Shown piece by piece: positions 1 through 64,000 of a DNA stretch of 64,000 nt. The translations under genes were made by a program, and so were the position numbers. The stretch is from Burkholderia sp. GAS332 (GTDB taxonomy: Bacteria > Pseudomonadota > Gammaproteobacteria > Burkholderiales > Burkholderiaceae): the NCBI GenBank assembly GCA_900142905.1, contig FSRV01000003.1, forward strand, positions 558,001 through 622,000, read 5' to 3'. The notes under the pieces are model-generated. The model had not been told where the DNA came from and did no database searches. It was given only the letters and a program-made list of their open reading frames with translations. Within the stretch, counting starts at the first letter, position 1, and each line of letters starts with the position of its first letter.

Positions 1-1
1 G

Positions 2-763
2 GAAACCCGCATTACGGGAGAGAGCCTGTTCAACGACGGTGTCGGTGCGGTCATCTTTCTGACCATCCTGGATATTGCTACCGGACGCAGTGAACCGAGC
101 GTTGCCAGCGTGTCGTGGTTTTTTGTCCAGGAAGCGCTTGGCGGGATCGCGCTCGGTTGGCTTCTCGGCTGGGTCGTGTTCCAACTTCTTCGTAAGGTTA
201 ACGATTATCAGGTCGAGGTTCTGCTTTCCGTCGCACTATGCATGGGGTCCTATGCGCTTGCTGACGCGATTCGTATGTCAGGGCCAATCGCCGTGGTGGT
301 CGCCGGGCTGTTCCTGGGTAACAGCGGACGGAGTCCGGCGATGCATGCACGGACACAGGACTATCTGGGGACGTTCTGGCAACTGATCGACGAGCTGCTG
401 AACAGCTTGCTATTTCTGCTGATCGGCCTGGAAATTCTAGCAATCAGGGAGACTGGAACCTATCTCGTCCTCGGACTGGCCGGTATTGCCTGCGTATTGA
501 TCGGGCGGGGCATCAGCGTCCTGATCCCTATCCGGATCATGAGCTTCGTTGTGACTTTCCCGAAGGGCACGATTACACTGCTGACATGGGGTGGCCTGAG
601 GGGCGCCCTTTCGATCGCGCTGGCTTTCCTGCTACCTCAAGGTCCCGAGCACGAGTTGATTCTCACGACCACATAGATCGTTGTAATCTTCTCGATCCTG
701 GTTCAGGGGCTGACGTTCGGTCCACTGCTCAGAAAAATCGTTCCTCCAACGCAGGACATTTGA
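2..763 (+). pseudogene. CPA1 (NhaP-type) Na+/H+ antiporter, 5' end outside window, amber-interrupted
   Basis: Frame 2 is open from the first base and reads GESLFNDGVGAVIF, the hallmark of CPA1 cation/proton antiporters, followed by several hydrophobic helices and the family segment WGGLRGALSIALAF. A TAG at 674-676 stops the frame. Immediately after it the same frame continues IVVIFSILVQGLTFG up to a TGA at 761-763, which is the expected last helix. Family members usually have Tyr where the TAG sits, so one substitution explains the stop. The protein would exchange Na+ or K+ for H+ across the inner membrane. As written it lacks about 28 C-terminal residues and is probably inactive, unless the base is a sequencing error. 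Confidence 0.8.
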
Positions 764-884
764 TCACCTGCAAACTTTCGCCGACGTCGGTACTCCCTTG
801 GCGCGCCCACCACGTGCGATCCGGTACCGTGCGCAGCCGTCGAAAACGCGTGGCAGGATTCGTTTACGATTTGGCATAGGTCGG

Positions 885-1370
885 CTGCTACGACCGCAAC
901 CAGCTCCCACTCGTGCGCTTTAACGTCGGCAACCAACGGCAATACAGGTTCATCACGTTCGCCCGTCCTACGATGACCGCGCACACGCTGTCGTACGCGC
1001 TCCGAGTAGACGCGCCACGGTGACAATCGGCCAGATGACCTGGTTCGCGTTCATGAACTCGAACCCTTGTCGGGCACAGTCCCGGTCTCCGGGGCGAACC
1101 AGGACGCGGCTTTTGACAATATGTCTCGCTCAAGCTTGAGTTGCCAGTCATCGCGACGCAGCCGCGTCAGTTCCTCGCGCTCCACCGTGGTCAGCCCGTC
1201 GTGACGCTTACCAGTGTCGCGATCGGCCTGCGCGACCTGGTTGTGGATGGTCTGCGCCGTCGGATCGAATTCATTCGACAGGTGCTCGGGTTTCCGCCCC
1301 GCATGCACCGGTTCGATCATCCGTGCCCGGAATTCCGTCAGGTACGGGGGCGATGCCTCTGCGTGATGAA
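885..1370 (-). pseudogene. IS3-family transposase relic (orfA plus a scrap of orfB)
   Basis: On the minus strand 1051-1356 encodes a recognisable IS3-type OrfA: a sequence resembling EFRARMIEPVHAGR, then TIHNQVAQADRDTG, RHDGLTTVEREELTRLRRD and a helix ending in KAASWFAPETG. A stop at 1051 follows. About 25 bases further, in another frame, come residues FMNANQVIWPIVTVARLLG, which match the start of the OrfB integrase. The rest of OrfB with its DDE residues is missing. Many family-conserved residues in OrfA are changed and no start is evident. No terminal repeats were found, so this is an old, decayed copy that cannot move. Confidence 0.75.
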
Positions 1371-1431
1371 TACCTCCTGTTCCAAAGTAGAGGTATCCGC
1401 GAAACCGGATCAACTCCACTTCGATGGTCAA

Positions 1432-1904
1432 TCGTATGGCTTGCTCCCACCGTTGCGGGATGCCGCGGGCCGTTACACGCGATAAGCGATCAGTGCCCCT
1501 GTGAGATAGACACCGTCGTGGTCTAAAACATGCATCGTCTCGACCGGAGAAAACCGGGCCGCGCTACGATGGATCGCGCTAGACACGCCACAGTCCGGAA
1601 TCTAAAAAGCCTAACACAAGATCGCACTCGTTCAGACCGTCCCTTGCTGGTGGTCGGTACCTCTAGCAGGGGATAGTTGCTAAGTCTGTCCTAAGAATGG
1701 GGCGTTATGCTCAAAGAGCAATTTTCCACCGCGTCCGCTGAACGCCGCGATCCGGCAGGTTGAAAACTCCCTAAACCACGCGCAGACCTGCCAGCATCCG
1801 GTTGAAAAAGAGCGGGCCGGCGAATGGCCACTTCACGTCGGCATCTTCCGTCAGCCGTGCCGTCTGGCCGACCCGTCGTGCAGCCAAAGCCGGGAGTGGA
1901 GACC
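1432..1904. other. Non-coding stretch without a recognisable gene
   Basis: I see no supported gene here. The region separates the IS3 relic from the stress-type gene and contains only short, overlapping frames with no family resemblance. The last 15 bases hold the Shine-Dalgarno sequence GGGAGTGGAG for the gene starting at 1905. Confidence 0.5.
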
Positions 1905-2405
1905 ATGACATCCTACAATATTATGATTGTGACGTTTGACGATCACTACGCCGTCAAAGGTGTTATGCGGCGGTTGGTTGACGCCGGCGTCAATGTCGAA
2001 AGGTTTAGTGTTGTCGCTAGAGACGATCCCAATTGTCAAACAGATCAATGCGACACCCGCGGTACCTTTTGGGGCGATTTATCGGACGTCCTGTCCGACC
2101 GAGTGGTTTTGACTCTTCCCGCCATCGGTTTAGTCGTTGTGCTTGGACATGTTGTTACGACGCTCGTCTCAGTGAACGAAACCATGCCTGACCGCCAAGT
2201 CGGAAATGGAGGTCTCTCAGCCCTCGGCACGGCATTTTTTCACTATGGGCTTCCAAAGGACAGTGCGGCCGACTGCGAAGCAGCTGTGAGCGCTAACCGA
2301 TTGCTCGTCATCGGCTATGGGACGGAAAAGGAAATGGAGCATGCCGCAGCGATACTGGTAAAGGCGGCCGTCTCTCCAGGAATTGTGATGCACGAGGGGG
2401 TATAG
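1905..2405 (+). CDS. General-stress/DUF1269-like small membrane protein
   Basis: 166 residues. The start at 1905 is chosen because GGAGTGGAG lies just upstream and the product then begins MTSYNIMIVTFDDH, a ferredoxin-like start (a beta strand, then a helix beginning AVKGVMRRL). The longer frame from 1824 has no ribosome site. The middle holds a hydrophobic hairpin (residues about 75-95, LTLPAIGLVVVLGHVV). The C-terminal part has GGLSALGTAFFHYGLPKDS and a strand reading LLVIGYGT, the layout of DUF1269/GSP17M-like proteins, which are linked to stress responses in burkholderias. Biochemical function is unknown. It is flanked by mobile elements on both sides. Confidence 0.65.
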   Translation: MTSYNIMIVTFDDHYAVKGVMRRLVDAGVNVERFSVVARDDPNCQTDQCDTRGTFWGDLSDVLSDRVVLTLPAIGLVVVLGHVVTTLVSVNETMPDRQVGNGGLSALGTAFFHYGLPKDSAADCEAAVSANRLLVIGYGTEKEMEHAAAILVKAAVSPGIVMHEGV

Positions 2406-2518
2406 CGGGCTGAAGCCACCCATGAAATCGTCTGGACCAGCGCGGAACAGGCGGACTTTCGAGAGCGGGCAGATGCGAGCCAAAAGCAAGATATGGAAAT
2501 GCCCGACGTAGGCCGAAT

Positions 2519-2580
2519 TAAAAGTGTCACCGACCGGACCTTGAAGCATCGGGCCGACGCGCCGCTGAAGTGACACTTTT
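2519..2580. repeat. Imperfect inverted repeat AAAAGTGTCA / TGACACTTTT
   Basis: The ten-base words AAAAGTGTCA (about 2519) and TGACACTTTT (about 2571) face each other about 40 bases apart just upstream of the IS6 element. They look like termini of a lost insertion sequence or a solo end. No transposase belongs to them in this window. Confidence 0.35.
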
Positions 2581-2621
2581 GCTTGCAGTCGGAACGAAAT
2601 AAGGCTGTCACTTCGCATAAA

Positions 2622-3448
2622 GGCGTTGTCAGGTTGCGTGGCCTGTCGGATAAGATGGGGCGATGAAAAAATCGAAATCGCTCTATCACGGTCACCGTTT
2701 CCCGGCTGGTGCCATCAGCTGCGCTGTTCGATGGTATTTCCGTTTCCAGTTGAGCCTGCGCGACATCGAGGAACTGCTTTTCGAGCGCGGCGTGATCGTG
2801 ACATACGAGACCATCCGATGCTGGTGCGACAAGTTTGGTAAGGGCTTTGCTCATCGAGTGAAAGCAGTGCGATGCAAGCCGGGTAGTACGTGGCATCTCG
2901 ACAAGATGTTCGTCACGCTTCGTGGCGAACCGTATCTGTTATGGCGGGCTGTGGACGAGCACGGTGCAGAACTCGACATCCTGGTGCAAAAGCGGCGCGA
3001 CAAGGCCGCCGCCAAACGCTTCTTCAAGCGCGTGCTGCGTTCTAGCCCGGTACCTCGCAAGATCGTCACCGATCAGTTACGCAGCTATCCGGCGGCAAAA
3101 GCTGAGATCCCGGAGCTTGCGAACGTGAAGCACGTGTTCGTCGAAGCGGCAGGCCGGCTGAACAACCGCGCAGAGAACAGCCACCAACCGACACGCGAAC
3201 GCGAGCGGCGAATGCGCGGTTTTCGAGACCCCAAACGCACACAGAAATTTCTCTCTTGCCTCGGGCCGATCCGGCAACATTTCGCGCTTAAGCGGCATCT
3301 GCTGCGTGCTTCACTCTATCGCAAAAAGCTCGCCTCACGGTTCGCTGCCTCGCGCGAATTCACCGAAGTTACCCGAAATCCGTCCGCTTTATAAACGTTC
3401 GGGATGCCGACTTTCATTGCGTCAAACTCCAGGCAAGTTGACAATGCC
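2622..3448 (+). mobile_element. IS6-family insertion sequence (827 bp)
   Basis: The left end begins GGCGTTGTCAGGTTGC at 2622. The right end, read inward on the minus strand from 3448, is GGCATTGTCAACTTGC; the two agree at 13 of 16 positions. They bracket a single DDE transposase gene. The 827 bp length is normal for the family. The eight bases outside the left end (CGCATAAA) do not match those outside the right end (TCCATGAG). There is therefore no target-site duplication, as expected if one flank was deleted or exchanged by replicon fusion. Confidence 0.8.
2663..3394 (+). CDS. IS6-family DDE transposase
   Basis: 243 residues. The N-terminal part is helix-turn-helix-like (SLRDIEELLFERGVIVTYET), typical of IS6/IS26 transposases. 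The catalytic triad is visible: D80 in WHLDKMF, D137 in VTDQLRSY and E171 in NNRAENSHQ. The gene fills its element and lies between the terminal repeats at 2622 and 3448. It should catalyse replicative transposition and cointegrate formation. It appears full-length and intact. Confidence 0.9.
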   Translation: MKKSKSLYHGHRFPAGAISCAVRWYFRFQLSLRDIEELLFERGVIVTYETIRCWCDKFGKGFAHRVKAVRCKPGSTWHLDKMFVTLRGEPYLLWRAVDEHGAELDILVQKRRDKAAAKRFFKRVLRSSPVPRKIVTDQLRSYPAAKAEIPELANVKHVFVEAAGRLNNRAENSHQPTRERERRMRGFRDPKRTQKFLSCLGPIRQHFALKRHLLRASLYRKKLASRFAASREFTEVTRNPSAL

Positions 3449-3519
3449 TCCATGAGCCATGCGTTTTCCTGTTCGGCCCGCGCGACCGGCGCGAGCGCTT
3501 TTCCTTAGCGTTCAACACT

Positions 3520-3780
3520 TCAAGAGACGCGGCCCTCATTGCGAGACAGCCGGCCGAAACGCCGGCGAGCCCGCGCGATACGGTATCGGTCGAAAACTGT
3601 TTTAGGGAGCCCATGACTGAACGACCAAGACACACGCTCTTTGCCCTCTGGATCGCGATAGGCGCTGCGACCAATTTCGATCTGGACGCGCTCCCTGCGC
3701 GACCCGGTTGTGACCGAGAGCCAGAGCGAGACCAGCGCTATGACAAGCCCGAGCGCGGAGATAATCATCGTTGCGTTCAT
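3520..3780 (-). CDS. Small single-pass membrane protein, unknown function
   Basis: 86 residues beginning MNATMIISALGLVIALVSLWLSV, one N-terminal transmembrane helix, followed by a basic cytoplasmic-type tail rich in Arg. The start has AGGATACAA upstream and is preceded by a GC-rich hairpin (about 3790-3815). It is the last gene of the minus-strand series starting at 7443. I do not recognise a family. Confidence 0.55.
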   Translation of the reverse strand: MNATMIISALGLVIALVSLWLSVTTGSRRERVQIEIGRSAYRDPEGKERVSWSFSHGLPKTVFDRYRIARARRRFGRLSRNEGRVS

Positions 3781-3819
3781 TTGTATCCTAGCTGCGGCCG
3801 GAGCCGCTTTTCCGATTCG

Positions 3820-4101
3820 TTAGTTGGCAGACGCTGCGCGGCCAGCCAACTCGGCTAGCTTCTCGATGACCTTCGCCCGCGGCTGGCCAAGAACGACCGT
3901 TCCAGCGCAATCGGCGCGGCCACCTGAAAGCCTCATGATGTATGAATCACGGCGCGAGAACAGCGCCAAAGGGTCACGCTCGATGGTCGCCGACGAGCCA
4001 TCAACGAAAGTCACGATAATTCGTTCACCCTCACTGTCAGGCGTCACGTCGCGCACCCCTGGAATAGCAGTCAGGTCGGTGCCAACCTCAATCATGCGCA
4101 T
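3820..4101 (-). CDS. Hypothetical protein, soluble, 93 aa
   Basis: The sequence is acidic, with a strand-rich first half (RIIVTFVDGSSATIERDPL) and a helix near the C-terminus. Start ATG at 4101 is preceded by CGGAAAAGCAGAT, matching the AGGAAAA-type ribosome sites of its neighbours. Spacing to the next gene is about 40 bases. No family is recognised, but the coding signal is consistent and the reading frame is not a shadow of a better one. Confidence 0.6.
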   Translation of the reverse strand: MRMIEVGTDLTAIPGVRDVTPDSEGERIIVTFVDGSSATIERDPLALFSRRDSYIMRLSGGRADCAGTVVLGQPRAKVIEKLAELAGRAASAN

Positions 4102-4116
4102 ATCTGCTTTTCCGAC

Positions 4117-4608
4117 CTATCGTTGAACGATAATATTCGCTGTCGGGCGCGATTGACGCGCCGCTCGCACAGCGTCCATCCACGATGGGAATGCACCGCG
4201 TGATCCGAACACCATCGTGCTTGCCGGGGTTGACGTGACGGTGAAAGACCACGCACCGCCAGCGAGCTGAAACACTTGGATGAAATTGTCGGGAAGTTCC
4301 ACTTCGTGCATACCGGCGTAGATGCCAAGGTTCTCACCGCCATCTCTCACACGTTCACCGATATCGAAATCGGACGGGTGCCGTCCTTGGAGCAAATGTG
4401 TTACGTGCTCGCTGTCGTCCAGATCGCCACGCTGCAATACATCGATAAATACGTCCGGCAAGCGATCTGCGGTTTCAGCGGCCAACGCGTTTGGCTCGCT
4501 CATGTACACGCCAACGTTATCATCGAAACCTACGACATAGGGATAGGGTGCGCCGCTCACCGGATCATCGCTCGCCTCGAAGTGAAACAAGTGGATAGCC
4601 TTTCTCAC
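4117..4608 (-). CDS. Hypothetical protein, 163 aa
   Basis: Starts with GTG at 4608 behind AAGGAAA. The product is acidic, with PYPYVVGFDDNVGVYMSE near the start and a C-terminal beta/hydrophobic part (GAWSFTVTSTPASTMVFG). The intergenic hairpin GCCGGC-gag-GCCGGC lies just upstream. Function is unknown. It belongs to the same run of small genes as its neighbours. Confidence 0.6.
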   Translation of the reverse strand: MRKAIHLFHFEASDDPVSGAPYPYVVGFDDNVGVYMSEPNALAAETADRLPDVFIDVLQRGDLDDSEHVTHLLQGRHPSDFDIGERVRDGGENLGIYAGMHEVELPDNFIQVFQLAGGAWSFTVTSTPASTMVFGSRGAFPSWMDAVRAARQSRPTANIIVQR

Positions 4609-4652
4609 GATGCATTTCCTTGTGCCGGCCTCGCCGGCTTTTCCGTGGTTTT

Positions 4653-5057
4653 TCAGAACGGCGCAATCTGACGCTCGCTCGCGATTTGGCTGAGCAATTG
4701 CAAGAACATGTGATTCATCTGAAAGTGAGCGAAATTGCTGTTCTCGGGTATCGCCACCATGTCCAAAACCACGAACGATGTATGCGTGTTCTCAGCCGCG
4801 ACTCGAAGGGTCCGCTGCTGACGAAGAAGCCCTGCGAGGCCGACACCGACGCCGTTTCGCAGCATGCGGCAGAGGTTATCGGCGTTCCGTTCCTCCGGCT
4901 CCAAGTCGGGCTCGACAGCTTTTTCTAGCGCGTCCAGTGGAACCATCGTGGATTCGCCTTTGATTGCTAGAGGCGTTGCGCTGAGCATCGCGTGGACAAA
5001 GCGATACTCCATCGCGCACAACCCCAAATCCTCTGAAAGTACCGATAGTGCCGTCAT
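4653..5057 (-). CDS. Hypothetical protein, 134 aa
   Basis: ATG at 5057 is preceded by AGGAAAAGCA. The protein is mainly helical with a central stretch RNADNLCRMLRNGVGVGLAGLL and a C-terminal segment containing FVVLDMVAIPENSNFAHFQM. No signal peptide or membrane segment is obvious. No family is recognised. It sits in the run of small minus-strand genes. Confidence 0.55.
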   Translation of the reverse strand: MTALSVLSEDLGLCAMEYRFVHAMLSATPLAIKGESTMVPLDALEKAVEPDLEPEERNADNLCRMLRNGVGVGLAGLLRQQRTLRVAAENTHTSFVVLDMVAIPENSNFAHFQMNHMFLQLLSQIASERQIAPF

Positions 5058-5066
5058 TTGCTTTTC

Positions 5067-5273
5067 CTATTCCAGTTCGACTACGCCGGACTGCCAGTGC
5101 TCATGTCGTCCGAGTTTCACCCGTTCCGCCGCGTCCGCGATCTCCAACAAAGCGCTCGCCAGCGCTCGCAGATTGGCCGGATAAATGTCTTGCCCGTTCC
5201 CCATCGGGGAGTCGAGAGTGACGAGCGGCACACCGTTCCGATCCTTGTATAGCCTGTATTCAAGTCGCTTCAT
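5067..5273 (-). CDS. Hypothetical protein, 68 aa
   Basis: I place the start at 5273 (MKRLEYRLYKDRNGVPLV) because AGGAAAA precedes it at good spacing; the upstream extension to 5375 has no ribosome site. The first half looks like a short beta sheet with a phosphate-like loop (DSPMGNGQDIYP) and the second half is a helix (LRALASALLEIADAAERVKL). Nine bases separate it from the next gene. Function is unknown. Confidence 0.55.
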   Translation of the reverse strand: MKRLEYRLYKDRNGVPLVTLDSPMGNGQDIYPANLRALASALLEIADAAERVKLGRHEHWQSGVVELE

Positions 5274-5442
5274 ATCGCAATTTTCCTGCTTGCATCGCGC
5301 AACCGGCGCGAGCGCCTTTCCTACTGCTTTCCCAGGTGGCAAATGACGATCACCAACACCAGCCCGACAAGCCAAGCACCCCTATATGGGGCGCGGTTGC
5401 GTGATGTTTGTGTTTGATGCTCTTGCATGTGGCCTTTCCGAC

Positions 5443-5682
5443 CTACCAGTCCGCACGGTTGAATACGATCAGCGCTGTACCCGCTGGATCGGCTGCCTTA
5501 TACGCAACCCGCTGGCGATTCAATATCAGTTGCAACTCTGCCCATTGAAGATCGGAAACCATCGTTTCCCAAATTCCTTGCGCGCTCTGCGACGGCCCCG
5601 CCGCACCAATCAACCCGGCGGCGAGGAATCGGTTCATTTGATCGCCACTCATTTCCAGATCTACTTGTCCCGGAGTAACCAT
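5443..5682 (-). CDS. Hypothetical protein, 79 aa
   Basis: Start at 5682 behind AGGAAAAGGA; the frame upstream overlaps fic and is not used. The protein has a Gly/Ala-rich stretch (FLAAGLIGAAGPSQSAQG) and a C-terminal strand TALIVFNRADW. It begins 20 bases after the fic stop, suggesting co-transcription. No family is recognised. Confidence 0.5.
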   Translation of the reverse strand: MVTPGQVDLEMSGDQMNRFLAAGLIGAAGPSQSAQGIWETMVSDLQWAELQLILNRQRVAYKAADPAGTALIVFNRADW

Positions 5683-5701
5683 ATGCTGTCCTTTTCCTCG
5701 G

Positions 5702-6502
5702 TTATGGCCGAAAACTCGGCGACGGCGGCGCGTTGTTCGATTCACGCCCTTGGCGTAACCCGAGCAGGTCGAGGTACGTATCAAGTGACCGCTGCACTGA
5801 TTCCGCAACCAGCCGCGTGATGTCGCTGCAGTCGCCACTGACGCAGGCCTCGTCCAGCGCGTCGTAATAGGCAAGCCGGTCTTCCTTGCGGATGATCGCC
5901 GGGGGGTAGCCGTCCTTCATCAACTCGAAGTTCAGCAGTAGTCGTCCCGTCCGACCGTTGCCATCGACAAACGGATGGATTTTCACGAAACGCGTGTGTA
6001 ACTCCGCCGCGCGCTCGACCGGGTGCATGGCTCCGGCCGTCGCGTACCACTCGATCAGCGCGGCCATTTCGGTCGCCAGATGAAGGAAGTCAGGCGGAGT
6101 CGTGCTCGCCCCCGCAATCACGACATTCTCGCGGCGGTAACGGCCCGCCTGGCTGTCATCGATGCCCTTCAACACGAGCCCGTGGATATTGCGGATTTGC
6201 CATTCCGATAGCGCCTCGGCCTTCGAGACGATGTCCTCGACATAGAGGATCGCGTCGCGGTGGTTCGTCGCCTCGAAATGCTCCCGAAGGGACTTCCCGC
6301 CGACCGTGATGCCTTCGAGTACCACTTTGGTCTCGCGCAGCGTCAAGGTGTTGCCCTCGATCGCATTCGAATGATACGTCCACTCCAGCACCAACTTCTC
6401 GCGCAGAGACGCGACCGTGTGCTGAGGAAGCGGGCGCGCAGCGTCCAGCGTCGCCTTGTCGGCATCGATCGTCTTCAGCAGCGCGGCAGATTGATTCGGC
6501 AT
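5702..6502 (-). CDS. Fic-family protein (AMP transferase type) with built-in inhibitory helix
   Basis: 266 residues. The Fic signature HPFVDGNGRTGR is complete at about residues 176-187, including the catalytic His and the Asp and Arg that hold the nucleotide. The autoinhibitory motif S-x-x-x-E-G is present near the N-terminus (SNAIEG, residues 45-50), so this is a self-contained class II type enzyme not needing a separate antitoxin. Such proteins usually attach AMP from ATP to Ser/Thr/Tyr of target proteins. A small HTH-like gene and a recombinase-like gene lie directly upstream on the same strand. Target unknown; it may act as a toxin-like or regulatory module of the element. Confidence 0.85.
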   Translation of the reverse strand: MPNQSAALLKTIDADKATLDAARPLPQHTVASLREKLVLEWTYHSNAIEGNTLTLRETKVVLEGITVGGKSLREHFEATNHRDAILYVEDIVSKAEALSEWQIRNIHGLVLKGIDDSQAGRYRRENVVIAGASTTPPDFLHLATEMAALIEWYATAGAMHPVERAAELHTRFVKIHPFVDGNGRTGRLLLNFELMKDGYPPAIIRKEDRLAYYDALDEACVSGDCSDITRLVAESVQRSLDTYLDLLGLRQGRESNNAPPSPSFRP

Positions 6503-6559
6503 TTGTCTCTCGAAGCAAAGTTCGTGCGTTCAATATATACCCCCATTGGGGGGGGCATA
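6503..6559 (-). promoter_or_regulatory. C/G palindrome upstream of fic
   Basis: The 57-base gap between the small HTH-like gene and fic contains CCCCCATT-GGGGGG (about 6541-6556) next to the AT-rich ATATATACC. It could be an operator or a hairpin in the fic leader. The distance to the fic start (about 40 bases) suits either. Confidence 0.35.
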
Positions 6560-6784
6560 TCAAGTCTTACTTGCGTCCCATACCAAAATCTCGCGGATAT
6601 ATGCCCAGACTACCTCAGGCATGTTCCGAAAGTCGGTCGTCTCCGCTGGTGCGAGCCACTTGTCCAGAGTCTTCTCCGGCACGCTGATTCGCTTGGCGAA
6701 GCCTGCGCGCGTCAGGCCGAGCCTATGGATCGCATCGCGCAGAAATTCCTGCTGTGAGACCACCACGGGTTTCCTCCCGCCCAT
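6560..6784 (-). CDS. Small helix-turn-helix-like protein
   Basis: 74 residues. The segment FLRDAIHRLGLTRAGFAKRI followed by SVPEKTLDKWLAP reads like an XRE/YdaS-type helix-turn-helix, so DNA binding is likely. Its start codon shares one base with the stop of the upstream recombinase-like gene (TGATG), indicating coupled translation. It may regulate the fic gene that follows 57 bases downstream. No close family name can be given. Confidence 0.6.
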   Translation of the reverse strand: MGGRKPVVVSQQEFLRDAIHRLGLTRAGFAKRISVPEKTLDKWLAPAETTDFRNMPEVVWAYIREILVWDASKT

Positions 6785-7443
6785 CAGATCACCCCGCTCA
6801 CGATCGACGACAACCGCACAGGATCACCTTCAACCAAGTTCTTAACGGCAGATAGGCTGGAAACTCCAATCAATTGCTGTATGAGTTTTAGCGAGCGCCC
6901 ATCGCGGTGCAGTCTGACCGCGAACGTGCGGCGCGCTGCGCTGGCATTGCCATGCTCGATGCCCGCTTGCAGATGAAGTCTGCGCACGATTTCTGTCAAA
7001 GATTCGCACGAGTAACTGACCGCGCCTGCAGGCGTGATCCGGCGCGTGAACGCGAAGGGCTCGCCTTCGCCGGTCAGGAATAAGGGACTATTTGGATCGA
7101 GCCCGCAATACGCTGCGGGGCTAGTTGTTACGCCATGTCGAACCACAAGTCGATACGCCAAATAGTCGTCAATCGCCGTGCATATCTTGCTGCTCGCCCA
7201 TATCAACGGGCGAGGCTTGCCGTTGAACGCGATTTCGGCTCGCAGAAGGGTTTCTGTCCGGACGTGGCCATTCGCAGAGAGGTAATCCGACACCATCAGT
7301 TTCGCGACTTCGTTAGGCGTGAGCCCGGTTCCGTAGAACACGAGTAGCAACGCGACATCGCGTGCGGTGTTTTGTCCGGTTACAGCGGCGACTTTCAGCG
7401 CGTGACGGACCTGATGATGCTCAACAACGGGGGATTTTGCCAT
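6784..7443 (-). CDS. Tyrosine-recombinase-like protein lacking catalytic residues
   Basis: 219 residues with the layout of a lambda-integrase catalytic domain: VALLLVFYGTGLTPNEVAKLM corresponds to the first arginine box, and ASAARRTFAVRLH followed by KLIQQLIGVSSLSA corresponds to the H-x-x-R and Tyr boxes. The usual catalytic residues are absent: TGLTPNE has no Arg where active enzymes have one, the box-2 His is Ser, the later GH is GV, and no Tyr follows. It is therefore unlikely to recombine DNA and may bind DNA as a regulator. It heads the small-gene/fic series. Confidence 0.65.
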   Translation of the reverse strand: MAKSPVVEHHQVRHALKVAAVTGQNTARDVALLLVFYGTGLTPNEVAKLMVSDYLSANGHVRTETLLRAEIAFNGKPRPLIWASSKICTAIDDYLAYRLVVRHGVTTSPAAYCGLDPNSPLFLTGEGEPFAFTRRITPAGAVSYSCESLTEIVRRLHLQAGIEHGNASAARRTFAVRLHRDGRSLKLIQQLIGVSSLSAVKNLVEGDPVRLSSIVSGVI

Positions 7444-7580
7444 CCTGTAATGCGAACCAGAGTGATTGCGTTACGAGGAAGTATGAATGCTAAAAGCGTC
7501 TGATGCAACGACCGATCGCGACCTCGTTCACTTTTTCCTCGGAAAAACACGCCCCCGCATCGGAGCTGCGTCTGCACACA

Positions 7581-7613
7581 AAAAAATAGCCCACCGTTCC
7601 GAAGAAAGCGTGG
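7581..7613 (-). terminator. Intrinsic terminator closing the DNA-modification operon
   Basis: Read on the minus strand, CAGCCCACGC and GGTGGGCTA form a stem around TTTCTTCGGAAC, directly followed by TTTTTTT. It lies 20 bases after the stop of the DpdA-like gene and ends the long minus-strand unit that starts near 19.9 kb. Confidence 0.85.
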
Positions 7614-7632
7614 GCTGGGTCGAGGAAATTGA

Positions 7633-8613
7633 CTAGGTGGCAAGCGGCAATCTGAACTGATCTCCAGGCGCGGGCGCGGCGCGGTCAAGCGCCCCACCCA
7701 TCCAGCGAGTCATCTCTTCCGAACGGTGAGCGATCGAGTTCGAGATCCTGCGTTGCCGCGCCTTGACACGCGCACTGAAGTCGAAGGCCATTGAATCGGC
7801 CGACGCGATCCAGTCGTACATCTTGATCTCCGACAAGCATGGGCCCTTCACACCGAACAGATGCAGCTTCGCACCGGGCGGAAAATGCCCTTCGAGGCCC
7901 GCGAGGATCGCATACAAGCCGTGTTTGCGGTCCGTCAGGTCGCGCCGACAGACCGAACCAAGCCCGATCAATACCGGGGGTGCCAGCCACGGCTCCCAGT
8001 GCCGCCAGACATCCATCATGAGGTCAAGGCTTCGCTTATAGCCCTCCACGGTCCATCCCTGAAGCACCGGAACGGGTATGCGAATCATGTTGCGCACGAC
8101 ATCCGCGCTACTCGTCCTCGCCAGCGCGTTCTGCCACGCGTAGACCACCCGCAGAAAGCCCTCGAGGAGGGTTGCTGTCGCATCGATGCGATAGTCGACC
8201 TCCTGCTGGTTTGCCGCAATCGCTGGCTCGCAACACAGGTCCGGTTGTGCCACCCACGCGGCGCCGGCGAACGACGCAAGTTCGACATACTCCTCGAACG
8301 TCCAGGGGTACACGCCTGCAATCCCTCGTTGGGCGCCCTTCGCTTTCCACAGCATCATGGCCGTATAGCCAGCGCTGTCGAGTGCGAAGTCGAGTTCGGT
8401 CAGATCGGTGGCCACCGGAATGCGGAATCTTTGCTTCGACGCGTCCCAGAAAGCACTTGCCGAGACCATTGCTGCGTATCCCTTGTTAAAAGCATGAAAA
8501 GCGAGCTTACCTCCGCTATGCGGAATGCCGACCCTAACCAGCAGGCCATCGTCGACGTGGGCATTCCGCTGAAACAGCGGCATCCCGTTGCCCGGGCAAT
8601 AATCAAGATCCAT
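7633..8613 (-). CDS. dpdA: TGT-like DNA deazapurine transglycosylase, DpdA family
   Basis: 326 residues from the start at 8613, chosen because GGAG lies eight bases upstream. The order of blocks follows the tRNA-guanine transglycosylase TIM barrel: LDSAGY (residues 78-83), QPDLCCEP (123-130), PVLQGW (182-187), IGLGSVCRR (216-224), HLFGVKG (251-257) and SADSMAFDFSAR (271-282), the last offering the nucleophilic Asp. DpdA enzymes swap guanine in DNA for a 7-deazaguanine precursor (preQ0). No preQ0 biosynthesis genes are in the window, so the substrate would come from the host's queuosine pathway. It is the last gene before a terminator and follows a DndC-like gene. A tRNA-acting role cannot be excluded from sequence alone. 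Confidence 0.75.
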   Translation of the reverse strand: MDLDYCPGNGMPLFQRNAHVDDGLLVRVGIPHSGGKLAFHAFNKGYAAMVSASAFWDASKQRFRIPVATDLTELDFALDSAGYTAMMLWKAKGAQRGIAGVYPWTFEEYVELASFAGAAWVAQPDLCCEPAIAANQQEVDYRIDATATLLEGFLRVVYAWQNALARTSSADVVRNMIRIPVPVLQGWTVEGYKRSLDLMMDVWRHWEPWLAPPVLIGLGSVCRRDLTDRKHGLYAILAGLEGHFPPGAKLHLFGVKGPCLSEIKMYDWIASADSMAFDFSARVKARQRRISNSIAHRSEEMTRWMGGALDRAAPAPGDQFRLPLAT

Positions 8614-8614
8614 G

Positions 8615-8670
8615 GGTTGCTCCAGAATAGGCGCGGAGCAATCCCCTTGCGGGGGACTGCCCGCAAGGGG
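8615..8670 (-). promoter_or_regulatory. Leader hairpin plus SD-burying helix before dpdA-like gene
   Basis: A strong stem (CCCCTTGCGGG / CCCGCAAGGGG, 8643-8670) is followed on the minus strand by TTGCTCC (8635-8641), which pairs perfectly with GGAGCAA (8617-8623). The latter contains the Shine-Dalgarno sequence of the dpdA-like gene. Same architecture as the other leaders in this window. Confidence 0.7.
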
Positions 8671-8689
8671 GAAAAAGGAATATTGGCGA

Positions 8690-10498
8690 TCAGGCTGCCA
8701 ACGAAAAGAGATCACCAGCAGGTGATGCAAGAAGCGCGTTGTGAGCGCCGTCGGATATGGCGCTAAGGATCAGATGACGGTCCAGCTCGGCTGGCGTCAC
8801 GTTCAGACGTTCGGCAAGGCGCGCGAAGTACTGCCCGCGCTTCGCCATGATCTGATACCGCTGCGACATCCGGTGCGGCAGGCGAAGAATCGCCTCGTTC
8901 AGCCAGAAACGCGCCGATTCGATGGCGGGATGCAGTTGAGCCCGTGTGTACCAGTCGTGCTCGAAAGTGCAGGTCACGAACTCGCACGCTGATTCTGCGT
9001 CGACGTCGAGCTGGTCGCGCTCCTCAAAGTACACCACCCGTTCCCCCGCCGTCGTCTGCGCGTGGGCCGACAGGCGGTCCGGATGCCGGTGTGGATTCCA
9101 TTGCTCGGCGCCATAGTCCCGCAGGCCATCTGTGGGTGCTTCGGCGTCAAACTCGCCCACCTTGAACCACCCGTGTACCGGAACCGGCACTTTGGGATAG
9201 GGCGTGACGTCCGGAATCCGGTACCGCCGGCCGAGCCGATGCACTTCGAACCACACCGAGACCGCCGGGAAAGCGTGCGGCGCATAGTGATGCATCGACA
9301 GCATGAAGTCGATCGCGACCAGTTGCGCCGGCGTGATCATCTCGAACTGCACGTCGCACAGTTCGCGGTTCGCCGGCGTGTCGGCAATACGCCCGGTCGC
9401 GAGATCCGCCTCGTGCTGGCCGGCGCGCTCGACTTCGAGCGCGTCCAACGTCAGGAGATATCCCAGAAGACTGATCCTCTCCTGGTACGAGAGCACGTCA
9501 GGCTTCACACGGATGTAGCCCGCCGCACTAAGGGAGCGACCAACGAGCTCGCGTCTGCCGAGATCCCATTGCGTGGCCTGGAGGTAATTGCGAAAGCGGT
9601 TGAGACCGGCGAGATGAGCGTGTTCCGGCTCTTTCACCATGGACTCCATCGACTTGTCACGCTCGCCCGTCACGCAGCAGAACGCACATCCGAAGCGGGA
9701 CCCGCACGGTGAGCGGTTTCCCGTTTCACCGAGCACGACGCCGCACGTGCCATCGTTACCGGCCCGATAAAGGTCCGCCATCCGCTCGATCGAGCGCGCG
9801 GATATCGCAGCCGCGAACGGGCTGTTAGCGCCATCGCCGAACATCGCGAGCATGAGCCACACGTCGTCGACTGACCAGTCCGCGATCGGCGAGTAAGTCA
9901 GATCGCCGTCGGCATTCCGGACAGGACGCACGGCACTCTCGGCCCGCGCCAGCATTGCGGTACCGCGGGATGCGCTTTCGCCGAAGCGATTGCCCAGCAC
10001 CGTGATGATCTCGCGGTCTCCGCTGGCCACAACGTCATGCTGGAGCTTCGCGCGAAGTCTGTTCTGTGGCTCGACTTTCCAGTCGGCCGCACACGCCCGG
10101 ATCCGCTTGCCCTTACGCACACCGTTCTCCGGTGTGCGTACGAGCGTGCCGCGCCCGATCGTCGATACAACGAACTGGGCAGCGAGAGACGGCGTTGCCA
10201 CATGAACCGTGACCGGCAGTCCTTCCGCGTCGGCGTGATCCTGGATCTCCGCCAGCATAAGATCGAGGTGACTCAAAAGGCTCGGATTCTCGATCATGGT
10301 GTTGGCCGACATGATGAAGTGATCGGCTTGCGGCTGCCCCTCATCAGCGACACGTCGGATCGCTTCCAGCAGAAGGATCGTTGTGCATCCCGAGTCCTTG
10401 CCGCCGCTCGCGGTACCGCAAAGTGAGTGCCCCGAAAGAATCAGACTCACCATCGCGGCGATAGCCGCTTCCATCATGATCAGAATATCTTCGAACAT
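8690..10498 (-). CDS. DndC-like PP-loop (PAPS-reductase/ATP-pyrophosphatase) enzyme
   Basis: 602 residues, start at 10498 behind GGAG. The PP-loop SGGKDS is at residues 31-36. The sequence then follows DndC: an LGNRFGES block (168-175), and a cysteine cluster CGSRFGCAFC (265-274) with C136 and C252 as further candidate Fe-S ligands, then SMESMV. DndC works in DNA phosphorothioation by activating the substrate with ATP. Here dndA, B, D and E are absent. Instead the gene lies 76 bases upstream of a TGT-like dpdA gene, suggesting it acts on the same DNA base. The long C-terminal half (residues about 330-602) is not recognised. Its activity, sulfur transfer or another adenylation, is an open inference. 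Confidence 0.75.
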   Translation of the reverse strand: MFEDILIMMEAAIAAMVSLILSGHSLCGTASGGKDSGCTTILLLEAIRRVADEGQPQADHFIMSANTMIENPSLLSHLDLMLAEIQDHADAEGLPVTVHVATPSLAAQFVVSTIGRGTLVRTPENGVRKGKRIRACAADWKVEPQNRLRAKLQHDVVASGDREIITVLGNRFGESASRGTAMLARAESAVRPVRNADGDLTYSPIADWSVDDVWLMLAMFGDGANSPFAAAISARSIERMADLYRAGNDGTCGVVLGETGNRSPCGSRFGCAFCCVTGERDKSMESMVKEPEHAHLAGLNRFRNYLQATQWDLGRRELVGRSLSAAGYIRVKPDVLSYQERISLLGYLLTLDALEVERAGQHEADLATGRIADTPANRELCDVQFEMITPAQLVAIDFMLSMHHYAPHAFPAVSVWFEVHRLGRRYRIPDVTPYPKVPVPVHGWFKVGEFDAEAPTDGLRDYGAEQWNPHRHPDRLSAHAQTTAGERVVYFEERDQLDVDAESACEFVTCTFEHDWYTRAQLHPAIESARFWLNEAILRLPHRMSQRYQIMAKRGQYFARLAERLNVTPAELDRHLILSAISDGAHNALLASPAGDLFSLAA

Positions 10499-10500
10499 AT

Positions 10501-10550
10501 GTGCTCCAATTTGATTGGAAGCACCCCCTGTGGGAGATGCTCCCACAGGG
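10501..10550 (-). promoter_or_regulatory. Leader hairpin plus SD-burying helix before dndC-like gene
   Basis: A perfect 11-base stem, CCCTGTGGGAG / CTCCCACAGGG (10526-10550), precedes GTGCTTCCAA (10515-10524). That segment folds onto TTGGAGCAC (10501-10509), which carries the GGAG ribosome site. An imperfect GCGTC/GACG stem lies further upstream at the end of the preceding gene (about 10578-10594). Confidence 0.7.
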
Positions 10551-10582
10551 AATGAAGGCCGACTTTCGTCGGCCGGGTCACG

Positions 10583-10984
10583 TCAGGTTGACGCGTCAGG
10601 TGAAACCGCCCGCTCGACGATCTGGACGTGTTTCATCCATTCGTCGGCCGAGGGAAGTGTGCTGATCAGTTCAACGGCGCCCATCTCTGGCGCGTCGATC
10701 TCAACGTATGTCTCGTTATTGATCGCGGCCTGCAGATAGAAGAGGATCGCAAGGACTGCAACACCGTGCTGATCGGCGATCGCGCTAACCGATTCAACGC
10801 CGGCGAGCAATTCACTCGTGAAGCGCGATGCGAGGACCGACCGTTGCATCTTCACGATCGCCTCGATGGCCATATCCGACTGATCCCCCGGACTGTCGAC
10901 GGGAACGGCTGCAGCGTCTATTGCGCCTGCGGAAGCCAGGCAGTTCAATACGTCGTCGGTGAAATCCGAACAGGAATAGGTCAC
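10583..10984 (-). CDS. Hypothetical protein, 133 aa, in the DNA-modification operon
   Basis: GTG start at 10984 preceded by CGGAGCAAAAC. The protein is helical and acidic, with SDMAIEAIVKMQRSVLASRF and VAVLAILFYLQAAINNET, the latter moderately hydrophobic but short for a membrane anchor. No family is recognised. It lies between the exported nuclease and the DndC-like gene. Confidence 0.55.
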   Translation of the reverse strand: MTYSCSDFTDDVLNCLASAGAIDAAAVPVDSPGDQSDMAIEAIVKMQRSVLASRFTSELLAGVESVSAIADQHGVAVLAILFYLQAAINNETYVEIDAPEMGAVELISTLPSADEWMKHVQIVERAVSPDAST

Positions 10985-11047
10985 GTTTTGCTCCGGGTAT
11001 GTTTCGAAGCGGACAAACGTCCCGTGCGGGGCATTGCCCGCAGAGGG
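10985..11047 (-). promoter_or_regulatory. Leader hairpin plus SD-burying helix before the 133-aa gene
   Basis: Stem CCCTCTGCGGG / CCCGCACGGG (11021-11047) is followed by GTTTGTCCG (11010-11018), which can pair with CGGAGCAAAAC (10985-10995) containing the ribosome site. One bulge is needed. Same order of elements as at 8615, 12155 and 15103. Confidence 0.55.
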
Positions 11048-11067
11048 ATTTGAAGGGAATGTCAGCC

Positions 11068-11625
11068 TTACGGCGCGCGGTAAGGCTCGCCGAGCCTGGA
11101 AACCTGTGTCCAGTTCTCGAGATACCGCGCCGCAAGTTCCGTGTCGCCACGGATCACCAGCGCGTTTTCCGAGTTGTATCGGGCGGCCATCGACGTGTAG
11201 TTGTAGCTACCCGACTCGACCGTTGCGTCATCAGCAATCAGATACTTGCTGTGCTGAATGGCGAACGCTTTCACGACCCGCACAGGAACGCCGGCGTATG
11301 CCAGAGCGCCTAGAGCGGCACGCGCGCGGCCGCTACGGTCTTCATCGATATTGCTCCGATAGTCGACCGTCACGGCCACGTCGACGCCGCGGCGTTTCGC
11401 CAGAATCAGCGCGCGCACAACGGGCTCCGCGGTGAACGAGTACGCCATCACGCGGATCGATCGCTTTGCGCCATTGATGGTGCCGAGGACCAGGCGTTCG
11501 GCGCCGCCGTCAGGCGAGAAGGCCACCTGGACATCTGCTGCAGCGCATGCTGGCTGCACCATAAGAAGGCACCCCGCCGACACGAGCGCCGCGGCGACCG
11601 CTGCGATGATGGTCTGTTTCTTCAT
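11068..11625 (-). CDS. Exported phospholipase-D-superfamily nuclease (Nuc type)
   Basis: 185 residues with an N-terminal signal peptide (basic MKKQ, hydrophobic core, cleavage probably after ACAA). The single HKD motif reads IQHSKYLIAD, followed by SGSYNYT, the form found in the plasmid nuclease Nuc and in NucT. Such proteins form dimers sharing one active site and cut DNA without needing a metal ion. The signal peptide places it in the periplasm. It lies within the operon of DNA-processing genes. Nuc of plasmid pKM101 is a known relative; its benefit there is unclear. Confidence 0.85.
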   Translation of the reverse strand: MKKQTIIAAVAAALVSAGCLLMVQPACAAADVQVAFSPDGGAERLVLGTINGAKRSIRVMAYSFTAEPVVRALILAKRRGVDVAVTVDYRSNIDEDRSGRARAALGALAYAGVPVRVVKAFAIQHSKYLIADDATVESGSYNYTSMAARYNSENALVIRGDTELAARYLENWTQVSRLGEPYRAP

Positions 11626-11710
11626 GATCAGATTCCTTAACGTTTACGTCGAAAGCCCCGCCTCTTTCGAGGACGGGGCAGGCGACATGGGAAAAATCGC
11701 GCTCAGCAGC

Positions 11711-11911
11711 TCAGGAGCACGTCTGGGAGTGACTCAACGGGAAGACCAGCACGCGGCCGTCCTTGCAGAGAATGAAATCACCAGGCTCGCCCTTCGGCGG
11801 GTGAACGACGATCGTCGGATGCATGGTCGTGTCGTGAACCTGGGGTTGAATACTGCAGGCGCACAGCGACGTGCCGCCTGCAGCGATGAGCAGCATCAGG
11901 AGATTGGACAT
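11711..11911 (-). CDS. Small putative lipoprotein
   Basis: 66 residues. The N-terminus MSNLLMLLIAAGGTSLCAC fits a lipoprotein signal with Cys19 as the likely lipidated residue, although Leu-Cys-Ala before it is not a perfect lipobox. The mature part contains HPTIVVHPPKGEPGDFILC. A hairpin GCGCACCC / GGGTGCGC lies upstream (about 11930-11950). The ribosome site is weak. Function is unknown. Confidence 0.45.
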   Translation of the reverse strand: MSNLLMLLIAAGGTSLCACSIQPQVHDTTMHPTIVVHPPKGEPGDFILCKDGRVLVFPLSHSQTCS

Positions 11912-11962
11912 AATGGACAGGGATTGAGCGCACCCCTGAGGGTGCGCGGAAAGAGATAGCGT

Positions 11963-12154
11963 TCAGGCAGCGCGCTTCTGAACTTCGCCGGCAGGTACCG
12001 CGCGTTTCGTGATCCACTCGCCGTCTTCCAGAACGTCATGCAGGAGCGTGCCGTTCAGTTCGTACGTGTGGGTCGTTCCGACGCGCGGTTGCGCCTGGCG
12101 GATGGACACCGTTTCAGCCGATGTCCGCGCGTTGCAGTTAAATTTCGATTTCAT
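11963..12154 (-). CDS. Hypothetical small protein, 63 aa
   Basis: Start at 12154 (MKSKFNCNARTS) behind CGAGGAACGCC; the upstream extension runs through the leader hairpin and is not coding. The product has a strand-rich middle (THTYELNGTLLHDVLEDGEW). No family is recognised. Confidence 0.5.
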   Translation of the reverse strand: MKSKFNCNARTSAETVSIRQAQPRVGTTHTYELNGTLLHDVLEDGEWITKRAVPAGEVQKRAA

Positions 12155-12212
12155 GGCGTTCCTCGTAAAAAAAGACCGAGGCACGCCCCTGTGGGGAGCA
12201 TTCCCCACAGGG
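12155..12212 (-). promoter_or_regulatory. Leader hairpin plus SD-burying helix before the 63-aa gene
   Basis: A perfect 11-base stem CCCTGTGGGGA / TCCCCACAGGG (12187-12212) is followed by GGCGTGCCTCG (12177-12187), which pairs with CGAGGAACGCC (12155-12165), the segment carrying the Shine-Dalgarno bases. A run of seven T lies in the loop. Confidence 0.7.
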
Positions 12213-12233
12213 TTAAGAAAAAACATCTGACGG

Positions 12234-14555
12234 TCAGGCTGCGAGCGCTTCGACGTCGATAACAGCGTCAGCCTCCGAAATCAGTTCGGGTGTTTGCGAG
12301 ATAAAGAACTCCCGCTCGTACCCACCCTGCTTCAGCACTTCACGCTTCATGCGCATGAACTGCACCTTGCGCTTTGGATCGAGTGGACCATCTGACTCGT
12401 CGCTGAACAGCGTCTGATACGGCTGCCCGGCGTTGCGTGCGGAATACAGTGCAATGCCGCGCGTCAGACACTCGTTTATCCAGACCTTCTGGCCACCGGA
12501 CATCACTGATACCGCTTTGGTGTTGTCGTTGTCGGCGTCGTGCACGAGGATCTCAAATCCCTCGCGCAGTTCGCCACTGGTCAACTCACGTTGGGTCTGA
12601 ACCTCAACCGTAAAGCGCATGCCATAGCACGCCAGCAGGAGATCATTGACCGTTTGCGTGAGTGCCGGACCTGCGTCGTCGATCGTCAGGGCGATGACCC
12701 CGTCGTTGCCGAGGCCCTTCGCAGTCAGCTTCCATCGTGCAATCTCGTCGGATATCCGGTCGGCGCGCGATTGCGTTGCGTCGAAACCGGACAACTCCTT
12801 CGCCATCGCATCGCGTTCAGCCTCACGGGTCGCCTGTGCGCGGATCAGTGCTTCGATCCGCGCGTCGATCGCCACAGTCGCTTCGCGGTTGGCCGTCAAC
12901 TGACGGTCAAGCTCCGCGATCGCACCTGTAACATCGACCGCCGCGAGACGCGCGGCTTCCGATTCGACCTCGATCAACAGGGTATTCAGACGGGTCGTCT
13001 CCGCCTCCCGGCGGACCAGACCTTCCTGCTGCCCGGTCTCGAGAGCCGCCAGTTCCTGCCGGGCAACGTCGAGACCACTGACAGCCGCATCGAGCAACGG
13101 CTTACGCGCCGCCAACTCCGTCGCCTTCTGGAAGTCCAGGCGCGCCGCCGCAAGCGCGGCGTTGACGGTACGCAGTTCAGCCTGCTTTGCCGCGAGTTGC
13201 GCGACCTGAGGCGTCAACAGCTCCGCCTGCTCCCGTTGCTGCCGGAAGTTTTCACGAAGTTTTGTCAAGGAAACGACCTGCTCGGCCGCTTGCGATGAGG
13301 CGTTTCGCGCCTGTGCAAGCAGCGGACACGTGGTGTGCATCTCGTGCCCAGCGCAAGGAACCTCGCTTATCACCGCCGCCTGTAGCTGCAGCGTCTTGAG
13401 AAGAGTCGCCTGCGACGTTCCCTGCGACTGGAGCCCGTTAAGACTGGTCGTCAGGGAGGTCAGCGACAGCCGCTTCGTTTCAAGCTCAGCGATAGATGCC
13501 TGGAGTGGCTCGACCCGCGATTCCTCACGGCCGATCCGCAACTGGGCATCATCGCGCGCGGTAGCTGCGCCGAGGATTGCGTCGCGCTGCCGCAGCGTCG
13601 CCTCATGTCCGGCGATGGTCTGCTGGATAGCGGTCCGCCGTTGATTCGCGCCTTGCGTTGCCGCGCTCTGCTCATTGGCCACTGTCTTCAGCGAGCCGGA
13701 TAGCTCGTTGCGCCGGGCAGCCAGTTCGCGAAAGCGCCTCTCGACAGCCGCGTTCTCACCCTGTTTCGCAACAAGGGAAGCACGCTGAGTATTGAGGTTC
13801 GCCGAGGTCGAATGCAAGGTTTCCCGATCCTGCCGGGCCTTCGCAAGCGCCTGTTCATCAGCCACGATTGCGCGTTCGGTTTCTGCTATCCGCGTGCGCT
13901 TACCAGACAGAGCAACAAGTTCCTGTTGCACCGCCGCGAGCGTCCGGCCGAGCACCTTCGCTACCTCGCCGGCTTTCGCCGACAACGCACGCAGGTGATC
14001 GATCTTCAGCAACTCGGCGAGCAACCCCTTGATCTCGCTCGCGCCGTATGAGGCAAGCGGACGCCGGTTCTGTGCGGAGAACACGCTGGTAAAGAACGAC
14101 TCCAGCGAGCCGCAGATCGCCTCAACACAACGGTCGTAGGTCTCCCCCTTCCCGTCGGACACAGTGCCGTCAGGTAGCGTGAATGGAGTCCACGTGCCGT
14201 CGGACGCGAACCAGGCCAGGTAGTACTCGGCCTTGCCGACCTTGCCCGGTTTGCGGAAAGCGAATGACGAGCGGTAGCGGATACCGTCGTGCTCCCATTC
14301 AAACTCCTTCGATGCCTGGGTACCGGAAATGTTGTCCCAGTACGAGAACGCGTCGACGGACAGCTTCGTCGCCCTCGAGGGCATGATCCGGTACGGATGA
14401 AGGTTGTCCATGATCGTGGACTTGCCTGCACCGTTCGGGCCTGTCAACGCGATGAGGCCAGTCGGCAGCGATTCGAGATCGAGCGTCAGGCTGTCGCGCT
14501 TCATCCCGTCCCGGACACCGTAGAACCCCTCGAGCGTCAATTTCAGAGGTCGCAT
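12234..14555 (-). CDS. SbcC/Rad50-like SMC-type ATPase
   Basis: 773 residues from MRPLKLTLEGF (start 14555; the first ten residues of the longer frame are not conserved-looking). Walker A GPNGAGKST is at 39-47, the centre is a long coiled coil with two cysteines (PCAGHEMHTTCPLL) in place of a zinc hook, and the C-terminus has the ABC signature VMSGGQKVW, Walker B region TLFSDESDGPLD and a C-terminal strand. It is shorter than chromosomal SbcC (about 1,050 residues). With the SbcD-like nuclease upstream it should form a complex that opens or trims DNA ends and hairpins. Its start overlaps the end of the upstream gene by 13 bases. Confidence 0.85.
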   Translation of the reverse strand: MRPLKLTLEGFYGVRDGMKRDSLTLDLESLPTGLIALTGPNGAGKSTIMDNLHPYRIMPSRATKLSVDAFSYWDNISGTQASKEFEWEHDGIRYRSSFAFRKPGKVGKAEYYLAWFASDGTWTPFTLPDGTVSDGKGETYDRCVEAICGSLESFFTSVFSAQNRRPLASYGASEIKGLLAELLKIDHLRALSAKAGEVAKVLGRTLAAVQQELVALSGKRTRIAETERAIVADEQALAKARQDRETLHSTSANLNTQRASLVAKQGENAAVERRFRELAARRNELSGSLKTVANEQSAATQGANQRRTAIQQTIAGHEATLRQRDAILGAATARDDAQLRIGREESRVEPLQASIAELETKRLSLTSLTTSLNGLQSQGTSQATLLKTLQLQAAVISEVPCAGHEMHTTCPLLAQARNASSQAAEQVVSLTKLRENFRQQREQAELLTPQVAQLAAKQAELRTVNAALAAARLDFQKATELAARKPLLDAAVSGLDVARQELAALETGQQEGLVRREAETTRLNTLLIEVESEAARLAAVDVTGAIAELDRQLTANREATVAIDARIEALIRAQATREAERDAMAKELSGFDATQSRADRISDEIARWKLTAKGLGNDGVIALTIDDAGPALTQTVNDLLLACYGMRFTVEVQTQRELTSGELREGFEILVHDADNDNTKAVSVMSGGQKVWINECLTRGIALYSARNAGQPYQTLFSDESDGPLDPKRKVQFMRMKREVLKQGGYEREFFISQTPELISEADAVIDVEALAA

Positions 14556-15097
14556 GGTGCTCCCCCCGGAATGGGCGAATCGCACAGGTAGTCCGACGGC
14601 AGCCAGGGCACGTCGTCATCGTTGTAGAACGAAGCTGACAGGACCGGGTCCGGACATGCTGCGACCGGGGGGACTGCGGCAGACGCCGGTTTCACGAGCG
14701 CTCCGTCAACGGCCTTCTGGACGTCGTCGCAAACTTTCGCAAACTGCTCCGACGCATGCCTGAGAACGCTGTCCCAGTTGTCGCAGCCGGTCAGAACCTT
14801 GAGTTCCCTGCCGCTCCACTGGTTGGCATACCCCGAGTTGAACGACCACAGGAGGTTTTGCATCTCGACGTCGGGAACAACGACGAGTTCGGGCTGACTG
14901 GAGTCGGTTGAGTCCGTCAGTACCAGACAGCTATCGCGTTGAGCGAGGACTGCGCCTCGATTGGCGCCAAAAGGTTGATGGAAAATGCCTGCAGTGAATC
15001 TCGCGTGGTTCATGAGATCCTGCTGCAGCAAACGGGCAGTCGCGGTTGCGTTGTAATGCCGGACCCAGTTGGAGCCAGCGGGATACAGTCCAAACAT
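14543..15097 (-). CDS. Hypothetical protein, 184 aa, between SbcD- and SbcC-like genes
   Basis: Start ATG at 15097 has GGAGTGTGACT upstream. An in-frame GTG two codons earlier is too close to that site. The N-terminal half is helical (TARLLQQDLMNHARFTAG), a Trp-rich centre follows (LLWSFNSGYANQWSGREL), and the C-terminus is acidic/Pro-rich. Its 3' end overlaps the start of the SbcC-like gene, so the two are likely translated together; it may be an accessory subunit. No family is recognised. Confidence 0.55.
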   Translation of the reverse strand: MFGLYPAGSNWVRHYNATATARLLQQDLMNHARFTAGIFHQPFGANRGAVLAQRDSCLVLTDSTDSSQPELVVVPDVEMQNLLWSFNSGYANQWSGRELKVLTGCDNWDSVLRHASEQFAKVCDDVQKAVDGALVKPASAAVPPVAACPDPVLSASFYNDDDVPWLPSDYLCDSPIPGGAPCDL

Positions 15098-15102
15098 AGT
15101 CA

Positions 15103-15205
15103 CACTCCACAGAAAAGTGGCGGAGTGCGCCCGGTAGGGATCGCTCCCCGCCAGGGTCTAAAAGAAAATGGATGCAGCGAACTGCGATCGATGCGTCGAT
15201 GACGC
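15103..15205 (-). promoter_or_regulatory. Complete three-part leader before the 184-aa/SbcC genes
   Basis: Minus strand order: stem GCGTC-atc-GACGC followed by ATCGATC (15188-15205), then hairpin CCCTGGCGGGGA / TCCCTACCGGG (15130-15156), then CACTCC (15122-15127) pairing with GGAGTG (15103-15108), the ribosome site. TATCGA, a possible -10 box, lies 15 bases upstream of the first stem (15221-15226). Confidence 0.7.
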
Positions 15206-15301
15206 GGGTGAAACCTCGTTTCGATAGCCGGTGATGGCTATCGGAACACGGCTGTGTCCGCGCGGGAGCGCCGTACTGGCCACTCCCACGAAAAGGCGGC
15301 A

Positions 15302-16684
15302 TTAAGCCGCGAACAAATCATCGGTAAGCCACGATAGCGTCGTCGGTTCAGATGACTGGCTCGCCACCGGCATAACAACCGCCGGCGCTTCGTTGGTCTC
15401 ATCCGGGTCTGCCGACACCTGCATACCGCCAACCAGACTGAGCGACGGCGCGACCGGTGCAGCATCGATGCCGGCGAGCACGCGGGCCGCGATCGCTTCC
15501 GCGTCCCCGGTCTCCAGCAGTTGAAGACACTCCACGAGCGGTGCGGGTTCGATAGTCGTGAGCTCGCACCAGCGCGTGACCTTGGCTTCAACAGTCGTTT
15601 CCAGGCTGATTCCCTGGGCACGGCTACGAACCACAGGTAACACACGGCCTTCGACTTTCAGACCCGCGGCGCCGGCGAACATCGCCGCAATCGCGTCGCG
15701 GTCGACCAGTTGCCGATGCTCCTCGTCGATCTGCCAGCGAACCCGGACGAACTTGTCGCCCGCGCTATCAGCGATCTCCTGCAGCTTCTTCATGTCGGGA
15801 GGCCCGTCGAACTCGACGCTGATCATTTGCCGCGAGGGCGTCGGGATCAGCAGCGAGTCCGCTTCTTCCGCATACACACCCCAAAGGAGGTAACCTTTCT
15901 CGCCCTCCTCGCCGTAATGAAAGCGCCCGATCGATCCCGGGTAGGCAATCCGTCGGCCAGCGCGCGTCCAGAACTGCTCCTTGTGGATATGCCCCAGCAT
16001 GAAAGCGCTGCATTGCGCATCGAACAGCGCGCCAAGTGAGAATTCATGGTCGAAACCCGCCATCGTTACCCCGTGTTCCGTCGTACAGCCGTTCACGGTG
16101 CCGTGCGACACACCGATGGTTGGGATCCCGGCCTCGCGAAGCTCTGCGTTCACCCGGCCCGCCGCCGCCAGATATGCGGCGAGCACTTCGCCCAGTTCCG
16201 TGCCCGCGGCAAGCGCGCCAACGCTCACCGCGAGTTGGCCCTTGTTGACCGTAGGAAGGCAGCTGAATACGGCCTCCGGCTTCACGCGGATGATCTCGCC
16301 CAACTCCTCAGGGGAAAAAATCGGCCCCTGGGATGCCCAGAACTTTCCGTCGATCAACGCAACCTGTGACACCCTGTCTGCGATGTGCACATGGTGCGCG
16401 CCTCCCATCAGCGCGAAGTTATCGAGCGTGCCAGGCGGTTCGTGCGAGAACGTGCCCTGAAGCATGAGAACCGGCATCGCATTGGCCAGCCGGTGAACCT
16501 GGCTAGCCAGCGCGTGCAGAGATGGAGCATGTGCATCAAGCCGGTGATCGGTTGAGTCGCCGGAGATCACCGCGACTTCGGCCTTGCGCCCGATTGCGTC
16601 GCCAGCTGCAAAAGCGAAGCAACGATCGGCCTCATCAAGGTTATCCGGTGCGTAATGCAGGTCAGAAAAATGTGCGACTTTCAA
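15302..16684 (-). CDS. SbcD/Mre11-like metallophosphoesterase nuclease
   Basis: 460 residues from a TTG start at 16684, preceded by ACGGAGGCGAAA; the start gives MKVAHFSDLHY, the first metal-binding block (D8, H10). Further blocks: ISGDSTDH (40-47), GTFSHE (77-82), GVSHGTVNG and LGHIHKEQ. In most SbcD/Mre11 proteins the third block is GNHD; here the metal-binding Asn position is Ser, while His and the acidic residue remain. The C-terminal 200 residues resemble a capping domain. It should pair with the SbcC-like ATPase encoded downstream as a nuclease complex. Confidence 0.8.
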   Translation of the reverse strand: MKVAHFSDLHYAPDNLDEADRCFAFAAGDAIGRKAEVAVISGDSTDHRLDAHAPSLHALASQVHRLANAMPVLMLQGTFSHEPPGTLDNFALMGGAHHVHIADRVSQVALIDGKFWASQGPIFSPEELGEIIRVKPEAVFSCLPTVNKGQLAVSVGALAAGTELGEVLAAYLAAAGRVNAELREAGIPTIGVSHGTVNGCTTEHGVTMAGFDHEFSLGALFDAQCSAFMLGHIHKEQFWTRAGRRIAYPGSIGRFHYGEEGEKGYLLWGVYAEEADSLLIPTPSRQMISVEFDGPPDMKKLQEIADSAGDKFVRVRWQIDEEHRQLVDRDAIAAMFAGAAGLKVEGRVLPVVRSRAQGISLETTVEAKVTRWCELTTIEPAPLVECLQLLETGDAEAIAARVLAGIDAAPVAPSLSLVGGMQVSADPDETNEAPAVVMPVASQSSEPTTLSWLTDDLFAA

Positions 16685-16763
16685 TTTCGCCTCCGTAAAT
16701 GCAAAAAGGCCGCCCGTAGGCCGCCTCAATGGATGAACGCCGCGTCGCGGCAAGTTTAGATTT

Positions 16764-17252
16764 TCAGGATTGCGATAACGCTTCGCGCACCCTCATCAGC
16801 GCGATGCCAAGCAGATTTCGCCCTCGCCACTGACTTTTGTCGGTGATCCGAACGTCTCGCGTACCCAGTCCGATCCCCCAGATGAGGTCATAAGGACTAG
16901 CCTCGACCAGTTCGGTCGGAGCCGTTGCCAGCAGAATCGAACGCAGCCCCGGGTTCTGGGAAAACTTCTCCCTGCATCCCACGAAAACTATCGACTCCCG
17001 GCGTGCTTCCCAGGTTGCGAGATTGAAGCCGGCGACCTTGCGGCCGAGCATCTTTTGCGTCATGGGGTCCTCGGCTGCAAGGATCTTCGTGGCCGACTGG
17101 TCGTCGTTGAAGAGCTTCGCTTTCGAGAACATCATGAACTGTTCCACGCAGGTAAAGCTGACATCGTGGTAGCTGAACCGGCACGGATGCCAGTTGCTAA
17201 AAACATCCTCCGCGCCGAAGAACGCGGTCAAGTTGCCTATCCGGCGCATCAT
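16764..17252 (-). CDS. NADAR/YbiA-like (DUF1768) protein
   Basis: 162 residues. FGAEDVFSNWHPCRF, the CVEQFMMFSKAKLF block and the C-terminal GIGLGTRDVRITDKSQWRGRN stretch match the NADAR/YbiA fold. Family members hydrolyse N-glycosidic bonds; reported activities include clearing reactive riboflavin intermediates and removing ADP-ribose from guanine bases. In an operon of DNA-base and DNA-end enzymes the second activity is the more interesting possibility. ATG at 17252 follows GGAGGCAC. A second ATG directly after it could also serve. Confidence 0.8.
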   Translation of the reverse strand: MMRRIGNLTAFFGAEDVFSNWHPCRFSYHDVSFTCVEQFMMFSKAKLFNDDQSATKILAAEDPMTQKMLGRKVAGFNLATWEARRESIVFVGCREKFSQNPGLRSILLATAPTELVEASPYDLIWGIGLGTRDVRITDKSQWRGRNLLGIALMRVREALSQS

Positions 17253-17336
17253 GTGCCTCCGTTAGTGACACGGGGATAGCCGCCGAAGCGGCGTAGTCTG
17301 GATTCTGGACCGTCGGGCCCGTCGATCGAGCACCTG

Positions 17337-17579
17337 TCAGAGCCTCTCGATCATCGCGTTCAGAAGGTCTGTCCCCGCAGGTGCAGCGTCCGGGTCCAGC
17401 AGCGTTGCAAGACACGCCCGAACGTCGATCGAGCCGTCGTCGGTGCGCAGCGCCAGTGTGTCCACCGCACTCAGAAGCGCTCCGGGCTCGGAGGCGCATC
17501 GCTGGGCGGCGTCGTACAGCGCTTTTTGATCAATCACTCGTACGTCGAGCGATACGCGAAAACACGGTGTATCGGGCAT
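17337..17579 (-). CDS. Hypothetical protein, 80 aa
   Basis: ATG at 17579 preceded by GGATTAATCC. Alpha-helical, acidic, containing VRVIDQKALYDAAQRC and RACLATLLDPDAAPAG. Similar short proteins with this KALYDAA pattern are seen on burkholderial elements, but I cannot name a family. A terminator separates it from the upstream gene, so it probably has its own promoter near 17650. Confidence 0.55.
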   Translation of the reverse strand: MPDTPCFRVSLDVRVIDQKALYDAAQRCASEPGALLSAVDTLALRTDDGSIDVRACLATLLDPDAAPAGTDLLNAMIERL

Positions 17580-17606
17580 GGATTAATCCGTCGTTCAAGT
17601 AGATGG

Positions 17607-17642
17607 CCGCCGAAGCGGACTGTTTCGATGCGCGGGATGCGC
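17607..17642 (-). promoter_or_regulatory. Variant 5' stem upstream of the 80-aa gene
   Basis: GCGC-atccc-GCGC followed by ATCGA (17625-17642) is a variant of the GCGTC/GACGC stem. A short stem CCGC-ttcg-GCGG (17607-17618) follows. The SD-burying helix is weak here (GGATTAATCC is self-complementary). Confidence 0.45.
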
Positions 17643-17699
17643 TGTCGAAAGCACTTGAGCAAGCGTGCTTGCTGAAATGTTCTCGCCTATGGAAAGAAA

Positions 17700-17717
17700 C
17701 CAGCCCCGAAGGGCTGG
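17700..17717 (-). terminator. Hairpin terminator after the RDF-like gene
   Basis: CCAGCCC-ttcg-GGGCTGG followed on the minus strand by TTTCTTT, 24 bases past the stop of the upstream gene. The T-run is interrupted, so termination may be partial. Confidence 0.55.
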
Positions 17718-17740
17718 TAAAAGGTGAGGGAAAGAGAGGA

Positions 17741-19174
17741 TCAGATCAGCAACGACTGCTGTCTCGCTTCAGCGATCTCTTGCGCGAGGAGCGCTGGAGC
17801 CGTGAGCGCCTGTTCCAGCCGCGCGTTCATCGCGTCGAGATCCTGCGCGCGTTCGACCCACCCGCGCCCGAACCGGGCATGGGCAAACACCTTGAAATCG
17901 TGTTTGCGCTCTTCCGCGCCCAGACCCAACCGCTTGAGCAGATCCGACATCCGGTCCCGCTTCTCCTCGATCGACTCGGTGTCGGCGTTGCCGGCCGGCG
18001 GTTCGCCGGCCCGATCCATCACATGAGCGAGCAACGAACCGGAAACCGGTGACTGGACGAAAGATTCTCCGTCAGGCTCACCTGTAGCCGAATGGCCGGT
18101 CAACGAGGCCTGAAACTCAGCCTGGGGCGCCGCCGACTCGCCCTGCACCAGGACATCAGGTTCCGTGTTGCCAGTTTCGATGCTGCCGTCGACACGCAGC
18201 GGCAGAACGTTGCCGCCCGCTTCTACCAGCGCGACTGCGCGGTTTGCTGCCTCCAGCGCAGGCTCGGCATCATCGGCACCGTCCAGCAGGGACCCGATGT
18301 CGATCTCCGCATCCAGCACCGTGAGCATCTGCTTCGCCCGCAACGCTTCGCCGTTGTCGCCGATACGCGTGATATCGAACTCCCGTTTCGATATCCAGAA
18401 GCGTGTGCCGGTCAGCCGTCCGCGTGCAAGTACGACGGTCTGCATGGCCGAGTAGGCTTTCTGCAGCACGTAGATACTGTTCGTCGGCAGCTCGATCAGC
18501 CCGAGTCCCTTGATATCGGGGACCGCGAAGATAAAGCTCGCCGACAGATTGCACTGGCGCGACTGATATTGAGGACAACGCTCAGGGTCGCAGATGCCGT
18601 CGGGAATTGCGTCGTCCTGGCGGAAGATGATGTCGCGTCCGCCAAACGTGCGGGTTGCGCGTTGCGCCCGCGGATCACGCTCGACCTTCGCGTACGTCTT
18701 GCAATACCGCTGGCCATCGTTTCCGTACTCGGAAAAGAACTTACGGCCAGTCGTACCCCAAGCGGTCATCTGGTTTGGCAGGTTGCCCATCCAGTCGTTG
18801 AACGCGAACAGCACCGGGAAGCGGTAGAGCTTCACACCCTGCCCGCGATCCTCACCGTACAGGCGAAGGATTTCGGTAGCCACATCGGGGTTAGTGAAGT
18901 CGGAGCGACGACACGTGAAATACTGGGAGTTTCGCGGGATCAGCGCGTTCTTGAGACGGAACCGCGATTCGAGGACCGTCTCGATCGTCTCGAACGAGTC
19001 GCCGGCAGCGACCATCTCGTCGTATGTCGCAACCGCGTTGGGATTCGCGTTTGCGATAGCCTGTTTGAGCACCTTGATACCGGGTCGGATCTTCCCGATC
19101 GTCGGCGGTCGCAGTGCTCTTTCTTCAACGATGCTCCGGGGAGGAGCGCCGGTCAAACTGAGAACAGCGTTCAT
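17741..19174 (-). CDS. Phage-type protein resembling recombination directionality factors
   Basis: 477 residues from ATG at 19174, which overlaps the stop of the upstream gene as ATGA. The N-terminal third begins with the block IGKIRPGIKVLK and later has RFWISKREFDIT, the layout of the Gp3-like recombination directionality factor family of phages. A cysteine cluster (CDPERCPQYQSRQC) suggests bound metal. The C-terminal 150 residues are low-complexity then helical. No serine integrase is in this window, so the classical role of reversing integration cannot be assumed; proteins of this type are also called hydrolase or metal-binding protein in databases. Confidence 0.5.
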   Translation of the reverse strand: MNAVLSLTGAPPRSIVEERALRPPTIGKIRPGIKVLKQAIANANPNAVATYDEMVAAGDSFETIETVLESRFRLKNALIPRNSQYFTCRRSDFTNPDVATEILRLYGEDRGQGVKLYRFPVLFAFNDWMGNLPNQMTAWGTTGRKFFSEYGNDGQRYCKTYAKVERDPRAQRATRTFGGRDIIFRQDDAIPDGICDPERCPQYQSRQCNLSASFIFAVPDIKGLGLIELPTNSIYVLQKAYSAMQTVVLARGRLTGTRFWISKREFDITRIGDNGEALRAKQMLTVLDAEIDIGSLLDGADDAEPALEAANRAVALVEAGGNVLPLRVDGSIETGNTEPDVLVQGESAAPQAEFQASLTGHSATGEPDGESFVQSPVSGSLLAHVMDRAGEPPAGNADTESIEEKRDRMSDLLKRLGLGAEERKHDFKVFAHARFGRGWVERAQDLDAMNARLEQALTAPALLAQEIAEARQQSLLI

Positions 19175-19440
19175 GATGGTTTTCTCGCAAGAAAGAATAT
19201 CGCCGACGTGCGCAACGCCCTGGCTGAATGCTCCAGGTCGGTTGCAGCCGCTTCTCCGCGGACCTCGGCAATGTGGGAAAGAAAGACTCGGCGTTCGGGG
19301 TCGCTGTAGCTCGCGATCCGCGCTACCTCGCATCGCTGTTGCCAGACTGGCGAGGCGGTGTCAGCAGAGGCGCGCTCCTCGTCGATCGTGTTGCTGATCG
19401 TTTCGGCAATACGCGCGTTGAGACGGTCAGGAAGCAGCAA
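19171..19440 (-). CDS. Small protein translationally coupled to the RDF-like gene
   Basis: About 89 residues. The stop overlaps the next start by ATGA, supporting expression. Start choice is uncertain: TTG at 19440 directly follows GGAGGTGTC, while TTG at 19458 gives six more residues without a ribosome site. The product is helical (WQQRCEVARIASYSDPERRVFLSHIAEVRG) and charged, possibly of the DUF7696 type seen in burkholderial phages, which I cannot verify. It heads the long operon. Confidence 0.55.
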   Translation of the reverse strand: MLLPDRLNARIAETISNTIDEERASADTASPVWQQRCEVARIASYSDPERRVFLSHIAEVRGEAAATDLEHSARALRTSAIFFLARKPS

Positions 19441-19925
19441 GACACCTCCGGTGGTCAAGGGACGAAAAAAAAGCGCGCTCCCCGGTAAGAGGAACGCGCT
19501 TCGGATTCAGTGGTAAATGACCCAGACACCACATCCCTTCCGGGGATGTGGTGTCGAGGGAGCCCGGAGGCTCACAGTAGAGGACGTTAGGTCGTCCTCG
19601 CGCAGCATGGTCACGCCGCGCAAACAGCCCATTTTCGGAAAAGTCATTTTCCGCCGCAGGATCACGGATCAGCCTGCTTCAAGCGTTCTACCCGAATGGG
19701 CTCTGGGAAGAGAACACCCGAATCTTCGGGCTCGAACGATGTCGCGGCGCAAATGAATGCGGCCGGCAACGAGTTTCATGGCTGAAAGATGGGAAGCACG
19801 GGCGAGGCGCTTATCACAAGATTTTCCACACCAGCAGCCAGCTGGTCGGAGCATGCCCAGGGGCACGGCTTGTTACAGAAGATGGACCTCGGGTTAGGAG
19901 GTCAAGGTCGATGCGTCAGAGACGC
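19441..19925 (-). promoter_or_regulatory. Long structured leader of the DNA-modification operon
   Basis: Minus strand, from promoter side: stem GCGTC-tct-GACGC-ATCGA (19908-19925) with TACTGA 11 bases upstream; then a stem GAGGACG / CGTCCTC (19580-19599); a perfect 13-base hairpin GACACCACATCCC / GGGATGTGGTGTC (19525-19555); a hairpin around GCGCG followed by eight T (about 19465-19500); and GACCACC / GGTGTC (19441-19456) enclosing the GGAGG ribosome site. No convincing gene lies in between; a 65-codon frame at 19669-19866 has no ribosome site. Confidence 0.6.
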
Positions 19926-20002
19926 CAGGAATGAAGTCAGTATGGCGCGAAACAGCCTGTGCAAAACAGCAAAAGACGACGAAATCAGCCTGGCTTTTGC
20001 TT

Positions 20003-20027
20003 TGATTGATCAGACTTTAGTCAATCA
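20003..20027. promoter_or_regulatory. Inverted repeat TGATTGA-N11-TCAATCA, possible operator
   Basis: Seven-base arms separated by 11 bases, 35 bases before the first plus-strand gene and about 80 bases from the minus-strand leader start. The position between divergent units fits an operator for a dimeric repressor. No bound protein can be named. Confidence 0.45.
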
Positions 20028-20061
20028 CAATGGTCGGTGAGAGAGACCACACCTGAATACA

Positions 20062-20727
20062 ATGGCCGCCGTTCTAGATACTTCTTCCGACCCGGAAGCA
20101 CCGCTGTCCAGTCAGGACGGCGCCTTATCGCCCACCGCCGGAACCAGCACGGCCTTGGGGGTTGCAATCACACCCCTGCAGGCAGTTCCCTCCGCCGTGG
20201 CGGACTCGTCATCCCGCACCGGCCTGAGACCGATCGCCCGACTGACGAGCGACTCGCGGATCGCGAAGATCATTCCCGAGTCGGATGCGCGCACCGTTCT
20301 GCGCTACGGCTCGCAGTTCGCGCGCGACTTCATCCGCTCCGACTACAACTTCTGCGCGGCGAAGATGGCTGTTGCCCGCAAGGGCAAGGTTCGCGCGCTC
20401 GACACCGCATTGCGGGAAACCTCGGAATGGCTCTCCAAAGCGATTGCGTGGGTGGAGAAGCACAACGCACGGGAACTGCGTATGGAATACGAGGAAATCG
20501 AACTCCTGATCACCCGTCCTCTGGCCGGCAGCCTGGTTCGATGCCTCACACAGTATGACCGGCTATGGGTACGCACCCTCGAAGCGCAGCTCGCCCGCAA
20601 GTTTTCGACTGACGACGCTCGCGAGATCGCGCTTGCGAATGCCGAGAAGCGCATCCGGCACATCCGTCACGTGTGCATTCCGGACAACGACCAGTACGCA
20701 GCCGACGGCTCCCGCCTCGACGGCTAA
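20062..20727 (+). CDS. Conjugation-element protein, AcaB/DUF1845-like (tentative)
   Basis: 221 residues. A disordered N-terminus of about 50 residues is followed by a helical domain: RTGLRPIARLTSDSRIAKII, ARTVLRYGSQFARDFI, then PLAGSLVRCLTQYDRLWVR, a pattern reminiscent of DUF1845/AcaB proteins of integrative and conjugative elements. I could not confirm the family by search. The ribosome site before ATG 20062 is poor. It is the first gene of the plus-strand envelope operon. Confidence 0.5.
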   Translation: MAAVLDTSSDPEAPLSSQDGALSPTAGTSTALGVAITPLQAVPSAVADSSSRTGLRPIARLTSDSRIAKIIPESDARTVLRYGSQFARDFIRSDYNFCAAKMAVARKGKVRALDTALRETSEWLSKAIAWVEKHNARELRMEYEEIELLITRPLAGSLVRCLTQYDRLWVRTLEAQLARKFSTDDAREIALANAEKRIRHIRHVCIPDNDQYAADGSRLDG

Positions 20728-20817
20728 GGTTTTCATACTACGTTGCGATCTTCGCCCGGCGCTTGACTTCTTCGCCGGCCGCCTACGCTCGACCTATCGA
20801 ACCACCACGAGGACGAC

Positions 20818-21696
20818 ATGGATGTAAAGGAAATCCAGGCGCTGCATGCGCAGTATGCTTCGCCGACTCTCACAATCGAACAGGGCCGCCAGATTGCGAG
20901 CATGCCCGCGTTGTCTGTGCCAGATATCGGCGGAACTCGCCGCGGCATCAGGTTCGGCCCGATCCTCCGGTATCGTCGACATGCCCTGATCGCGCTGGCA
21001 GTTGCGGCACTGGCCGGTGGCGGCGGGATGAGCGCAGCACGTATCTGGCAGGTACTGCGCACTCAGGCCGGACCGCACACAGAGTCCATCCAGCCTGTTG
21101 CCACGCACGCTTCGGTGCCGCCCCCGGTCGAAACTCAAGCCGACAGCGACGGAAACATGCCACTCAATGTAGCGCCACCGCGCCCACTCAGTTCATCGGA
21201 TTTTGACAGCCCTGCCCCACCTCGCGCCAACGGGCTCGCCAACGTCGATTCGAGGTCTCTTGCGAAGTCCGTTGACGTTTCTCCGGCGGTCACCGGTACG
21301 CAGCCCACCGCCGCGCATTCGGTCATCGACAAGGCCACCGCGGCAGCGTCCCCGATTCACGCGCCGAGCCGACGTGCCCAGCCGGCAGCCCAGCCCGTTG
21401 CGGCCGCACGCTCCGACGCGCCCCCTGTAGCAGAGCCGGCGACACCTGCACGGACGCAGTCGACGCAGCCCGCGCCACCGGTCGCGCCGCCCGAGAAAGC
21501 TGGTACCGCCGTTGCGCCAGCCGTCGCAGCGGTCTCCGGTGAAAGGTCGCCTGCTCGCATCCCCCGCCCTACTCACCACATAGCCAGTCGTCACAAGCCG
21601 ACGGACGAGACGCCGAGCGAGCCAGTCGCCGCTTCGGGCAACGCCACCAAGGCGCCCACCGCTCCGACCAGAACCAGCGACGTCCAACTTTTTTGA
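20818..21696 (+). CDS. Single-pass membrane protein with long Pro/Ala-rich periplasmic tail
   Basis: 292 residues: about 57 cytoplasmic residues, one transmembrane helix (HALIALAVAALAGGGGM), then a 200-residue Ala/Pro/Thr-rich, probably disordered periplasmic region. The topology resembles envelope-spanning linkers (TonB- or VirB10-like in layout only) and no C-terminal folded domain is seen. ATG 20818 follows ACGAGGACGAC. It lies 11 bases upstream of the bactofilin gene, suggesting a joint role at the envelope. Confidence 0.6.
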   Translation: MDVKEIQALHAQYASPTLTIEQGRQIASMPALSVPDIGGTRRGIRFGPILRYRRHALIALAVAALAGGGGMSAARIWQVLRTQAGPHTESIQPVATHASVPPPVETQADSDGNMPLNVAPPRPLSSSDFDSPAPPRANGLANVDSRSLAKSVDVSPAVTGTQPTAAHSVIDKATAAASPIHAPSRRAQPAAQPVAAARSDAPPVAEPATPARTQSTQPAPPVAPPEKAGTAVAPAVAAVSGERSPARIPRPTHHIASRHKPTDETPSEPVAASGNATKAPTAPTRTSDVQLF

Positions 21697-21706
21697 GCGT
21701 GCTCCT

Positions 21707-22102
21707 ATGAAAACTCAAGCGGTCAATTTCACCCTGCTAGGTCCTGGCTCCACGATTCACGGCGACGTTATCCTGGATCACGGCCTGAGTACTTTCGGCA
21801 TCGTCAGTGGGAATCTGGTGGCAAATGCAGGCCTGCTGCATATCGCTCAAGGCGGGATGGTCAAAGGTCAGGTCGAAGGCGAACACGTTCGCATCGACGG
21901 GACTGTTGAGGGCGACGTCCACGCGCGCGGGATGCTCGAGATCAACGGTCGGGTGAAAGGGAACATTTTTTACTGCGGCACCATCCGGCTTGGTCCGCGC
22001 GCCGCGCTCGATGGCCAGATCTCTCGCGTGTCGCGGGAGCTCACGATTGAGAACGGGGCAAGCAACGTTCAACACCTGACGCGCACCGGTGCGGGCGCCT
22101 GA
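21707..22102 (+). CDS. Bactofilin-family cytoskeletal protein
   Basis: 131 residues with the right-handed beta-helix pattern of bactofilins: GPGSTIHGDV, GIVSGNLVA, GGMVKGQVEG, VRIDGTVEGDV, LEINGRVKGNIF, IRLGPRAALDGQI. Bactofilins assemble without nucleotide into filaments at the inner membrane. The N-terminal extension is short. Located between two membrane-protein genes, it could scaffold them. Finding one beside conjugation genes is unusual. Confidence 0.85.
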   Translation: MKTQAVNFTLLGPGSTIHGDVILDHGLSTFGIVSGNLVANAGLLHIAQGGMVKGQVEGEHVRIDGTVEGDVHARGMLEINGRVKGNIFYCGTIRLGPRAALDGQISRVSRELTIENGASNVQHLTRTGAGA

Positions 22103-22121
22103 CAGAGCGAGCACATTGATC

Positions 22122-22574
22122 ATGATCCGACTGTTTATCACCCGTTACCTGACCACGGAATGCTTGCGCGGATGCGCGGCGGCCGCCGTATCGCTTGCCG
22201 CGCCGATCGCTGGGGTGAAGGCTATCTACGACGTCGACGTCAACGCCGTAAATGGACTGGGGTGGCTCTCCGATGAGTCAGATTGGCTCTACCTGGCGGC
22301 GAATGGGGCGCGCCTATTCTCAGTCCCGGGTTGGGACCTGCATAGCCTGGTCTGGTTGGGTGCATCGCTGCTGCTGTTTTCTGCTGGAAGCGTCGCTCTG
22401 CTCACAATCGGGACGTGCCTGCTTTCTGGGTACATCCATGGTGGCACCGCATGGACTGTGGCAAAAGCGCGGGCTCTCGAAACTATCACGGCAGCTCTAC
22501 CGGCCCGCGAGCGATTTCGCGAACCCGCGACAGCAGTCCGATCCGTTTCGCCAGAAGGAAAGCCGGGCGCGTGA
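22122..22574 (+). CDS. Inner-membrane protein, 150 aa
   Basis: Start ATG 22122 (MIRLFITRYLTTECLRG). Two hydrophobic segments: residues about 17-35 (AAAAVSLAAPIAGVKAI) and about 75-105 (VWLGASLLLFSAGSVALLTIGTCLL). The C-terminus is polar. It follows the bactofilin stop by 19 bases. No family is recognised. Confidence 0.55.
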   Translation: MIRLFITRYLTTECLRGCAAAAVSLAAPIAGVKAIYDVDVNAVNGLGWLSDESDWLYLAANGARLFSVPGWDLHSLVWLGASLLLFSAGSVALLTIGTCLLSGYIHGGTAWTVAKARALETITAALPARERFREPATAVRSVSPEGKPGA

Positions 22575-22656
22575 CGTCCGACAGCCGTTACGCATCATCA
22601 ACGGGCGACCGTCAGGCGGACGCCCTCCTCGATCTTTCCAACAGACGTTCCCAGAC

Positions 22657-23160
22657 ATGAAACTCAGTAAAATGTATTGCGTAGTGGCCGCCGGATGCGC
22701 GACAGTATTCTCGATGGGCGCAATCGCTGCCGGTGGCGTGCATCACCTGCAGATCCAGCTTCTCAGGAACGGGAAACTGATAGTCGCCGGCGAGATTCCG
22801 GACGTCCTGGTAGCAAACTCGGGCTTTGCTACCTCCAGCGGTCGCCCGATTGGCTACGCCGTCTGCCAGAAGGTCGGCGATGCGACGCAGATCGCCACGC
22901 TGGAGAAATTCGTCGGTATGTCACTGCTTGTCCAGACGCTCCGCACTGACGGCGATGCGGTGGATCTCTCCCTCTCCGCCGCCGATACAGTTGAGCGCGG
23001 CATTTCCCAGATTGGCCCGCAGGATTGCCCGTCCCAGGTCGTCGCGACGGAAGGCCTCACCGACAACGATGTGCGCGCGACGATTCGCGACGGTCAGACA
23101 ATCGACGTGCCACTCAACGATCCGCGCTATCACGTTCACCTGTCCATGAAGGCTGACTGA
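22657..23160 (+). CDS. Secreted/periplasmic protein, 167 aa
   Basis: Start ATG 22657 gives a clear signal peptide (MKLSKMYCVVAAGCATVFSMGAIAA). The mature protein is strand-rich (HHLQIQLLRNGKLIVAGEIP) with cysteines in YAVCQKVG and QDCPSQVV that may form a disulfide. The upstream extension of the frame overlaps the previous gene and is not used. Last gene of the plus-strand unit. Family unknown. Confidence 0.6.
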   Translation: MKLSKMYCVVAAGCATVFSMGAIAAGGVHHLQIQLLRNGKLIVAGEIPDVLVANSGFATSSGRPIGYAVCQKVGDATQIATLEKFVGMSLLVQTLRTDGDAVDLSLSAADTVERGISQIGPQDCPSQVVATEGLTDNDVRATIRDGQTIDVPLNDPRYHVHLSMKAD

Positions 23161-23180
23161 CCCCAACGGGGCGCGGCGCG

Positions 23181-23903
23181 TCAGATACTCTGCGACGCAG
23201 AATAGAACAGCGCCTCGTAGCCTTCGATTTTCACCAGCTTCCTTTCCCGGTCGACCTCAATCCCGCGCGTCTCGAACCAGACGGCGAGCCAGATTGCGCA
23301 CCGCTCAAGTGCATAGCTGGCTGCTTCCGTCACAGCCAGATTCGTGTGATGGCGGGCAAGAGCAATCTGCGCAGGTGAATTGGCGAGAAAGAACACCGGC
23401 CAATCCGCTCGCGCGCGTTGCCATACGCGTGCGAACTCGGCTCCCATCTCCACTGCCGACAGTCGCGGAATCACGTCGCACTCGAAGTCATCAACATTTA
23501 CGGACTGCCCCAGCAACGCTGACGCAGGATCGGCGCGTTCGCGCATCGCCTCGAAGGGGACGACGTTGGCTGCCGCCCACGAGCGCACCGTGGGACCATC
23601 GGCCCACACCCGGGCCACGACCGCAGCCTCAAGAATCTCCGCGCACCTGTCACCGGGAACAAGCGCGAGGCCCGCGATTGCCAGAGGCGCCCAGCCGTCG
23701 CGCCCTACGGCGTAGCTGAAAACATCATCGCCGTCGTCGTAGGAGAAACACAGTTCGTCACATACCGCTGCCCGAAAGTCGAACGATGCGGCTGCAACAC
23801 GATGCGCGCGCGGCGCCGTTTCTGCCGCGGCTGGCGCTTCGCCAACGAGTCGCGAAGATGCGGCCGGCACGTAACCGAGCAGGCGCAACAAGTGGTCTAG
23901 CAA
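23181..23903 (-). CDS. Hypothetical protein, 240 aa
   Basis: TTG start at 23903 preceded by AGGAG. The C-terminal half is helical and Trp-rich (EFARVWQRARADWPVFFLANSP, CAIWLAVWFETRGIEVDRER). The N-terminal 40 residues are Ala-rich and variable-looking. It follows the helicase gene by 23 bases. No family is recognised. Confidence 0.55.
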   Translation of the reverse strand: MLDHLLRLLGYVPAASSRLVGEAPAAAETAPRAHRVAAASFDFRAAVCDELCFSYDDGDDVFSYAVGRDGWAPLAIAGLALVPGDRCAEILEAAVVARVWADGPTVRSWAAANVVPFEAMRERADPASALLGQSVNVDDFECDVIPRLSAVEMGAEFARVWQRARADWPVFFLANSPAQIALARHHTNLAVTEAASYALERCAIWLAVWFETRGIEVDRERKLVKIEGYEALFYSASQSI

Positions 23904-23926
23904 GGCCAGCTCCTATGGAACATATT

Positions 23927-25627
23927 TCACGCCACGGCAGATTCGAGAACGAAGCGTGAGACGGGGTTTTTCTTGATGGTGGCGATCGTCAGGCCGTCGC
24001 GCGCGCGTGTCATGGCGACGTAGAACAGCCGGCGCTCTTCGGACTCCGGGCTCTTGTCATTCGGCACCACGTTCTCTTCGGCGCGCGTGATCCAGACGTG
24101 ATCCCACTCGAGTCCCTTCGAGTTATGCATGGTCGTGAGCACCAACGCGCCTTCGACCCGCTTGTTGTTGTCCCGTTTGAGGAATTCGATACGCTCGCTG
24201 AACGTACCGCTCAGGCGCGAAATCACGTCGTAGGTGGCCTGAATCGACCGGATCGCCTGGTCGGCCTTTGCGTACGTCAACATCCATTCCTGCACACCTT
24301 CGAGCGCGAGTGAATAGAATTTCCGCTCGCACAGCGACTGCCACTCGGACAGGCGCTTCATGAAGGCGCGATAGGCCGTTGCCGTGTCCTCAGGCAGACC
24401 CAGGGCGACGAGATCCTTCTTCTGACGCTGGACCAGCGCTGAGCCCATGTCCCCGTGGAGCAAAGCAAGGTGCCCCGAGCTCATGCCACTGTGCCCTAGC
24501 ACCGCGTCGAGTCCATTGAGCCTGGTTCCCTGGACGATCTCCAGCAGATTGCACATCAACGCGCCCTGAGGTCGGTTGATGATGGACCGACCGGAGGCGC
24601 GAAAGTACGGCACGCCATGGGAGCGGCACACGGACTCGATCGGGTCCAGAATGCGATTGGTCCGGGCAAGGATGGCGCACGAACGGCCAGCAGCGAGCTT
24701 TGGTTGCAGTGCTTCGAGCGCGGCGACCGCGTCGATGTACTCGTCGTCGAATCGTTGCGTATCGACGGTGCCGCCGGTGCCTCGCTCCGCACGCAGCAAC
24801 TTCGGAATCCGGTCCTCGTTGTGTCTGATCAGACGATCGGCCGCATCGAGAATCTCGCTGCGGCAGCGATAGTTGCTCCCAAGCACGACGCGTTGCGCAT
24901 CGAAGGTGCTGGCAAACGACTCCATGCCCCTGAAGCCGAGCGCCGCCCGAAAGCCATAGATGCTCTGGTCATCGTCCCCGACCACAGTCACCCGCGCGCC
25001 GGCGTTCGCATGCAGCTCCACCCACCGGTATTGCAGCGGATCGGTATCCTGGAACTCGTCGACAAGCAGATCGGTGAACGGGTACGGTTGTATTTCACCC
25101 TTTTCCATCCCAGCCACCGCGAGCCGCAACAAGTCCTGAAAGTCTATCTTTCCGTTGCGGGCGAGTGCTTCCTGATAGGCGTTGTAGAGCTGGGCTTCGG
25201 TCGTACCCTGCTCCACCCGGCCGAAATTGGTCTTGATACGCTCGATGACAGGCACGGCGTCCTCGACCTTCCAGTTCAACCCCATTTCCGCCATCACCCG
25301 TCCGAGAAGCCCCGAGCGGTCGCCTTCGGACGCAATGTCGCGTCGACCGCTCCCGGCAAGCTGCCGGAAGGCCAACGAGTGGAATGTGCCCGCAATCAGC
25401 CGAGGCTTCGCCGATGGTATCGCGAGCTGCAGTATCCGATCACGCAACTCCACCGCGGCGTCCTTGCTGAATGTCACCGCGCCGACAGTGGTTGCTGGAT
25501 CGGCCAGCAGGAGCATCGCTTTGGCTGCGATTGTCTTGGTCTTGCCGGCGCCCGGACATGCGATCGCCACGCAGTGACGGCGCATCTGCGCCACCTCGCG
25601 TTGCTGCGGATTCAGGTCGTCGAGCAT
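23927..25627 (-). CDS. UvrD/Rep-type superfamily 1 DNA helicase
   Basis: 566 residues. Motifs in order: Q-motif LNPQQREVA, Walker A ACPGAGKTKT, VTFSKDAAVELRDRI (Ia), DEFQDTDPLQ (II), VGDDDQSIYGFR (III), YRCRSEIL (IV), MHNSKGLEWDHV (V) and FYVAMTRARDGL (VI). It should unwind DNA 3' to 5' using ATP. Somewhat shorter than chromosomal UvrD (about 720). Its neighbours are conjugation-type genes, so a role in transfer or replication of the element is likely. Confidence 0.9.
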   Translation of the reverse strand: MLDDLNPQQREVAQMRRHCVAIACPGAGKTKTIAAKAMLLLADPATTVGAVTFSKDAAVELRDRILQLAIPSAKPRLIAGTFHSLAFRQLAGSGRRDIASEGDRSGLLGRVMAEMGLNWKVEDAVPVIERIKTNFGRVEQGTTEAQLYNAYQEALARNGKIDFQDLLRLAVAGMEKGEIQPYPFTDLLVDEFQDTDPLQYRWVELHANAGARVTVVGDDDQSIYGFRAALGFRGMESFASTFDAQRVVLGSNYRCRSEILDAADRLIRHNEDRIPKLLRAERGTGGTVDTQRFDDEYIDAVAALEALQPKLAAGRSCAILARTNRILDPIESVCRSHGVPYFRASGRSIINRPQGALMCNLLEIVQGTRLNGLDAVLGHSGMSSGHLALLHGDMGSALVQRQKKDLVALGLPEDTATAYRAFMKRLSEWQSLCERKFYSLALEGVQEWMLTYAKADQAIRSIQATYDVISRLSGTFSERIEFLKRDNNKRVEGALVLTTMHNSKGLEWDHVWITRAEENVVPNDKSPESEERRLFYVAMTRARDGLTIATIKKNPVSRFVLESAVA

Positions 25628-25638
25628 GGCCGACCCGC

Positions 25639-26517
25639 CTAGCGACCGCGAACTGTCGTCATCAACCGCAAATGGGTCGTGTAGCCGCGCACGCCCACCG
25701 GGTGGAATTTGCGCAGAAAGCGGGAAGTTTCCTCATCGACGTCGGACTGGTCGCGGATGCCATTCCAGACGAGAAAGTCGAAATGGTCCATTACACGGTC
25801 AAACTTCATGATGAGGGACAGCAGGCGCATCGAGAACCGCGAGTATGCCTCTACCTCGATCTCGAGGGACGGCTTGGTGACGCTTGGCTTGAACACAACG
25901 TCGCCGCGGGCGACCATCTCGGATTCGGTGCGCTCGCGGAAACCGCCGGCGACTTCCAACTGTTCGTTCACGTACGATTCCAGCTCACCGATCTGCTTCT
26001 CGAACCAGTCGCTCACGGCGCCCTGGTCCTGCGCGGTGAAAGTCGAGCGGCCGAAGCGCTGCATGTTGATACTCATGCGGTTCAGGTACGGCCACCACTG
26101 CTCGAACAGTGGCTTCATACGCGTGTGGTTCAGACGAACCGCCGCCGACACCACAGCGGCGCCGGACAGTTGCCGGTCGAGCAACTCGCGACCGATTTCC
26201 CGACGGCGGCGAACGATCGCGGCGCGCTCAGCAGGCGGAAGATCACGAAACAGCTTTCGCGTGCGCTCGACCTGATCGCGTTTATCCTGCGCCTCGCTTG
26301 CGGAGATGAGCCCTTCCTTCTGGAGAATGGCTGCGTCACCTTCCATGCGAGACAGTTCGGCCTCGAGCTCGCCGTCGTCGGCGCCGTCCGTGACCAGCGG
26401 ACCTGCCGGAACCGTCCCAGAAGCCAATGCGACGTCGTCCGGCAGGATGCTCCCGTTGAGAGCGGCCGTTCCAGTGTCGCCGTCTGCGATTTTCGTCTCT
26501 TCGTTGATGGTGCTCAT
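25639..26517 (-). CDS. Conjugation-element protein of unknown function (PFL_4669-like, tentative)
   Basis: 292 residues from ATG 26517. Acidic N-terminus, a helical middle (DKRDQVERTRKLFRDLPPAERAAIVRRR), then FEQWWPYLNRMSINMQRFGRS and a C-terminal region with FSMRLLSLIMKFDRVMDHFDF. The C-terminal layout resembles the PFL_4669/DUF1845 group of ICE proteins. I cannot confirm this. A bipartite repeat shared with the virB11 upstream region lies 282 bases before its start. Confidence 0.5.
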   Translation of the reverse strand: MSTINEETKIADGDTGTAALNGSILPDDVALASGTVPAGPLVTDGADDGELEAELSRMEGDAAILQKEGLISASEAQDKRDQVERTRKLFRDLPPAERAAIVRRRREIGRELLDRQLSGAAVVSAAVRLNHTRMKPLFEQWWPYLNRMSINMQRFGRSTFTAQDQGAVSDWFEKQIGELESYVNEQLEVAGGFRERTESEMVARGDVVFKPSVTKPSLEIEVEAYSRFSMRLLSLIMKFDRVMDHFDFLVWNGIRDQSDVDEETSRFLRKFHPVGVRGYTTHLRLMTTVRGR

Positions 26518-26798
26518 GTCGGTATCCCTGTTGGAGTGTGCACGCGCACCCGCGCGGCATGAGCTTATTGTTGCGAGGAAAGGCTCCGGCACATCACCAA
26601 AACATGCGTGATTTAAGCTCGCTTTGAGGCGTGCACGTTCTCATCCGCGAACGAGGCGTTTGCTGTGCGAGAGTGGGCCTTCGTATCGTCGTGTCAACAA
26701 CGGATCGACGCGCCCGGCATGGAGGAAGATGTGTGAGAGGTTGGCCGGAGTAGGGCCCGCATCCGGACGGCGGGACGCTCATCAGCACACTGCGCGTA

Positions 26799-26851
26799 AC
26801 GCGTTGTGCGCCCTTAGGCGGAAAGCCCCCTGTTTTCCAGCGGCTTTCCGG
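26799..26851. repeat. Bipartite repeat, copy 1, upstream of a transfer-gene unit
   Basis: ACGCGTT, two variable bases, GCGCCCTTAGGCG, two variable bases, AAGC (26799-26826), then 18 bases, then TTTCCGG. The copy at 38030 has the same parts with identical 18-base spacing. CGCC-ctta-GGCG is a palindrome. The rest of the 349-base gap 26518-26866 holds no recognised gene. Confidence 0.6.
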
Positions 26852-26866
26852 ATAAATTGGCGTGCC

Positions 26867-27472
26867 CTATTGATACGAGGAGGCGGCCTTCCACAACAAT
26901 GCCCCAAGGCAGACGGCAACCACCACCCAGTACTGCGCAAGCACCGGGACCGGCGCGACGAGGACGGCAAACGCCACCCCGAATATCAATAGGATTCCGT
27001 GTCCAGCCAGGTGGAACGACAGCGGACTGGCAAAACCGGCGGCCGCTGCCTTGATCTTGCGGCGCACGGAACCGTCGACAAACATCGCAAGACAGAATAC
27101 GCCGGTACCGAGGAGCCACAGCTTCATGACAATCGCGCGGTACAGAAACCGGTATATCAGCAGCCAGAAATTGCGGACCCAGGTACGCGCGAAATCTGAC
27201 ACACCTCCGTCGCTCAGCGTGTCATCGCGCGTCGCGTCCATCGTCGCCCGCAGGAACCCCGGTTCGACAAAGAGCTTTTTGAACAACACGTTGGTATGCG
27301 ATACAGCCTCGTCCGCACGCGCCTCGCCCACCGTCGCGACCACGGATCTCGACTCCACGTCGGGAATCTCGAACAGAGTGGGCTCTGGAATCACCGGCAT
27401 GATGAAAACAGAAATGATGGGCACGATAAAGAACCACCATTTGACGTGCGAGACGAAGCGGCTATTTGCCAT
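26867..27472 (-). CDS. DUF4400-type integrating conjugative element membrane protein
   Basis: 201 residues with four hydrophobic helices: WWFFIVPIISVFIMPVI at the N-terminus, then LLIYRFLYRAIVMKLWLLGTG, GHGILLIFGVAFAVLVAPV and YWVVVAVCLGALLW. The two-plus-two arrangement with a soluble stretch after the first helix matches DUF4400 membrane proteins of SXT/ICE transfer systems. It ends the minus-strand conjugation series after the coupling protein. Probable role: inner-membrane partner of the coupling ATPase. Confidence 0.65.
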   Translation of the reverse strand: MANSRFVSHVKWWFFIVPIISVFIMPVIPEPTLFEIPDVESRSVVATVGEARADEAVSHTNVLFKKLFVEPGFLRATMDATRDDTLSDGGVSDFARTWVRNFWLLIYRFLYRAIVMKLWLLGTGVFCLAMFVDGSVRRKIKAAAAGFASPLSFHLAGHGILLIFGVAFAVLVAPVPVLAQYWVVVAVCLGALLWKAASSYQ

Positions 27473-27725
27473 ATAAGTACATTCCGAGCTGGACGAGCAG
27501 GTACGCAGGGAAGATCACCAGCCCTGCGAGCCCCAGATAGAAGTGAGCCGGTTTGCGGGTGATGAAGATCCCGAGCGCGTATGCCAACGCCTCCCTGCCC
27601 CGCGCAAACTCCGCGGGCGGCGCAGCCGACATTTCGTCCTGCGATCGCGCGGTTGTAAGCGCACGCCGCGCGACATCGTCGTCAACCCGTGACAGCTTCG
27701 CAATCAGCCAGACTGTGAGCGACAT
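27462..27725 (-). CDS. Small inner-membrane protein, 87 aa
   Basis: The 3' end overlaps the next gene by 11 bases. A C-terminal hydrophobic pair (HFYLGLAGLVIFPAYLLVQLGMYLYG) follows a soluble N-terminal half. In conjugation clusters such small proteins lie near the coupling ATPase. No family is recognised. Confidence 0.55.
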   Translation of the reverse strand: MSLTVWLIAKLSRVDDDVARRALTTARSQDEMSAAPPAEFARGREALAYALGIFITRKPAHFYLGLAGLVIFPAYLLVQLGMYLYGK

Positions 27726-28200
27726 CGTAGTCCTCGAAGTAAAGTCGGAAGCTCTCGCCCGTCAATGCGCGCGCAGCAAGCTGGAACGCAGCTGAGCGCT
27801 GCGTGATGATCTCCGGGCAGCGCTCGTCGACCATTCCCGTTTCCCAGTCACTGTGACGCGCCTCAAACGACGGGATCGGCTCGAACATAGGCGACCACAC
27901 GAAGTATTTCTCGCCCTGGCGGGCCACGTAACGGCGTGCGTATAGTAGGTGCGCGCGCTCGAAGAGGCCTTGCATGAACGCGACATGCGGCGTTCCAGTC
28001 TTGCGTGTGCGTTTGAACGCCGCCAGCGCGGACTGGAGCATTTCCACGATGAGCGGGTCTGTCTCCCCCTGGAAACGCTCACCGATAAAGTCAGCTACGC
28101 GCGCGCACGCGAGTTCGAGCTCCGGTGCCAGCGTGAAAACCGGCAGAAGGCGTGACGAAAGCTTGTGGTCGCGGATAATTTGTTTGAATACGGCAGACAT
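27682..28200 (-). CDS. Hypothetical protein next to the coupling ATPase, 172 aa
   Basis: Overlaps the downstream small membrane gene by 44 bases and starts 10 bases after the traD-like stop, so it is part of the same unit. Helical: VFKQIIRDHKLSSRLLPVF, VEMLQSALAAFKRTRKTGTPHVAF. The position matches small TraD-associated proteins, but no family can be assigned. Confidence 0.55.
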   Translation of the reverse strand: MSAVFKQIIRDHKLSSRLLPVFTLAPELELACARVADFIGERFQGETDPLIVEMLQSALAAFKRTRKTGTPHVAFMQGLFERAHLLYARRYVARQGEKYFVWSPMFEPIPSFEARHSDWETGMVDERCPEIITQRSAAFQLAARALTGESFRLYFEDYDVAHSLADCEAVTG

Positions 28201-28210
28201 GCGTAGGTTT

Positions 28211-30076
28211 TCAGCCTTGTAGGATTGGAATACGGCCCTGGTACACCGCCGCGCCAGAGATCCGCATGAAGTACTGCAGGTTCGGCAGGCCGTGAATCAG
28301 ACGGGTTGGAATCAAAGGGACCTTCTCCAGTTGCAGGGACCGCGACACGCCCCCGTTAAACTCGCCGACGTGCGCTTCGCTCCCCGTGCTCGTGCTGCCA
28401 GTCACAACGAGATTGCGGATCGCGGTTTCGCCGACCTTGTCGGAGAACCACTGCGCCGTGTCGCTGTCTTCCAAGCGTAAGATGATCTGATTGTTCAGAT
28501 TCCCCAAAACCTGCAGCATTTTCGCGGCATTTCCGAGCCGCGCCTCGAGGTCAGCGCGCGCCTGGAAAGCGACGAATGCCTTGAAGCCCGCGCCTCGACC
28601 CTTGTTAAGGATCTGGATCACCTGCTCGTTGATGGCTTCTGCAATCTCGTCGATGATCAGGACGACATCGGGAGGCACATCGTAGAAGTTGTAGATGGAG
28701 CCGCAAACCGCCGCCACGTCGGCGAGAACCATCGACGCGATCGCCTTCTGGACAATGTTGTTCGACAGTGAGTCCAGCCCCATGTACAGCGCGGCTTTCT
28801 GCTTGATGACCTTGTCGATATCCCAGATTTCGCGCTCATCGTCGAAGTCGTCTGCCTTCGGCGAGAGCATGAGCCCGGTCTCACCTGTGGCCAGCATCTG
28901 CAGGAGAGGCAACACGGACGCGATGATCCGCATGTAGTGTTCCTTGTCATGCGTGTGGGTTGCGACCAGCCCGTCGATGGTTTCGTGCCCCTTGTCGAGA
29001 GCCGTGAAACGCGCGTGGTAGAGCGCCACCATGCCGTCGACGATCGAGGCTCCCGGCTTGTTGCCGATGTTGGCGGCGTTCGACGTAACGAGGTTCTCCC
29101 AGTCGGGCAGGCCGTTCTCCCGGAAGAACCGTTTCAGGCCGCGCTCCAGGAGCGTCGTCACGCCCGATTGCGCGTACTTCAGGATCGAGCGCAGCGTCGG
29201 CTTGTCGCCCACGAAGAGTTCGCCCTTGACTGCCCGGTCGATGAACAGGAACGCGAAATCCCGAAACGGCCCTTCCTCCATCAGTTGCGCGATGCGGCTC
29301 GGAATCTCCGACGGCTGTGACCAGTTTTCGATCGGATTCAGCCGGATCGACTCTGATGGCTTGGCCTGATTGAAGTACAGGAACTTGCGACCGGCGCGCC
29401 CGCACTCGCGTTCGACGCGCCTTTTCCACTCGGCGTCGTTCTTAGGGTCGATGATGATGAGCACGTCACCGAGGTGAATGACCTGGGTGGAAATGACCTC
29501 GTAAGTACGGGTCTTGCCGGCGCCGGTGGTGCCTCCAACGAGCGTATGCCCGCCCATCGCCTTGTAGTGGAAGGGCACCATCCCCTTCTTTGGCTCCATG
29601 CCATGAATCCACGACGAACCTTGCGGCATGCGGTCCCGGATGCTGTCGGCCGGCGCGAAGATCGATTCGATCGCCTCTTCGATCTTGCGGCCGGTACGCG
29701 ACTTTGACAGCCACCGCGGCAGCCCGGGGATGTCAGTCGTCGGCATGCGCAGAATGTCGTGCGCTATCTGGCAGTGCTTCTGGGTCCACTCGTAGCCGAT
29801 GCCGAGATACATCGAGTTGGCTTCTTTGCGCATCCGCTGCTGGATCTTCAGCAGTTTATGTACGTCGAGCGTGGTCAGCCATTTCGTCGAGATCGCCATG
29901 CGGAACTTGAGCGCGGTCCAGATCTGCCTCGACCTGAACGCCAGCACCAGCAGCGCAAACAGGCCGAACGCCCAGCCATACGGCATGCCTGAAAGTGGCA
30001 GGATGAGGAGCGCAAGAAGCCAGAACGCAGCGGCCCGGAACTCGTAGATTGGGCGAAAGTGGTTGATGTAGTTCAC
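28211..30076 (-). CDS. traD: Type IV coupling ATPase (TraD/TraG/VirD4 type)
   Basis: 621 residues, GTG start overlapping the stop of the upstream gene by GTGA. Two N-terminal membrane helices (AAAFWLLALLILPLSG and WAFGLFALLVLAF), then Walker A VGGTTGAGKTRTYE (about 180-193) and Walker B DVVLIIDEIAEAI. The C-terminal part (RADLEARLGNAAKMLQVLGN) has the usual loop seen in SXT/TOL-type TraD. It should link the relaxosome to the type IV secretion channel at the inner membrane and power DNA export. Confidence 0.88.
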   Translation of the reverse strand: MNYINHFRPIYEFRAAAFWLLALLILPLSGMPYGWAFGLFALLVLAFRSRQIWTALKFRMAISTKWLTTLDVHKLLKIQQRMRKEANSMYLGIGYEWTQKHCQIAHDILRMPTTDIPGLPRWLSKSRTGRKIEEAIESIFAPADSIRDRMPQGSSWIHGMEPKKGMVPFHYKAMGGHTLVGGTTGAGKTRTYEVISTQVIHLGDVLIIIDPKNDAEWKRRVERECGRAGRKFLYFNQAKPSESIRLNPIENWSQPSEIPSRIAQLMEEGPFRDFAFLFIDRAVKGELFVGDKPTLRSILKYAQSGVTTLLERGLKRFFRENGLPDWENLVTSNAANIGNKPGASIVDGMVALYHARFTALDKGHETIDGLVATHTHDKEHYMRIIASVLPLLQMLATGETGLMLSPKADDFDDEREIWDIDKVIKQKAALYMGLDSLSNNIVQKAIASMVLADVAAVCGSIYNFYDVPPDVVLIIDEIAEAINEQVIQILNKGRGAGFKAFVAFQARADLEARLGNAAKMLQVLGNLNNQIILRLEDSDTAQWFSDKVGETAIRNLVVTGSTSTGSEAHVGEFNGGVSRSLQLEKVPLIPTRLIHGLPNLQYFMRISGAAVYQGRIPILQG

Positions 30077-31518
30077 GGCATACTCCGTGCGACGATCAGT
30101 TCACCCGCGCGCGGCGCGAGCGTGATCTCTCCATTCGCGTTCGTCAGAAGAAGGTTGCGCTTGCGAAGGTGTTCAACGAGCGCGTCGCTCGTCACGCCAT
30201 AGTTGCCGATCAGGCGTTTGGTTACAACGAGGCCTTTCTCGGACCACACGACTTTCGCTTTCCCGCCCGCGACATCTTCGCGCAGCGCGCGAAACAGTTC
30301 GCGGATGATATTGGGTGCTCCGTTGAGCACTTCTTCGAACGTCTGCGGGTCCGACGACCCCACGGGGCGGTGCTGGGCCGGGGTCGACGGCACGTCGGCG
30401 GGGTTGACCGCCGTTGAAACCCGTGCGTCATCACCAGCGAACGGCAGCCCAAGTTGGTCCGCGGCCCGCTTGCGTACGCCGCCTTGGGCAGCAACAGGCG
30501 CCACGCCTTGAGTCGTGTCGGGCTCGATTTCGATGACATCCATGAGGGACTTCGAAGCACGAGCGGTTACGCTGGGCGCAACAGGCGTCTGAGGTGTGCC
30601 GCTGCCAGAGAGAGCGGGTTCGGCCGCTGCCTGCGGTGGCACTGATTGAGCAGCCGCGGCCGCTGGGGGTGTGGATTCCGCAGGCCGGGTAGCCTGCGCA
30701 ACGTGAACCGGCGTCCCACCGGATGTCGGCTGCGTGGCCGTCGCGCCGGCAGGCGTGACGACGGGTTGGAGGACGGCCGCAACATCGAGCGCGGATGGCA
30801 CGGCGAACTGCACCGGTTCGAACACCGCGCGCTGCGCCTTCCGATCGAAGTCGCCGGCAGTAACGATCGCCTGTCGCACCACCTTGTGCGTCAGCGACTC
30901 GGAGTCGAGCGGTCGCATACTCGGATTGATCGCTCCGAAGAGTTCCGAGAGTACTTCGGCATCAAGCCCGCCGAGAAGGTCGGGGCCGATCAGCATCTGG
31001 GCAAGCATGCCTGTACGCATACGTTCGACGGGCAACGGCGTTTGCCGCAGGCCCACCCTGTAGGGAGCCTCTCCGAGCCAGGAGGCTGCCGCGCCGTGTG
31101 CTGACGGGTTCCATTCGGCCATATCGCGCTCCCGGGTCACAACGAAATGCCGGTGCGGCTCATCGAGCCCGGAACAGACTGCCGCGAGGAACACCGCGTA
31201 GTTGTACTGCGGCTCGATCCTCCGGCGCTTCTCCGAAGTCAGGTTGGTGCCGAACTTCTGCCCACCGGCAAGACGCATCGCGTAGAACGCCGTCTCCACG
31301 GCGAAGCGGAAGGCACCGCCCGGTTCGCGATAGAACTCGGCATTCAGCGGGAGTGACGAAAACCAGTCGGCGCAACGCAACAGCACCGACAGCCATTTCC
31401 GGTCGAACTCGGTACGCCTCGCCTCATTCGCACACTGCTCGATCAGGTCCACCCGCCGGCGATGCTGTTCGACCAGCGCTAACGCCGCCAGCGGCTTATG
31501 TAACGCTGCTGTGGTCAT
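30073..31518 (-). CDS. TraI_2/MobH-like relaxase homologue lacking the histidine/HD residues
   Basis: 481 residues from ATG 31518, coupled to virB6 by an ATGA overlap. The N-terminal domain follows the MobH/TraI_2 pattern (ADWFSSLPLNAEFYREPGGAFRFAVETAFYAMRL, here split: LPLNAEF, REPGGAF, YAVFLAAV). MobH relaxases normally show an HHH-type motif before PGG, a His after it and an HD pair in the AALLHD position; here these are EFYRE, FRFAVE and AAVCSGLDE. A Pro/Ala-rich linker leads to a C-terminal domain of TraI_2_C type (ELFRALREDVAGG, VVTKRLIG). Probably not a working relaxase; it could bind DNA or the coupling protein. Confidence 0.6.
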   Translation of the reverse strand: MTTAALHKPLAALALVEQHRRRVDLIEQCANEARRTEFDRKWLSVLLRCADWFSSLPLNAEFYREPGGAFRFAVETAFYAMRLAGGQKFGTNLTSEKRRRIEPQYNYAVFLAAVCSGLDEPHRHFVVTRERDMAEWNPSAHGAAASWLGEAPYRVGLRQTPLPVERMRTGMLAQMLIGPDLLGGLDAEVLSELFGAINPSMRPLDSESLTHKVVRQAIVTAGDFDRKAQRAVFEPVQFAVPSALDVAAVLQPVVTPAGATATQPTSGGTPVHVAQATRPAESTPPAAAAAQSVPPQAAAEPALSGSGTPQTPVAPSVTARASKSLMDVIEIEPDTTQGVAPVAAQGGVRKRAADQLGLPFAGDDARVSTAVNPADVPSTPAQHRPVGSSDPQTFEEVLNGAPNIIRELFRALREDVAGGKAKVVWSEKGLVVTKRLIGNYGVTSDALVEHLRKRNLLLTNANGEITLAPRAGELIVARSMP

Positions 31519-32603
31519 ACAATGCCGCCGCTTGCCTTGCTCGCGAGCTTGCCGAGGATCGAACCTGATGCATTGGCGCCCCCACCGAAGATGCCTGCCA
31601 TTTTCGGAATCTCGAATGACAGCAGCAGCACGAAGAACGCCAGATCCAGGACGTACGTTGAACCTTCCGCCGTCGACAGCCCGATCTGCTTCGCCTGTGC
31701 CAACGCCGTCGTAATGGAAGCCGTTACGAGACGAACCAGGATCGCGGCGATGACCACATACATTCCGGCGCTGATCATGTAGTCGAGCCACGCCTTGAAG
31801 TAACCGCGCGTGAACGACGAGAACCCGAGCGCGAAGGCGATTTGCCCAAGTACGATGCCAACCGCCGCCTGCAACTGTCCAATGTGTACGTAGAAAATGA
31901 ACACAACGGACGTGACCATCAGGACCAGCCATGCGAGCAGAAGCGGAACCATGCCGATCGCCAGCTTCACATAGTTGTACCAGTGCTCGGCTTCGAACGC
32001 AGCGATAACTGCGTCAAAAATCTGGCCCGACGCCGACGAAAAAATACCCTGCCCGCTCTGCATGTTCCCTGTGATCTTCTGCGAGAGCGCGAGGAACCAG
32101 TTATAGAAGCCGGGGGCGGCCTTGACGTATCCCACGTAGATCGCCGCGAAGATGCCCAGAATCGCAAGCTCCTCGAAGAACGCAATCCATGCGCCAACGG
32201 GATCTTTCGTGCCCGCAAAGCGGATCGCGGCCAGAACGATGGTGATGACGGCGAGACCGCCGGCGAACTTGTCCGCGTCGTCCTTGATCAATTGACTTGC
32301 GGTGACCGCGGCGGGAATAACCGAGTCGAAGAGCGTACCGAGTTTGTCGATCGCTTTCGAGGCGCCCGCGCCGATCTCGCCCGGCTTGATGACCGAGCCC
32401 GGCGCCGAGGTAGACCCGCCCGCGCTCGAGGGGCCGCCCGTGGTGGAACCGTCAGGCATGACTACTGTCCCATCGGCCAGGGCGATGGGAATCTCCTGCG
32501 CGGTCGTTACGGCAGGCCACGCGGCCCCGAACGCAATCACGAACATCAGCGTAGGGAAGAACGTAAATAATCGGCGCATCAAGCTCATAGCAGGACTCGT
32601 CAT
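31515..32603 (-). CDS. trbL: VirB6/TrbL inner-membrane channel protein
   Basis: 362 residues. Signal-like N-terminus (FFPTLMFVIAFGAAWPAV), then at least five hydrophobic helices, including LAVITIVLAAIRFAG, LAILGIFAAIYVGYV, MVPLLLAWLVLMVTSVVFIF and YVVIAAILVRLV. The pattern fits TrbL/VirB6, the polytopic inner-membrane component of the type IV secretion channel. ATGA overlaps at both ends bind it to trbJ and the TraI-like gene. Confidence 0.85.
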   Translation of the reverse strand: MTSPAMSLMRRLFTFFPTLMFVIAFGAAWPAVTTAQEIPIALADGTVVMPDGSTTGGPSSAGGSTSAPGSVIKPGEIGAGASKAIDKLGTLFDSVIPAAVTASQLIKDDADKFAGGLAVITIVLAAIRFAGTKDPVGAWIAFFEELAILGIFAAIYVGYVKAAPGFYNWFLALSQKITGNMQSGQGIFSSASGQIFDAVIAAFEAEHWYNYVKLAIGMVPLLLAWLVLMVTSVVFIFYVHIGQLQAAVGIVLGQIAFALGFSSFTRGYFKAWLDYMISAGMYVVIAAILVRLVTASITTALAQAKQIGLSTAEGSTYVLDLAFFVLLLSFEIPKMAGIFGGGANASGSILGKLASKASGGIV

Positions 32604-33340
32604 TTCATGCTATCGAAGGCCGCCCGCTCGGCAGCCTGCTGGGCTGTGAAGCTCTGCATCGCCGCTGCCTTCGTCTTCGCGTCCTCGTTGGCGACAGATG
32701 CTTTCTGCGCATCCTGCTGCTGTTTTGATGCCGTCATCTGTAAAAGGTCTGCGTTCTGGCTGGTGACGATGTCGAGATAGTGGGTTGTGAGTTCCGCCGT
32801 CGCCTGGGCGGTAGGTGTAAGTGCCATCTGCGACTGCAATTGCGCCCGCCGCTGCGCCAGCTGCTGCGTGTGTTGCATGACGTCACTTCCCATCTGGAAC
32901 AGACCCTTGGATTGCGAATCGTTCTGCTGGTAGAGCGTCGCCATGTCAGCGAACCACTGCGTATTCGACTTGCCCGAGCGCGCTGCAAGCGTCTGCACAT
33001 GGGTAAGCCATTCATTGCCCTTTTGCAGGTCACCGTACAGATCCGTCGCGTTGCTGATCAGGTCCTTGTATTTGCCGATATCGCCCGTGATCTGGTCGTA
33101 CTGCGCCTTCATCGCCGTTGGGTCGAGGTTGACCGCCTGAAGCAGCTGATTCGCCATCATCTGGTACTGATAGACGATGTTCGTATCCTGGTAAATCTCA
33201 CCTTTCACCGCCTTGGCGGCAGTGATCACGTTTTGCGCGAAGTTGGTTGGATCAAAGACAACCCATTGGGCAAAGGCCCCCTGGACCATACCGAACATCA
33301 GCCCCACCACTGCCGCGAGTCGAATGAATGTTTTCTTCAT
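32600..33340 (-). CDS. trbJ: VirB5/TrbJ pilus-tip protein
   Basis: 246 residues from ATG 33340. Signal peptide (MKKTFIRLAAVVGLMFGMVQGAFA), then WVVFDPTNFAQNVITAAKAV, the conserved N-terminal block of TrbJ/VirB5, and long helices with Gln-rich stretches (MQHTQQLAQRRAQLQSQM). It would be exported to the periplasm and lie at the tip of the conjugative pilus. Confidence 0.87.
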   Translation of the reverse strand: MKKTFIRLAAVVGLMFGMVQGAFAQWVVFDPTNFAQNVITAAKAVKGEIYQDTNIVYQYQMMANQLLQAVNLDPTAMKAQYDQITGDIGKYKDLISNATDLYGDLQKGNEWLTHVQTLAARSGKSNTQWFADMATLYQQNDSQSKGLFQMGSDVMQHTQQLAQRRAQLQSQMALTPTAQATAELTTHYLDIVTSQNADLLQMTASKQQQDAQKASVANEDAKTKAAAMQSFTAQQAAERAAFDSMK

Positions 33341-33351
33341 TGTGTTCACCT

Positions 33352-33624
33352 TCACAAGGGATTTGCCGTTTGACGGACACGTGTGTTGTCTTCGTTATGG
33401 TTTGCCGGCGAGGGGCCAGCCGGTTGTCGTGTCAGCACCGGCGCGGCTGGCGCGCCGGCCGACGCGGCCCGCGCGCGAGCATTGACCTCGGCCGCTACCA
33501 TGCGTGCTTCACGCGCGCTATTGGCCACCAGGGTCGGGTCGATAGTCGGATCGGCGGACGACGCAGCGGAGAACACCGACAGCGCGGTCACCATAGGTAC
33601 GAGTGCAACGCGGGTGAGATTCAT
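33352..33624 (-). CDS. Small exported protein between VirB4 and VirB5
   Basis: 90 residues with a signal peptide (MNLTRVALVPMVTALSVFSAASS) and a disordered Pro/Ala-rich tail. Position between trbE and trbJ is where TrbK or entry-exclusion-type proteins often sit, but no cysteine for lipidation is seen. Preceded by GGAAG. Confidence 0.5.
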   Translation of the reverse strand: MNLTRVALVPMVTALSVFSAASSADPTIDPTLVANSAREARMVAAEVNARARAASAGAPAAPVLTRQPAGPSPANHNEDNTRVRQTANPL

Positions 33625-33637
33625 TGGGGCTTCCTTG

Positions 33638-36100
33638 TTATTCGGTGGCCATCATTTCCTGCATGTACGCCTCGCGCCAGTGCGGCACACCCGAGGTGAA
33701 ATGCTTGTCGAGCACGGCCTGTGCGCGCCCATCGGAGCGCAGCGCCGCGAGCGTTTCCTTGGGGAAGCTCGCCTGGAGCATCCGTGTCTGGTTGGGCGTA
33801 ACCCACAGGTAATCGCGGTTGGGCACCGCGTCGGAAATCATCTGGATCTGGTCCAGCGTCAGTCCAAACTTTTCCTGGTAGAGATGCAGGCTGTTTTTCG
33901 CATCCCGGTTCGGCAGGTAGATGATGTTCGGGATGTTTTCCTTGAGCACCTCGAAGTCCGCAATCCGTGCCACCTGCGCAAGGGACTGCGTCGCCATCAT
34001 CAAGGTTGCGTTAAGCTTGCGGATGGTCACTGCCCACACCTCCAGCCGTTCATAGAAGCGCTGGTTCTTGAAAAAGAACCCCGCCTCCTCGACCTCGATC
34101 ACCGTGTACCGTTTGCCGTCGAGCCACTGCGCAATCCGGTAGAACGCGTAATCCATGAACAACGCGGCGGCCTCCTGATAGTTCTGAAACAGGTCGCCCA
34201 TCTCGATCGAGATGTCGTCGGACAGCGTGAACGCATCCTCGACGTGGTCGAAGAAGCGGCCGTTCTTCTCGCCACGCGTCCAGACCGCGAGGCGCTCGCG
34301 CAGTTCGATCGGCAAAAGCGTGTTGAGGAATGACAGCGTCCAGAACTCCGGGCCGTAGCCTTTGCCCAGCGTCTCCACCGCCTCAAAAATCAGGCGCTCC
34401 TGGGGCTTGGTGCAGCGGAAATCGTCGTCTTCGATTGCCATCTGAACCCACTCGGACACGTACGGAAAATGCTTCTCGTCATGCAGCAGTGACAGCGGAT
34501 TAACTGACGTCGCCGCTTCAAAGCGTCCCGTTGCGTCGACGAACCTGCCGCCCGCCAGAACAGTCGGAATGCGTGTCGAACGGTCCTTGTCGAAGCGCAC
34601 ACGGCGCGCCTTATGGCGGCCGGTCTGCGACATGAGGAAGTTCAGCATGATGGTCTTGCCCGCACCGATCGGACCAAGAATCAGCAGGTGCGACGCCCCA
34701 CCGGGCTGATGCAGGTTGACCCGCTGCAGGGTCTTGTGGCGCGTCGGGAGCATCGTAAGCGGCCCGGTCTTTTCGCCTGACTGCTCCGTTAGCCAGTCGT
34801 TGACCGTATGCCCTTCCGCGACGCTGCGCAACGGTGCGATATCGGACACTGCGGGCGTTTCCACGAACTGCAGGCGCCGCTGCTGATCCCAGCGACCAGG
34901 CAGGGTCGATGCCCAACTGGCGAACAGGTTTTCCCGCTCAACGATCACGCCAAATCCGGCGTTACCGATGCGGCCGACAACCTCACGCGTCGCGTCGTCG
35001 CACTCGTCGATCGTGTCGCCGTAGACGATCACGGAGATATTCGCGAAACCATACTGCTGGCCATCTGCCACCAGTTTGGCCAGTGCTTTCTCCGCTTCGT
35101 CCGCCAGGCGCTCGCGGCCCTCGTCGTTCTTCTGCTCCTCCTTGGTGAAATACTGCTTCACCATCGACCAGGGATTAAACGCCGCGACCTTGTAAAACTT
35201 GCGGATCTTGTTGATGTAGGCCGACGCTTTGGTGGTGTCGAGGAAGCGGAACATGACGCACACGTCCAGTTCCGCATCCACCTCCGCCAGCACATCGAGC
35301 GCGGCCTCCTGGAAGCCCATCCACTCCTTCACGCCGATGATCTTTGCGTACCGCTGACCGTATGCGGACTCGAACAACAGGTGTTCCGCGCCGATCGTCG
35401 CGACCGTCTCCGTCAGATGCGTATCGAGCATCGTTACCGGATAACGTACCCGCCGCGGCGGAACAGAGGGATTCGCCGTCTGGTGTAGAAATGCGAGGGA
35501 ATTCTGAAGCTGCAGGCGTTTCATCTTCAGGCGCGTTACCCCGCCCTTGAAGGCATCGAGTACCGATTCGAAGCGCTTGATGTCGGAGGTCAGCCTGTCG
35601 ATGTCGAACGCGAAGGCGCTACGTGCGAGCACCGAATCCTTGATCGTCTCGAAAATCGCGACCGGAACGGACTTCCCGCCCACCGTCATGTGGTACGCAA
35701 CCTTCTCGAACACCTTGTTGATACCGGTCTCCGGCGTGTACGCGAGCGCTACCGAATGCGCGTTGCGGAAGTACTTCCCGCTCGCGACATGCTTGCGGTT
35801 AATCGCGTCGACGCGGTCATCGATCGAGGCCGCGAAGGTCCCGTCGATCTCTCCCTTGATGCGGCGGTGCGACAGCCGCCACCATGCTGTAACGCGATGG
35901 TCGAAGTTCTTGCACGCGTGGTCGAGATTGTCGCGCGCGGCCGAGATATCGGACGTGATCGGACTGTCGGCATCGATGCCGTCGAACGTGTACACGCTCA
36001 GCAACGACCCATCCTTGACCAGAATCAGTTCCGGCGTGACCATCGTCGCCCACGGCGCGATCTCCTGGATCGCGCGTTTCGTGAATTTCTTCTTCAGCAT
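33638..36100 (-). CDS. trbE: VirB4/TrbE secretion ATPase
   Basis: 820 residues. The N-terminal domain (IAPWATMVTPELILVKDGS) and C-terminal RecA-like domain match VirB4. Walker A GPIGAGKTIMLN is in the second half, Walker B reads TVIEVEEAGFF, followed by the VirB4-specific stretch TLMMATQSLAQVAR. Hexameric ATPase at the cytoplasmic base of the channel. The start overlaps the end of trbD by seven bases. Confidence 0.92.
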   Translation of the reverse strand: MLKKKFTKRAIQEIAPWATMVTPELILVKDGSLLSVYTFDGIDADSPITSDISAARDNLDHACKNFDHRVTAWWRLSHRRIKGEIDGTFAASIDDRVDAINRKHVASGKYFRNAHSVALAYTPETGINKVFEKVAYHMTVGGKSVPVAIFETIKDSVLARSAFAFDIDRLTSDIKRFESVLDAFKGGVTRLKMKRLQLQNSLAFLHQTANPSVPPRRVRYPVTMLDTHLTETVATIGAEHLLFESAYGQRYAKIIGVKEWMGFQEAALDVLAEVDAELDVCVMFRFLDTTKASAYINKIRKFYKVAAFNPWSMVKQYFTKEEQKNDEGRERLADEAEKALAKLVADGQQYGFANISVIVYGDTIDECDDATREVVGRIGNAGFGVIVERENLFASWASTLPGRWDQQRRLQFVETPAVSDIAPLRSVAEGHTVNDWLTEQSGEKTGPLTMLPTRHKTLQRVNLHQPGGASHLLILGPIGAGKTIMLNFLMSQTGRHKARRVRFDKDRSTRIPTVLAGGRFVDATGRFEAATSVNPLSLLHDEKHFPYVSEWVQMAIEDDDFRCTKPQERLIFEAVETLGKGYGPEFWTLSFLNTLLPIELRERLAVWTRGEKNGRFFDHVEDAFTLSDDISIEMGDLFQNYQEAAALFMDYAFYRIAQWLDGKRYTVIEVEEAGFFFKNQRFYERLEVWAVTIRKLNATLMMATQSLAQVARIADFEVLKENIPNIIYLPNRDAKNSLHLYQEKFGLTLDQIQMISDAVPNRDYLWVTPNQTRMLQASFPKETLAALRSDGRAQAVLDKHFTSGVPHWREAYMQEMMATE

Positions 36101-36405
36101 GGAAGATCCTGATCAAACCCATAGGGCCGCTTGAAGCGTGCCGCGAACTTCGTGGTAGGCACCGGCTCGTAGACGTCCGGGTAGCGGTTATAGACCAGCA
36201 TGACGAGCCGCCACCACGGGTCCTTCGATGTTTTCCAGCGCAGCAGCCAGTGCAGACCTACACCGACGACCAGGAATGCGGGCGTCGTACTGCTGTAGCA
36301 AAGCAGGATCGTTAGAGTGCCGCTCGCGATCGCGAGTCCGCGATCAGCCCCGCCGATCTGGCGCGGCAACGAAAGCGAGCGACTGACTTTGGTCCGCTTA
36401 CGCAC
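36094..36405 (-). CDS. trbD: VirB3/TrbD inner-membrane protein
   Basis: 103 residues, GTG start overlapping the trbC stop by eight bases. The basic N-terminus ends in SLSLPRQIGGADRGLA, the usual VirB3 entry, followed by a hydrophobic hairpin (LTILLCYSSTTPAFLVVGVGL) and WWRLVMLVYNRYPDVYEP. Works with VirB4. Confidence 0.82.
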   Translation of the reverse strand: MRKRTKVSRSLSLPRQIGGADRGLAIASGTLTILLCYSSTTPAFLVVGVGLHWLLRWKTSKDPWWRLVMLVYNRYPDVYEPVPTTKFAARFKRPYGFDQDLPC

Positions 36406-36778
36406 AGGTGTAGTTGATCTTCAGGTGGTTCTTGACGATCGGGATCGCGCACGATGCAATGCCGAGCCCGACGAGGACCAGCGAAATGAACTTGCCGATC
36501 GAACTCTCCGAGTTAGCGATCGCCACGGCGCCGATGATGATCAGCACGATGCCAATGGCGTACAGCCACGGCCCGCTGACGTACGACGAGATCAGACAGA
36601 TCACGTCGGTGGCGGAACCCAGATCCGACATATCGACCGCCGAGGCCATTGGTGCGAAACACGCGAGCGCCGCGGCCACTATCGTGCTGCGCAATTCCCT
36701 TCGGCTGAACAGACGCACAGCCAGCTTGCGGATCGCAGCTCGAGCCTGATCGAGTTGGGTGAAAAGTTGCTTCTTCAT
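36398..36778 (-). CDS. trbC: VirB2/TrbC major pilin
   Basis: 126 residues. Long leader up to PMASA, then two hydrophobic helices (GPWLYAIGIVLIIIGAVAIA and FISLVLVGLGIASCAIPIV) separated by NSESSIGK, the standard VirB2 prepilin arrangement. Ribosome site GGAGTACC. Two cysteines in the mature part are unusual for pilins and could bond. Confidence 0.8.
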   Translation of the reverse strand: MKKQLFTQLDQARAAIRKLAVRLFSRRELRSTIVAAALACFAPMASAVDMSDLGSATDVICLISSYVSGPWLYAIGIVLIIIGAVAIANSESSIGKFISLVLVGLGIASCAIPIVKNHLKINYTCA

Positions 36779-36793
36779 TGGTACTCCAGTCAG

Positions 36794-37843
36794 TTAGAAA
36801 ACACGATTGAGGACGTAGTCCCCATCCTTGAAACCCTTGATCTCGACAATCTCGGAAACGTGGCGCAACTCGCCCGTACGGCGCAGATGGATCACATAGT
36901 TGAAGCAGTCGGCAATCGACTTGCGCATGTCCGCGAGTTCCCAACGGCTACCTGGTGGGATGCCAAGCATTGCGAGACTTTCGAGACGGCCCAAAGCGCC
37001 ACGCGCGTCGTTCGCATGGATGGATCCAAGCCCACCGTCGTGGCCCGTGCTCAGTGCCTGAATGAAGTCGTATGCCTCACCGCCGCGCACCTCCCCTACA
37101 ACGATCCGGTCGGGACGAAACCGCAGACACAGGGCGACGAGGGCCTGCGTGGTGACTTCCTTGTCCGGATTCGAGAGGAGCCGGACGAGGTTGGGCACGC
37201 GCAGCTTCAACTCCATGGTGTCCTCGATCGAGATGACCCGTTCGTCGTCCGGAATCTGTTCGCCCATCGCGTTGAGGAATGTGGTCTTACCGGTCGACGT
37301 GCCGCCTGCCACCAGGATATTTTTGCGCTGGATGACAAGCTGGCGAACCGCTTCCATCAGCGCTTCGTTCTCGATGCCAGGATGAAAGAGATCGTCGTTG
37401 GTCCGCTCGGCTCGAGCGTGAACGCGTGAGAACGCGCCCATCGAGACATAGTCTCCAAGCGAGAGATTTGACTCGCGATGTTTGCGAATCGACAGTGCGT
37501 GGCCGTCGATCGCAGTCGGGCGCATGACAGCCGCTATACGCAGCCCCTTGTGCCCGGCATTGATGATCCCTTGCGACGTACCAGCCCTCGCGGTTTTCTC
37601 GACCGACGATGCAAGCGCGTGGACCGCCCCATTGAGGGTCGCCTGATTTAATGTCAGGTCGAGCCGGGTCATCTTGCCGCGGCGCTCAACCCAGACGCTC
37701 TGGAAGTTGTTGATCATGATTTCCGCGACGTCTGGCGCCTCGAACTGCTCGCGCAACGGAACGAACGATTCGAAAAACATCTTCACCGCGCTCTCTTCAA
37801 GAGGGCGGAGTTTGAGCAGTGAGGTTTCGGGAGACTCGGACAT
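36794..37843 (-). CDS. trbB: VirB11/TrbB traffic ATPase
   Basis: About 349 residues; start at 37843 (MSESPETSLLKL) is chosen because earlier candidates are no better supplied with a ribosome site, so it is uncertain. Walker A VAGGTSTGKTTFLNA, Asp box ISIEDTMELKL, Walker B-region RPDRIVVGEVRGGEAYD and the His box GLGSIHANDARGAL are all present. Hexameric cytoplasmic ATPase for pilus assembly and transfer. First gene of the conjugation operon; the bipartite repeat lies 187 bases upstream. Confidence 0.9.
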   Translation of the reverse strand: MSESPETSLLKLRPLEESAVKMFFESFVPLREQFEAPDVAEIMINNFQSVWVERRGKMTRLDLTLNQATLNGAVHALASSVEKTARAGTSQGIINAGHKGLRIAAVMRPTAIDGHALSIRKHRESNLSLGDYVSMGAFSRVHARAERTNDDLFHPGIENEALMEAVRQLVIQRKNILVAGGTSTGKTTFLNAMGEQIPDDERVISIEDTMELKLRVPNLVRLLSNPDKEVTTQALVALCLRFRPDRIVVGEVRGGEAYDFIQALSTGHDGGLGSIHANDARGALGRLESLAMLGIPPGSRWELADMRKSIADCFNYVIHLRRTGELRHVSEIVEIKGFKDGDYVLNRVF

Positions 37844-38029
37844 GCAGCTATTGTTAAAGCTGCGCATACCAACGGCAGACCGAAAGAGTCGCGAAATTTG
37901 AGCGCTTTCAATGCGCGGCGAGGGCCGGTGCTGCGGGATCATCTGGCATGCGTCGATCGAGCATGTCGCGCCTGTCTGTGTTGCCGATGCTGCTGTGGGA
38001 CTGGTTGATCCGGTGCCGGAATGCGTTCA

Positions 38030-38082
38030 ACGCGTTACGCGCCCTTAGGCGCTAAGCTCACGAAAATCGGATATCTTTCCGG
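38030..38082. repeat. Bipartite repeat, copy 2, between trbB and the DUF3268-type gene
   Basis: Second copy of the repeat at 26799, 24 of 28 bases identical in the first part (38030-38057), then the same 18-base spacing to TTTCCGG. It occupies the 298-base divergent intergenic region 37844-38141, where the trbB operon and a plus-strand unit both need promoters. Confidence 0.6.
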
Positions 38083-38141
38083 TTTAAACCATCCGTTTTC
38101 CGTGTAATGGCCGCTCACCTCTCGAACTGGAGATTCACGCC

Positions 38142-38600
38142 TTGCGCGTCGGACGCCCTGTTAAAGCTCTCCCTCAACCCGACTGCGACTATTGCGGAAA
38201 GCGCGCGCTGCTAGCCCGCGCAGGTGACGAGGCCTACCCATACCGCGAGGACCACGGCGCGTTCTGGATCTGCACCGCGTGTCAGGCGTGGATTGGTGTT
38301 CACTCGCGCAGTACGCGCAATGTGCCGTTGGGGCGCCTGGCCGACGGCGCGCTTCGAGATGCAAAGAGTCGCCTGCACGACGCGCTCGAGCCGCTCGTCG
38401 CCGGGAAGATCAGGCGGGACCGCGTCAACCCGTTCGAAGCCCGCGCGAAAGCCATTCGCTGGGCCGCCGGCGAACTTGGCTTCGACCCGCTGCCCGCATC
38501 GATTCACAACCTGTCGCTCGAGCAGTGCGAGCAGGCGATCCGGTACGTCGAAGCATTCATCGCGCATCGCCGGTCCGGCTCACCCGACGAACGCGCTTAA
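38142..38600 (+). CDS. DUF3268-type zinc-finger protein
   Basis: 152 residues from a TTG start behind GGAGATTCACGCC. Two CxxC pairs, CDYCG near the start and CTACQAW further on, with HSRSTRNVPLGRLADGALRDAK, match the DUF3268 zinc-finger family of burkholderial elements. The C-terminal half is helical. Likely nucleic-acid binding; exact role unknown. Confidence 0.7.
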   Translation: MRVGRPVKALPQPDCDYCGKRALLARAGDEAYPYREDHGAFWICTACQAWIGVHSRSTRNVPLGRLADGALRDAKSRLHDALEPLVAGKIRRDRVNPFEARAKAIRWAAGELGFDPLPASIHNLSLEQCEQAIRYVEAFIAHRRSGSPDERA

Positions 38601-38654
38601 GCGACGTGTCCCGGCAGCCGATATCCTCTTTGCAAAGAACACCAACGAACCCTG

Positions 38655-39119
38655 ATGCCCAAAACACTCCCCTTCTCGCGCAACACCAATGCAGCGCGTG
38701 CTCGTCGCGCCAAAACGATGCTGTTGCCAATGCCGCGCGCCACCGCTGACGAGCTCGCGCTGCGGGTACATCTCGCGCTCGCGACGATGCGTGCCGGCAC
38801 CGCCGGTGTGAGCGACGCCCAGACCCTCACCCAGACGATGATCCTGACAGGTTTCATCGCCGAGGCCGGCTACGGGGCCGCCACGTACGAGCAACTGGTC
38901 GTCGCGGAGGCGGCCATTTCCGCTGCGTTCGACCGTGGCCGCGACACGGGTGAATGGCAGCTCGATGAGGGTGCCGCAAGTCTGTTCGCCGCCATCGTCA
39001 CAACCTACGATGAGCAGCTGCGCCGCGCTCCGCTTTGGGCGATCGCCGAGGCGAGCGACCGGCTCGACCGCTTCCAGGCAGGCGAGGCGTTTCAACGAAC
39101 TGACCGGAAGCTGGCGTGA
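38655..39119 (+). CDS. Hypothetical helical protein, 154 aa
   Basis: Begins MPKTLPFSRNTNAARARRAK (basic), then helices with ALRVHLALATMRAGTAG and LTQTMILTGFIAEAGYG. Similar proteins are sometimes labelled Fis-family regulators in databases without clear basis; no helix-turn-helix is evident to me. It shares a transcript with the DUF3268-type gene and is followed by a terminator. Confidence 0.55.
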   Translation: MPKTLPFSRNTNAARARRAKTMLLPMPRATADELALRVHLALATMRAGTAGVSDAQTLTQTMILTGFIAEAGYGAATYEQLVVAEAAISAAFDRGRDTGEWQLDEGAASLFAAIVTTYDEQLRRAPLWAIAEASDRLDRFQAGEAFQRTDRKLA

Positions 39120-39221
39120 GCGTGTCGCGTTGGTGCGACAAAACCGCCCGACGGCCTTGCGCGAATCGAATCAGGGTTTATACTTACCCCGTCTCCTCCA
39201 TGTCTCCTCCGATATGGATTC

Positions 39222-39247
39222 AGCCCGCCCCTGAGGCGGGCTTTTTT
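39222..39247 (+). terminator. Intrinsic terminator of the 38.1-39.1 kb unit
   Basis: AGCCCGCC-cctga-GGCGGGCT followed by TTTTT on the plus strand, about 100 bases past the stop of the 154-residue gene. Confidence 0.85.
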
Positions 39248-39258
39248 CTGCCTGTCGC

Positions 39259-39264
39259 TATAAT
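39259..39264 (+). promoter_or_regulatory. TATAAT -10 box before the 88-aa gene
   Basis: A perfect TATAAT lies 29 bases before the ATG at 39293, directly behind the terminator. No good -35 hexamer is visible at the expected distance because the T-run of the terminator occupies it. Confidence 0.45.
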
Positions 39265-39292
39265 CCGGCGAACGAAAAACGGGTAATTCGGA

Positions 39293-39559
39293 ATGAAGGG
39301 AAAAATCGCTGACGGTGAAGCCCGCGATCGGCTCATCATCTGGATCCGCCGACGCATGCAGGAATTCGGCATCACGTTCGAGGCGCTGGAAGCGTCACTG
39401 CAGGAAGATGCGGCGCATCCGCCGCTGTACCGCGACGCGCGAGGCAACGACTGGAACGCCGGCGTCGATCCGGACTTCTTCCGCATCGAGGAGAAGCCAA
39501 AGGAACCGCCGCAGCGCACACGGACTGCGGTCTATACACAGGCGGACCTCTTCGAATAA
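39293..39559 (+). CDS. Small protein with an H-NS-like C-terminal segment (tentative)
   Basis: 88 residues. Helical start (ARDRLIIWIRRRMQEFGITFEALEASL), then PLYRDARGNDWNAGVDPDFF, which recalls the DNA-contacting segment of burkholderial H-NS-like proteins (YRD..G..W) but lacks the GRG-type core. A role as nucleoid-type regulator is plausible only. Its 3' end is nine bases from the intron boundary. Confidence 0.5.
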   Translation: MKGKIADGEARDRLIIWIRRRMQEFGITFEALEASLQEDAAHPPLYRDARGNDWNAGVDPDFFRIEEKPKEPPQRTRTAVYTQADLFE

Positions 39560-39567
39560 CCGTGCGC

Positions 39568-41464
39568 ATCGAGTAGGGGACGGGGTTGCCCCCGTCGCCC
39601 TCTCACACCACCGCACATGCGGTTCCGCATACGGCGGTTCATCAAACACACTGGAAGCGCCGCTGGGTGTCCAGCAGCGAAACCAACCCTGAGGCATCAA
39701 AGAAGCTCTTGGGGTAGGCCGCGTTCATGTGGCTCGCACCGGCGTTCCACCAAGGACCTCGGCCATTGCTGGCCGATTTCCACGCCCGCGTCGAGTCCAG
39801 CCCGCGAGCCTGTAGCTTCCTGTTCCGGGTAGCCGGGCGCTTCCATTGCCGCCATAGCAGGCAGCGCAGTTTGCGTCGTATCCACCCGTCCAAATCCTGC
39901 AACACCCCTTTGACCTCCGTTAGCCGGAAGTACGAGGTCCAGCCGCGTAGCACCGGATTCAGCGCTGCAATCGTGTCGCCGAGCTTGCGCGAGGCGTTCC
40001 CAGCCACGATTTCACGCACCCGGTCTTTGAGTCGCTTCAGACTGCTTTCCGCGACCTTCAGACGAGCCTGTTTGTGCCACGTAAAGCTGTAACCCAGAAA
40101 CTTCCGGGTCCAAGGTCGGGCAACGGCGCTTTTCTCTCGATTTACCCGAAGCTTGAGCTTCTTTTCCAGGTAACCGGTGATCGCGTCCATCGCGCGGTGC
40201 CCTGCCGTTTCGCTTTTAACGTAGATGTTGCAGTCGTCGGCGTAGCGGCAGAACCGGTGTCCCCGGCGCTCCAGTTCGCGATCCAGGTCTGTCAGCAGGA
40301 TATTCGACAGCAATGGTGACAGCGGTCCGCCCTGCGGCGTACCTTCCGTCCTCACGCTGACGACACCCTCTGACATCATGCCCGCTTCCAGGTAGCGCCG
40401 AATCAGCTTCAGAACCCGCTCATCCTTGACCCGCCGAGCTACCCGCGACATCAGAATGTCGTGGTTCACCCGGTCAAAGAATTTCTCCAGGTCGAGGTCA
40501 ACCACCCATCGGCGGCCTTCCTTCAGATAGCTTTGCGCTCGTTGTACCGCTTGCCAGGCGTTGCGGCCCGGGCGGAACCCGTAGCTGTGCCCGGAGAATT
40601 CAGGTTCGAATTCCGGTTGCAGAACTTGCAGCAGCGCCTGCTGAATCAGGCGATCCAGTACCGTCGGTATCCCCAGTGTCCGCACCCCACCATTTGGCTT
40701 CGGTATTTCCACCTTGCGGATCGCCGCCGGGACATAGTCGCCGGCCAGCAGTGCTGCCTTGACGCTCGGCCAGCGCTGTTGCAGCCATGCCTTGAACTCA
40801 GCGACCGTGAGTCCGTCGACTCCTGGTGCCCCCTTGTTCTGCATGACCCGCTCATACGCTTGCCATAAGTTGGCTCGTTCAACCACGGCATCCATCTGCC
40901 GCGGCCCTTCCGCTTTCGTTTGCTCATCCGCCGCCGTGCCGGGCTCGGCACCCGGCGCGGTCCTCAGCGAATTCCGTTCGCCTCCTCCCCCGTTGGGCGC
41001 AGTTGCCTGCCTTGTTGCGTCGTCGCTCAGCATCGAGGTCGGATGTCCTAATCGCGTTGTTCAATGTTCAGGCCTTCAGTCGAGGTTCTCATTGGCTCAC
41101 CGCCTTGCCCCCAACCTAATATGCCCTCTGCTGACTTCTGCAGGCGCATCCCGACACCTCTCGATGCCGGTAGCACAAGGCACGCATGCAGATCTCCCCG
41201 GGTATGACGCACCCACCTTCACGCTTATGCCTGTCGGATATACGTCGTAGCGTTCCGTGCAAGTACTGGGCTTCAGTGATATGGGACACCTCACCCCGCT
41301 ACGCCGCCTCATATCCGCTTCCTGTTCGTCAGGCCAGCGCTTTGCCTTCGGCTTCCTTCAGATTCGCGGTCGCCCGCGACACCCTTGCCGTTCGGCTAAC
41401 ACTTCCCCTTGCCGGGCGTGTAGAGGACTTTCACCTCTGAGTGAGTGCGCCCTGCCGGGCGCAC
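39568..41464 (-). mobile_element. Group IIC-like intron (bacterial class C), about 1.9 kb
   Basis: On the minus strand the 5' end reads GTGCGCCCGGCAGGGC (from 41464), a standard group II start. Near the 3' end are a domain-V-like fold (AACCGCCGTATGCGG and its partner) and a domain-VI-like hairpin (GGGGGCAACCCC), finishing CCTACTCGAT at 39568. The ORF for the maturase lies in between. The 5' end is five bases past an intrinsic terminator, the known target preference of class C introns. Bases 41034-41464 form the RNA domains upstream of the ORF. Confidence 0.82.
39642..41033 (-). CDS. ltrA: Group II intron reverse transcriptase/maturase
   Basis: 463 residues. RT blocks are complete: VEIPKPNGGVRTLGIPTV, the YGFRPGRNAWQAV block, the VVDLDLEKFFDRVNHD block, EGTPQGGPLSPLLSN and the catalytic CRYADDCNIYV. 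Then comes a thumb/maturase domain X (LNPVLRGWTSYFRL). No HNH endonuclease domain follows, as is normal for class C introns. It supports splicing and retro-mobility of its host intron. Confidence 0.92.
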   Translation of the reverse strand: MLSDDATRQATAPNGGGGERNSLRTAPGAEPGTAADEQTKAEGPRQMDAVVERANLWQAYERVMQNKGAPGVDGLTVAEFKAWLQQRWPSVKAALLAGDYVPAAIRKVEIPKPNGGVRTLGIPTVLDRLIQQALLQVLQPEFEPEFSGHSYGFRPGRNAWQAVQRAQSYLKEGRRWVVDLDLEKFFDRVNHDILMSRVARRVKDERVLKLIRRYLEAGMMSEGVVSVRTEGTPQGGPLSPLLSNILLTDLDRELERRGHRFCRYADDCNIYVKSETAGHRAMDAITGYLEKKLKLRVNREKSAVARPWTRKFLGYSFTWHKQARLKVAESSLKRLKDRVREIVAGNASRKLGDTIAALNPVLRGWTSYFRLTEVKGVLQDLDGWIRRKLRCLLWRQWKRPATRNRKLQARGLDSTRAWKSASNGRGPWWNAGASHMNAAYPKSFFDASGLVSLLDTQRRFQCV

Positions 41465-41468
41465 CCAT

Positions 41469-41497
41469 AAAAAAACCCGGCTGTGCTAGCCGGGTTT
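41469..41497 (-). terminator. Intrinsic terminator of the MoxR-VWA unit and intron target
   Basis: AAACCCGGCT and AGCCGGGTTT form a stem with a short loop, followed by TTTTTTTAT on the minus strand, 35 bases after the stop of the VWA gene. The intron begins right behind it. Confidence 0.88.
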
Positions 41498-41531
41498 GGG
41501 TAAGAGAAACGGGCAGCAACATCATGCCCAC

Positions 41532-42755
41532 TCAACAGATCACTTCCATCATCTCCCCGAACGGGGCCTGCTTCGCGCGCCGCAGCGGTGTGGTCGATGC
41601 CCACAGGACGGGAAACCCGGGTGCCTCATCCGGGAACCGGCCGTCCATATCCGTCAGATAGACGAGAAAGGCGGGATTGATTCCCTCATCCTCGACGCGC
41701 GCGAACGGCTCAATGAACGCCGTGCCGCCGCCACCGCGCACGGGAAGGAGCTCGATCGGGTCACCCCGCTCGAAAATCTGCACCTGGGTGACGCGCACAT
41801 CGCAATCCATCACGATGAGTCGCCGCGGCAGCAGACTGTCGTTCACGGCGAGAATCTCCGCGTCGAACTGGGCCTGCGTTTCGTCGAATACCGAGCCGCT
41901 GGAGTCGCGCACGAACACCGCGTCACCGACAGCCGGTTCATGCAGCGCCGGTAAATACAGACCGAGATGCAGATATCGCCGGTTCGGCATGGCGAAGCTG
42001 TAGTCAGTCGGCGACGCCTGCTGCGCAAACCGGCGCAGGATCGAGCGCCAGTCGACAATCGGCTCAACTGCCTGCCCGACCATCGCCTGCAGCCCGCCAG
42101 GCAGACCACCGCGCATCTGGGCTGCTTTCGCGGCCTGTAGCACGGCAACCTTCCACTCGGCTTCCTTCACCGCTTTGTCGTCTGCCTTGTACTGACGCAC
42201 CTCGCAGCATGAAGGCGCGGATTTGGGGCTCGGGGTTGCGTCCGGAGTGTTCGCACCGTTCGCGGATTGCGTTGGGCTATTGCCCCCGGATTGCCCGCCT
42301 GACTTGTCGTCTGGCTTCCCATCCGTTTTGCCGCCGTCCTTCTTCCCCTTCTCCCTCTTTCGCGCCTCCTGCGCGAGGACCGAGTAAATCTCTTCGGCCG
42401 CCATTCCGGAGAATCGCGGGTCGATCCGTCTCCCGGCTGGCAGAACGAAGCCAGACGAAAGAAGAATCGAATCGACAGCATAACCGCACGCGTCGTTCCA
42501 AAGGTCCGGATCACGATCGCCCATGCGCCAGCAGTGACCGTTGGCCACGTGGAGCACACCGCGGGCTAGAACGCCTCGAGCTTCGAGATCGTTCACACCT
42601 GCCAGGTATGCCGGGTTGTAACCCACTCGCACGGAGTCCGTCCAGAATGTCTTGCAGGACGGATCCTCCACGACCGCCAGACGAAGCGCCAGCGCGCCGA
42701 AGAACGGTTGATCCAGAACAAGCGCGGTACGCTGCTTTGAGATTCGCGGATCCAT
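41532..42755 (-). CDS. VWA-like metallopeptidase-type protein (DUF2201 group)
   Basis: 407 residues from ATG 42755 behind GAGG. The N-terminal part resembles DUF2201: YNPAYLAGVNDLEARGVLARG, then HVANGHCWR in the place of the zinc-type HExxH motif and LWNDACGYAVD. A Lys/Gly/Ser-rich linker of about 60 residues follows. The C-terminal half has a VWA-like fold with FVRDSSGSVFDE (degenerate MIDAS D-S-S-G-S) and LIVMDCDVRVT. Partner of the MoxR ATPase encoded two genes upstream. The loss of the HExxH motif argues against peptidase activity. Confidence 0.72.
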   Translation of the reverse strand: MDPRISKQRTALVLDQPFFGALALRLAVVEDPSCKTFWTDSVRVGYNPAYLAGVNDLEARGVLARGVLHVANGHCWRMGDRDPDLWNDACGYAVDSILLSSGFVLPAGRRIDPRFSGMAAEEIYSVLAQEARKREKGKKDGGKTDGKPDDKSGGQSGGNSPTQSANGANTPDATPSPKSAPSCCEVRQYKADDKAVKEAEWKVAVLQAAKAAQMRGGLPGGLQAMVGQAVEPIVDWRSILRRFAQQASPTDYSFAMPNRRYLHLGLYLPALHEPAVGDAVFVRDSSGSVFDETQAQFDAEILAVNDSLLPRRLIVMDCDVRVTQVQIFERGDPIELLPVRGGGGTAFIEPFARVEDEGINPAFLVYLTDMDGRFPDEAPGFPVLWASTTPLRRAKQAPFGEMMEVIC

Positions 42756-42762
42756 GCGTACC

Positions 42763-43689
42763 TCAGGCAACGAGCCGCAGAAGCGGCGTCTGATCTTCCA
42801 GCGCCGGCGCCTGATCCTGCATCGGCTCCGGCGCGCCGCCCATAAACGCCGCCATCAGCCCCTCGATCTCCTGGGCTTTGGCAGCGACCTGTGAGCGCAG
42901 CACGCGCGACTCTTTGAGATCGGCGCCGGTATGAACGGCAAGGTGCCGGTTCGCCTGATCCAGAATATGCGTGAGCTGCGGATCGTTGCTGAAATTCAGC
43001 TTCGGCAGCAACTCGCACAGTTCGCGAACCTGGTTGGTCACGTCCAGCCGGACGTTGCCTTCCGCGTACAGCCGGTCAGCCAGCTTCGAGGTAGCCTCGT
43101 AGAGACGGCCTACCAGATCGCTGTTGGCCGTCGAAATGCTGGCCAGCACGTGCTGATCGATCTCGCCCTGCAGCGACGAGAGTACGTCGGCCGGAAGATC
43201 GATACCGAACTGGCTTGCGTCGGGAAACGGCAGCACAGCCATCTTGATGCCGAACTTACCGGACATCTGCGCGAGGCTCGGATAGTCCGCTTCGTTGAAC
43301 AGTCCGTTCAGCTCCGCGCGCGCTTGTTCCTTCAGGTCCAGATAGTCCGTCAGGAAGACCGAAACGGCCAGGTCGAACTCATCCTTCAGCTTGCGCATGT
43401 GGTCGGCGAAGTCCATGTAGATCATCGTCGGCAGGAGGCGTACGCCCAACTGATCGTAGTCCAGCGAATGATCGTAGTAGTAAGCGCGGATCCGGTTCCC
43501 GATCGAAACGGCTTCCTTGTAGCTCGGCGCATGCTCCGGCATCAGCCGCTTGTTAAAGCGCCCGATTCCTTTGGCCTGGTGCGACTTCTCGACCTCCTCT
43601 GTGACCTTCCCGTCGAAACAACGGGCGTGCCATGCGGAGATTGTGACCGAGGACAGCATGACCTTGGATTTGATATCGGTGATGTTCAT
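42763..43689 (-). CDS. Third component of the MoxR-VWA module, unknown function
   Basis: 308 residues from ATG 43689 behind GGAG. Mostly helical: SAWHARCFDGKVTEEVEKSHQ at the start, ADHMRKLKDEFDLAVSVFLTDYL and DLVGRLYEATSKLADRLY later, with predicted coiled parts. It lies between the MoxR and VWA genes with short gaps, so it probably belongs to the same complex as adaptor or substrate. No family is recognised. Confidence 0.65.
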   Translation of the reverse strand: MNITDIKSKVMLSSVTISAWHARCFDGKVTEEVEKSHQAKGIGRFNKRLMPEHAPSYKEAVSIGNRIRAYYYDHSLDYDQLGVRLLPTMIYMDFADHMRKLKDEFDLAVSVFLTDYLDLKEQARAELNGLFNEADYPSLAQMSGKFGIKMAVLPFPDASQFGIDLPADVLSSLQGEIDQHVLASISTANSDLVGRLYEATSKLADRLYAEGNVRLDVTNQVRELCELLPKLNFSNDPQLTHILDQANRHLAVHTGADLKESRVLRSQVAAKAQEIEGLMAAFMGGAPEPMQDQAPALEDQTPLLRLVA

Positions 43690-43789
43690 GGATAACTCCA
43701 GAAAAGTAAGGATACGGATGACGCAGAAAGAAAAAAGCCACGACGTGCGGATGCAGGTCGTGGCCAGGAACAGCGGATAAACAGAGGGG

Positions 43790-44848
43790 TCAGTCGCCCT
43801 GAATGATCTTTCCGATCTCTCCGCCCTGCGCGCGGACGAATGCGTCGGTGTTTGCGAGCGTCGGAGTACGACGAAGCGCATCGCGCACAAGCAGAGCGCC
43901 GAACTCGCGATGCCCACCACCGATGATTCGGTCCGTGTACGTCAGCACGCGATCGAAGTTGCCTTCGTTGGAGTACGCGGCGAGAGCCGCGGTCACCGCA
44001 TAGAGCGCCGAGGTGTTTTCCGGGATCGGGGCTGTATCGGGATTGAGCAGGATTGAATCCGGTGATGGAAGCTGCCGGTAGATTCCGAGGAAACTCATGA
44101 ACTCTGCCGCGGCTTCGCCGCCGACCGTTCCTGAGTACGAGAGCAGTTCCAGTCCCCGCGCCACAACCGGCATCGTCTTTCCGACAAATCCCCAGCTTCG
44201 TGGACTCGGCGAGTTTTCGATGTCGCGTCCTCTCTTTGGGACCGAGAGCAGATCCGGGCGGAACCGCAGGAAGGCAATCAATTCAACCGGCACATCGTTG
44301 CGAACTGCCCACGCCGTCCAGTCGTTGACCGACGGCTGTAACTCGACGACCGTCGCGAAACGCGAAATGACCGGATCGAGAATCCCCGTCACGCCTGCGT
44401 TGTCCGTTCGACGATTGGTGGCGGCGACGAACGTCACGTGCGGCGGGAGGGTATGGGTACCCACGCGTCGGGCAAGCAGCAATTGCATCTTGGCCGCCTG
44501 AACGGCCGGCGACGCCTGCCCTAGATCGTCCAGAAACCAGATGAGCGGCTTGTTGCTGTTGACCGCCCGCTCGAGATCGCCGAACGGAAGGTGCGCCGCC
44601 GTCGTGCCGTCTTTTGACGGAAACGGCAAGCCCTTGGAGTCAGTCGGATCCTCGACAACGGGATGACTGATGAGCAAATCGTGATCAGTCGCCTGCGCAA
44701 CCTGCTCGACGATGTCGCTCTTGCCGATGCCCGGACTGCCGGTGATGAGTACCGGCAGCCGTGCTGGAACGAAGGCTGTCAGCAGTTCGATCAGTTGAGC
44801 CGGATTTAAAGTGGGTCGCGTGGCGACCGGGGATGCAGGTGCGTTCAT
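43790..44848 (-). CDS. MoxR-type AAA+ ATPase
   Basis: 352 residues from ATG 44848. Walker A ITGSPGIGKSD, Walker B PLIWFLDDLGQAS, sensor-1 VTFVAATNRR and arginine finger region ILDPVISRFATVVEL, typical of MoxR ATPases. Such proteins remodel or insert cofactors into partner proteins together with VWA proteins. The downstream genes encode a helical protein and a VWA protein. First gene behind a complete three-part leader. Confidence 0.87.
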   Translation of the reverse strand: MNAPASPVATRPTLNPAQLIELLTAFVPARLPVLITGSPGIGKSDIVEQVAQATDHDLLISHPVVEDPTDSKGLPFPSKDGTTAAHLPFGDLERAVNSNKPLIWFLDDLGQASPAVQAAKMQLLLARRVGTHTLPPHVTFVAATNRRTDNAGVTGILDPVISRFATVVELQPSVNDWTAWAVRNDVPVELIAFLRFRPDLLSVPKRGRDIENSPSPRSWGFVGKTMPVVARGLELLSYSGTVGGEAAAEFMSFLGIYRQLPSPDSILLNPDTAPIPENTSALYAVTAALAAYSNEGNFDRVLTYTDRIIGGGHREFGALLVRDALRRTPTLANTDAFVRAQGGEIGKIIQGD

Positions 44849-44959
44849 GGGTTTGCCTTGGAAAAAGAAAACCCCACACGAACGACGTCCCGCAGGGACG
44901 TGGTCCCTGTGGGAAAGGTGGAATGCCGTGATACGGCGGATCGATGCGTCGAGGGACGC
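44849..44959 (-). promoter_or_regulatory. Complete three-part leader before the MoxR gene
   Basis: Minus strand: GCGTC-cctc-GACGC-ATCGA (44941-44959), hairpin CCCACAGGGAC / GTCCCTGCGGG (44889-44913), then GGGTTT (44869-44874) pairing with AAACCC (44849-44854), placing AAGG of the ribosome site in a closed loop. TAGTAC lies 11 bases upstream of the first stem. Confidence 0.72.
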
Positions 44960-44973
44960 GGAAGAATTGAGTA

Positions 44974-45219
44974 CTACGGTTTCGCCTGTGCCAACGCAAG
45001 TTTCTGCGCGGCGGTGATTTTCGCTATCGGCACGCTCGTGCGACGCTCCACGATCATGCACCCGTAGAGGTCCGCAAGAGTGCGCGCCTGCGTGCAGAGG
45101 ATCAGTGGCTCATCGTCACTGACCGGCGACGGCGACCGGTTACGCCACACATTGATCGCGTTCTCAACGTCGGCGATCGTCACATGTGGCTCTTCAGGTG
45201 GTGCGGGCTGCTCGTTCAT
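44974..45219 (-). CDS. DUF3717-like small protein
   Basis: 81 residues from ATG 45219 (MNEQPAPPEEPHVT), preceded by GAGG at good spacing; ten upstream residues of the longer frame fall inside the leader helix. The core VTIADVENAINVWRNRSPS and ARTLADLYGCMIVERR match the DUF3717 family widespread in burkholderias. Function unknown. Confidence 0.75.
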   Translation of the reverse strand: MNEQPAPPEEPHVTIADVENAINVWRNRSPSPVSDDEPLILCTQARTLADLYGCMIVERRTSVPIAKITAAQKLALAQAKP

Positions 45220-45320
45220 GGGATACCTCATAATGAGTCCCACGAACAACGCCCGAGGGGACGTGTTCCCGACGGGGCAAATTGGAGCCGGAAACCGGCA
45301 GTTCGATGCGTCAGGGACGC
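45220..45320 (-). promoter_or_regulatory. Complete three-part leader before the DUF3717-like gene
   Basis: GCGTC-cct-GACGC-ATCGA (45303-45320), with TAGACT (45334-45339) exactly 13 bases upstream as a possible -10 box; hairpin GCCCCGTCGGG / CCCCTCGGGC (45251-45277); then GGGA and CTCAT (45233-45241) pairing with ATGAG and TCCC (45220-45231), closing the GAGG ribosome site. Confidence 0.75.
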
Positions 45321-45459
45321 GGGTGATACCTGAAGTCTAGGGCCGTACCGTCCTGCCACTCTGCAGAAAGGTCTGATTTTCGACCCAGCTTTGAGCGGGC
45401 GTGCAAACCTGTAGCTCAAAAAAAGCCGACGCGTGAGCGCCGGCCTGTTCAAACGTTTA

Positions 45460-45924
45460 TCAGAACAAGGACAGGGACCGCTCAGCGTCGAGCCGGTTCT
45501 CGATCTGCGTGCGCAGTGCCGAGATGCGGATCCGATACTGGTGGTCTCTTTCGTCAGCGGCCCCGTTGTGCTTCTCGACGATATAAATGAAATAGCCCGC
45601 TCTCGCCGGACCCCGCCAACCTGCCCATTCGGCGAGGACCTGCTGTCGAACGGTCGGTTCACACGCGAAGTACGCGGCCCGCGCCTCGCGCCAGTGCTTC
45701 GCTTCGAGGTCACGCATACGCTGCTCGCCAGCGAGTGCCATCCGCTCCCGACGCTCTTTTTCAACTTCCACGTCGTTCAGCGGCGCCGGGACAAACTGAT
45801 GGGCGAATAGCGGGTACTCCCGGTCAATCTTCGCCTGTGCCCGTTTGTGCCGTCCAAGATAGGCCGCCTCCTTTCGCGCGGTCCATGTCAGGGGCTCGAA
45901 ACGCAACCTGCGATCAAAACGCAT
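45460..45924 (-). CDS. Hypothetical protein, 154 aa, basic
   Basis: ATG 45924 behind TGGAG. Rich in Arg/Glu/Ala helices (VEVEKERRERMALAGEQRM, HWREARAAYFACEPTVRQQV) and a Trp-rich centre. A hairpin GGCGCCC / GGGCGC with U-rich tail lies upstream (about 45942-45965). No family is recognised; charged helices suggest protein or nucleic-acid contacts. Confidence 0.55.
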   Translation of the reverse strand: MRFDRRLRFEPLTWTARKEAAYLGRHKRAQAKIDREYPLFAHQFVPAPLNDVEVEKERRERMALAGEQRMRDLEAKHWREARAAYFACEPTVRQQVLAEWAGWRGPARAGYFIYIVEKHNGAADERDHQYRIRISALRTQIENRLDAERSLSLF

Positions 45925-46057
45925 ATCGGTCTCCAGAAAAAGAAAAGCGCCCGTACAGGGCGCCGGAATCAGGTATGAAAAAGCCCTTCGAGCGCAGATG
46001 CACAGGAAGGGCCAGTAACAGGAAAACTACGTTCGGAAGTGGAATGGGTCTCGCGGT

Positions 46058-46378
46058 TTATTGTCCCAGCAGACGAACTGACCACGCTCCTGCAATCTTG
46101 CGCTCCATTTCAGCGACCAGCGTCGCGACGGTTTGCTCAATTCCGGCTTGAGATATGTCGACAGGAAAGATCGCGTAGCTGGCAGCCAGTACATTCTCAC
46201 CCGCACTCGTGAAGTCAGCATTGGTGAGCCACCACCGCTTGCCCTCCTGATCGAAATTCAGCCAGATGCTGGCCCGCTTCGGCGTGACAACGGTCTCGAA
46301 CGTCCTGGTGAAAACATCACTGATTCTGTCTTTTTGCCAGCCGAACTGCGCGAGGCAATCAACAATCGCGTCTTTCAT
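46058..46378 (-). CDS. Hypothetical protein, 106 aa
   Basis: ATG 46378 preceded by GGGAGTG. The order helix-strand-helix with KRASIWLNFDQEGKRWWLTN and a C-terminal helix suggests a compact alpha/beta domain. Located between the 507-residue and 154-residue genes. Family unknown. Confidence 0.55.
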   Translation of the reverse strand: MKDAIVDCLAQFGWQKDRISDVFTRTFETVVTPKRASIWLNFDQEGKRWWLTNADFTSAGENVLAASYAIFPVDISQAGIEQTVATLVAEMERKIAGAWSVRLLGQ

Positions 46379-46408
46379 GATTCACTCCCGTATCGATAGC
46401 CGAAGAGA

Positions 46409-47932
46409 TCAGGCTGCAAGCCGCACGTCCAGGACGGCCCTCGCGTACGCGAGCGTTCCATCCCTTGCCTTCAGCTTGCGCGCAAGACCGCGGGCCGGGT
46501 TCACCAGCAGGTAGACCCTGCTCGCGCCCTTCCGCTCGCTCCTGATTTCGGAGAAGCCATCCGCGATCGCCCGGTCGACGAACTCGGCGCCGTTGAGCAC
46601 AGAACCGTCTTCCACACGAAACTTCACGGTCTCCGCCTGCTCACGCGCTTCCTTCGCTTCGCGCTCGCGATCCTTCTGCGCTTGCGTCGCCACGGCCTGC
46701 TGCTCCCATTTCGCCTGCTGTGCTTCATCGAAGCCGCAAAGTGAGAAAACGGCACGGCGTCGACCCAACGGTTTGAGACCGCGGATCTTCACACCGAGCA
46801 TCTCGCGCACCACCCGTTTGCTGAGTTTGTTCCAGTCATCCGCAGTATCGAGCACCGACAGCAGGTACTCGACGTTGCGCTCAGCGAGTCTTGTGGCAAA
46901 GCGGTTCGGCCATTCGTATGTCGACCGACCGTGGTCGAGGAGTGCCATCTGGCGCTGCAGCTGATACAGCCGCTTGCTGATACGAACTTTGGCGAACTCG
47001 TCCTCGGCGCGATTGAGATCCTCGGAACGTCTGTTGTCAGCCACCAGTTCGCGCAGACGCGCGGCGAGCTCCGACACTGGCGTTCCGACATCGAGCGCAG
47101 ACATGAAACGCTCCGGTAACGGCAGTGCCTGCAGCAAACCGAGCTCATACAACCGGTTGTCGACGGCGAGCGGATCGACGTCGGCCGGCAGCACCTCCAT
47201 GGCCGCGATATACGCAGGCGCGGTTTCGCTCGAAAGCGTGATCTTCGCGTGCCGAAGCACTTGCGCCAGCGCCGCCCACTTGCGCGGAGGCAGAGCACCA
47301 CGCAGTTCCGGCAGATCGAGCAGCGGCCGCGCCCATTCCAGGTCATATTTGAATGGTTCTTCCATCGCGCGGTAGTCGGCGATGACCGATTCTGGAACCG
47401 GTCGATTAGCTACAAGCGCGTATGCGACATGCACCGCGTGCCGCCCATTCATCTGACGGCTAATGGGTTCTAGCGGACCGTTGAACCCGAACCCCAGCCG
47501 CTCCATCGCTGCCCGGTGGACGCAGTTTGAGAACTGGAAGTACTCGCCGTGAGCTTCGGCGGCTGTTTTTTCTGCCTCGATCTGGCTGGATGAAAACAGT
47601 AATCGCACGTCCTTGCCCAGGTCGAAGAGCGCCTGGAAGCTCTCCCAATGCTGCGGACGCACCTGCCAGGGTGCGGCGATCCCGCTGCCCCTGTCAAACC
47701 AGGCGATTGCGACCTCGTCGACGAGCGCCGCCGCGAAGTCTGATGCCGATTGCGTGTGACGGATTGTCAGCGCGCCATTGAAGCGGGTGACTGTCGCCGG
47801 CACGCTGTCGCGGGAAAGCTGGACGTCGGCGGTGGCCACCGTCTGCAGCGTTGGTTCGGTCTGGAACAACTGAAACACTTCAATCAACGTCTGAAGTGTG
47901 AACTGGGAAATCGGTGTGGTCAGGGTGTACAT
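46409..47932 (-). CDS. Hypothetical protein, 507 aa
   Basis: ATG 47932 behind GAGGAG. The N-terminal 70 residues are mainly beta (LQTLIEVFQLFQTE, VQLSRDSVPATVTRF), the remainder helical with a coiled region near residues 400-440 (KDREREAKEAREQAETVKF). Motif HWESFQALFDLGKDVRLL is distinctive but unknown to me. Presence in the PRTRC-linked series suggests an accessory role. Confidence 0.6.
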   Translation of the reverse strand: MYTLTTPISQFTLQTLIEVFQLFQTEPTLQTVATADVQLSRDSVPATVTRFNGALTIRHTQSASDFAAALVDEVAIAWFDRGSGIAAPWQVRPQHWESFQALFDLGKDVRLLFSSSQIEAEKTAAEAHGEYFQFSNCVHRAAMERLGFGFNGPLEPISRQMNGRHAVHVAYALVANRPVPESVIADYRAMEEPFKYDLEWARPLLDLPELRGALPPRKWAALAQVLRHAKITLSSETAPAYIAAMEVLPADVDPLAVDNRLYELGLLQALPLPERFMSALDVGTPVSELAARLRELVADNRRSEDLNRAEDEFAKVRISKRLYQLQRQMALLDHGRSTYEWPNRFATRLAERNVEYLLSVLDTADDWNKLSKRVVREMLGVKIRGLKPLGRRRAVFSLCGFDEAQQAKWEQQAVATQAQKDREREAKEAREQAETVKFRVEDGSVLNGAEFVDRAIADGFSEIRSERKGASRVYLLVNPARGLARKLKARDGTLAYARAVLDVRLAA

Positions 47933-47934
47933 GC

Positions 47935-47993
47935 TTGACTCCTCGGGAAAAATGGAGAGGCAATCACCCCGTGGGGCGATTGCCCCAGATGGG
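47935..47993 (-). promoter_or_regulatory. Leader hairpin plus SD-burying helix before the 507-aa gene
   Basis: Hairpin TGGGGC / GCCCCA with flanking C and G runs (47967-47993), then TTGCCTC (47957-47963) opposite GAGGAGTCAA (47935-47944), which carries the ribosome site. The first GCGTC stem is absent here. Confidence 0.6.
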
Positions 47994-48014
47994 AAAGGAT
48001 GAAACTGGTGGTGC

Positions 48015-48428
48015 TCAGTCGATATCGAGCAGCCGTGCGACGACCGCCGCAACCGTCCAGGCTTGCGAACGGGATAGTGATTTGATGCGCATCAGCGGGA
48101 AGCTCTGCCAACGGCCGCTACCTGCGCCGTCTTCAACAAAACGAACGAAGTCTGCCTGGATGATCCAGCCTTCAGACGTGCCGCGCTCCACCGAAAGGCT
48201 CAGCCGGCGGCGTCGGACGAAGGTATCGGGCCATTCAGTCGCGGACCGTAACCCGTATTGTTCTTCGTTGGGATCATCGACGATGTTAGCGACCGAGACC
48301 CATTCCGGTTCAATCTCCGTGCGGGAAAGGGCCTGTTCGACCTGACGGACGACATCGATCACCGATTTTCCGACCGGATCGAATGGCGCCGCCGCAAGCT
48401 CGACGGGTAAATCCATCAGTTGGGACAT
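48015..48428 (-). CDS. Hypothetical protein, 137 aa
   Basis: ATG 48428. Alternating strand/helix pattern: VIDVVRQVEQALSRTEIEPEW, then FVRRRRLSLSVERGTSEGWIIQ, and a C-terminal helix. No membrane segments. Lies directly after a terminator-like hairpin, so it may have its own transcript start or be regulated by read-through. Confidence 0.55.
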   Translation of the reverse strand: MSQLMDLPVELAAAPFDPVGKSVIDVVRQVEQALSRTEIEPEWVSVANIVDDPNEEQYGLRSATEWPDTFVRRRRLSLSVERGTSEGWIIQADFVRFVEDGAGSGRWQSFPLMRIKSLSRSQAWTVAAVVARLLDID

Positions 48429-48444
48429 GGTGGGGTTCCAGAAT

Positions 48445-48477
48445 GAAAAAAGGCCACACCCGAAGGTGTGGCCTTTG
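48445..48477 (-). terminator. Hairpin with T-run between small-gene units
   Basis: AAAGGCCACACC-ttcg-GGTGTGGCC followed by TTTTTTC on the minus strand. It lies after the 39-residue gene and before the 137-residue gene; a second hairpin GGGCTGC-ttcg-GGGCAGCCC is next to it (about 48485-48506). Confidence 0.8.
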
Positions 48478-48521
48478 ATTGATGGCGGGCTGCCCGAAGC
48501 AGCCCCGAGTCAGTTTTTGGT

Positions 48522-48641
48522 CTAGCGGGAAACACGAGAATGACGACGCTCGCGGTCCGCCTTACGGCCCTGATTGGTCATGTATGAGCCATAAGCACAC
48601 ACCGCCAGACCGATAGCCAGTGCAAAAAATGCGAAACCCAT
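48522..48641 (-). CDS. 39-residue single-pass membrane miniprotein
   Basis: ATG 48641 with GGAGAGTGAAC upstream. MGFAFFALAIGLAVCAYGSY forms one hydrophobic helix, followed by the basic tail RKADRERRHSRVSR. The start is two bases from the stop of the upstream membrane gene, so the pair is probably co-translated. Too short for family assignment. Confidence 0.55.
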   Translation of the reverse strand: MGFAFFALAIGLAVCAYGSYMTNQGRKADRERRHSRVSR

Positions 48642-48643
48642 GT

Positions 48644-49117
48644 TCACTCTCCGTTCATGGAATCCATGCCTGCTAAAAACAATATCACAAACAGAACCAG
48701 CAGTATCGCGATGCTTGAGGCAGCCGACACCGTCCAGACCTGCAGCGAGTGCCAGTAGCCGACCGCGCCGGCTATCGACGCGGCAGACAGCGTGTGCGCA
48801 AAACGCCCGAACTGCTGGCGTTGGTCTTTGTTCCACGAATGCCCGACCTTGAACAGCCGAGTCCGCGCGTGAGGTTCGTCAGGCATAACGCTTTCGCGCG
48901 ATACCGAGAACGTACCGTCCACCCGGGCGTCGAGCCTTAGCGTTGCGCCGTCAATCTCCGCCGTGACTGCCGGCGGCGCTTCAGACGTCGCGAACTCGCG
49001 CAGGATTGATGCGAGCCGCTCGGACGGCACAACGTTGTCCACCTGCTGGATGAAGGTTGCCCGGTCTACGATGGTGATGCCGGACGGGTATTCGACACGG
49101 ATTTCAACGATTTGCAT
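48644..49117 (-). CDS. Membrane-anchored hypothetical protein, 157 aa
   Basis: A soluble N-terminal 110 residues (IRVEYPSGITIVDRATFIQQ) is followed by two hydrophobic helices (TLSAASIAGAVGYWHSLQVW and SSIAILLVLFVILFLAG). The soluble part sits in the cytoplasm if the C-terminal hairpin inserts. Probably works with the 39-residue neighbour. Family unknown. Confidence 0.55.
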   Translation of the reverse strand: MQIVEIRVEYPSGITIVDRATFIQQVDNVVPSERLASILREFATSEAPPAVTAEIDGATLRLDARVDGTFSVSRESVMPDEPHARTRLFKVGHSWNKDQRQQFGRFAHTLSAASIAGAVGYWHSLQVWTVSAASSIAILLVLFVILFLAGMDSMNGE

Positions 49118-49125
49118 CGTTCCTC

Positions 49126-49518
49126 CTATCGCCGTTCTGCGTCCAGACCAGCGGCGAGCCGCAGGCCTCCCAGCAACGCGTCGTACCCGTCGCGGGACGA
49201 CAGTTGCTCGAGCGGTACCGCATTGTCGCCACCACCCGACAGATCGGAGCGGCCGCGGCGCGTGCGGAACGACATCGCTACCGATTGCCGGGACGGCGAA
49301 TCGGCAACTTCCAGCATCACGGCGGGAGTACGGAGGGTTACACGACAGCCGCGACCGCGGCGTGCCGACTCGGCAACGATCTCGTGTTCGCCGGAGCGAA
49401 GGCGAAGATCGTGGGCCACGCGGCGCAGCATGCGCGTTGCCTGGTCCGTGATGGCGGCGTCGGTCGACGCGCCCGCACTGCGGCGATCGGCGTAGAACAA
49501 CTTGGGGATTTTGAGCAT
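49126..49518 (-). CDS. Hypothetical protein, 130 aa
   Basis: ATG 49518 (MLKIPKLFYADRRSAGAS). Contains QATRMLRRVAHDLRLRSGEH and RGRGCRVTLRTPAVMLEV; Arg-rich, probably soluble. The longer upstream frame overlaps a terminator-like hairpin (49531-49569). Stop lies eight bases from the next start. Confidence 0.5.
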   Translation of the reverse strand: MLKIPKLFYADRRSAGASTDAAITDQATRMLRRVAHDLRLRSGEHEIVAESARRGRGCRVTLRTPAVMLEVADSPSRQSVAMSFRTRRGRSDLSGGGDNAVPLEQLSSRDGYDALLGGLRLAAGLDAERR

Positions 49519-49530
49519 GTATGACTCGCG

Positions 49531-49569
49531 AAAAGAAAAAAGCGAGGCTCCCTTTCGGAAGACCTCGCT
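49531..49569 (-). terminator. Hairpin with T-run upstream of the 130-aa gene
   Basis: AGCGAGG / CCTCGCT around a loop with its own short stem, followed by TTTTTTC on the minus strand. It follows the lipoprotein gene's stop by about 40 bases and could end or attenuate transcription. Confidence 0.65.
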
Positions 49570-49609
49570 AGGCAGGAGAAGTCCGGCGGATGCCGGCGGG
49601 TAAATTGCG

Positions 49610-50071
49610 TTAGTGCGTGACGCGCAGTCCCGAGTTGGTCGACACGAGAAGCACGTGGTCGCCCGGAGAAAACGGCTGATCATCCGGTTGCGCGACAACC
49701 AGCGTCCGACCGGCGTTCGTACGTACGATGATCTCGAGCCCTGCGTGATGCGACAGGGCCGACGAGACCTTCTGCGTTATGAAGCCGGAAGCAGCTCCGG
49801 CGATGGCGCCGGCGATGTAACGCCCGTTGCCGTTGCCGATAGTGCGGGTGCCAAGGAGCGCACCGACGCCTGCGCTCAGGAGGGAAGTCAGCCCGGAGTT
49901 ATCCGAACTGGCCTCGATCGTGATGTTGCGCACGCGAACGACTGTGCCTTCCTCGAGACTGCCCGCACGCTGGACGTCATACCGCTGGTACGTGTTCGGA
50001 GAGCCGAAGTCGGTACCGGCGCATGCCGTCAGGAGGGAAAGAAGAACGATGCTGGCGATGAGCTTGATCAT
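49610..50071 (-). CDS. SlyB/Pcp-like outer-membrane lipoprotein with glycine zipper
   Basis: 153 residues. Signal MIKLIASIVLLSLLTAC is a clear lipobox (LLTAC, lipid on C17). The middle has Gly-zipper sequences GVGALLGTRTIGNGNG and YIAGAIAGAASGF, as in SlyB/Pcp. The C-terminal part is beta-rich (GLEIIVRTNAGRTLVVAQ). Such lipoproteins stabilise the outer membrane. On a mobile element it may protect the envelope or affect surface exclusion. Confidence 0.78.
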   Translation of the reverse strand: MIKLIASIVLLSLLTACAGTDFGSPNTYQRYDVQRAGSLEEGTVVRVRNITIEASSDNSGLTSLLSAGVGALLGTRTIGNGNGRYIAGAIAGAASGFITQKVSSALSHHAGLEIIVRTNAGRTLVVAQPDDQPFSPGDHVLLVSTNSGLRVTH

Positions 50072-50233
50072 GGTTGCCTCTAAAAAAGAAGGGCAACCGA
50101 CCCGTCAGGGAGGTTGCCCTGACAGGGAAGAAAAAACGCGAGCGGTGTTTTGCCCGCAAAAGCGCCGAGGGATCGGCTGAGAGAACTGACACACCAGCTG
50201 GGCCGGTGTGGTGGGGTCGATGCGCAAATGCGC
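50072..50233 (-). promoter_or_regulatory. Complete three-part leader before the lipoprotein gene
   Basis: Variant first stem GCGC-attt-GCGC-ATCGA (50217-50233) with TAGACT (50247-50252) 13 bases upstream. Hairpin with GTCAGGG / CCCTGAC (50101-50127). Perfect helix GGTTGCC (50092-50098) with GGCAACC (50072-50078) that closes AGAGG of the ribosome site; a run of six T lies in its loop. Confidence 0.75.
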
Positions 50234-50339
50234 GTGGAATAGGATCAGTCTACGGTCCCGGGCCGTTTCAGCCCGGTGGAATCATCGCCGAATGGCTGTC
50301 CCTTTCGTCATTCGCCACACGTCACCTGGCTGGTTGTCT

Positions 50340-50618
50340 CTAGTCGACGGTAGTGTAGATACGCGTCGGTGCGACCCCGGGGAGAACAAAATCCGAGATG
50401 CGCCCCGCCCTGACGTCAAAGAGAAGGCGTTCCAGGTCACTCAGCCGTTGGGATGGATCACCCCGATCGCCACCCTGGCCTATCTCACCAAGCAGCAGTT
50501 GTCGCGCTTCGACCAGCCTCGCGACGGCACGCCGTCGCGGCACAAACATAGTTTCCATCGCGTTACTGCGGAACGGATCCCGGCCCGCACGGTTATCAGA
50601 ATCAGTATTGACCTGCAC
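50340..50618 (-). CDS. Possible small protein, 92 aa
   Basis: GTG start at 50618 is a guess (VQVNTDSDNRAGRD). The later part VPRRRAVARLVEARQLLLGEI and SQRLSDLERLLFDVRAGRIS is helical and plausible as a short coiled protein. The ribosome site is weak and the frame also extends upstream to 50777 through a terminator, which is unlikely to be coding. Family unknown. Confidence 0.4.
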   Translation of the reverse strand: MQVNTDSDNRAGRDPFRSNAMETMFVPRRRAVARLVEARQLLLGEIGQGGDRGDPSQRLSDLERLLFDVRAGRISDFVLPGVAPTRIYTTVD

Positions 50619-50641
50619 GGAACTTTCGAATTCCCAAAAAG

Positions 50642-50672
50642 AAAAAGCCGCCCGGTTGATCGGGCGGCTTTT
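50642..50672. terminator. Bidirectional intrinsic terminator after the ThiF gene
   Basis: AAAAAGCCGCCCG-gttgat-CGGGCGGCTTTT: a symmetric stem with A and T runs on both sides, 102 bases past the thiF stop. It ends the PRTRC operon. A CGTC-agg-GACG stem related to the leader family lies just upstream (50699-50709). Confidence 0.85.
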
Positions 50673-50773
50673 GTCAAATGGCTCTATGCATCGCGAGACG
50701 TCAGGGACGGGAGGAACCGCCACACCGTCGGGCGTCGGAAGAGGGATGTCACTCCTTGTGGGAGCGACATACT

Positions 50774-51592
50774 TCAACTTTGCGCCTTTGCCTTGCGGCT
50801 CTTGCGAGCCTTGGGTTCAGGTGCGGACGGTGCCTCGTAACCGAAGCGCGCCCATGCCGCTACGTCGATGGGAATCGGGTTTGTCCGCCCGGTAGCCAGG
50901 TTGACGAACACGCCTGAAAACGCCAGCGTCCCGGTTCGAAATAGCGTCCATAGCAGGTTGTAAGCCTGCACCGATATCGCCTGATTGATGACGAGCGACT
51001 GCTTGCGCAGAGCGTCCGCCATGCTGCATGAAGGGGTGTCGTCGCGCTTGTCATTCTTCGCGTTCAGCAGGTCCGGAAACAGGTCGCCCACATGCGGCAG
51101 CCTGTCATGTCGTGCCTTTCCGAATTCACCCAGAATGACCTGGCCGCGATCCGTCTCGTTGCCACAATCGAGGTAATACGAACAACGCCCCCGCTTCGCC
51201 GCCTGAACAATCGCGTGACGCGCGCGACGTGAGTCGACGCATCCAACGACCAGATCTGCATCGAACCTGACGCTCGAATCCACCCTCCGCGGCTCCGCGT
51301 TCCAGCGGGTCCCCATCAGGTTATTCAGGCGGTTGACCAGCAGCAGTGCCTTGTGCTGACCAACGTCGTTCGGATAGAACCCCTGCCGACCAACGTTCGT
51401 CTCGCTCACGGTGTCGTCGTCAAACACAGTGCATTCGATACCACCCGGATGCCCCAGTTCAACCATCGCATGGTGCAGACGCGCGAGACTCGGAAGAAAT
51501 GCGCTTCCGGTACCGCCCGCCCCCACAACAACGACCTTCCACGCCCGCTTGACCATCTCCTGCGGAATGGAGTGCGTGATCGTCTGGCTCAT
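50774..51592 (-). CDS. PRTRC system ThiF-family (E1-like) protein
   Basis: 272 residues from ATG 51592, coupled to protein A by ATGA. Rossmann motif GAGGTG at 24-29, then DDD (58-60), N66..R69 and K81 for ATP binding, and D120 in VVGCVDSRRAR. C189 (TPSCSMADAL) is a candidate catalytic cysteine. It should adenylate the C-terminus of the ubiquitin-like protein C and pass it on. Lower part of the PRTRC operon. Confidence 0.88.
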   Translation of the reverse strand: MSQTITHSIPQEMVKRAWKVVVVGAGGTGSAFLPSLARLHHAMVELGHPGGIECTVFDDDTVSETNVGRQGFYPNDVGQHKALLLVNRLNNLMGTRWNAEPRRVDSSVRFDADLVVGCVDSRRARHAIVQAAKRGRCSYYLDCGNETDRGQVILGEFGKARHDRLPHVGDLFPDLLNAKNDKRDDTPSCSMADALRKQSLVINQAISVQAYNLLWTLFRTGTLAFSGVFVNLATGRTNPIPIDVAAWARFGYEAPSAPEPKARKSRKAKAQS

Positions 51593-52227
51593 CGCGTCAC
51601 CTCCGCCGAAAGCGCCTTTGCCCATGCCTCGGGGGTCGTATCGATCCTCTCGAAGATCCCTTTGGCACACAGCCGTAGCGCCGTCGAGGGCTTCCGATCG
51701 CAATCGCCAAGCACGAGCGCGAACTTCACGTCGTGTCGGTCGTCCTGATTGTCGGTGCGCGAGAAGAAGGCTTTCCCCGTGCCATGCGAATGACAGTCCA
51801 CTACCACGCAATCGCCGTCTGCAAGCGACGGCCGCTCATAGACGAGGTGGCCGGGTCCGTGCGAAATCGACGGCAGCGCAACGAGTCGAAACTCGAGCGT
51901 CGCCGCGTTCCACACGATCCAGGCACCCGCCTCGTTGGGAAGCGCTCTGCGAGCCATCTGCAGAAATTCTCCGACGAGAGCGGGCGGCACCGGACCACAC
52001 AGCAGCTCTGTTTTCTGTTCGACGGCGCCGTACGGGATTGCAGTATCCACCTCGTAGCGCGCGATGCGCCTGACGACGTGGATCCACGACCGCGCAAGTT
52101 CCAGATACACGCCGTCGGCAGCGACAAGCAGCCGCTCGCCCGGGCCCGCCATGGCGGCCAGTGGTTCCCGTGCCGGCACCATCACCGACGGAAATGAGCG
52201 CTGAAGGACAAAATCGACAGGATTCAT
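51589..52227 (-). CDS. PRTRC system protein A (JAMM/MPN-like peptidase)
   Basis: 212 residues. The JAMM signature is visible: DCHSHGTGKAFFSRTDNQDD at about 144-163, with H146, H148, S156 and D159 as metal and catalytic residues. Such domains remove ubiquitin-like tags or trim their tails. Coupled by ATGA to both neighbours (protein B upstream, ThiF downstream). Confidence 0.87.
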   Translation of the reverse strand: MNPVDFVLQRSFPSVMVPAREPLAAMAGPGERLLVAADGVYLELARSWIHVVRRIARYEVDTAIPYGAVEQKTELLCGPVPPALVGEFLQMARRALPNEAGAWIVWNAATLEFRLVALPSISHGPGHLVYERPSLADGDCVVVDCHSHGTGKAFFSRTDNQDDRHDVKFALVLGDCDRKPSTALRLCAKGIFERIDTTPEAWAKALSAEVTR

Positions 52228-52952
52228 CGTTGGCTCCAGATCTTGCCACTGATCAGGTCAGCCAGCGTCGCCTTGACCGGAACCAGAACCTCGAACGGAT
52301 ACCCGCCTTCGAACTTGCCGTCGAGCATGTCGCGCCAGAACGCAAAGAAACCCGCTTCGTAGTCGACGCGCTTGCCTCCCACGTTCGGATGGGTGAAGGC
52401 TGAATTGAAGAAGCCCGACTCCCAGCCATCTATCGACGCCACATCGATGCGGCGCGGAACGTGCGCCGAACCAATACAGATCTGGCCTTTATCCCAGGTG
52501 TTGAAGTACGGTGGCTCGAAGAGCTCCGAACCCGGGACTGGCCGCCCCGGATCCTTCAGCGCGAACACGCTGAAACCCGATGCCGCAGCTCGAAAGACAA
52601 GGCCCGGATGCCACACAACGGCGTTGCGCTTGCCGAACTCCTTGCAGTCGAAGAACACCCGGCGGGAAGCCGGAGCGCACCACCACAGCACGGCGTCAGG
52701 CGACACCGCAAGTACGGTCGGCGGCAGAAAATCCGCCTTCGGTGCTGCATTCCGGTCCAGATTACGCAGGGTCTCCAGCAATGCGTTGCGATCAAGCGGG
52801 CGTCCAGCCCCAATCAACGGGCGTGAAGTCCGCGGGTCATGGGATACAGGATGGACGGTCGCAAACTGATCGCCCTTGGTTCCTGAGTAAAAAAGAATGG
52901 CAGACGACAGTTGCACTTCGCCGCCGGTGTTGCCTTTTGCAATACCAGTCAT
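52224..52952 (-). CDS. PRTRC system protein B (E2-like)
   Basis: 242 residues. Known as PRTRC_B and assigned to a prokaryotic E2-like family. The strand-helix pattern is consistent, with C159 in DKGQICIGSAH as candidate acceptor cysteine and FEPPYFNTWDKG before it. It would take the ubiquitin-like protein from ThiF. ATGA coupling to protein A. Confidence 0.83.
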   Translation of the reverse strand: MTGIAKGNTGGEVQLSSAILFYSGTKGDQFATVHPVSHDPRTSRPLIGAGRPLDRNALLETLRNLDRNAAPKADFLPPTVLAVSPDAVLWWCAPASRRVFFDCKEFGKRNAVVWHPGLVFRAAASGFSVFALKDPGRPVPGSELFEPPYFNTWDKGQICIGSAHVPRRIDVASIDGWESGFFNSAFTHPNVGGKRVDYEAGFFAFWRDMLDGKFEGGYPFEVLVPVKATLADLISGKIWSQR

Positions 52953-52963
52953 GAGATGTTCCT

Positions 52964-54100
52964 TCAGATAGTGAGGAGCGCCAGGAGGCGATCAAGATGG
53001 GAAAGGATCTGGAATGCGAGCGCCCAGTCGGCGTATTGCCGGCGTATAGCGCCGCGAGTCGAAGCGAAGGGACTGAAACCCGAGTAGTACGTGTATTCAC
53101 CACTCTGGGATTCCTGCTCGAAGTGGTCGTCGAGCAACTCGCCAATACGCTCGCTGTCGGTCAGCGCGATGCTGCAGGCCGAATAGGCAGGACTCCCATC
53201 GTGCGCATCCTGAAAGAGATCCCGCTTGCCGGCGTGCCGAAGCAACCGGGTAAGCACGATCAGTTCAGTACACACTCGACGGGCCATCCCGCGGCAACGG
53301 GTACGCAGCTTGAGAAGCTCGCACTCGCTCAGCTGCGGGTTCTTGCGCCGCCGCCCAGGGATCGAAGCGGGCTTGCGGATCTCATCCGGGTAAAACTCGG
53401 GCTTCACCGCTGACGGCAGATACCGGTCGGCGTCTTCGCCCTCGAGACCACGATAGTCCGCGATGAACTCGCGCACCTCATCGTCCGAAGCGTTCTCGTC
53501 GCCTTCCCAATGCCAGCAGGAGAACTCGCTGAGAAACCAGCCAGGCGTGCGCACAAACAACGTCTTCCAGGATGCCTGGTCGACGAGCCTGAGCACACTC
53601 GGCAATAACAATGGGTGAATCGCGCCAAGCGCATCTCCCCTGGCCCCGATGACATAAAGATGTTCTTCGGGAAGTTTCATAGCCAGATGCAGCGGTGAGG
53701 TCGGGGTGAACTCATTTCTCTCGTACTGATGCGCGATTGCATCGTGTACCGCGTTCGAGTCCATTAATTCGGCCCCGAAACAGAGACGCTGCATGGTAGG
53801 AAGCTGGCGCTGCACCCAGGCATAGAAGGCCTGCTGGAATGCATCGCCCGCGTCGACCGGGTCATTGACGTCAGCCGCACGCAACGGCCCGTACTCGAAC
53901 TGCGCAATGACGAGGTCAACGAAAGGCGCTTCCTCGCGGTGGCGGACCTTCGCCAACGGCGGGATGCCGTCCTGAAGATCCGGCAGCGTCAGAAAATCAG
54001 TGGCAGGTCGACGTCCGGCAGCGGCAACGCGTGACGATTGCCACGTCGCGCCGACGCACGCAGCGACGCTTCGATCAACCGATGAAGAATCGAGCAGCAT
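52964..54100 (-). CDS. PRTRC system protein F
   Basis: 378 residues. Begins MLLDSSSVDRSVAACVGATW; recognisable parts include FGAELMDSNAVHDAIAHQYE and TPGWFLSEFSCWHWEGDEN, and a helical C-terminus. Protein F is conserved only in PRTRC cassettes and has no known activity. ATG 54100 follows GAGGATGTC. A hairpin with T-run lies just upstream. Confidence 0.82.
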   Translation of the reverse strand: MLLDSSSVDRSVAACVGATWQSSRVAAAGRRPATDFLTLPDLQDGIPPLAKVRHREEAPFVDLVIAQFEYGPLRAADVNDPVDAGDAFQQAFYAWVQRQLPTMQRLCFGAELMDSNAVHDAIAHQYERNEFTPTSPLHLAMKLPEEHLYVIGARGDALGAIHPLLLPSVLRLVDQASWKTLFVRTPGWFLSEFSCWHWEGDENASDDEVREFIADYRGLEGEDADRYLPSAVKPEFYPDEIRKPASIPGRRRKNPQLSECELLKLRTRCRGMARRVCTELIVLTRLLRHAGKRDLFQDAHDGSPAYSACSIALTDSERIGELLDDHFEQESQSGEYTYYSGFSPFASTRGAIRRQYADWALAFQILSHLDRLLALLTI

Positions 54101-54126
54101 GATTTGACATCCTCGTCATAGAAAAA

Positions 54127-54146
54127 AACCGCCCTTTCGGGCGGTT
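54127..54146 (-). promoter_or_regulatory. Hairpin with T-run between PRTRC C and F
   Basis: AACCGCCC-gaaa-GGGCGGTT followed by TTTTTC on the minus strand, 27 bases before the F start. TGAC/GTCA flank the GAGGAT ribosome site. It can act as attenuator setting the ratio of C and E to the later proteins. Confidence 0.6.
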
Positions 54147-54199
54147 CCGTGGAGTTGAAGCCTGAGTCCGGATCGGACAGGGCTTTGAGCAGGGTGGAT

Positions 54200-54418
54200 T
54201 TACGCATTGGTGCCTTTGGCCCCAGCTGCACGCACGAATCTGTAGCGAGCGACTTCGCCCGCCATTTCCGGACCGTCGACCGCTGCGGTCGTCAGTTCGG
54301 GATACTGGGCCGTGTACAGATCGCGAACCTGATCGGGCGAAAAAGATGGTCCCGGATCCAGAAGAGTCATACCGTTGTAGGCGAACTCCCGAACCAACGC
54401 GGCAATATTGATGGACAT
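54200..54418 (-). CDS. PRTRC system protein C (ubiquitin-like)
   Basis: 72 residues, a beta-grasp-sized protein: MSINIAALVREFAYNGMTLLDPGP, SPDQVRDLYTAQYPELTTA, RYRFVRAAGAKGTNA. The family belongs to the prokaryotic ubiquitin-like group. The tail ends GAKGTNA rather than Gly-Gly; the JAMM protein A could trim it at the glycine. Starts eight bases after the E stop. Confidence 0.85.
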   Translation of the reverse strand: MSINIAALVREFAYNGMTLLDPGPSFSPDQVRDLYTAQYPELTTAAVDGPEMAGEVARYRFVRAAGAKGTNA

Positions 54419-54426
54419 GACTTATC

Positions 54427-54879
54427 TCACAGAAGAAGTTGGGAAAGGTCGGTACCGGCTGGCTTGTCTACCACTTGGGGCATCGATGCTTCGGCACCCG
54501 GTTTGGTCGTGTCGGCCGAATCTGCCTCCTCGTCATCGTCGTTGGCCGAAGACGGCGCCGGCAATGCCGGTGCCGTCTTCTTCGACAATGCTTTCTGGGC
54601 CTTCCCCGCCTGGGACTTCTCAGCCTGCTGCAGGATTGCCGTTGTGGCAGCAACCTGTTCGTCGAGCGACTTATGCGCACTCGAATACGACTGAACCGCG
54701 GCGAGGAAACCCTCGTCGAGTTCAGCCGCCGTCGCCGTCAGAATCAGCGGCTGACGCAGAACAGCCTCTTTCGAATCCGCCTGGGGCGTCAGAAACACAA
54801 CCATCCTGTCGCCATCCATTGATAGCGACAGCACCAGCTTGCCGGTGGTGCGAACCAGCGCTTCAATTGCCTGAAACAT
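54427..54879 (-). CDS. PRTRC system protein E
   Basis: 150 residues. N-terminal domain MFQAIEALVRTTGKLVLSLS with MVVFLTPQADSKEAVLRQPL, then a helix and a long acidic, Ala/Lys-rich tail (DDDEEADSADTTKPG). Typical of PRTRC_E. Function unknown. ATG 54879 behind GGAGTTTCC. Confidence 0.83.
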   Translation of the reverse strand: MFQAIEALVRTTGKLVLSLSMDGDRMVVFLTPQADSKEAVLRQPLILTATAAELDEGFLAAVQSYSSAHKSLDEQVAATTAILQQAEKSQAGKAQKALSKKTAPALPAPSSANDDDEEADSADTTKPGAEASMPQVVDKPAGTDLSQLLL

Positions 54880-54899
54880 GGAAACTCCGGAAAAGAGAA

Positions 54900-54919
54900 A
54901 CGCCGCGCAATGGCGGCGT
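54900..54919 (-). promoter_or_regulatory. Hairpin between ParB and PRTRC E genes
   Basis: ACGCCGCC-attgc-GCGGCGT with TTTCTCTTTT following on the minus strand, 21 bases before the E start. It resembles the other inter-gene hairpins and lies 37 bases behind the ParB stop. Confidence 0.55.
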
Positions 54920-54956
54920 TGAATGGGAAAGCGCGTCGGTATGACCGGAGCGCACG

Positions 54957-56627
54957 TCAGAACCTGAGAACCTTCGGCACCTTGCTCGCGTAGTCAAAGC
55001 CTTCGACGGCAAGCAGGGCCTCAATGACCTCTGGCTTCGATTTTGAGAACACCTTCTTGAAGTTGTCGCCAAGCGCGGCACAAATGCCTAACTCGTCGGC
55101 CAGCACCATCATCTCAGACTTGGTAATCAACTCCAGAAACTCCTTGTCGAGCTTCCAGTGCTTCTTCAGGTCCAGCTTGTGGGTTTTGCAGAGCTGCGTC
55201 AGGTAAGTGACATCGATCCCGTCGATCGCGGCGAACAGCATCCCGATCATCAGGTTCGCCTGAGCATCGGCGCTTGCCTCCTGCACGACCTCGACGGCCT
55301 TGGGCAGGTTGGCAACGGGCGCTTCTGCGCCGGCGATCCGCTCGAACAGTTTGCGAAAGACACCATCGTCAATCTGCCGGGCATGACCACTGAGCACGAT
55401 GGCGATCAGGTACTGGCGCGCCAGATCATGATTCATGCCGATGTCGGCACGCAGCGCCTTGCGCCACAGCTTCACACGATAGGACTTAACCTTCTCGGAT
55501 TCAGCCACGACCGTTGCAGACGGGTTAACCGCGGACGCCGTTTTGGCGGATGCAGCACCCGCCCCTTTCGTCGCCGGTTTGCCCTTGTCAGCGGCAGTCT
55601 TTTGCGGTGCCGTTGCAGCTTTTTCAGCCTGAATACGAGCGCCGACCTTCTTCATGTTGCAGACCGTATCGAAACACTGACCTCGATAGACCTTCCCCAT
55701 GGCGTCAGGCAGGCCGCTCACCGCAGCACCGTAGTTAGAGCAGGCATGGCAGGCTTTCGCCTGTTCCAGGCCAACGCCCTTCGGCCCTTCTACAGCGAGT
55801 TGAACGCGCGTGTTGTTGTCGCCCGCGCGTACGATGCGCACCACCTGAAACTCATCGCGCAACGGCACCGCGATCGTTTCAAGCTGCTTCTCCGTCTTCT
55901 CGTTGAAGCAGGTCCGGTTGGTGCAATTGCCAGTGGCAATCGACTCTCCGAACATCTCCGACTGGGTTGAGGAGTTGTGCGGGCACGCCGCACAGTCCGC
56001 TTTGTCAAAGATAGCGGATACGAGGGAGCAGGATGCGCTTTCGATCACCTTCTTCACGTCTGCGACCGATCGCTTTTCTGCGACAACCACAGGCAGTAGG
56101 CGATCCTGATTTTCCTTGGACAGCGCCGCAAGTAGCTCAGCATGACCAAGCAGGATCTGACGCGTGTTCAGGGCATCGAGAACGCCCGCGCTGCAGTTCA
56201 TCAACGCGAGGCGTGCATCGAGCGTCGCGCGGTTCCATCCGAAGATGCGAGCCACCTCGTCCCGATCGCCCTTGTAGATACCGACCAGTTCCGCTGCAGC
56301 AACGGCCTCTTCCGACGGTGCCATGTTGGCGCGCTGAATGTTCTCGATGACTGCCATGGCACGCGCCTCGGCATCGCCCACATCCTTGACGACGATAGGC
56401 ATGTCGTACTCCGGCCCGAGCTCCTCGCTCGCGGCCCAGTGACGGCGCCCACCAATGATGAGTTCGAAGTCGAAGTCCGGTTCGTCGATAGGCCTGACAA
56501 CGACAGGCTGAAGGATGCCGACTTCCCGGACCGAGGCTCGCATTTCGGCCATTTCGGCTGGGTCGAAATACTTCCGCGGATTGTGTGCGCGCTTGATACG
56601 TCCAACAGGATGGGTAGGTTGTTGCAT
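54957..56627 (-). CDS. PRTRC-type ParB-family protein
   Basis: 556 residues from ATG 56627. N-terminal ParB/Srx domain with GGRRHWAA (59-66) and ENIQRANMAPSEEA (95-108), then a helix-turn-helix region (about 120-145). The middle has several CxxC pairs (CAACPH, CTNRTC, CHACS, CFDTVC) that could bind zinc, and the C-terminal half is helical. The RR motif is that of CTP-binding ParB clamps. No ParA is nearby, so its role may be regulatory or in the PRTRC process. Confidence 0.85.
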   Translation of the reverse strand: MQQPTHPVGRIKRAHNPRKYFDPAEMAEMRASVREVGILQPVVVRPIDEPDFDFELIIGGRRHWAASEELGPEYDMPIVVKDVGDAEARAMAVIENIQRANMAPSEEAVAAAELVGIYKGDRDEVARIFGWNRATLDARLALMNCSAGVLDALNTRQILLGHAELLAALSKENQDRLLPVVVAEKRSVADVKKVIESASCSLVSAIFDKADCAACPHNSSTQSEMFGESIATGNCTNRTCFNEKTEKQLETIAVPLRDEFQVVRIVRAGDNNTRVQLAVEGPKGVGLEQAKACHACSNYGAAVSGLPDAMGKVYRGQCFDTVCNMKKVGARIQAEKAATAPQKTAADKGKPATKGAGAASAKTASAVNPSATVVAESEKVKSYRVKLWRKALRADIGMNHDLARQYLIAIVLSGHARQIDDGVFRKLFERIAGAEAPVANLPKAVEVVQEASADAQANLMIGMLFAAIDGIDVTYLTQLCKTHKLDLKKHWKLDKEFLELITKSEMMVLADELGICAALGDNFKKVFSKSKPEVIEALLAVEGFDYASKVPKVLRF

Positions 56628-56629
56628 TG

Positions 56630-56732
56630 CAGGTTCTCCAGAGAGGGAACCTGCCCCCGATCGGGAGTGGTTCCCGATGGGGTTTAACAGCTGGTTGCCA
56701 GGCATGCCGGCGGATCGATGCGTCAATGACGC
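56630..56732 (-). promoter_or_regulatory. Complete three-part leader before parB
   Basis: GCGTC-att-GACGC-ATCGA (56715-56732) with TATCGT (56746-56751) exactly 13 bases upstream. Hairpin CCCCATCGGGA / TCCCGATCGGGG (56654-56682). Then CAGGTTCCC (56645-56653) pairs with GGAGAACCTG (56630-56639), which carries the ribosome site. Confidence 0.77.
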
Positions 56733-56819
56733 TGAAGGTAGGGCAACGATACAGTCAGGTGTCTCTGCGTATGCAGCGGAAAGACGGAAAAAACATGGCG
56801 TCTTAGACCTGCCGCAGGC

Positions 56820-56847
56820 AAAAAAAAGCCCGATCTCGCGATCGGGC
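56820..56847 (-). terminator. Intrinsic terminator after the methylase-like gene
   Basis: GCCCGATC-gcga-GATCGGGC followed by TTTTTTTT on the minus strand, 66 bases past the methylase stop. It separates that operon from the parB leader, so parB needs its own promoter. Confidence 0.88.
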
Positions 56848-56913
56848 CCTTGCACACTGTACTTCCTGGTGGATCTCTCCACTGAAAACTACTAACTTGC
56901 GAAAATAGCCGAG

Positions 56914-57981
56914 TCAAAACAGGGTCATCTGCTCGATACGATCAAAGATCGTGTTCTCGGCCTTCGCAGCACTCGCCTGCCCGGTCAGCTCTTCGAAAAG
57001 GGCTGCTATAGATGTTTGCGCGTCGAACTGCATCTCCGTGCGATCAGCATCGACCGCGACGGCGACGTTGCCTTCCTCGCGTTCAACTGCGTGATGCTGC
57101 CCCTCGCCAGACGGGGCGACCTCGGGAACGGTAAACCGTTGCCCCTGTAAGTCCGGAGCCGTCGCTCCCGGTTCATCGCAACTGCCCGGCTGCTCCGCGT
57201 ACCCGGCGACGATGCTCCTGGCCTCCGCTTCGCGTCGTCGTCTGAGTTTGCGTCCCCAACCAAGCATAACGTGCGCCGGCGTGTACCAGACACCCCATAC
57301 CTCGAGCGAGAGGGCGTTACCGTGCACGACAATGGCGGGGATACCCAACAGCGACAACTGGACATACGCCATGTGAACACAGCGTTGATCGATATCGACG
57401 CAGGTTGCATGCAGGGTCTCGGGGTAGTTCAAACCGGCCTGATGCATTGCCTGGGCCGTCGCGACCACCATTCCGGCCGACCCACACGCCGGCTCCTGAA
57501 GGGTGACGAATCCTTTCTCCCGGACGGAAGCAGCGTCGCCCACGGTCATCATGGCCATGAGATACGAGACGCTATAGGGCGTGAAGAATTGCCCCGCGCG
57601 GTCGTTCCCCAGCTCGAGCGCCATGAAGATCTCGCCGAGCACGTCGCCCAGACCATGGCCCGGAGTCCCGGGACAGCCCGGATCGCCAATCGCATCCACA
57701 CGCGTGCGATGGCACATCTGCAGCGCCGCAAACATCGCAGCAAACCGCTGGGTCTCCTCGGGCTTGTACTTGCCGACGATGTCCATGTATCGCTTCTCCC
57801 GCGCATCGAACTGAGGTTGATCAAAGCGATTGCTGAGCGCAAGGGCGCACATCTCGATGAAGTCCGAAAACACCGTGTAGGGATCGTGCGAATGCGAAAA
57901 CTCCCGCATCGACTTGATGAGTTCGGTCTTGTAGGGGTCGCCGCCCATTGCAGCGCGCTCGGCTCGCTGGCGCCGGCTCAT
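56914..57981 (-). CDS. N-6 DNA methylase-like protein without a visible NPPY motif
   Basis: 355 residues from ATG 57981, coupled to the upstream gene by ATGA. HsdM-like features: FTPYSVSYLMAMM, motif I LQEPACGSAGMVV, then VDIDQRCVHMAYVQLSLLG and VVHGNALSLEVW. At the place of the catalytic NPP[FY] there is VWYTPAHVMLG, so the amino-transfer motif IV is missing. The C-terminal 100 residues are variable. Either it binds S-adenosylmethionine without methylating, or it has a different role on the element. Confidence 0.75.
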   Translation of the reverse strand: MSRRQRAERAAMGGDPYKTELIKSMREFSHSHDPYTVFSDFIEMCALALSNRFDQPQFDAREKRYMDIVGKYKPEETQRFAAMFAALQMCHRTRVDAIGDPGCPGTPGHGLGDVLGEIFMALELGNDRAGQFFTPYSVSYLMAMMTVGDAASVREKGFVTLQEPACGSAGMVVATAQAMHQAGLNYPETLHATCVDIDQRCVHMAYVQLSLLGIPAIVVHGNALSLEVWGVWYTPAHVMLGWGRKLRRRREAEARSIVAGYAEQPGSCDEPGATAPDLQGQRFTVPEVAPSGEGQHHAVEREEGNVAVAVDADRTEMQFDAQTSIAALFEELTGQASAAKAENTIFDRIEQMTLF

Positions 57982-58358
57982 TGCTGCTCTCCAGCCGGGG
58001 CGCCGATTCCGCCGAGTTGCGTTTCCAACGCCAGCCACAGGCGGTCAAAATCCGGCGCTGTCCCCAGCAGGAGCGAGCGCTCGATATCGAAGCCTGCCCG
58101 TGCGAAGACCGCCTTACGGTCAACGACCGGCCGTGCAGCTCCGACGGCGAACTGCTGCCGTGCCTTGGTAATAATGCGATCGGCGAAGACTGAATACGTG
58201 CGCCGCAACTCCTCCACGATCTCGCCGGTACCGGGAACCCTGACGGCTGGATCGCTCATATCCGAGAAGAGACGCTTCTCTGTCGCAGCGATTGCGCTGT
58301 AGTGGCGCCACGCAGCCGTCTGTGCGTCGATGAAAGTTTCGATGAAATGGTTGTACAT
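57978..58358 (-). CDS. Hypothetical protein coupled to the methylase-like gene, 126 aa
   Basis: ATG 58358 behind AGGAG. Helical: HFIETFIDAQTAAWRHYSAIA, RRTYSVFADRIITKARQQFA. The stop overlaps the methylase start by ATGA. May be a partner subunit; no family is recognised. Confidence 0.6.
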   Translation of the reverse strand: MYNHFIETFIDAQTAAWRHYSAIAATEKRLFSDMSDPAVRVPGTGEIVEELRRTYSVFADRIITKARQQFAVGAARPVVDRKAVFARAGFDIERSLLLGTAPDFDRLWLALETQLGGIGAPAGEQQ

Positions 58359-58411
58359 GCCTGACTCCTGAAATGGACGAGGCATGCCCTTTGGGGACAT
58401 GCCCCAGAGGG
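58356..58411 (-). promoter_or_regulatory. Leader hairpin plus start-codon helix before the 126-aa gene
   Basis: Hairpin CCCTCTGGGGC / CCCCAAAGGG (58387-58411) followed by CATGCCT (58380-58386), which pairs perfectly with AGGCATG (58356-58362). The start codon itself lies in the helix and AGGAG in the loop. Confidence 0.72.
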
Positions 58412-58437
58412 ATAGGAAAAGGTGGGATCGCGCTTGC

Positions 58438-58659
58438 CTATACGGCGTAGTGCTTGCGCACTCGCCTGCGTCGCTCGGCAAACGGCCGACCGCCAGTCAC
58501 GGAAAGCGGTGCATGAAACACCAGGTGACGTAGCGCGGCTGTTCGGTAGAGCGGGCTGTACTGGTCCGTTGATCGGACGATCTGCAGAAGCACCGCCGGA
58601 GGCAGGCCGTTCGTGTGGAAGATCATCTTCACGAGGCGAAGAATTCGCAGAGATTTCAC
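58438..58659 (-). CDS. Small basic protein, 73 aa
   Basis: GTG start at 58659 behind GGGAGCACAT. KSLRILRLVKMIFHTNGLPPAV and a basic C-terminus (GGRPFAERRRRVRKHYAV). Possibly DNA binding. First gene of the methylase-type operon, after a complete three-part leader. Family unknown. Confidence 0.5.
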   Translation of the reverse strand: MKSLRILRLVKMIFHTNGLPPAVLLQIVRSTDQYSPLYRTAALRHLVFHAPLSVTGGRPFAERRRRVRKHYAV

Positions 58660-58660
58660 A

Positions 58661-58768
58661 TGTGCTCCCGTAGCTGTAAGACGGAACCACAGCCGCAACG
58701 GGTGTGAGTCCCGTCAGGGTTAAGAATAGGCTCCCGCTGCGCGGGCCAGGTCGATGCGTCGGCGACGC
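58661..58768 (-). promoter_or_regulatory. Complete three-part leader before the 73-aa gene
   Basis: GCGTC-gcc-GACGC-ATCGA (58751-58768) with TACGAT (58782-58787) exactly 13 bases upstream. Hairpin ACGGG / CCCGT (58698-58714). Then GTGGTTCCG can pair with CGGGAGCAC, which holds the ribosome site (58661-58690). Confidence 0.7.
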
Positions 58769-58853
58769 TGTGGATCGACCCATCGTAGCCGCTTGCTTGC
58801 TGCAGGGAGGTCCGAATGCGCTGACAAACCGCCCAGCTTTCGCCACGCCCTGG

Positions 58854-58862
58854 TTATCCACA
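58854..58862 (+). promoter_or_regulatory. Perfect DnaA box TTATCCACA
   Basis: In the divergent intergenic region 58660-58942. A single box is not an origin; a second copy in the opposite orientation lies at 62961-62969 inside tnpC. No iterons or AT-rich unwinding region were seen between them. Confidence 0.5.
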
Positions 58863-58882
58863 GAGTAGTTAGCGCGAGTTGC

Positions 58883-58910
58883 TTGATCTGGCCGTGTGAC
58901 CTTCTATATT
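58883..58910 (+). promoter_or_regulatory. Promoter of the Tn554-like trio
   Basis: TTGATC (58883-58888), 16 bases, TATATT (58905-58910), 32 bases before the ATG of tnpA. Close to a sigma-70 promoter. Confidence 0.6.
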
Positions 58911-58942
58911 TCAGGGTTTATAGGAACCAGTAGTGTTGAAGG

Positions 58943-60334
58943 ATGGACTCCGATCCCCGACACCGTCTACGCCTGTTCCTCAGGCGTTCGACAACCGCGG
59001 ACGGCACGGCCTGCATGCTCGTGACGGATGCGGACGGCTGTGCGCACCGGCCACTTAGCCACTTCATCCGGTTTGCCGGAACACGCTATGCGCCGACGAC
59101 GGTCAGCGTCTACGCGCACGCACTGATCCGCTATTTTTCCTGGTTGATTGCAGGACAACGTAAGTGGGACATCGCTTCCGAGCGCGTGCGTGCGCACTGC
59201 ATGCTTTTTCTCGGCGAGATCATGCGTTGCCATGCACGCGAACATCGTGGCGGATTTGTCGCTGTGAATACGACGGTCGCCAATTCTGCGCAGGTCCGTG
59301 CGTTTCTCGCGGCAGCCCGAGCGTTCTATCAGTTTGCCATCGACGCCGGCTTGTACGACGGACCAGATCCACTTAGCCGCATCCACGAAACTGTAGACGG
59401 GGCGACACGTCGGGACAGCCGAGAGTCGTATCCGTCAATGCCGCTCGCAAGTGGCGTTCAGTCGCCAGCACGCGCGCCGGGTGGGCGCCATACCTCGGCG
59501 TACTTCGTTCTCGTTAACGAGCGGTGGGTGCCGCAGATTATTGACGATCCGCTATTTGCGCGCCGGGTGCTCGACGCTGGACGACAGGTCGGATGGTGTC
59601 TGCGCGACCAACTGATCACTCGTTTGCTCTTCGAGACCGGTGCCAGAATCAGCGAGGTCTGCGGACTAACCTTGGGCGACTGGCACAGCCGCGGACTGCG
59701 TTGTGAGGTGAGTGCCTTTAGCAAAGGGAGCGGCCAGCGGCGGGTTAAAACGCTGCGCTTTAGCGAAACCTCGGCCAAACTGTTGCGTCGTTATGTTGAC
59801 CACGACCGGCGCGCTTCCGACGACTATGGATGGCGTCTGGCTGACTACCTGCTTTGCGCAGAGTCCGCCCCGTGGTACACGAGACCGCTATTTCTGACTG
59901 CGCATCACACGCCCCTGACAGCAGGGACATTCCGCGACCTCGCGTGGCGCCCGGCGTGTCGTCAGGCCGGCATCAGCGCAAATATCCATCAGGCGCGCCA
60001 CTGGTACGTGACGCAGGCGATGCGTGCAATCTACAGCACGATTCCCGATGGCACCGCTCGCGAGCGCGCTATCGACGCGCTCATCGTGTACATGAACTGG
60101 CGCAGCGGACGAGCGACCCTTGAGCGCTACGATCATTACTTCTGTGGCCTCAAACATGCAGACGTGCAGGCCACGCTGCACGCGCAGATCGATCGCACGT
60201 TACGTTCTCGCCGCGCGGGTTCGGACCGCCCGTCTACTTCTGTAGCGCCGCACACCGTCCCGGATATCCCGGCAGGTCCCGACTGGCAGCTGCTGCAGCG
60301 TCTGGGAGGAGGGACCGATGAAACAGAGCCGTGA
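58943..60334 (+). CDS. tnpA: Tn554-like tyrosine recombinase TnpA
   Basis: 463 residues. N-terminal SAM-like core-binding region (TTVSVYAHALIRYFSWLIAG), then the catalytic domain with FETGARISEVCGL (first Arg), HQARHWYVTQAM (His-x-x-Arg box) and WRSGRATLERYDHYF (Tyr). All catalytic residues appear present. Overlaps tnpB by 17 bases. In Tn554 TnpA and TnpB act together in site-specific transposition. Confidence 0.82.
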   Translation: MDSDPRHRLRLFLRRSTTADGTACMLVTDADGCAHRPLSHFIRFAGTRYAPTTVSVYAHALIRYFSWLIAGQRKWDIASERVRAHCMLFLGEIMRCHAREHRGGFVAVNTTVANSAQVRAFLAAARAFYQFAIDAGLYDGPDPLSRIHETVDGATRRDSRESYPSMPLASGVQSPARAPGGRHTSAYFVLVNERWVPQIIDDPLFARRVLDAGRQVGWCLRDQLITRLLFETGARISEVCGLTLGDWHSRGLRCEVSAFSKGSGQRRVKTLRFSETSAKLLRRYVDHDRRASDDYGWRLADYLLCAESAPWYTRPLFLTAHHTPLTAGTFRDLAWRPACRQAGISANIHQARHWYVTQAMRAIYSTIPDGTARERAIDALIVYMNWRSGRATLERYDHYFCGLKHADVQATLHAQIDRTLRSRRAGSDRPSTSVAPHTVPDIPAGPDWQLLQRLGGGTDETEP

Positions 60335-62528
60335 GCCACGCCCCTACGCAGACATCGACCAGATTCAGGCATTGCCGGATCTTCCGCACCCGATCAGGCA
60401 CGCGCCAGACACCGAATGTGATGGCCAGACAACGGCTGAATCACGGCGTGTGCCGAGCCGCGTGGTCCACTACCTCCTGCGTAATGCCCGTGGCAAGCCC
60501 TGGTATGGCCACCTAGTTCTTGTCGCGCTGGTGATGGCCGCACAGCACTATGAACACAGCTCAATCTATAGCGCCGTGACGGAGTTGCACAGTAAATTTC
60601 AACTGATTTTCAGTTATCGATATCAGGGAAGACAGATCAACGACATGACAACCTTCTTTTCCAATCTTGACGGCTACATGAGGCTGTATCTCGATGGCAC
60701 CGTCGGACGGAATTCGCAGGAGGTCCGTATCAAGTTCTTCCACCATTATCAGGCGGTAGCCAGTGCCGAACTGCTCTGGCTGCGGGGGTTGCCGGTCATT
60801 CAACATAAGCGCTACCAGCCGTGGCTGCTTCCGCCTGCGAACCGTTCCCTTCATGATCAGTGGCTCGACATGGAACCCATCGTGCAGGCCCGTCAGCAGC
60901 GGCGCAAGGAAGACACCGACGTGCTGATGCAGGTGTATCCCGACATCCGCAGCGAAGCGCATCTACGATGGAACTGGTTCACCCGGTTCCGCAACGCCTA
61001 TCGTAATGCGCTGGCACAGATTGATTCGTCGAATGCTCCAGCGTGGCCGGTCGAATACTCCTATGTAGATGGGAACTGGCGCCTACGCATGCGGATATGG
61101 AGAGTCAAGGACTTGCTCGCGACCTACTCGGGGCTTGAGCTTCCCATCAATGCCGCTGTGCCGCCTGCCGATACGGAGCTGCTTGAACTGGTTTCGATCC
61201 AGGAGGTTGAAACTGACCGCGATCTCGACGTCAGCACATCGTTGTGGTTCGCCGATCTGCTACGTTATGCGCCCGAACGGGTCCGCAATGCCGAAGCCAC
61301 CGCATGGCGCAAATCGTGGGGCTATGCCGCTACGTCGTTCAACTGCCTCAACCCAGGCATTCTGTTCCCGCCTTGGCAGGTATTCTTCAACCGTGCGCAG
61401 GCGTGCCTGGGACACGTGCTGGTACCTGTTGAGCAGATTTTTCACGCCTTGACGTTCGGTGTGATGGCTGTCGATGTGTTCACGACCACGGGAGCCCGGC
61501 TGAACGAGCTCATGCAGATCAGCCTTGGCCCGAACTGTCTTGTGCGACTGGTACAGCCTGCACCGTTGGGCGCTGCGGATCCCTCACCACGGATCAGGTA
61601 TCTGTTCCGTCTGATCCCGAAGGGCGAGCGCCGCAATGTTCGTCACGACTTTTTTGTTGGAACGGAAACCATCAGGCTGCTAGCCCAGGTGGGGCAGATT
61701 CTGGCTGAACATTACCGTCTTGCCGAGAAAGAGCCACTCCCCTCGGTTCCCTTCGATCCTTTACACCGGCGTGCCCATCGCTTCGGCGTAGAACCTTATC
61801 TGTTCCAGTTTGGACATCGACATCTTTCTGCGGTATCGATAAGCGCTTGCCTGCGATTTATCCTGCACGGCATGGTGCTGCGTACAGCCTCGGGCAGAAC
61901 GGTCTCCCTTCGCCCCCATCTGTTGCGTCACGGGTTTGCCACGCATGCTGTCCAGATTCAGAAGATCCCGGTCGACATCGTGGGTGCCTGGCTTCACCAG
62001 AAGAGTGTCCCGGTCACGAAGTACTATTCGCAACCTACCGCAACAATGATCGCCGACGCTGCGGACCGATATCTGGTTTCCATTGCCCGCACGATTGACG
62101 TCGAACAGGCCGTCCTGCGCTCTCCAGCCGAACTGCAGGAGCAGTATCGTGATGCAGCGGCCCGGACCGGGACACTCGCCGAGGTTGTCGGTGGTCATTG
62201 CGGTGCTCACGGCCTGTGCCAGGTGCAATTTGCGTGCGTCGGGTGCGCGGCCAAGGTGCCGGATCCCACCAAACGGGCGCAGGTTCTACAGCGTCGGGCG
62301 TGGGCGGGAAACGAGATCGATTATTACCGGCGCGAAGGTCTGCTTCCTGAGGTGCGCCGTCTTGAGCAACTTGTCGTCGCAGCGGACATCGAACTGAGGG
62401 AGATGGATCTCATCGAGCAGTATCGCGCCGACGAGACCCGACACCCCGAGAAGGAGAAATCTGATGTCAACATACCCGCGTCCGTGGCTAGCGCGCATCC
62501 ACCAGCAGCGCCGCGCACGCACACTTGA
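60318..62528 (+). CDS. tnpB: Tn554-like tyrosine recombinase TnpB
   Basis: 736 residues; ATG behind GGGAGGAGGGACCG. Large N-terminal region, catalytic boxes TTTGARLNELMQI, RPHLLRHGFATHAVQ and AWLHQKSVPVTKYYS, then a cysteine-bearing C-terminal part (GGHCGAHGLCQVQFACVGC) that may hold zinc. Longer than typical integrases, as is TnpB of Tn554. Overlaps tnpC by 65 bases. Confidence 0.82.
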   Translation: MKQSREPRPYADIDQIQALPDLPHPIRHAPDTECDGQTTAESRRVPSRVVHYLLRNARGKPWYGHLVLVALVMAAQHYEHSSIYSAVTELHSKFQLIFSYRYQGRQINDMTTFFSNLDGYMRLYLDGTVGRNSQEVRIKFFHHYQAVASAELLWLRGLPVIQHKRYQPWLLPPANRSLHDQWLDMEPIVQARQQRRKEDTDVLMQVYPDIRSEAHLRWNWFTRFRNAYRNALAQIDSSNAPAWPVEYSYVDGNWRLRMRIWRVKDLLATYSGLELPINAAVPPADTELLELVSIQEVETDRDLDVSTSLWFADLLRYAPERVRNAEATAWRKSWGYAATSFNCLNPGILFPPWQVFFNRAQACLGHVLVPVEQIFHALTFGVMAVDVFTTTGARLNELMQISLGPNCLVRLVQPAPLGAADPSPRIRYLFRLIPKGERRNVRHDFFVGTETIRLLAQVGQILAEHYRLAEKEPLPSVPFDPLHRRAHRFGVEPYLFQFGHRHLSAVSISACLRFILHGMVLRTASGRTVSLRPHLLRHGFATHAVQIQKIPVDIVGAWLHQKSVPVTKYYSQPTATMIADAADRYLVSIARTIDVEQAVLRSPAELQEQYRDAAARTGTLAEVVGGHCGAHGLCQVQFACVGCAAKVPDPTKRAQVLQRRAWAGNEIDYYRREGLLPEVRRLEQLVVAADIELREMDLIEQYRADETRHPEKEKSDVNIPASVASAHPPAAPRTHT

Positions 62529-63021
62529 TCTGGCGCAGCGCACCATCACCATGCTGGAACGTAAGCATCGTCCGGTCACCATCACCACGATCGTGACCGA
62601 ATCCCGCGAGCTCGACCCGGAAGGACACGGCATCAGTCACAGTGCGCTGCTCAACAATGCAGATGCGCGTCAGCTGTATGAGCAGCACCGCGACTGGCGG
62701 CCGCGCCGGCCAGCTCGACACCCGCCTGCATCTTCCTGCACGGAGATGCCACCGCCATCGAAACTCGACCGGGATTTACGTACGACGCGCCAACGTCTTG
62801 GCAGGCTGACCAAGGCCGAACTGATCACTCGTCTGCTAGTCTCCGAACGGGCCTATGCAGCCTTGTATAACTGTTCGATGAAGCTGCAGATGCGCTCCCT
62901 TGAGGAAGAATGGGAAGCGCTGCAGGCGCAGAAGTTATTCACAGTTTCGCGGGATAAAGTTGTGGATAAAGTTGAGAGAACCGTTGCCAGGCAACGTACT
63001 CGTCGGGTAACCCGTATCTGA
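62464..63021 (+). CDS. tnpC: Tn554-like accessory protein TnpC (DUF6262 type)
   Basis: 185 residues; ATG behind GAAGGAGAAATCTG. Helical start (LDLAQRTITMLERKHRPVTI), a winged-helix-like TIVTESRELDPEGHGIS, and a C-terminal coiled coil. TnpC of Tn554 controls orientation and rate of transposition. Confidence 0.72.
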   Translation: MSTYPRPWLARIHQQRRARTLDLAQRTITMLERKHRPVTITTIVTESRELDPEGHGISHSALLNNADARQLYEQHRDWRPRRPARHPPASSCTEMPPPSKLDRDLRTTRQRLGRLTKAELITRLLVSERAYAALYNCSMKLQMRSLEEEWEALQAQKLFTVSRDKVVDKVERTVARQRTRRVTRI

Positions 63022-63480
63022 CCCACCTTCCACTTTCCTGCGTGCACCGAATTTGCAGACGCCGACAACCTCTACGGTTCACTGCGGATAGCCGGTATTG
63101 TCAGGATCGATAGGGCACGGCGGGATTGTCTGTCATCGACCCGTTGCTGCCCTTCAGTGAGCTTCTCCGAATGTCCCAACCGAGCCGAAAAAGCGGCCGC
63201 CCAACCTCCCGACTACGAACTCCCGCCGGAGCCTGAGCGACCAATCGTCTAACGTTTCGCTCTATCCCGACGAACAGGCAACAAGCTTTGCCTGCGGGCA
63301 ACCTATACTTGTTGTGGCCGCGATCCCCGGCGGCCGTGTTCGCAATCTACGAATTTTCCAGCCCGAATTAGTTGCGATTGAGCTTGCGATGAGCGGGATC
63401 CACGACCGTGAGCACACGTTATCTGCGAGTAAGCCGAAGCGTTTTCGATTGCAAGCCCCTATATCTAGTGGAGAATTCTG
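63022..63480. other. Intergenic region without a recognisable gene
   Basis: No supported gene. It may contain the right end of the Tn554-like element and the promoter of the nitrilase gene; GGAG at 63470-63473 is the nitrilase ribosome site. No cargo gene and no clear terminal repeat were found. Confidence 0.5.
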
Positions 63481-64000
63481 ATGCAACAGAAATTACGTGC
63501 TGCGGTTGTGCAATCGGGATCCGTCGTCTTCGATGCGGACAGAACCATCGATAAAGTCGCGACGTTCTCCGCAGACGCCGCGCGACAAGGCACCCAACTT
63601 ATCGTATTTCCTGAAGCATTCGTCTCGGCCTATCCAAAGGGGCTCGATTTCGGCTCGACAATTGGTGGAAGAACCGCGGCCGGACGCGACGACTATCGTC
63701 GTTACTACGACAGCGCGGTCGAGGTGCCAAGTTCCGGCACTCGCCGGTTGGGCGACGTTGCCGCCGAGTACAAACAATACATCGTGATCGGTGTAATCGA
63801 GCGGGACCGCGGCACGCTGTATTGCACTGCGCTGTTTTACAGTCCAGACGGTACGATGCTCGGCAAGCATCGCAAGCTGATGCCAACCGCCGGCGAGAGG
63901 CTGATCTGGGGCTATGGCGATGGGTCGACGCTCCCAGTTTTCGACACGCCGTTCGGCAGACTCGGCGCGGTCATTTGCTGGGAAAACTACATGCCATTGA
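63481..64000 (+). CDS. Nitrilase/carbon-nitrogen hydrolase, 3' end outside window
   Basis: First 173 residues of a nitrilase-superfamily enzyme. The catalytic triad is visible: E45 in FPEAFVSAYPKG, K132 in GKHRKLMPTAGER and C166 in AVICWENYMPL. The WENYMPL context is that of true nitrilases, which hydrolyse organic nitriles to carboxylic acids and ammonia in the cytoplasm. GGAG precedes the ATG. It probably belongs to the flanking replicon rather than to the conjugation functions. Confidence 0.88.
   Translation, partial: MQQKLRAAVVQSGSVVFDADRTIDKVATFSADAARQGTQLIVFPEAFVSAYPKGLDFGSTIGGRTAAGRDDYRRYYDSAVEVPSSGTRRLGDVAAEYKQYIVIGVIERDRGTLYCTALFYSPDGTMLGKHRKLMPTAGERLIWGYGDGSTLPVFDTPFGRLGAVICWENYMPL

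Follow-up and report, generated by a model that had tools for sequence, protein, structure and literature searches.

Many gene leaders of a Burkholderia conjugative backbone carry a candidate two-state switch of the ribosome site

The window analysed here is a 64,000-nt stretch of an 805-kb contig of Burkholderia sp. GAS332, and it is a PRTRC/T4SS conjugative backbone. How conjugative elements silence and jointly activate their cargo and maintenance genes at the RNA level is poorly understood. Twelve minus-strand genes of the window begin with a leader in which a strong C/G hairpin (H1) is followed by a hairpin that holds the Shine-Dalgarno sequence (SD), termed H2 (Table 1). The parB gene matches TIGR03734 (1e-214), the DpdA-like gene matches DpdA PF23859 (2e-15), and the Pfam match of the PAPS-reductase-like gene lay just under the cut-off. 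ORF 14543-15097 is located upstream of an AAA/SMC-like gene (12234-14585). The start of the gene at 58.66 kb was set at GTG 58659, since the ATG at 58661 is followed immediately by a stop.

Table 1. Positions of the twelve leaders and of the P1 hairpins in the window
Feature	Positions	Strand	Parts and remarks
Leader of DpdA-like gene (7633-8613)	8611..8670	-	H1 8670-8643; anti-SD/H2 8642-8617; ATG 8613-8611
Leader of PAPS-reductase-like gene (8690-10498)	10496..10550	-	H1 10550-10526; ATG 10498-10496; missed by descriptor
Leader of 133-aa ORF (10583-10984, GTG start)	10982..11048	-	H1 11048-11020; descriptor
Leader of small ORF (11963-12154)	12152..12212	-	H1 12212-12187; reading and descriptor
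Leader of ORF 14543-15097	15095..15155	-	H1 15155-15130; P1 at 15205-15188
P1, GCGTC-N3-GACGC-ATCGA	15188..15205	-	predicted 5'-terminal hairpin of transcript
Leader of moxR-like AAA gene (43790-44848; AAA_5)	44846..44914	-	H1 44914-44888; descriptor
P1 variant of moxR leader	44946..44959	-	4-nt loop
Leader of DUF3717 gene (44974-45219; PF12512)	45217..45276	-	H1 45276-45252
P1 of DUF3717 leader	45303..45320	-	
Leader of ORF 46409-47932 (MYTLTTP.. family)	47930..47993	-	H1 47993-47967
Leader of glycine-zipper lipoprotein-like gene (49610-50071)	50069..50126	-	H1 50126-50101
P1 variant, GCGC-N4-GCGC	50222..50233	-	both arms altered, then ATCGAC
Leader of PRTRC parB (54957-56627)	56625..56682	-	H1 56682-56655; H2 56654-56629; ATG 56627-56625
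P1 of parB leader	56715..56732	-	
Leader of ORF 57978-58358 (MYNHFIE.. family)	58356..58411	-	H1 58411-58387
Leader of ORF 58438-58659 (GTG start)	58657..58719	-	H1 58719-58693; missed by descriptor
P1 of 58659 leader	58751..58768	-	

Ten of the leaders were detected by a descriptor of H1 and H2 that contains no term for the third helix described below, and the remaining two (10498 and 58659) were read by eye. Leader 10498 is also matched by model R1 (E 0.003), and leader 58659 is weakly matched by model R2 (E 0.16). Besides the ten true leaders, the descriptor gave one chance match on the plus strand of the window. Its chance level is about 0.65 per 64 kb (13 matches in 20 dinucleotide-shuffled windows; 98 in 150).

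An earlier note on this DNA had reported at least twelve places where a hairpin is followed by a helix on the ribosome site, and twelve were counted in the window. All of its eight best sites are H2 helices with the SD in the 3' arm, which begin 0 to about 10 nt after the C/G-rich H1 (the 10-nt gap belongs to 45219); leaders 10984, 44848, 47932 and 58659 lie outside these best cases. It had also stated that the stems vary while their pairs are kept, and our alignment agreed: standard pairs made up 93.3% of H1+H2 versus 82.4% after shuffling, and covariation was 0.323 versus 0.127 (0/500 shuffles), a count that leans since the alignment was fitted to the same structure. By reading, one fold pairing the SD was found in all 12 leaders. 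The pairing of the SD with its own anti-SD strand versus swapped strands gave z -13.3, which is biased because the descriptor demands H2. That note said nothing of the third helix, of the conjugative backbone around the leaders or of their spread to further elements.

The H1 loop and the inner GGG of H1 resemble the SD arm (hereafter the copy), so that both are possible partners of the anti-SD strand. In the small-ORF leader 12154, for example, the SD arm GAGGAACGC is resembled by the H1 copy GGGGAATGC. Pairing of the anti-SD strand with the copy is predicted to give a longer hairpin, termed ALT, and to release the SD. In the 12 window leaders, the pairing energy of the copy with its own anti-SD strand was -14.8 kcal/mol, compared with a mean of -10.0 kcal/mol over all pairs (0/100,000 permutations). 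The comparison with the H1 5' arm in this test overlaps the copy and is thus dependent; it gave 3/20,000. As a genomic control, 20 other 20-kb stretches of the same contig were scanned (400 kb of the ~740 kb outside the window). They contained three descriptor matches, whose weak copy:anti-SD pairing (-4.4 to -7.9 kcal/mol) did not surpass that of shuffled matches (mean -7.5 kcal/mol).

The same coupling was observed among relatives. For 54 gene clusters, each represented by one leader, the own pairing was -14.6 versus -9.4 kcal/mol (z -14.7, 0/20,000), and the own anti-SD strand was the single best partner of the copy in 14 of them. No coupling beyond chance appeared for three controls: the H1 3' arm (z -0.7), upstream sequence (z +1.7) and coding sequence (z -0.2). 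The 'H2 loop' shares bases with the anti-SD strand and cannot serve as a control. These clusters were defined on the first 30 residues, which split some orthologs and placed parB in more than one cluster. Before the test, duplicates among the non-parB leaders were taken out (123 to 115), and chance-looking descriptor matches were retained. In an unseen set of 36 leaders, none letter-identical to the first 160, z was -7.9 (0/20,000), and it was -7.5 when the set was merged to 33 leaders. For 28 leaders from genomes outside every model, again none letter-identical to the first 160, z was -10.2 (0/20,000). A same-genus set was not fully held out, as 6 of its 27 leaders were letter-identical to earlier ones; its 21 new leaders gave z -4.5 (1/20,000). 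All three of these sets retain antisense mirror matches, which count against the switch reading. Swapping strands within families gave 0/20,000 for each of clusters 44, 4 and 5 and about 3% for clusters 15 and 17; no support came from clusters 13, 14 and 6 (three of the eight testable clusters, 14 and 6 with n=4 each). For the leader of the lipoprotein-like gene, the within-family test took in 14 homologues.

H2 and ALT largely compete for the same bases, since a median of 70% of the anti-SD bases of ALT also pair in H2. The moxR leader 44848 is a variant with zero bases common to ALT and H2, and it departs from the exclusive design. In leader 47932, ALT is a contiguous 13-bp hairpin whose predicted stability is about that of H1+H2. 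On the alignment fitted only to H1+H2, ALT was 89.8% paired versus 86.8% in shuffled controls, and its covariation was 0.126 versus 0.087 (0/500 shuffles), above every slid version. The excess in pair count is modest, and two of the five ALT measures did not settle the matter (30/500 and 45/500 shuffles). We had also counted C:G outer pairs in 144 of 162 descriptor matches. Since the blocks are largely imposed by the descriptor, we no longer use this count as evidence, and our confidence in the switch was lowered slightly. For parB, it was replaced by leaders located through protein similarity, of which 41 of 45 have the block order CCC-GG-CC-GGG (shuffled, 25/900).

The three helices, the covariation, the predicted energies and the coupling between the copy and its anti-SD strand were all established by computation, and from them we consider it probable that the leader is a two-state translational switch of the ribosome site, OFF by default. 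In the proposed mechanism, the leader would consist of six alternating blocks, C1-G1-C2-G2-C3-G3, the last being the SD. In the OFF state, C1:G2 and G1:C2 would form H1, and C3 plus its flank would lie on the SD arm G3 as H2. In the ON state, the anti-SD strand would be taken over by G1 together with the H1 loop (G1:C3 and loop:flank), with C2:G2 closing inside. The product would be the single long hairpin ALT, often followed by U-rich RNA, and the SD would stand unpaired ahead of the start codon. The OFF state is the predicted ground state, and ALT would be the translated one. Such a two-state SD switch is of a known functional kind, and expression would be expected to change between its states.

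Over the ALT range, the median segment MFE was -20.75 kcal/mol, compared with -16.0 kcal/mol for H1. The MFE of the full leader was OFF in 144 of 160 leaders and ALT in 14. At 37 °C, OFF was preferred by a median of 8.5 kcal/mol, and ALT was preferred in 7/54 clusters; therefore the switch needs a trigger. An RNA thermometer was rejected, for at 50 °C OFF was still preferred by a median of 5.7 kcal/mol (ALT in 10/54). The dominance of H1+H2 as ground state and the lack of a known trigger would suit static repression, in which H2 fixes a low translation rate, H1 protects or insulates the leader, and the likeness of loop and SD has no function. This explanation is fairly unlikely in our view, as the copy follows the anti-SD strand of its own leader in the 54 clusters, in two unseen sets and in three ortholog families.

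The leader might instead act by itself as a co-transcriptional timer, with ALT on the nascent RNA being translated briefly before H1+H2 forms. ALT was indeed the MFE of some transcription intermediate in 144/160 leaders, over a median of 16 nt where present; in the other 16, including 10498 and 12154 (the latter with similar leaders in loci L134, L143 and L144), it was not the MFE at any prefix. However, H1 is complete before the anti-SD strand is transcribed, and unaided conversion looks too slow because the predicted barrier from H1 to ALT has a median of 19 kcal/mol on nested paths (22.6 kcal/mol from OFF to ALT). We thus regard the timer as distinctly unlikely. For the switch, an external agent may tip the balance, most likely by keeping the 5' foot of H1 open at its pyrimidine-rich stretch and CCC. 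Candidates would be the 30S subunit together with protein S1, or else an RNA-binding protein or a helicase that acts in trans.

U-rich RNA after ALT could also point to transcription attenuation, with ALT as an intrinsic terminator and H1 as the antiterminator. The mean T fraction was 0.50, and in 16 of 54 clusters the 9 nt that follow ALT contained a median of 6 T or more. The other 38 clusters lack such a U-tract (the window parB has 3 T of 9), and we rejected a terminator as the general rule on this ground. Moreover, attenuation would leave both states off, either terminated or with the SD buried, which would make H2 pointless, and the U-richness suits a ribosome-loading stretch too. Attenuation is therefore very unlikely.

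In repZ/repA of IncI-alpha and IncB plasmids, a true pseudoknot in a long leader with a leader peptide releases the SD and activates translation. Our leaders are alike in that a hairpin loop is complementary to the anti-SD strand and that SD release would activate. A similar loop:anti-SD pseudoknot, which an antisense RNA to the H1 loop might control, is nevertheless highly improbable here. The hairpins are adjacent and leave no space for it: the spacer from the remaining H1 stem to the copy:anti-SD helix is 0 nt in 99/157 leaders and at most 4 nt in 157/157. A pseudoknot with intact H1 is excluded because this spacer is too short to cross H1, and ALT forms a nested hairpin via C2:G2 instead.

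The probable switch resembles the lambda cIII mRNA and riboswitch translational platforms, where the SD is hidden in one of two exclusive folds and exposed in the other. Unlike these, our leaders have no identified aptamer, and one block design stands on many unrelated genes with its own sequence at each. Rfam 15 (4227 families) gave no match over the leaders at the gathering score in the whole window, only sub-threshold matches (E 3.6 and 0.21) at relaxed thresholds in two window stretches, and none over H1-H2 in 14 relative loci. The sbcD RNA (RF01757) co-occurs at 19519-19660, with a P1 site about 250 nt upstream of its start, and the radC RNA (RF01754) ends 18 nt before an H1 in locus L152; both matches leave H1, H2 and ALT uncovered. 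Among the open-access literature matches listed, these leaders were not described.

In Weinberg 2010 (PMC2864571), STAXI is a repeated structured motif near single-strand-binding protein, integrase and antirestriction genes; it consists mostly of two or three copies of a pseudoknot and was proposed to act possibly as single-stranded DNA. Our leaders are likewise a repeated structured motif near such genes, but they are nested SD-embedding hairpins at one per gene start instead of repeated pseudoknots. A role as single-stranded DNA in conjugation was considered for them as well, since they lie on conjugative elements and some are near DNA-handling genes. We hold this to be extremely improbable: the structures stop at the start codon, include the SD and occupy the coding strand, and 156 of 184 descriptor matches are on the parB strand.

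The leader was also found in DUF3577-bearing loci of Gammaproteobacteria, which are apparently ICEs; the DUF3577 gene's own leader had weak copy:anti-SD pairing in two of five loci (-8.2 and -7.3). On pMSMB608, the strict descriptor found three plus-strand leaders at annotated starts (10767, 16734 and 48805) and three minus-strand matches without ALT. A looser start-anchored scan of pMSMB608 was abandoned for its high false rate (11/140 scored at least 50, versus 9/420 shuffled). The descriptor had zero matches in 4 of the 28 loci of the same-genus set and in L084, L086 and L087; the leaders of L084 and L086 were read by eye. In one of 46 parB loci (L064) no ATG start was found; model R1 matches there.

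The earlier note had proposed a shared translational switch over DNA-modification, moxR, parB and methylase genes. An SD-burying leader is indeed shared by the first three, the N6-methylase lies downstream of the 58358 leader, and the translational regulation itself is a reading that the predicted folds suggest. With the switch, a conjugative element would be able to keep numerous maintenance and defence-type genes silent and wait for one shared signal. More tentatively, PRTRC plasmids and ICEs of Burkholderiales and DUF3577-bearing elements of Gammaproteobacteria might share an unrecognised post-transcriptional regulon, in which many unrelated genes evolved their own bistable copies for one element or host factor. 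A single factor would then open all leaders together, for example upon entry into a new host. If the switch is real, a device with fixed logic and reinvented sequence, standing before a dozen genes of a single element and found in both beta- and gammaproteobacterial elements, would constitute a new regulatory RNA class. Gene starts and gene sets of such elements could be recognised by it, and it would provide a compact translational switch that needs no aptamer and comes in naturally diverse sequences.

Upstream of the leaders, P1 was found in 64 of 160 cases (a few spurious), together with a variable second hairpin. A conserved A located 7 nt ahead of P1 is the predicted transcription start (+1). 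The other 96 have no P1 within about 160 nt; aptamers were searched with Rfam models only. P1 as a rigid dimer operator was rejected, as the 55 unique sites differ in total length (12 to 14 nt). This variation suits an RNA hairpin better than an operator, in a search that demanded paired arms and had the frequency of unpaired arms outside its reach. P1 may have a role as DNA.

Twelve leaders, the 5' RNA regions before genes, were counted in the window, all on the minus strand. Each has a strong C/G hairpin (H1), with CCC near its start, GGG near its end (CGG in one) and, on the inside of its 5' arm, GGG or GGA, followed by a second hairpin (H2) holding the Shine-Dalgarno sequence (SD) within its 3' arm. 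The eight sites listed in an earlier note were real, each an SD-holding H2 that follows an H1, and its claim that the stems vary in sequence yet stay paired was well supported, with an H1+H2 score far above shuffles in an alignment itself fitted to H1+H2. The leader is real: its sequence varies and its structure is kept. It has no match among the RNA families described in Rfam 15. A pattern scan for H1 and H2 only (the descriptor) gave 10 minus-strand matches and 1 plus-strand match in the window; the chance level in shuffled windows was 13 matches per 20 windows, and 98 per 150 in a second run.

The H1 loop and inner GGG (the copy) resemble the gene's own SD arm, and the anti-SD strand can pair with either. 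In the leader of the lipoprotein-like gene starting at 50071, copy and SD arm are both GGCAACC; in that of parB (56627), the anti-SD strand GGTTCCC faces the copy GGGAACC. Even a mismatch was copied in leader 12154, where GGGGAATGC and GAGGAACGC share one unpaired position against GCGTGCCTC. A swap test compared the pairing of each copy with its own anti-SD strand and with strands of other genes. For the 12 window leaders, the own mean was -14.8 versus -10.0 kcal/mol overall (0/100,000 permutations; 6,517/20,000 for the H1 3' arm control). The descriptor also gave 3 matches in a further 400 kb sampled from the same contig, and copy:anti-SD pairing above chance was absent in these three. A larger set of 160 leaders (115 unique non-parB, 33 parB and 12 window) was grouped into 54 clusters by the first 30 residues, and one leader per cluster was tested. 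The own pairing was again stronger (-14.6 versus -9.4, z -14.7, 0/20,000), which was repeated in two further random draws, and three proper controls stayed at chance level. In 14 of 54 cases no other strand paired better than the own one, whose median rank was 3.5; the fit, though specific, is therefore not exclusive.

Copy:anti-SD pairing lets the H1 3' arm, itself CCC..GGG, close inside, giving one long and often contiguous hairpin (ALT) with SD freed, which reaches 13 bp at leaders 47932 and 10498. At least four copy:anti-SD pairs were found in the minimum free energy structure (MFE) of the ALT-range segment in 156 of 160 leaders; at leader 12154 this MFE was the H1 fold instead. Median energies over clusters were -16.0 kcal/mol for H1, -11.9 for H2, -20.75 for the segment over the ALT range and -30.4 for the full leader. 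A pseudoknot with intact H1 was excluded, because 0 nt lie between the remaining H1 stem and the copy:anti-SD helix in 99 of 157 leaders. The order of blocks (C1-G1-C2-G2-C3-G3, G3 being SD) could follow from a chain in which a GGAG-type SD would fix C3, then G1, C2, G2 (in ALT) and C1 (in H1). Descriptor matches cannot test this order, since CCC and GGG are built into the search pattern; among parB leaders found by protein similarity, it was kept in 41 of 45 (shuffled, 25/900).

The coupling was also examined by swaps within orthologs, in eight clusters with at least four distinct members. parB (n=18), lipoprotein (n=14) and the MYxL family (n=10) each gave 0/20,000, clusters 15 and 17 gave 570/20,000 and 582/20,000, and clusters 13, 14 and 6 gave no support. 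On an alignment of 59 matches aligned to H1+H2 only (A4), ALT was 89.8% paired versus 86.8 in shuffles (0/500), with covariation of 0.126 versus 0.087, and its score dropped when ALT was slid along the alignment; 2 of 5 ALT measures on A4 were not decisive. The own pairing was stronger in 28 leaders from genomes absent from all models (-15.5 versus -10.4 swapped, z -10.2, 0/20,000) and in 36 leaders of relative loci L151-L165 (z -7.9, 0/20,000), two sets that have no leader in common, letter for letter, with the first 160 or with each other. A same-genus set shared 6 of 27 leaders with the first 160; its 21 new leaders alone gave z -4.5 (1/20,000).

The full-leader MFE contained H1 and a buried SD (OFF) in 144 of 160 leaders and ALT in 14. 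In folds of growing prefixes, 144 of 160 leaders had ALT as the MFE at one length or more, as did 47/54 with own versus 71/317 with swapped downstream halves. At 37 °C the predicted advantage of OFF was 8.5 kcal/mol, and predicted nested refolding barriers into ALT were high; we therefore infer that H1 must be kept open by some agent. The 12 nt upstream of H1 consist mostly of pyrimidines (37% T, 29% C, 12% G) and lead into CCC; protein S1 with 30S, or a regulator, could plausibly land there. In this computational analysis, the best explanation of the leader appears to be a two-state switch of translation that would need a trigger and would share its working principle with known bistable SD leaders. 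The weakest points of this reading are the trigger, and clusters 13, 14 and 6 and the moxR-like leader, where ALT and H2 do not overlap, which lend it no support. In both the moxR and the DUF3717 leader, H1 and H2 are separated by an additional CGTyGTTCGTG segment. A similar H1 (CCGGTGGGGAT..TCCCCrCCGGG) precedes SD at three relative loci, and in two of them, L016 (-4.4) and L061 (-5.8), the copy pairs weakly with the anti-SD strand; these are possibly degenerate leaders or a different sub-type.

A hairpin (P1) was found upstream in 64 of 160 leaders, a few of them spurious, by a search requiring paired arms. It occurs as GCGTC/GACGC or GCGC/GCGC. Upstream of 55 unique P1 sites, T at about -48 (48/55), TAnnnT at -19 to -14 (T 50, A 49, T 50 of 55) and A at -7 (48/55) are conserved. 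The A is likely the transcription start site, so P1 would sit at the mRNA 5' end. The layout, TTT - ~27 nt - TAnnnT - A - TCACC - P1, is promoter-like; the usual -35 is absent from it at these 55 sites, and it looks activator-dependent and element-specific. In locus L152, 18 nt separate the end of a radC RNA from the H1-H2 leader that follows it, as though both belonged to one regulatory unit. In the window, an exact P1 site, for which the descriptor found no H1-H2 leader, stands ~250 nt upstream of an sbcD RNA; further downstream lies a gene with weak similarity to SbcD-type phosphoesterases.

Among 46 parB-related loci, 33 come from Burkholderia, Paraburkholderia, Caballeronia or Cupriavidus, and the parB leader design is kept in loci of these four genera and of Nitrotoga, Methylophilus and Polaromonas. 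PRTRC parB was above cut-off in 4 of 398 phylum-level genomes, including the window's own. The design was read by eye in two of the other three (one same family, one same order), both missed by the descriptor, and the third contig ends too early. In 57 other same-genus genomes, leader model R2 matched 12 (E up to 0.01), PRTRC_B occurred in 12 and both in 11 (Fisher 7.6e-10), a link that in part reflects the model itself, since R2 contains many parB leaders. R2 gave three matches in the own genome (E up to 0.1), all inside the window, and matched 7 of 120 order-level genomes, own counted. Model R3 (E up to 0.001) matched 13 of 185 class genomes, 7 of them new and 6 known from earlier searches (own, G019, G568, G574, G607, G635), and 3 of 200 at phylum level, own and G019 among them. 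The class level would be Gammaproteobacteria in the wide sense if labels follow GTDB. DUF3577, whose genes appear similar to those of ICEclc/SPI-7-type ICEs, turned up in 5 of the 114 genomes searched at class level; in each of the five loci, both this gene and its neighbours have H1+H2 leaders. In the leader of the DUF3577 gene, copy:anti-SD pairing was strong in three loci (-16.7, -16.7, -16.9; two near-identical) and weak in two, where neighbours reach -14.9 to -16.2.

The contig that contains the window measures 805 kb and is one of three in a genome of 10.4 Mb. The window is a conjugative element backbone, as concluded from a PRTRC cassette (ParB, E, F, B, A and ThiF by NCBIfam), conjugation genes (VirB4-like, VirB11-like, TraG/TraD-like, TraI_2-like and TrbL-like), a tyrosine recombinase and a gene order similar to that of pMSMB608, a Burkholderia vietnamiensis plasmid typed conjugative. 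A 36-nt direct repeat flanks the conjugation genes located between 28 and 38 kb, and a 42-nt repeat near the left end could mark an element end. A toxic sRNA match adjoins an ORF surrounded by group II intron parts. DpdA-like, PAPS-reductase-like and PLD-like genes, the first two with leaders, form a possible DNA-modification or defence cluster.

Coordinates of features in the window and in relative loci
Feature	Location	Strand	Remark
Tyrosine recombinase	58943-60334
ORF	60318-62528		weakly similar to adjoining recombinase
Direct repeat, 36 nt	26791-26826 / 38022-38057		81%
Direct repeat, 42 nt	3464-3505 / 5281-5322		83%, ~1.8 kb apart
Group II intron parts	39568-41379	-	surround ORF 39642-41033
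Betaproteobacteria toxic sRNA match	39190-39249	+	adjoins ORF 39642-41033
DpdA-, PAPS-reductase- and PLD-like genes	7633-11625	-
moxR leader	44846-44914	-
DUF3717 leader	45217-45276	-
Promoter-like layout, example	56715-56781	-
Exact P1 site	19908-19925	-
sbcD RNA	19519-19660	-
SbcD-type phosphoesterase-like gene	15302-16753
radC RNA (RF01754)	L152 9-157
H1-H2 leader	L152 176-254
CCGGTGGGGAT-type H1	L016 5288	-
CCGGTGGGGAT-type H1	L061 428	+
CCGGTGGGGAT-type H1	L081 3226	+
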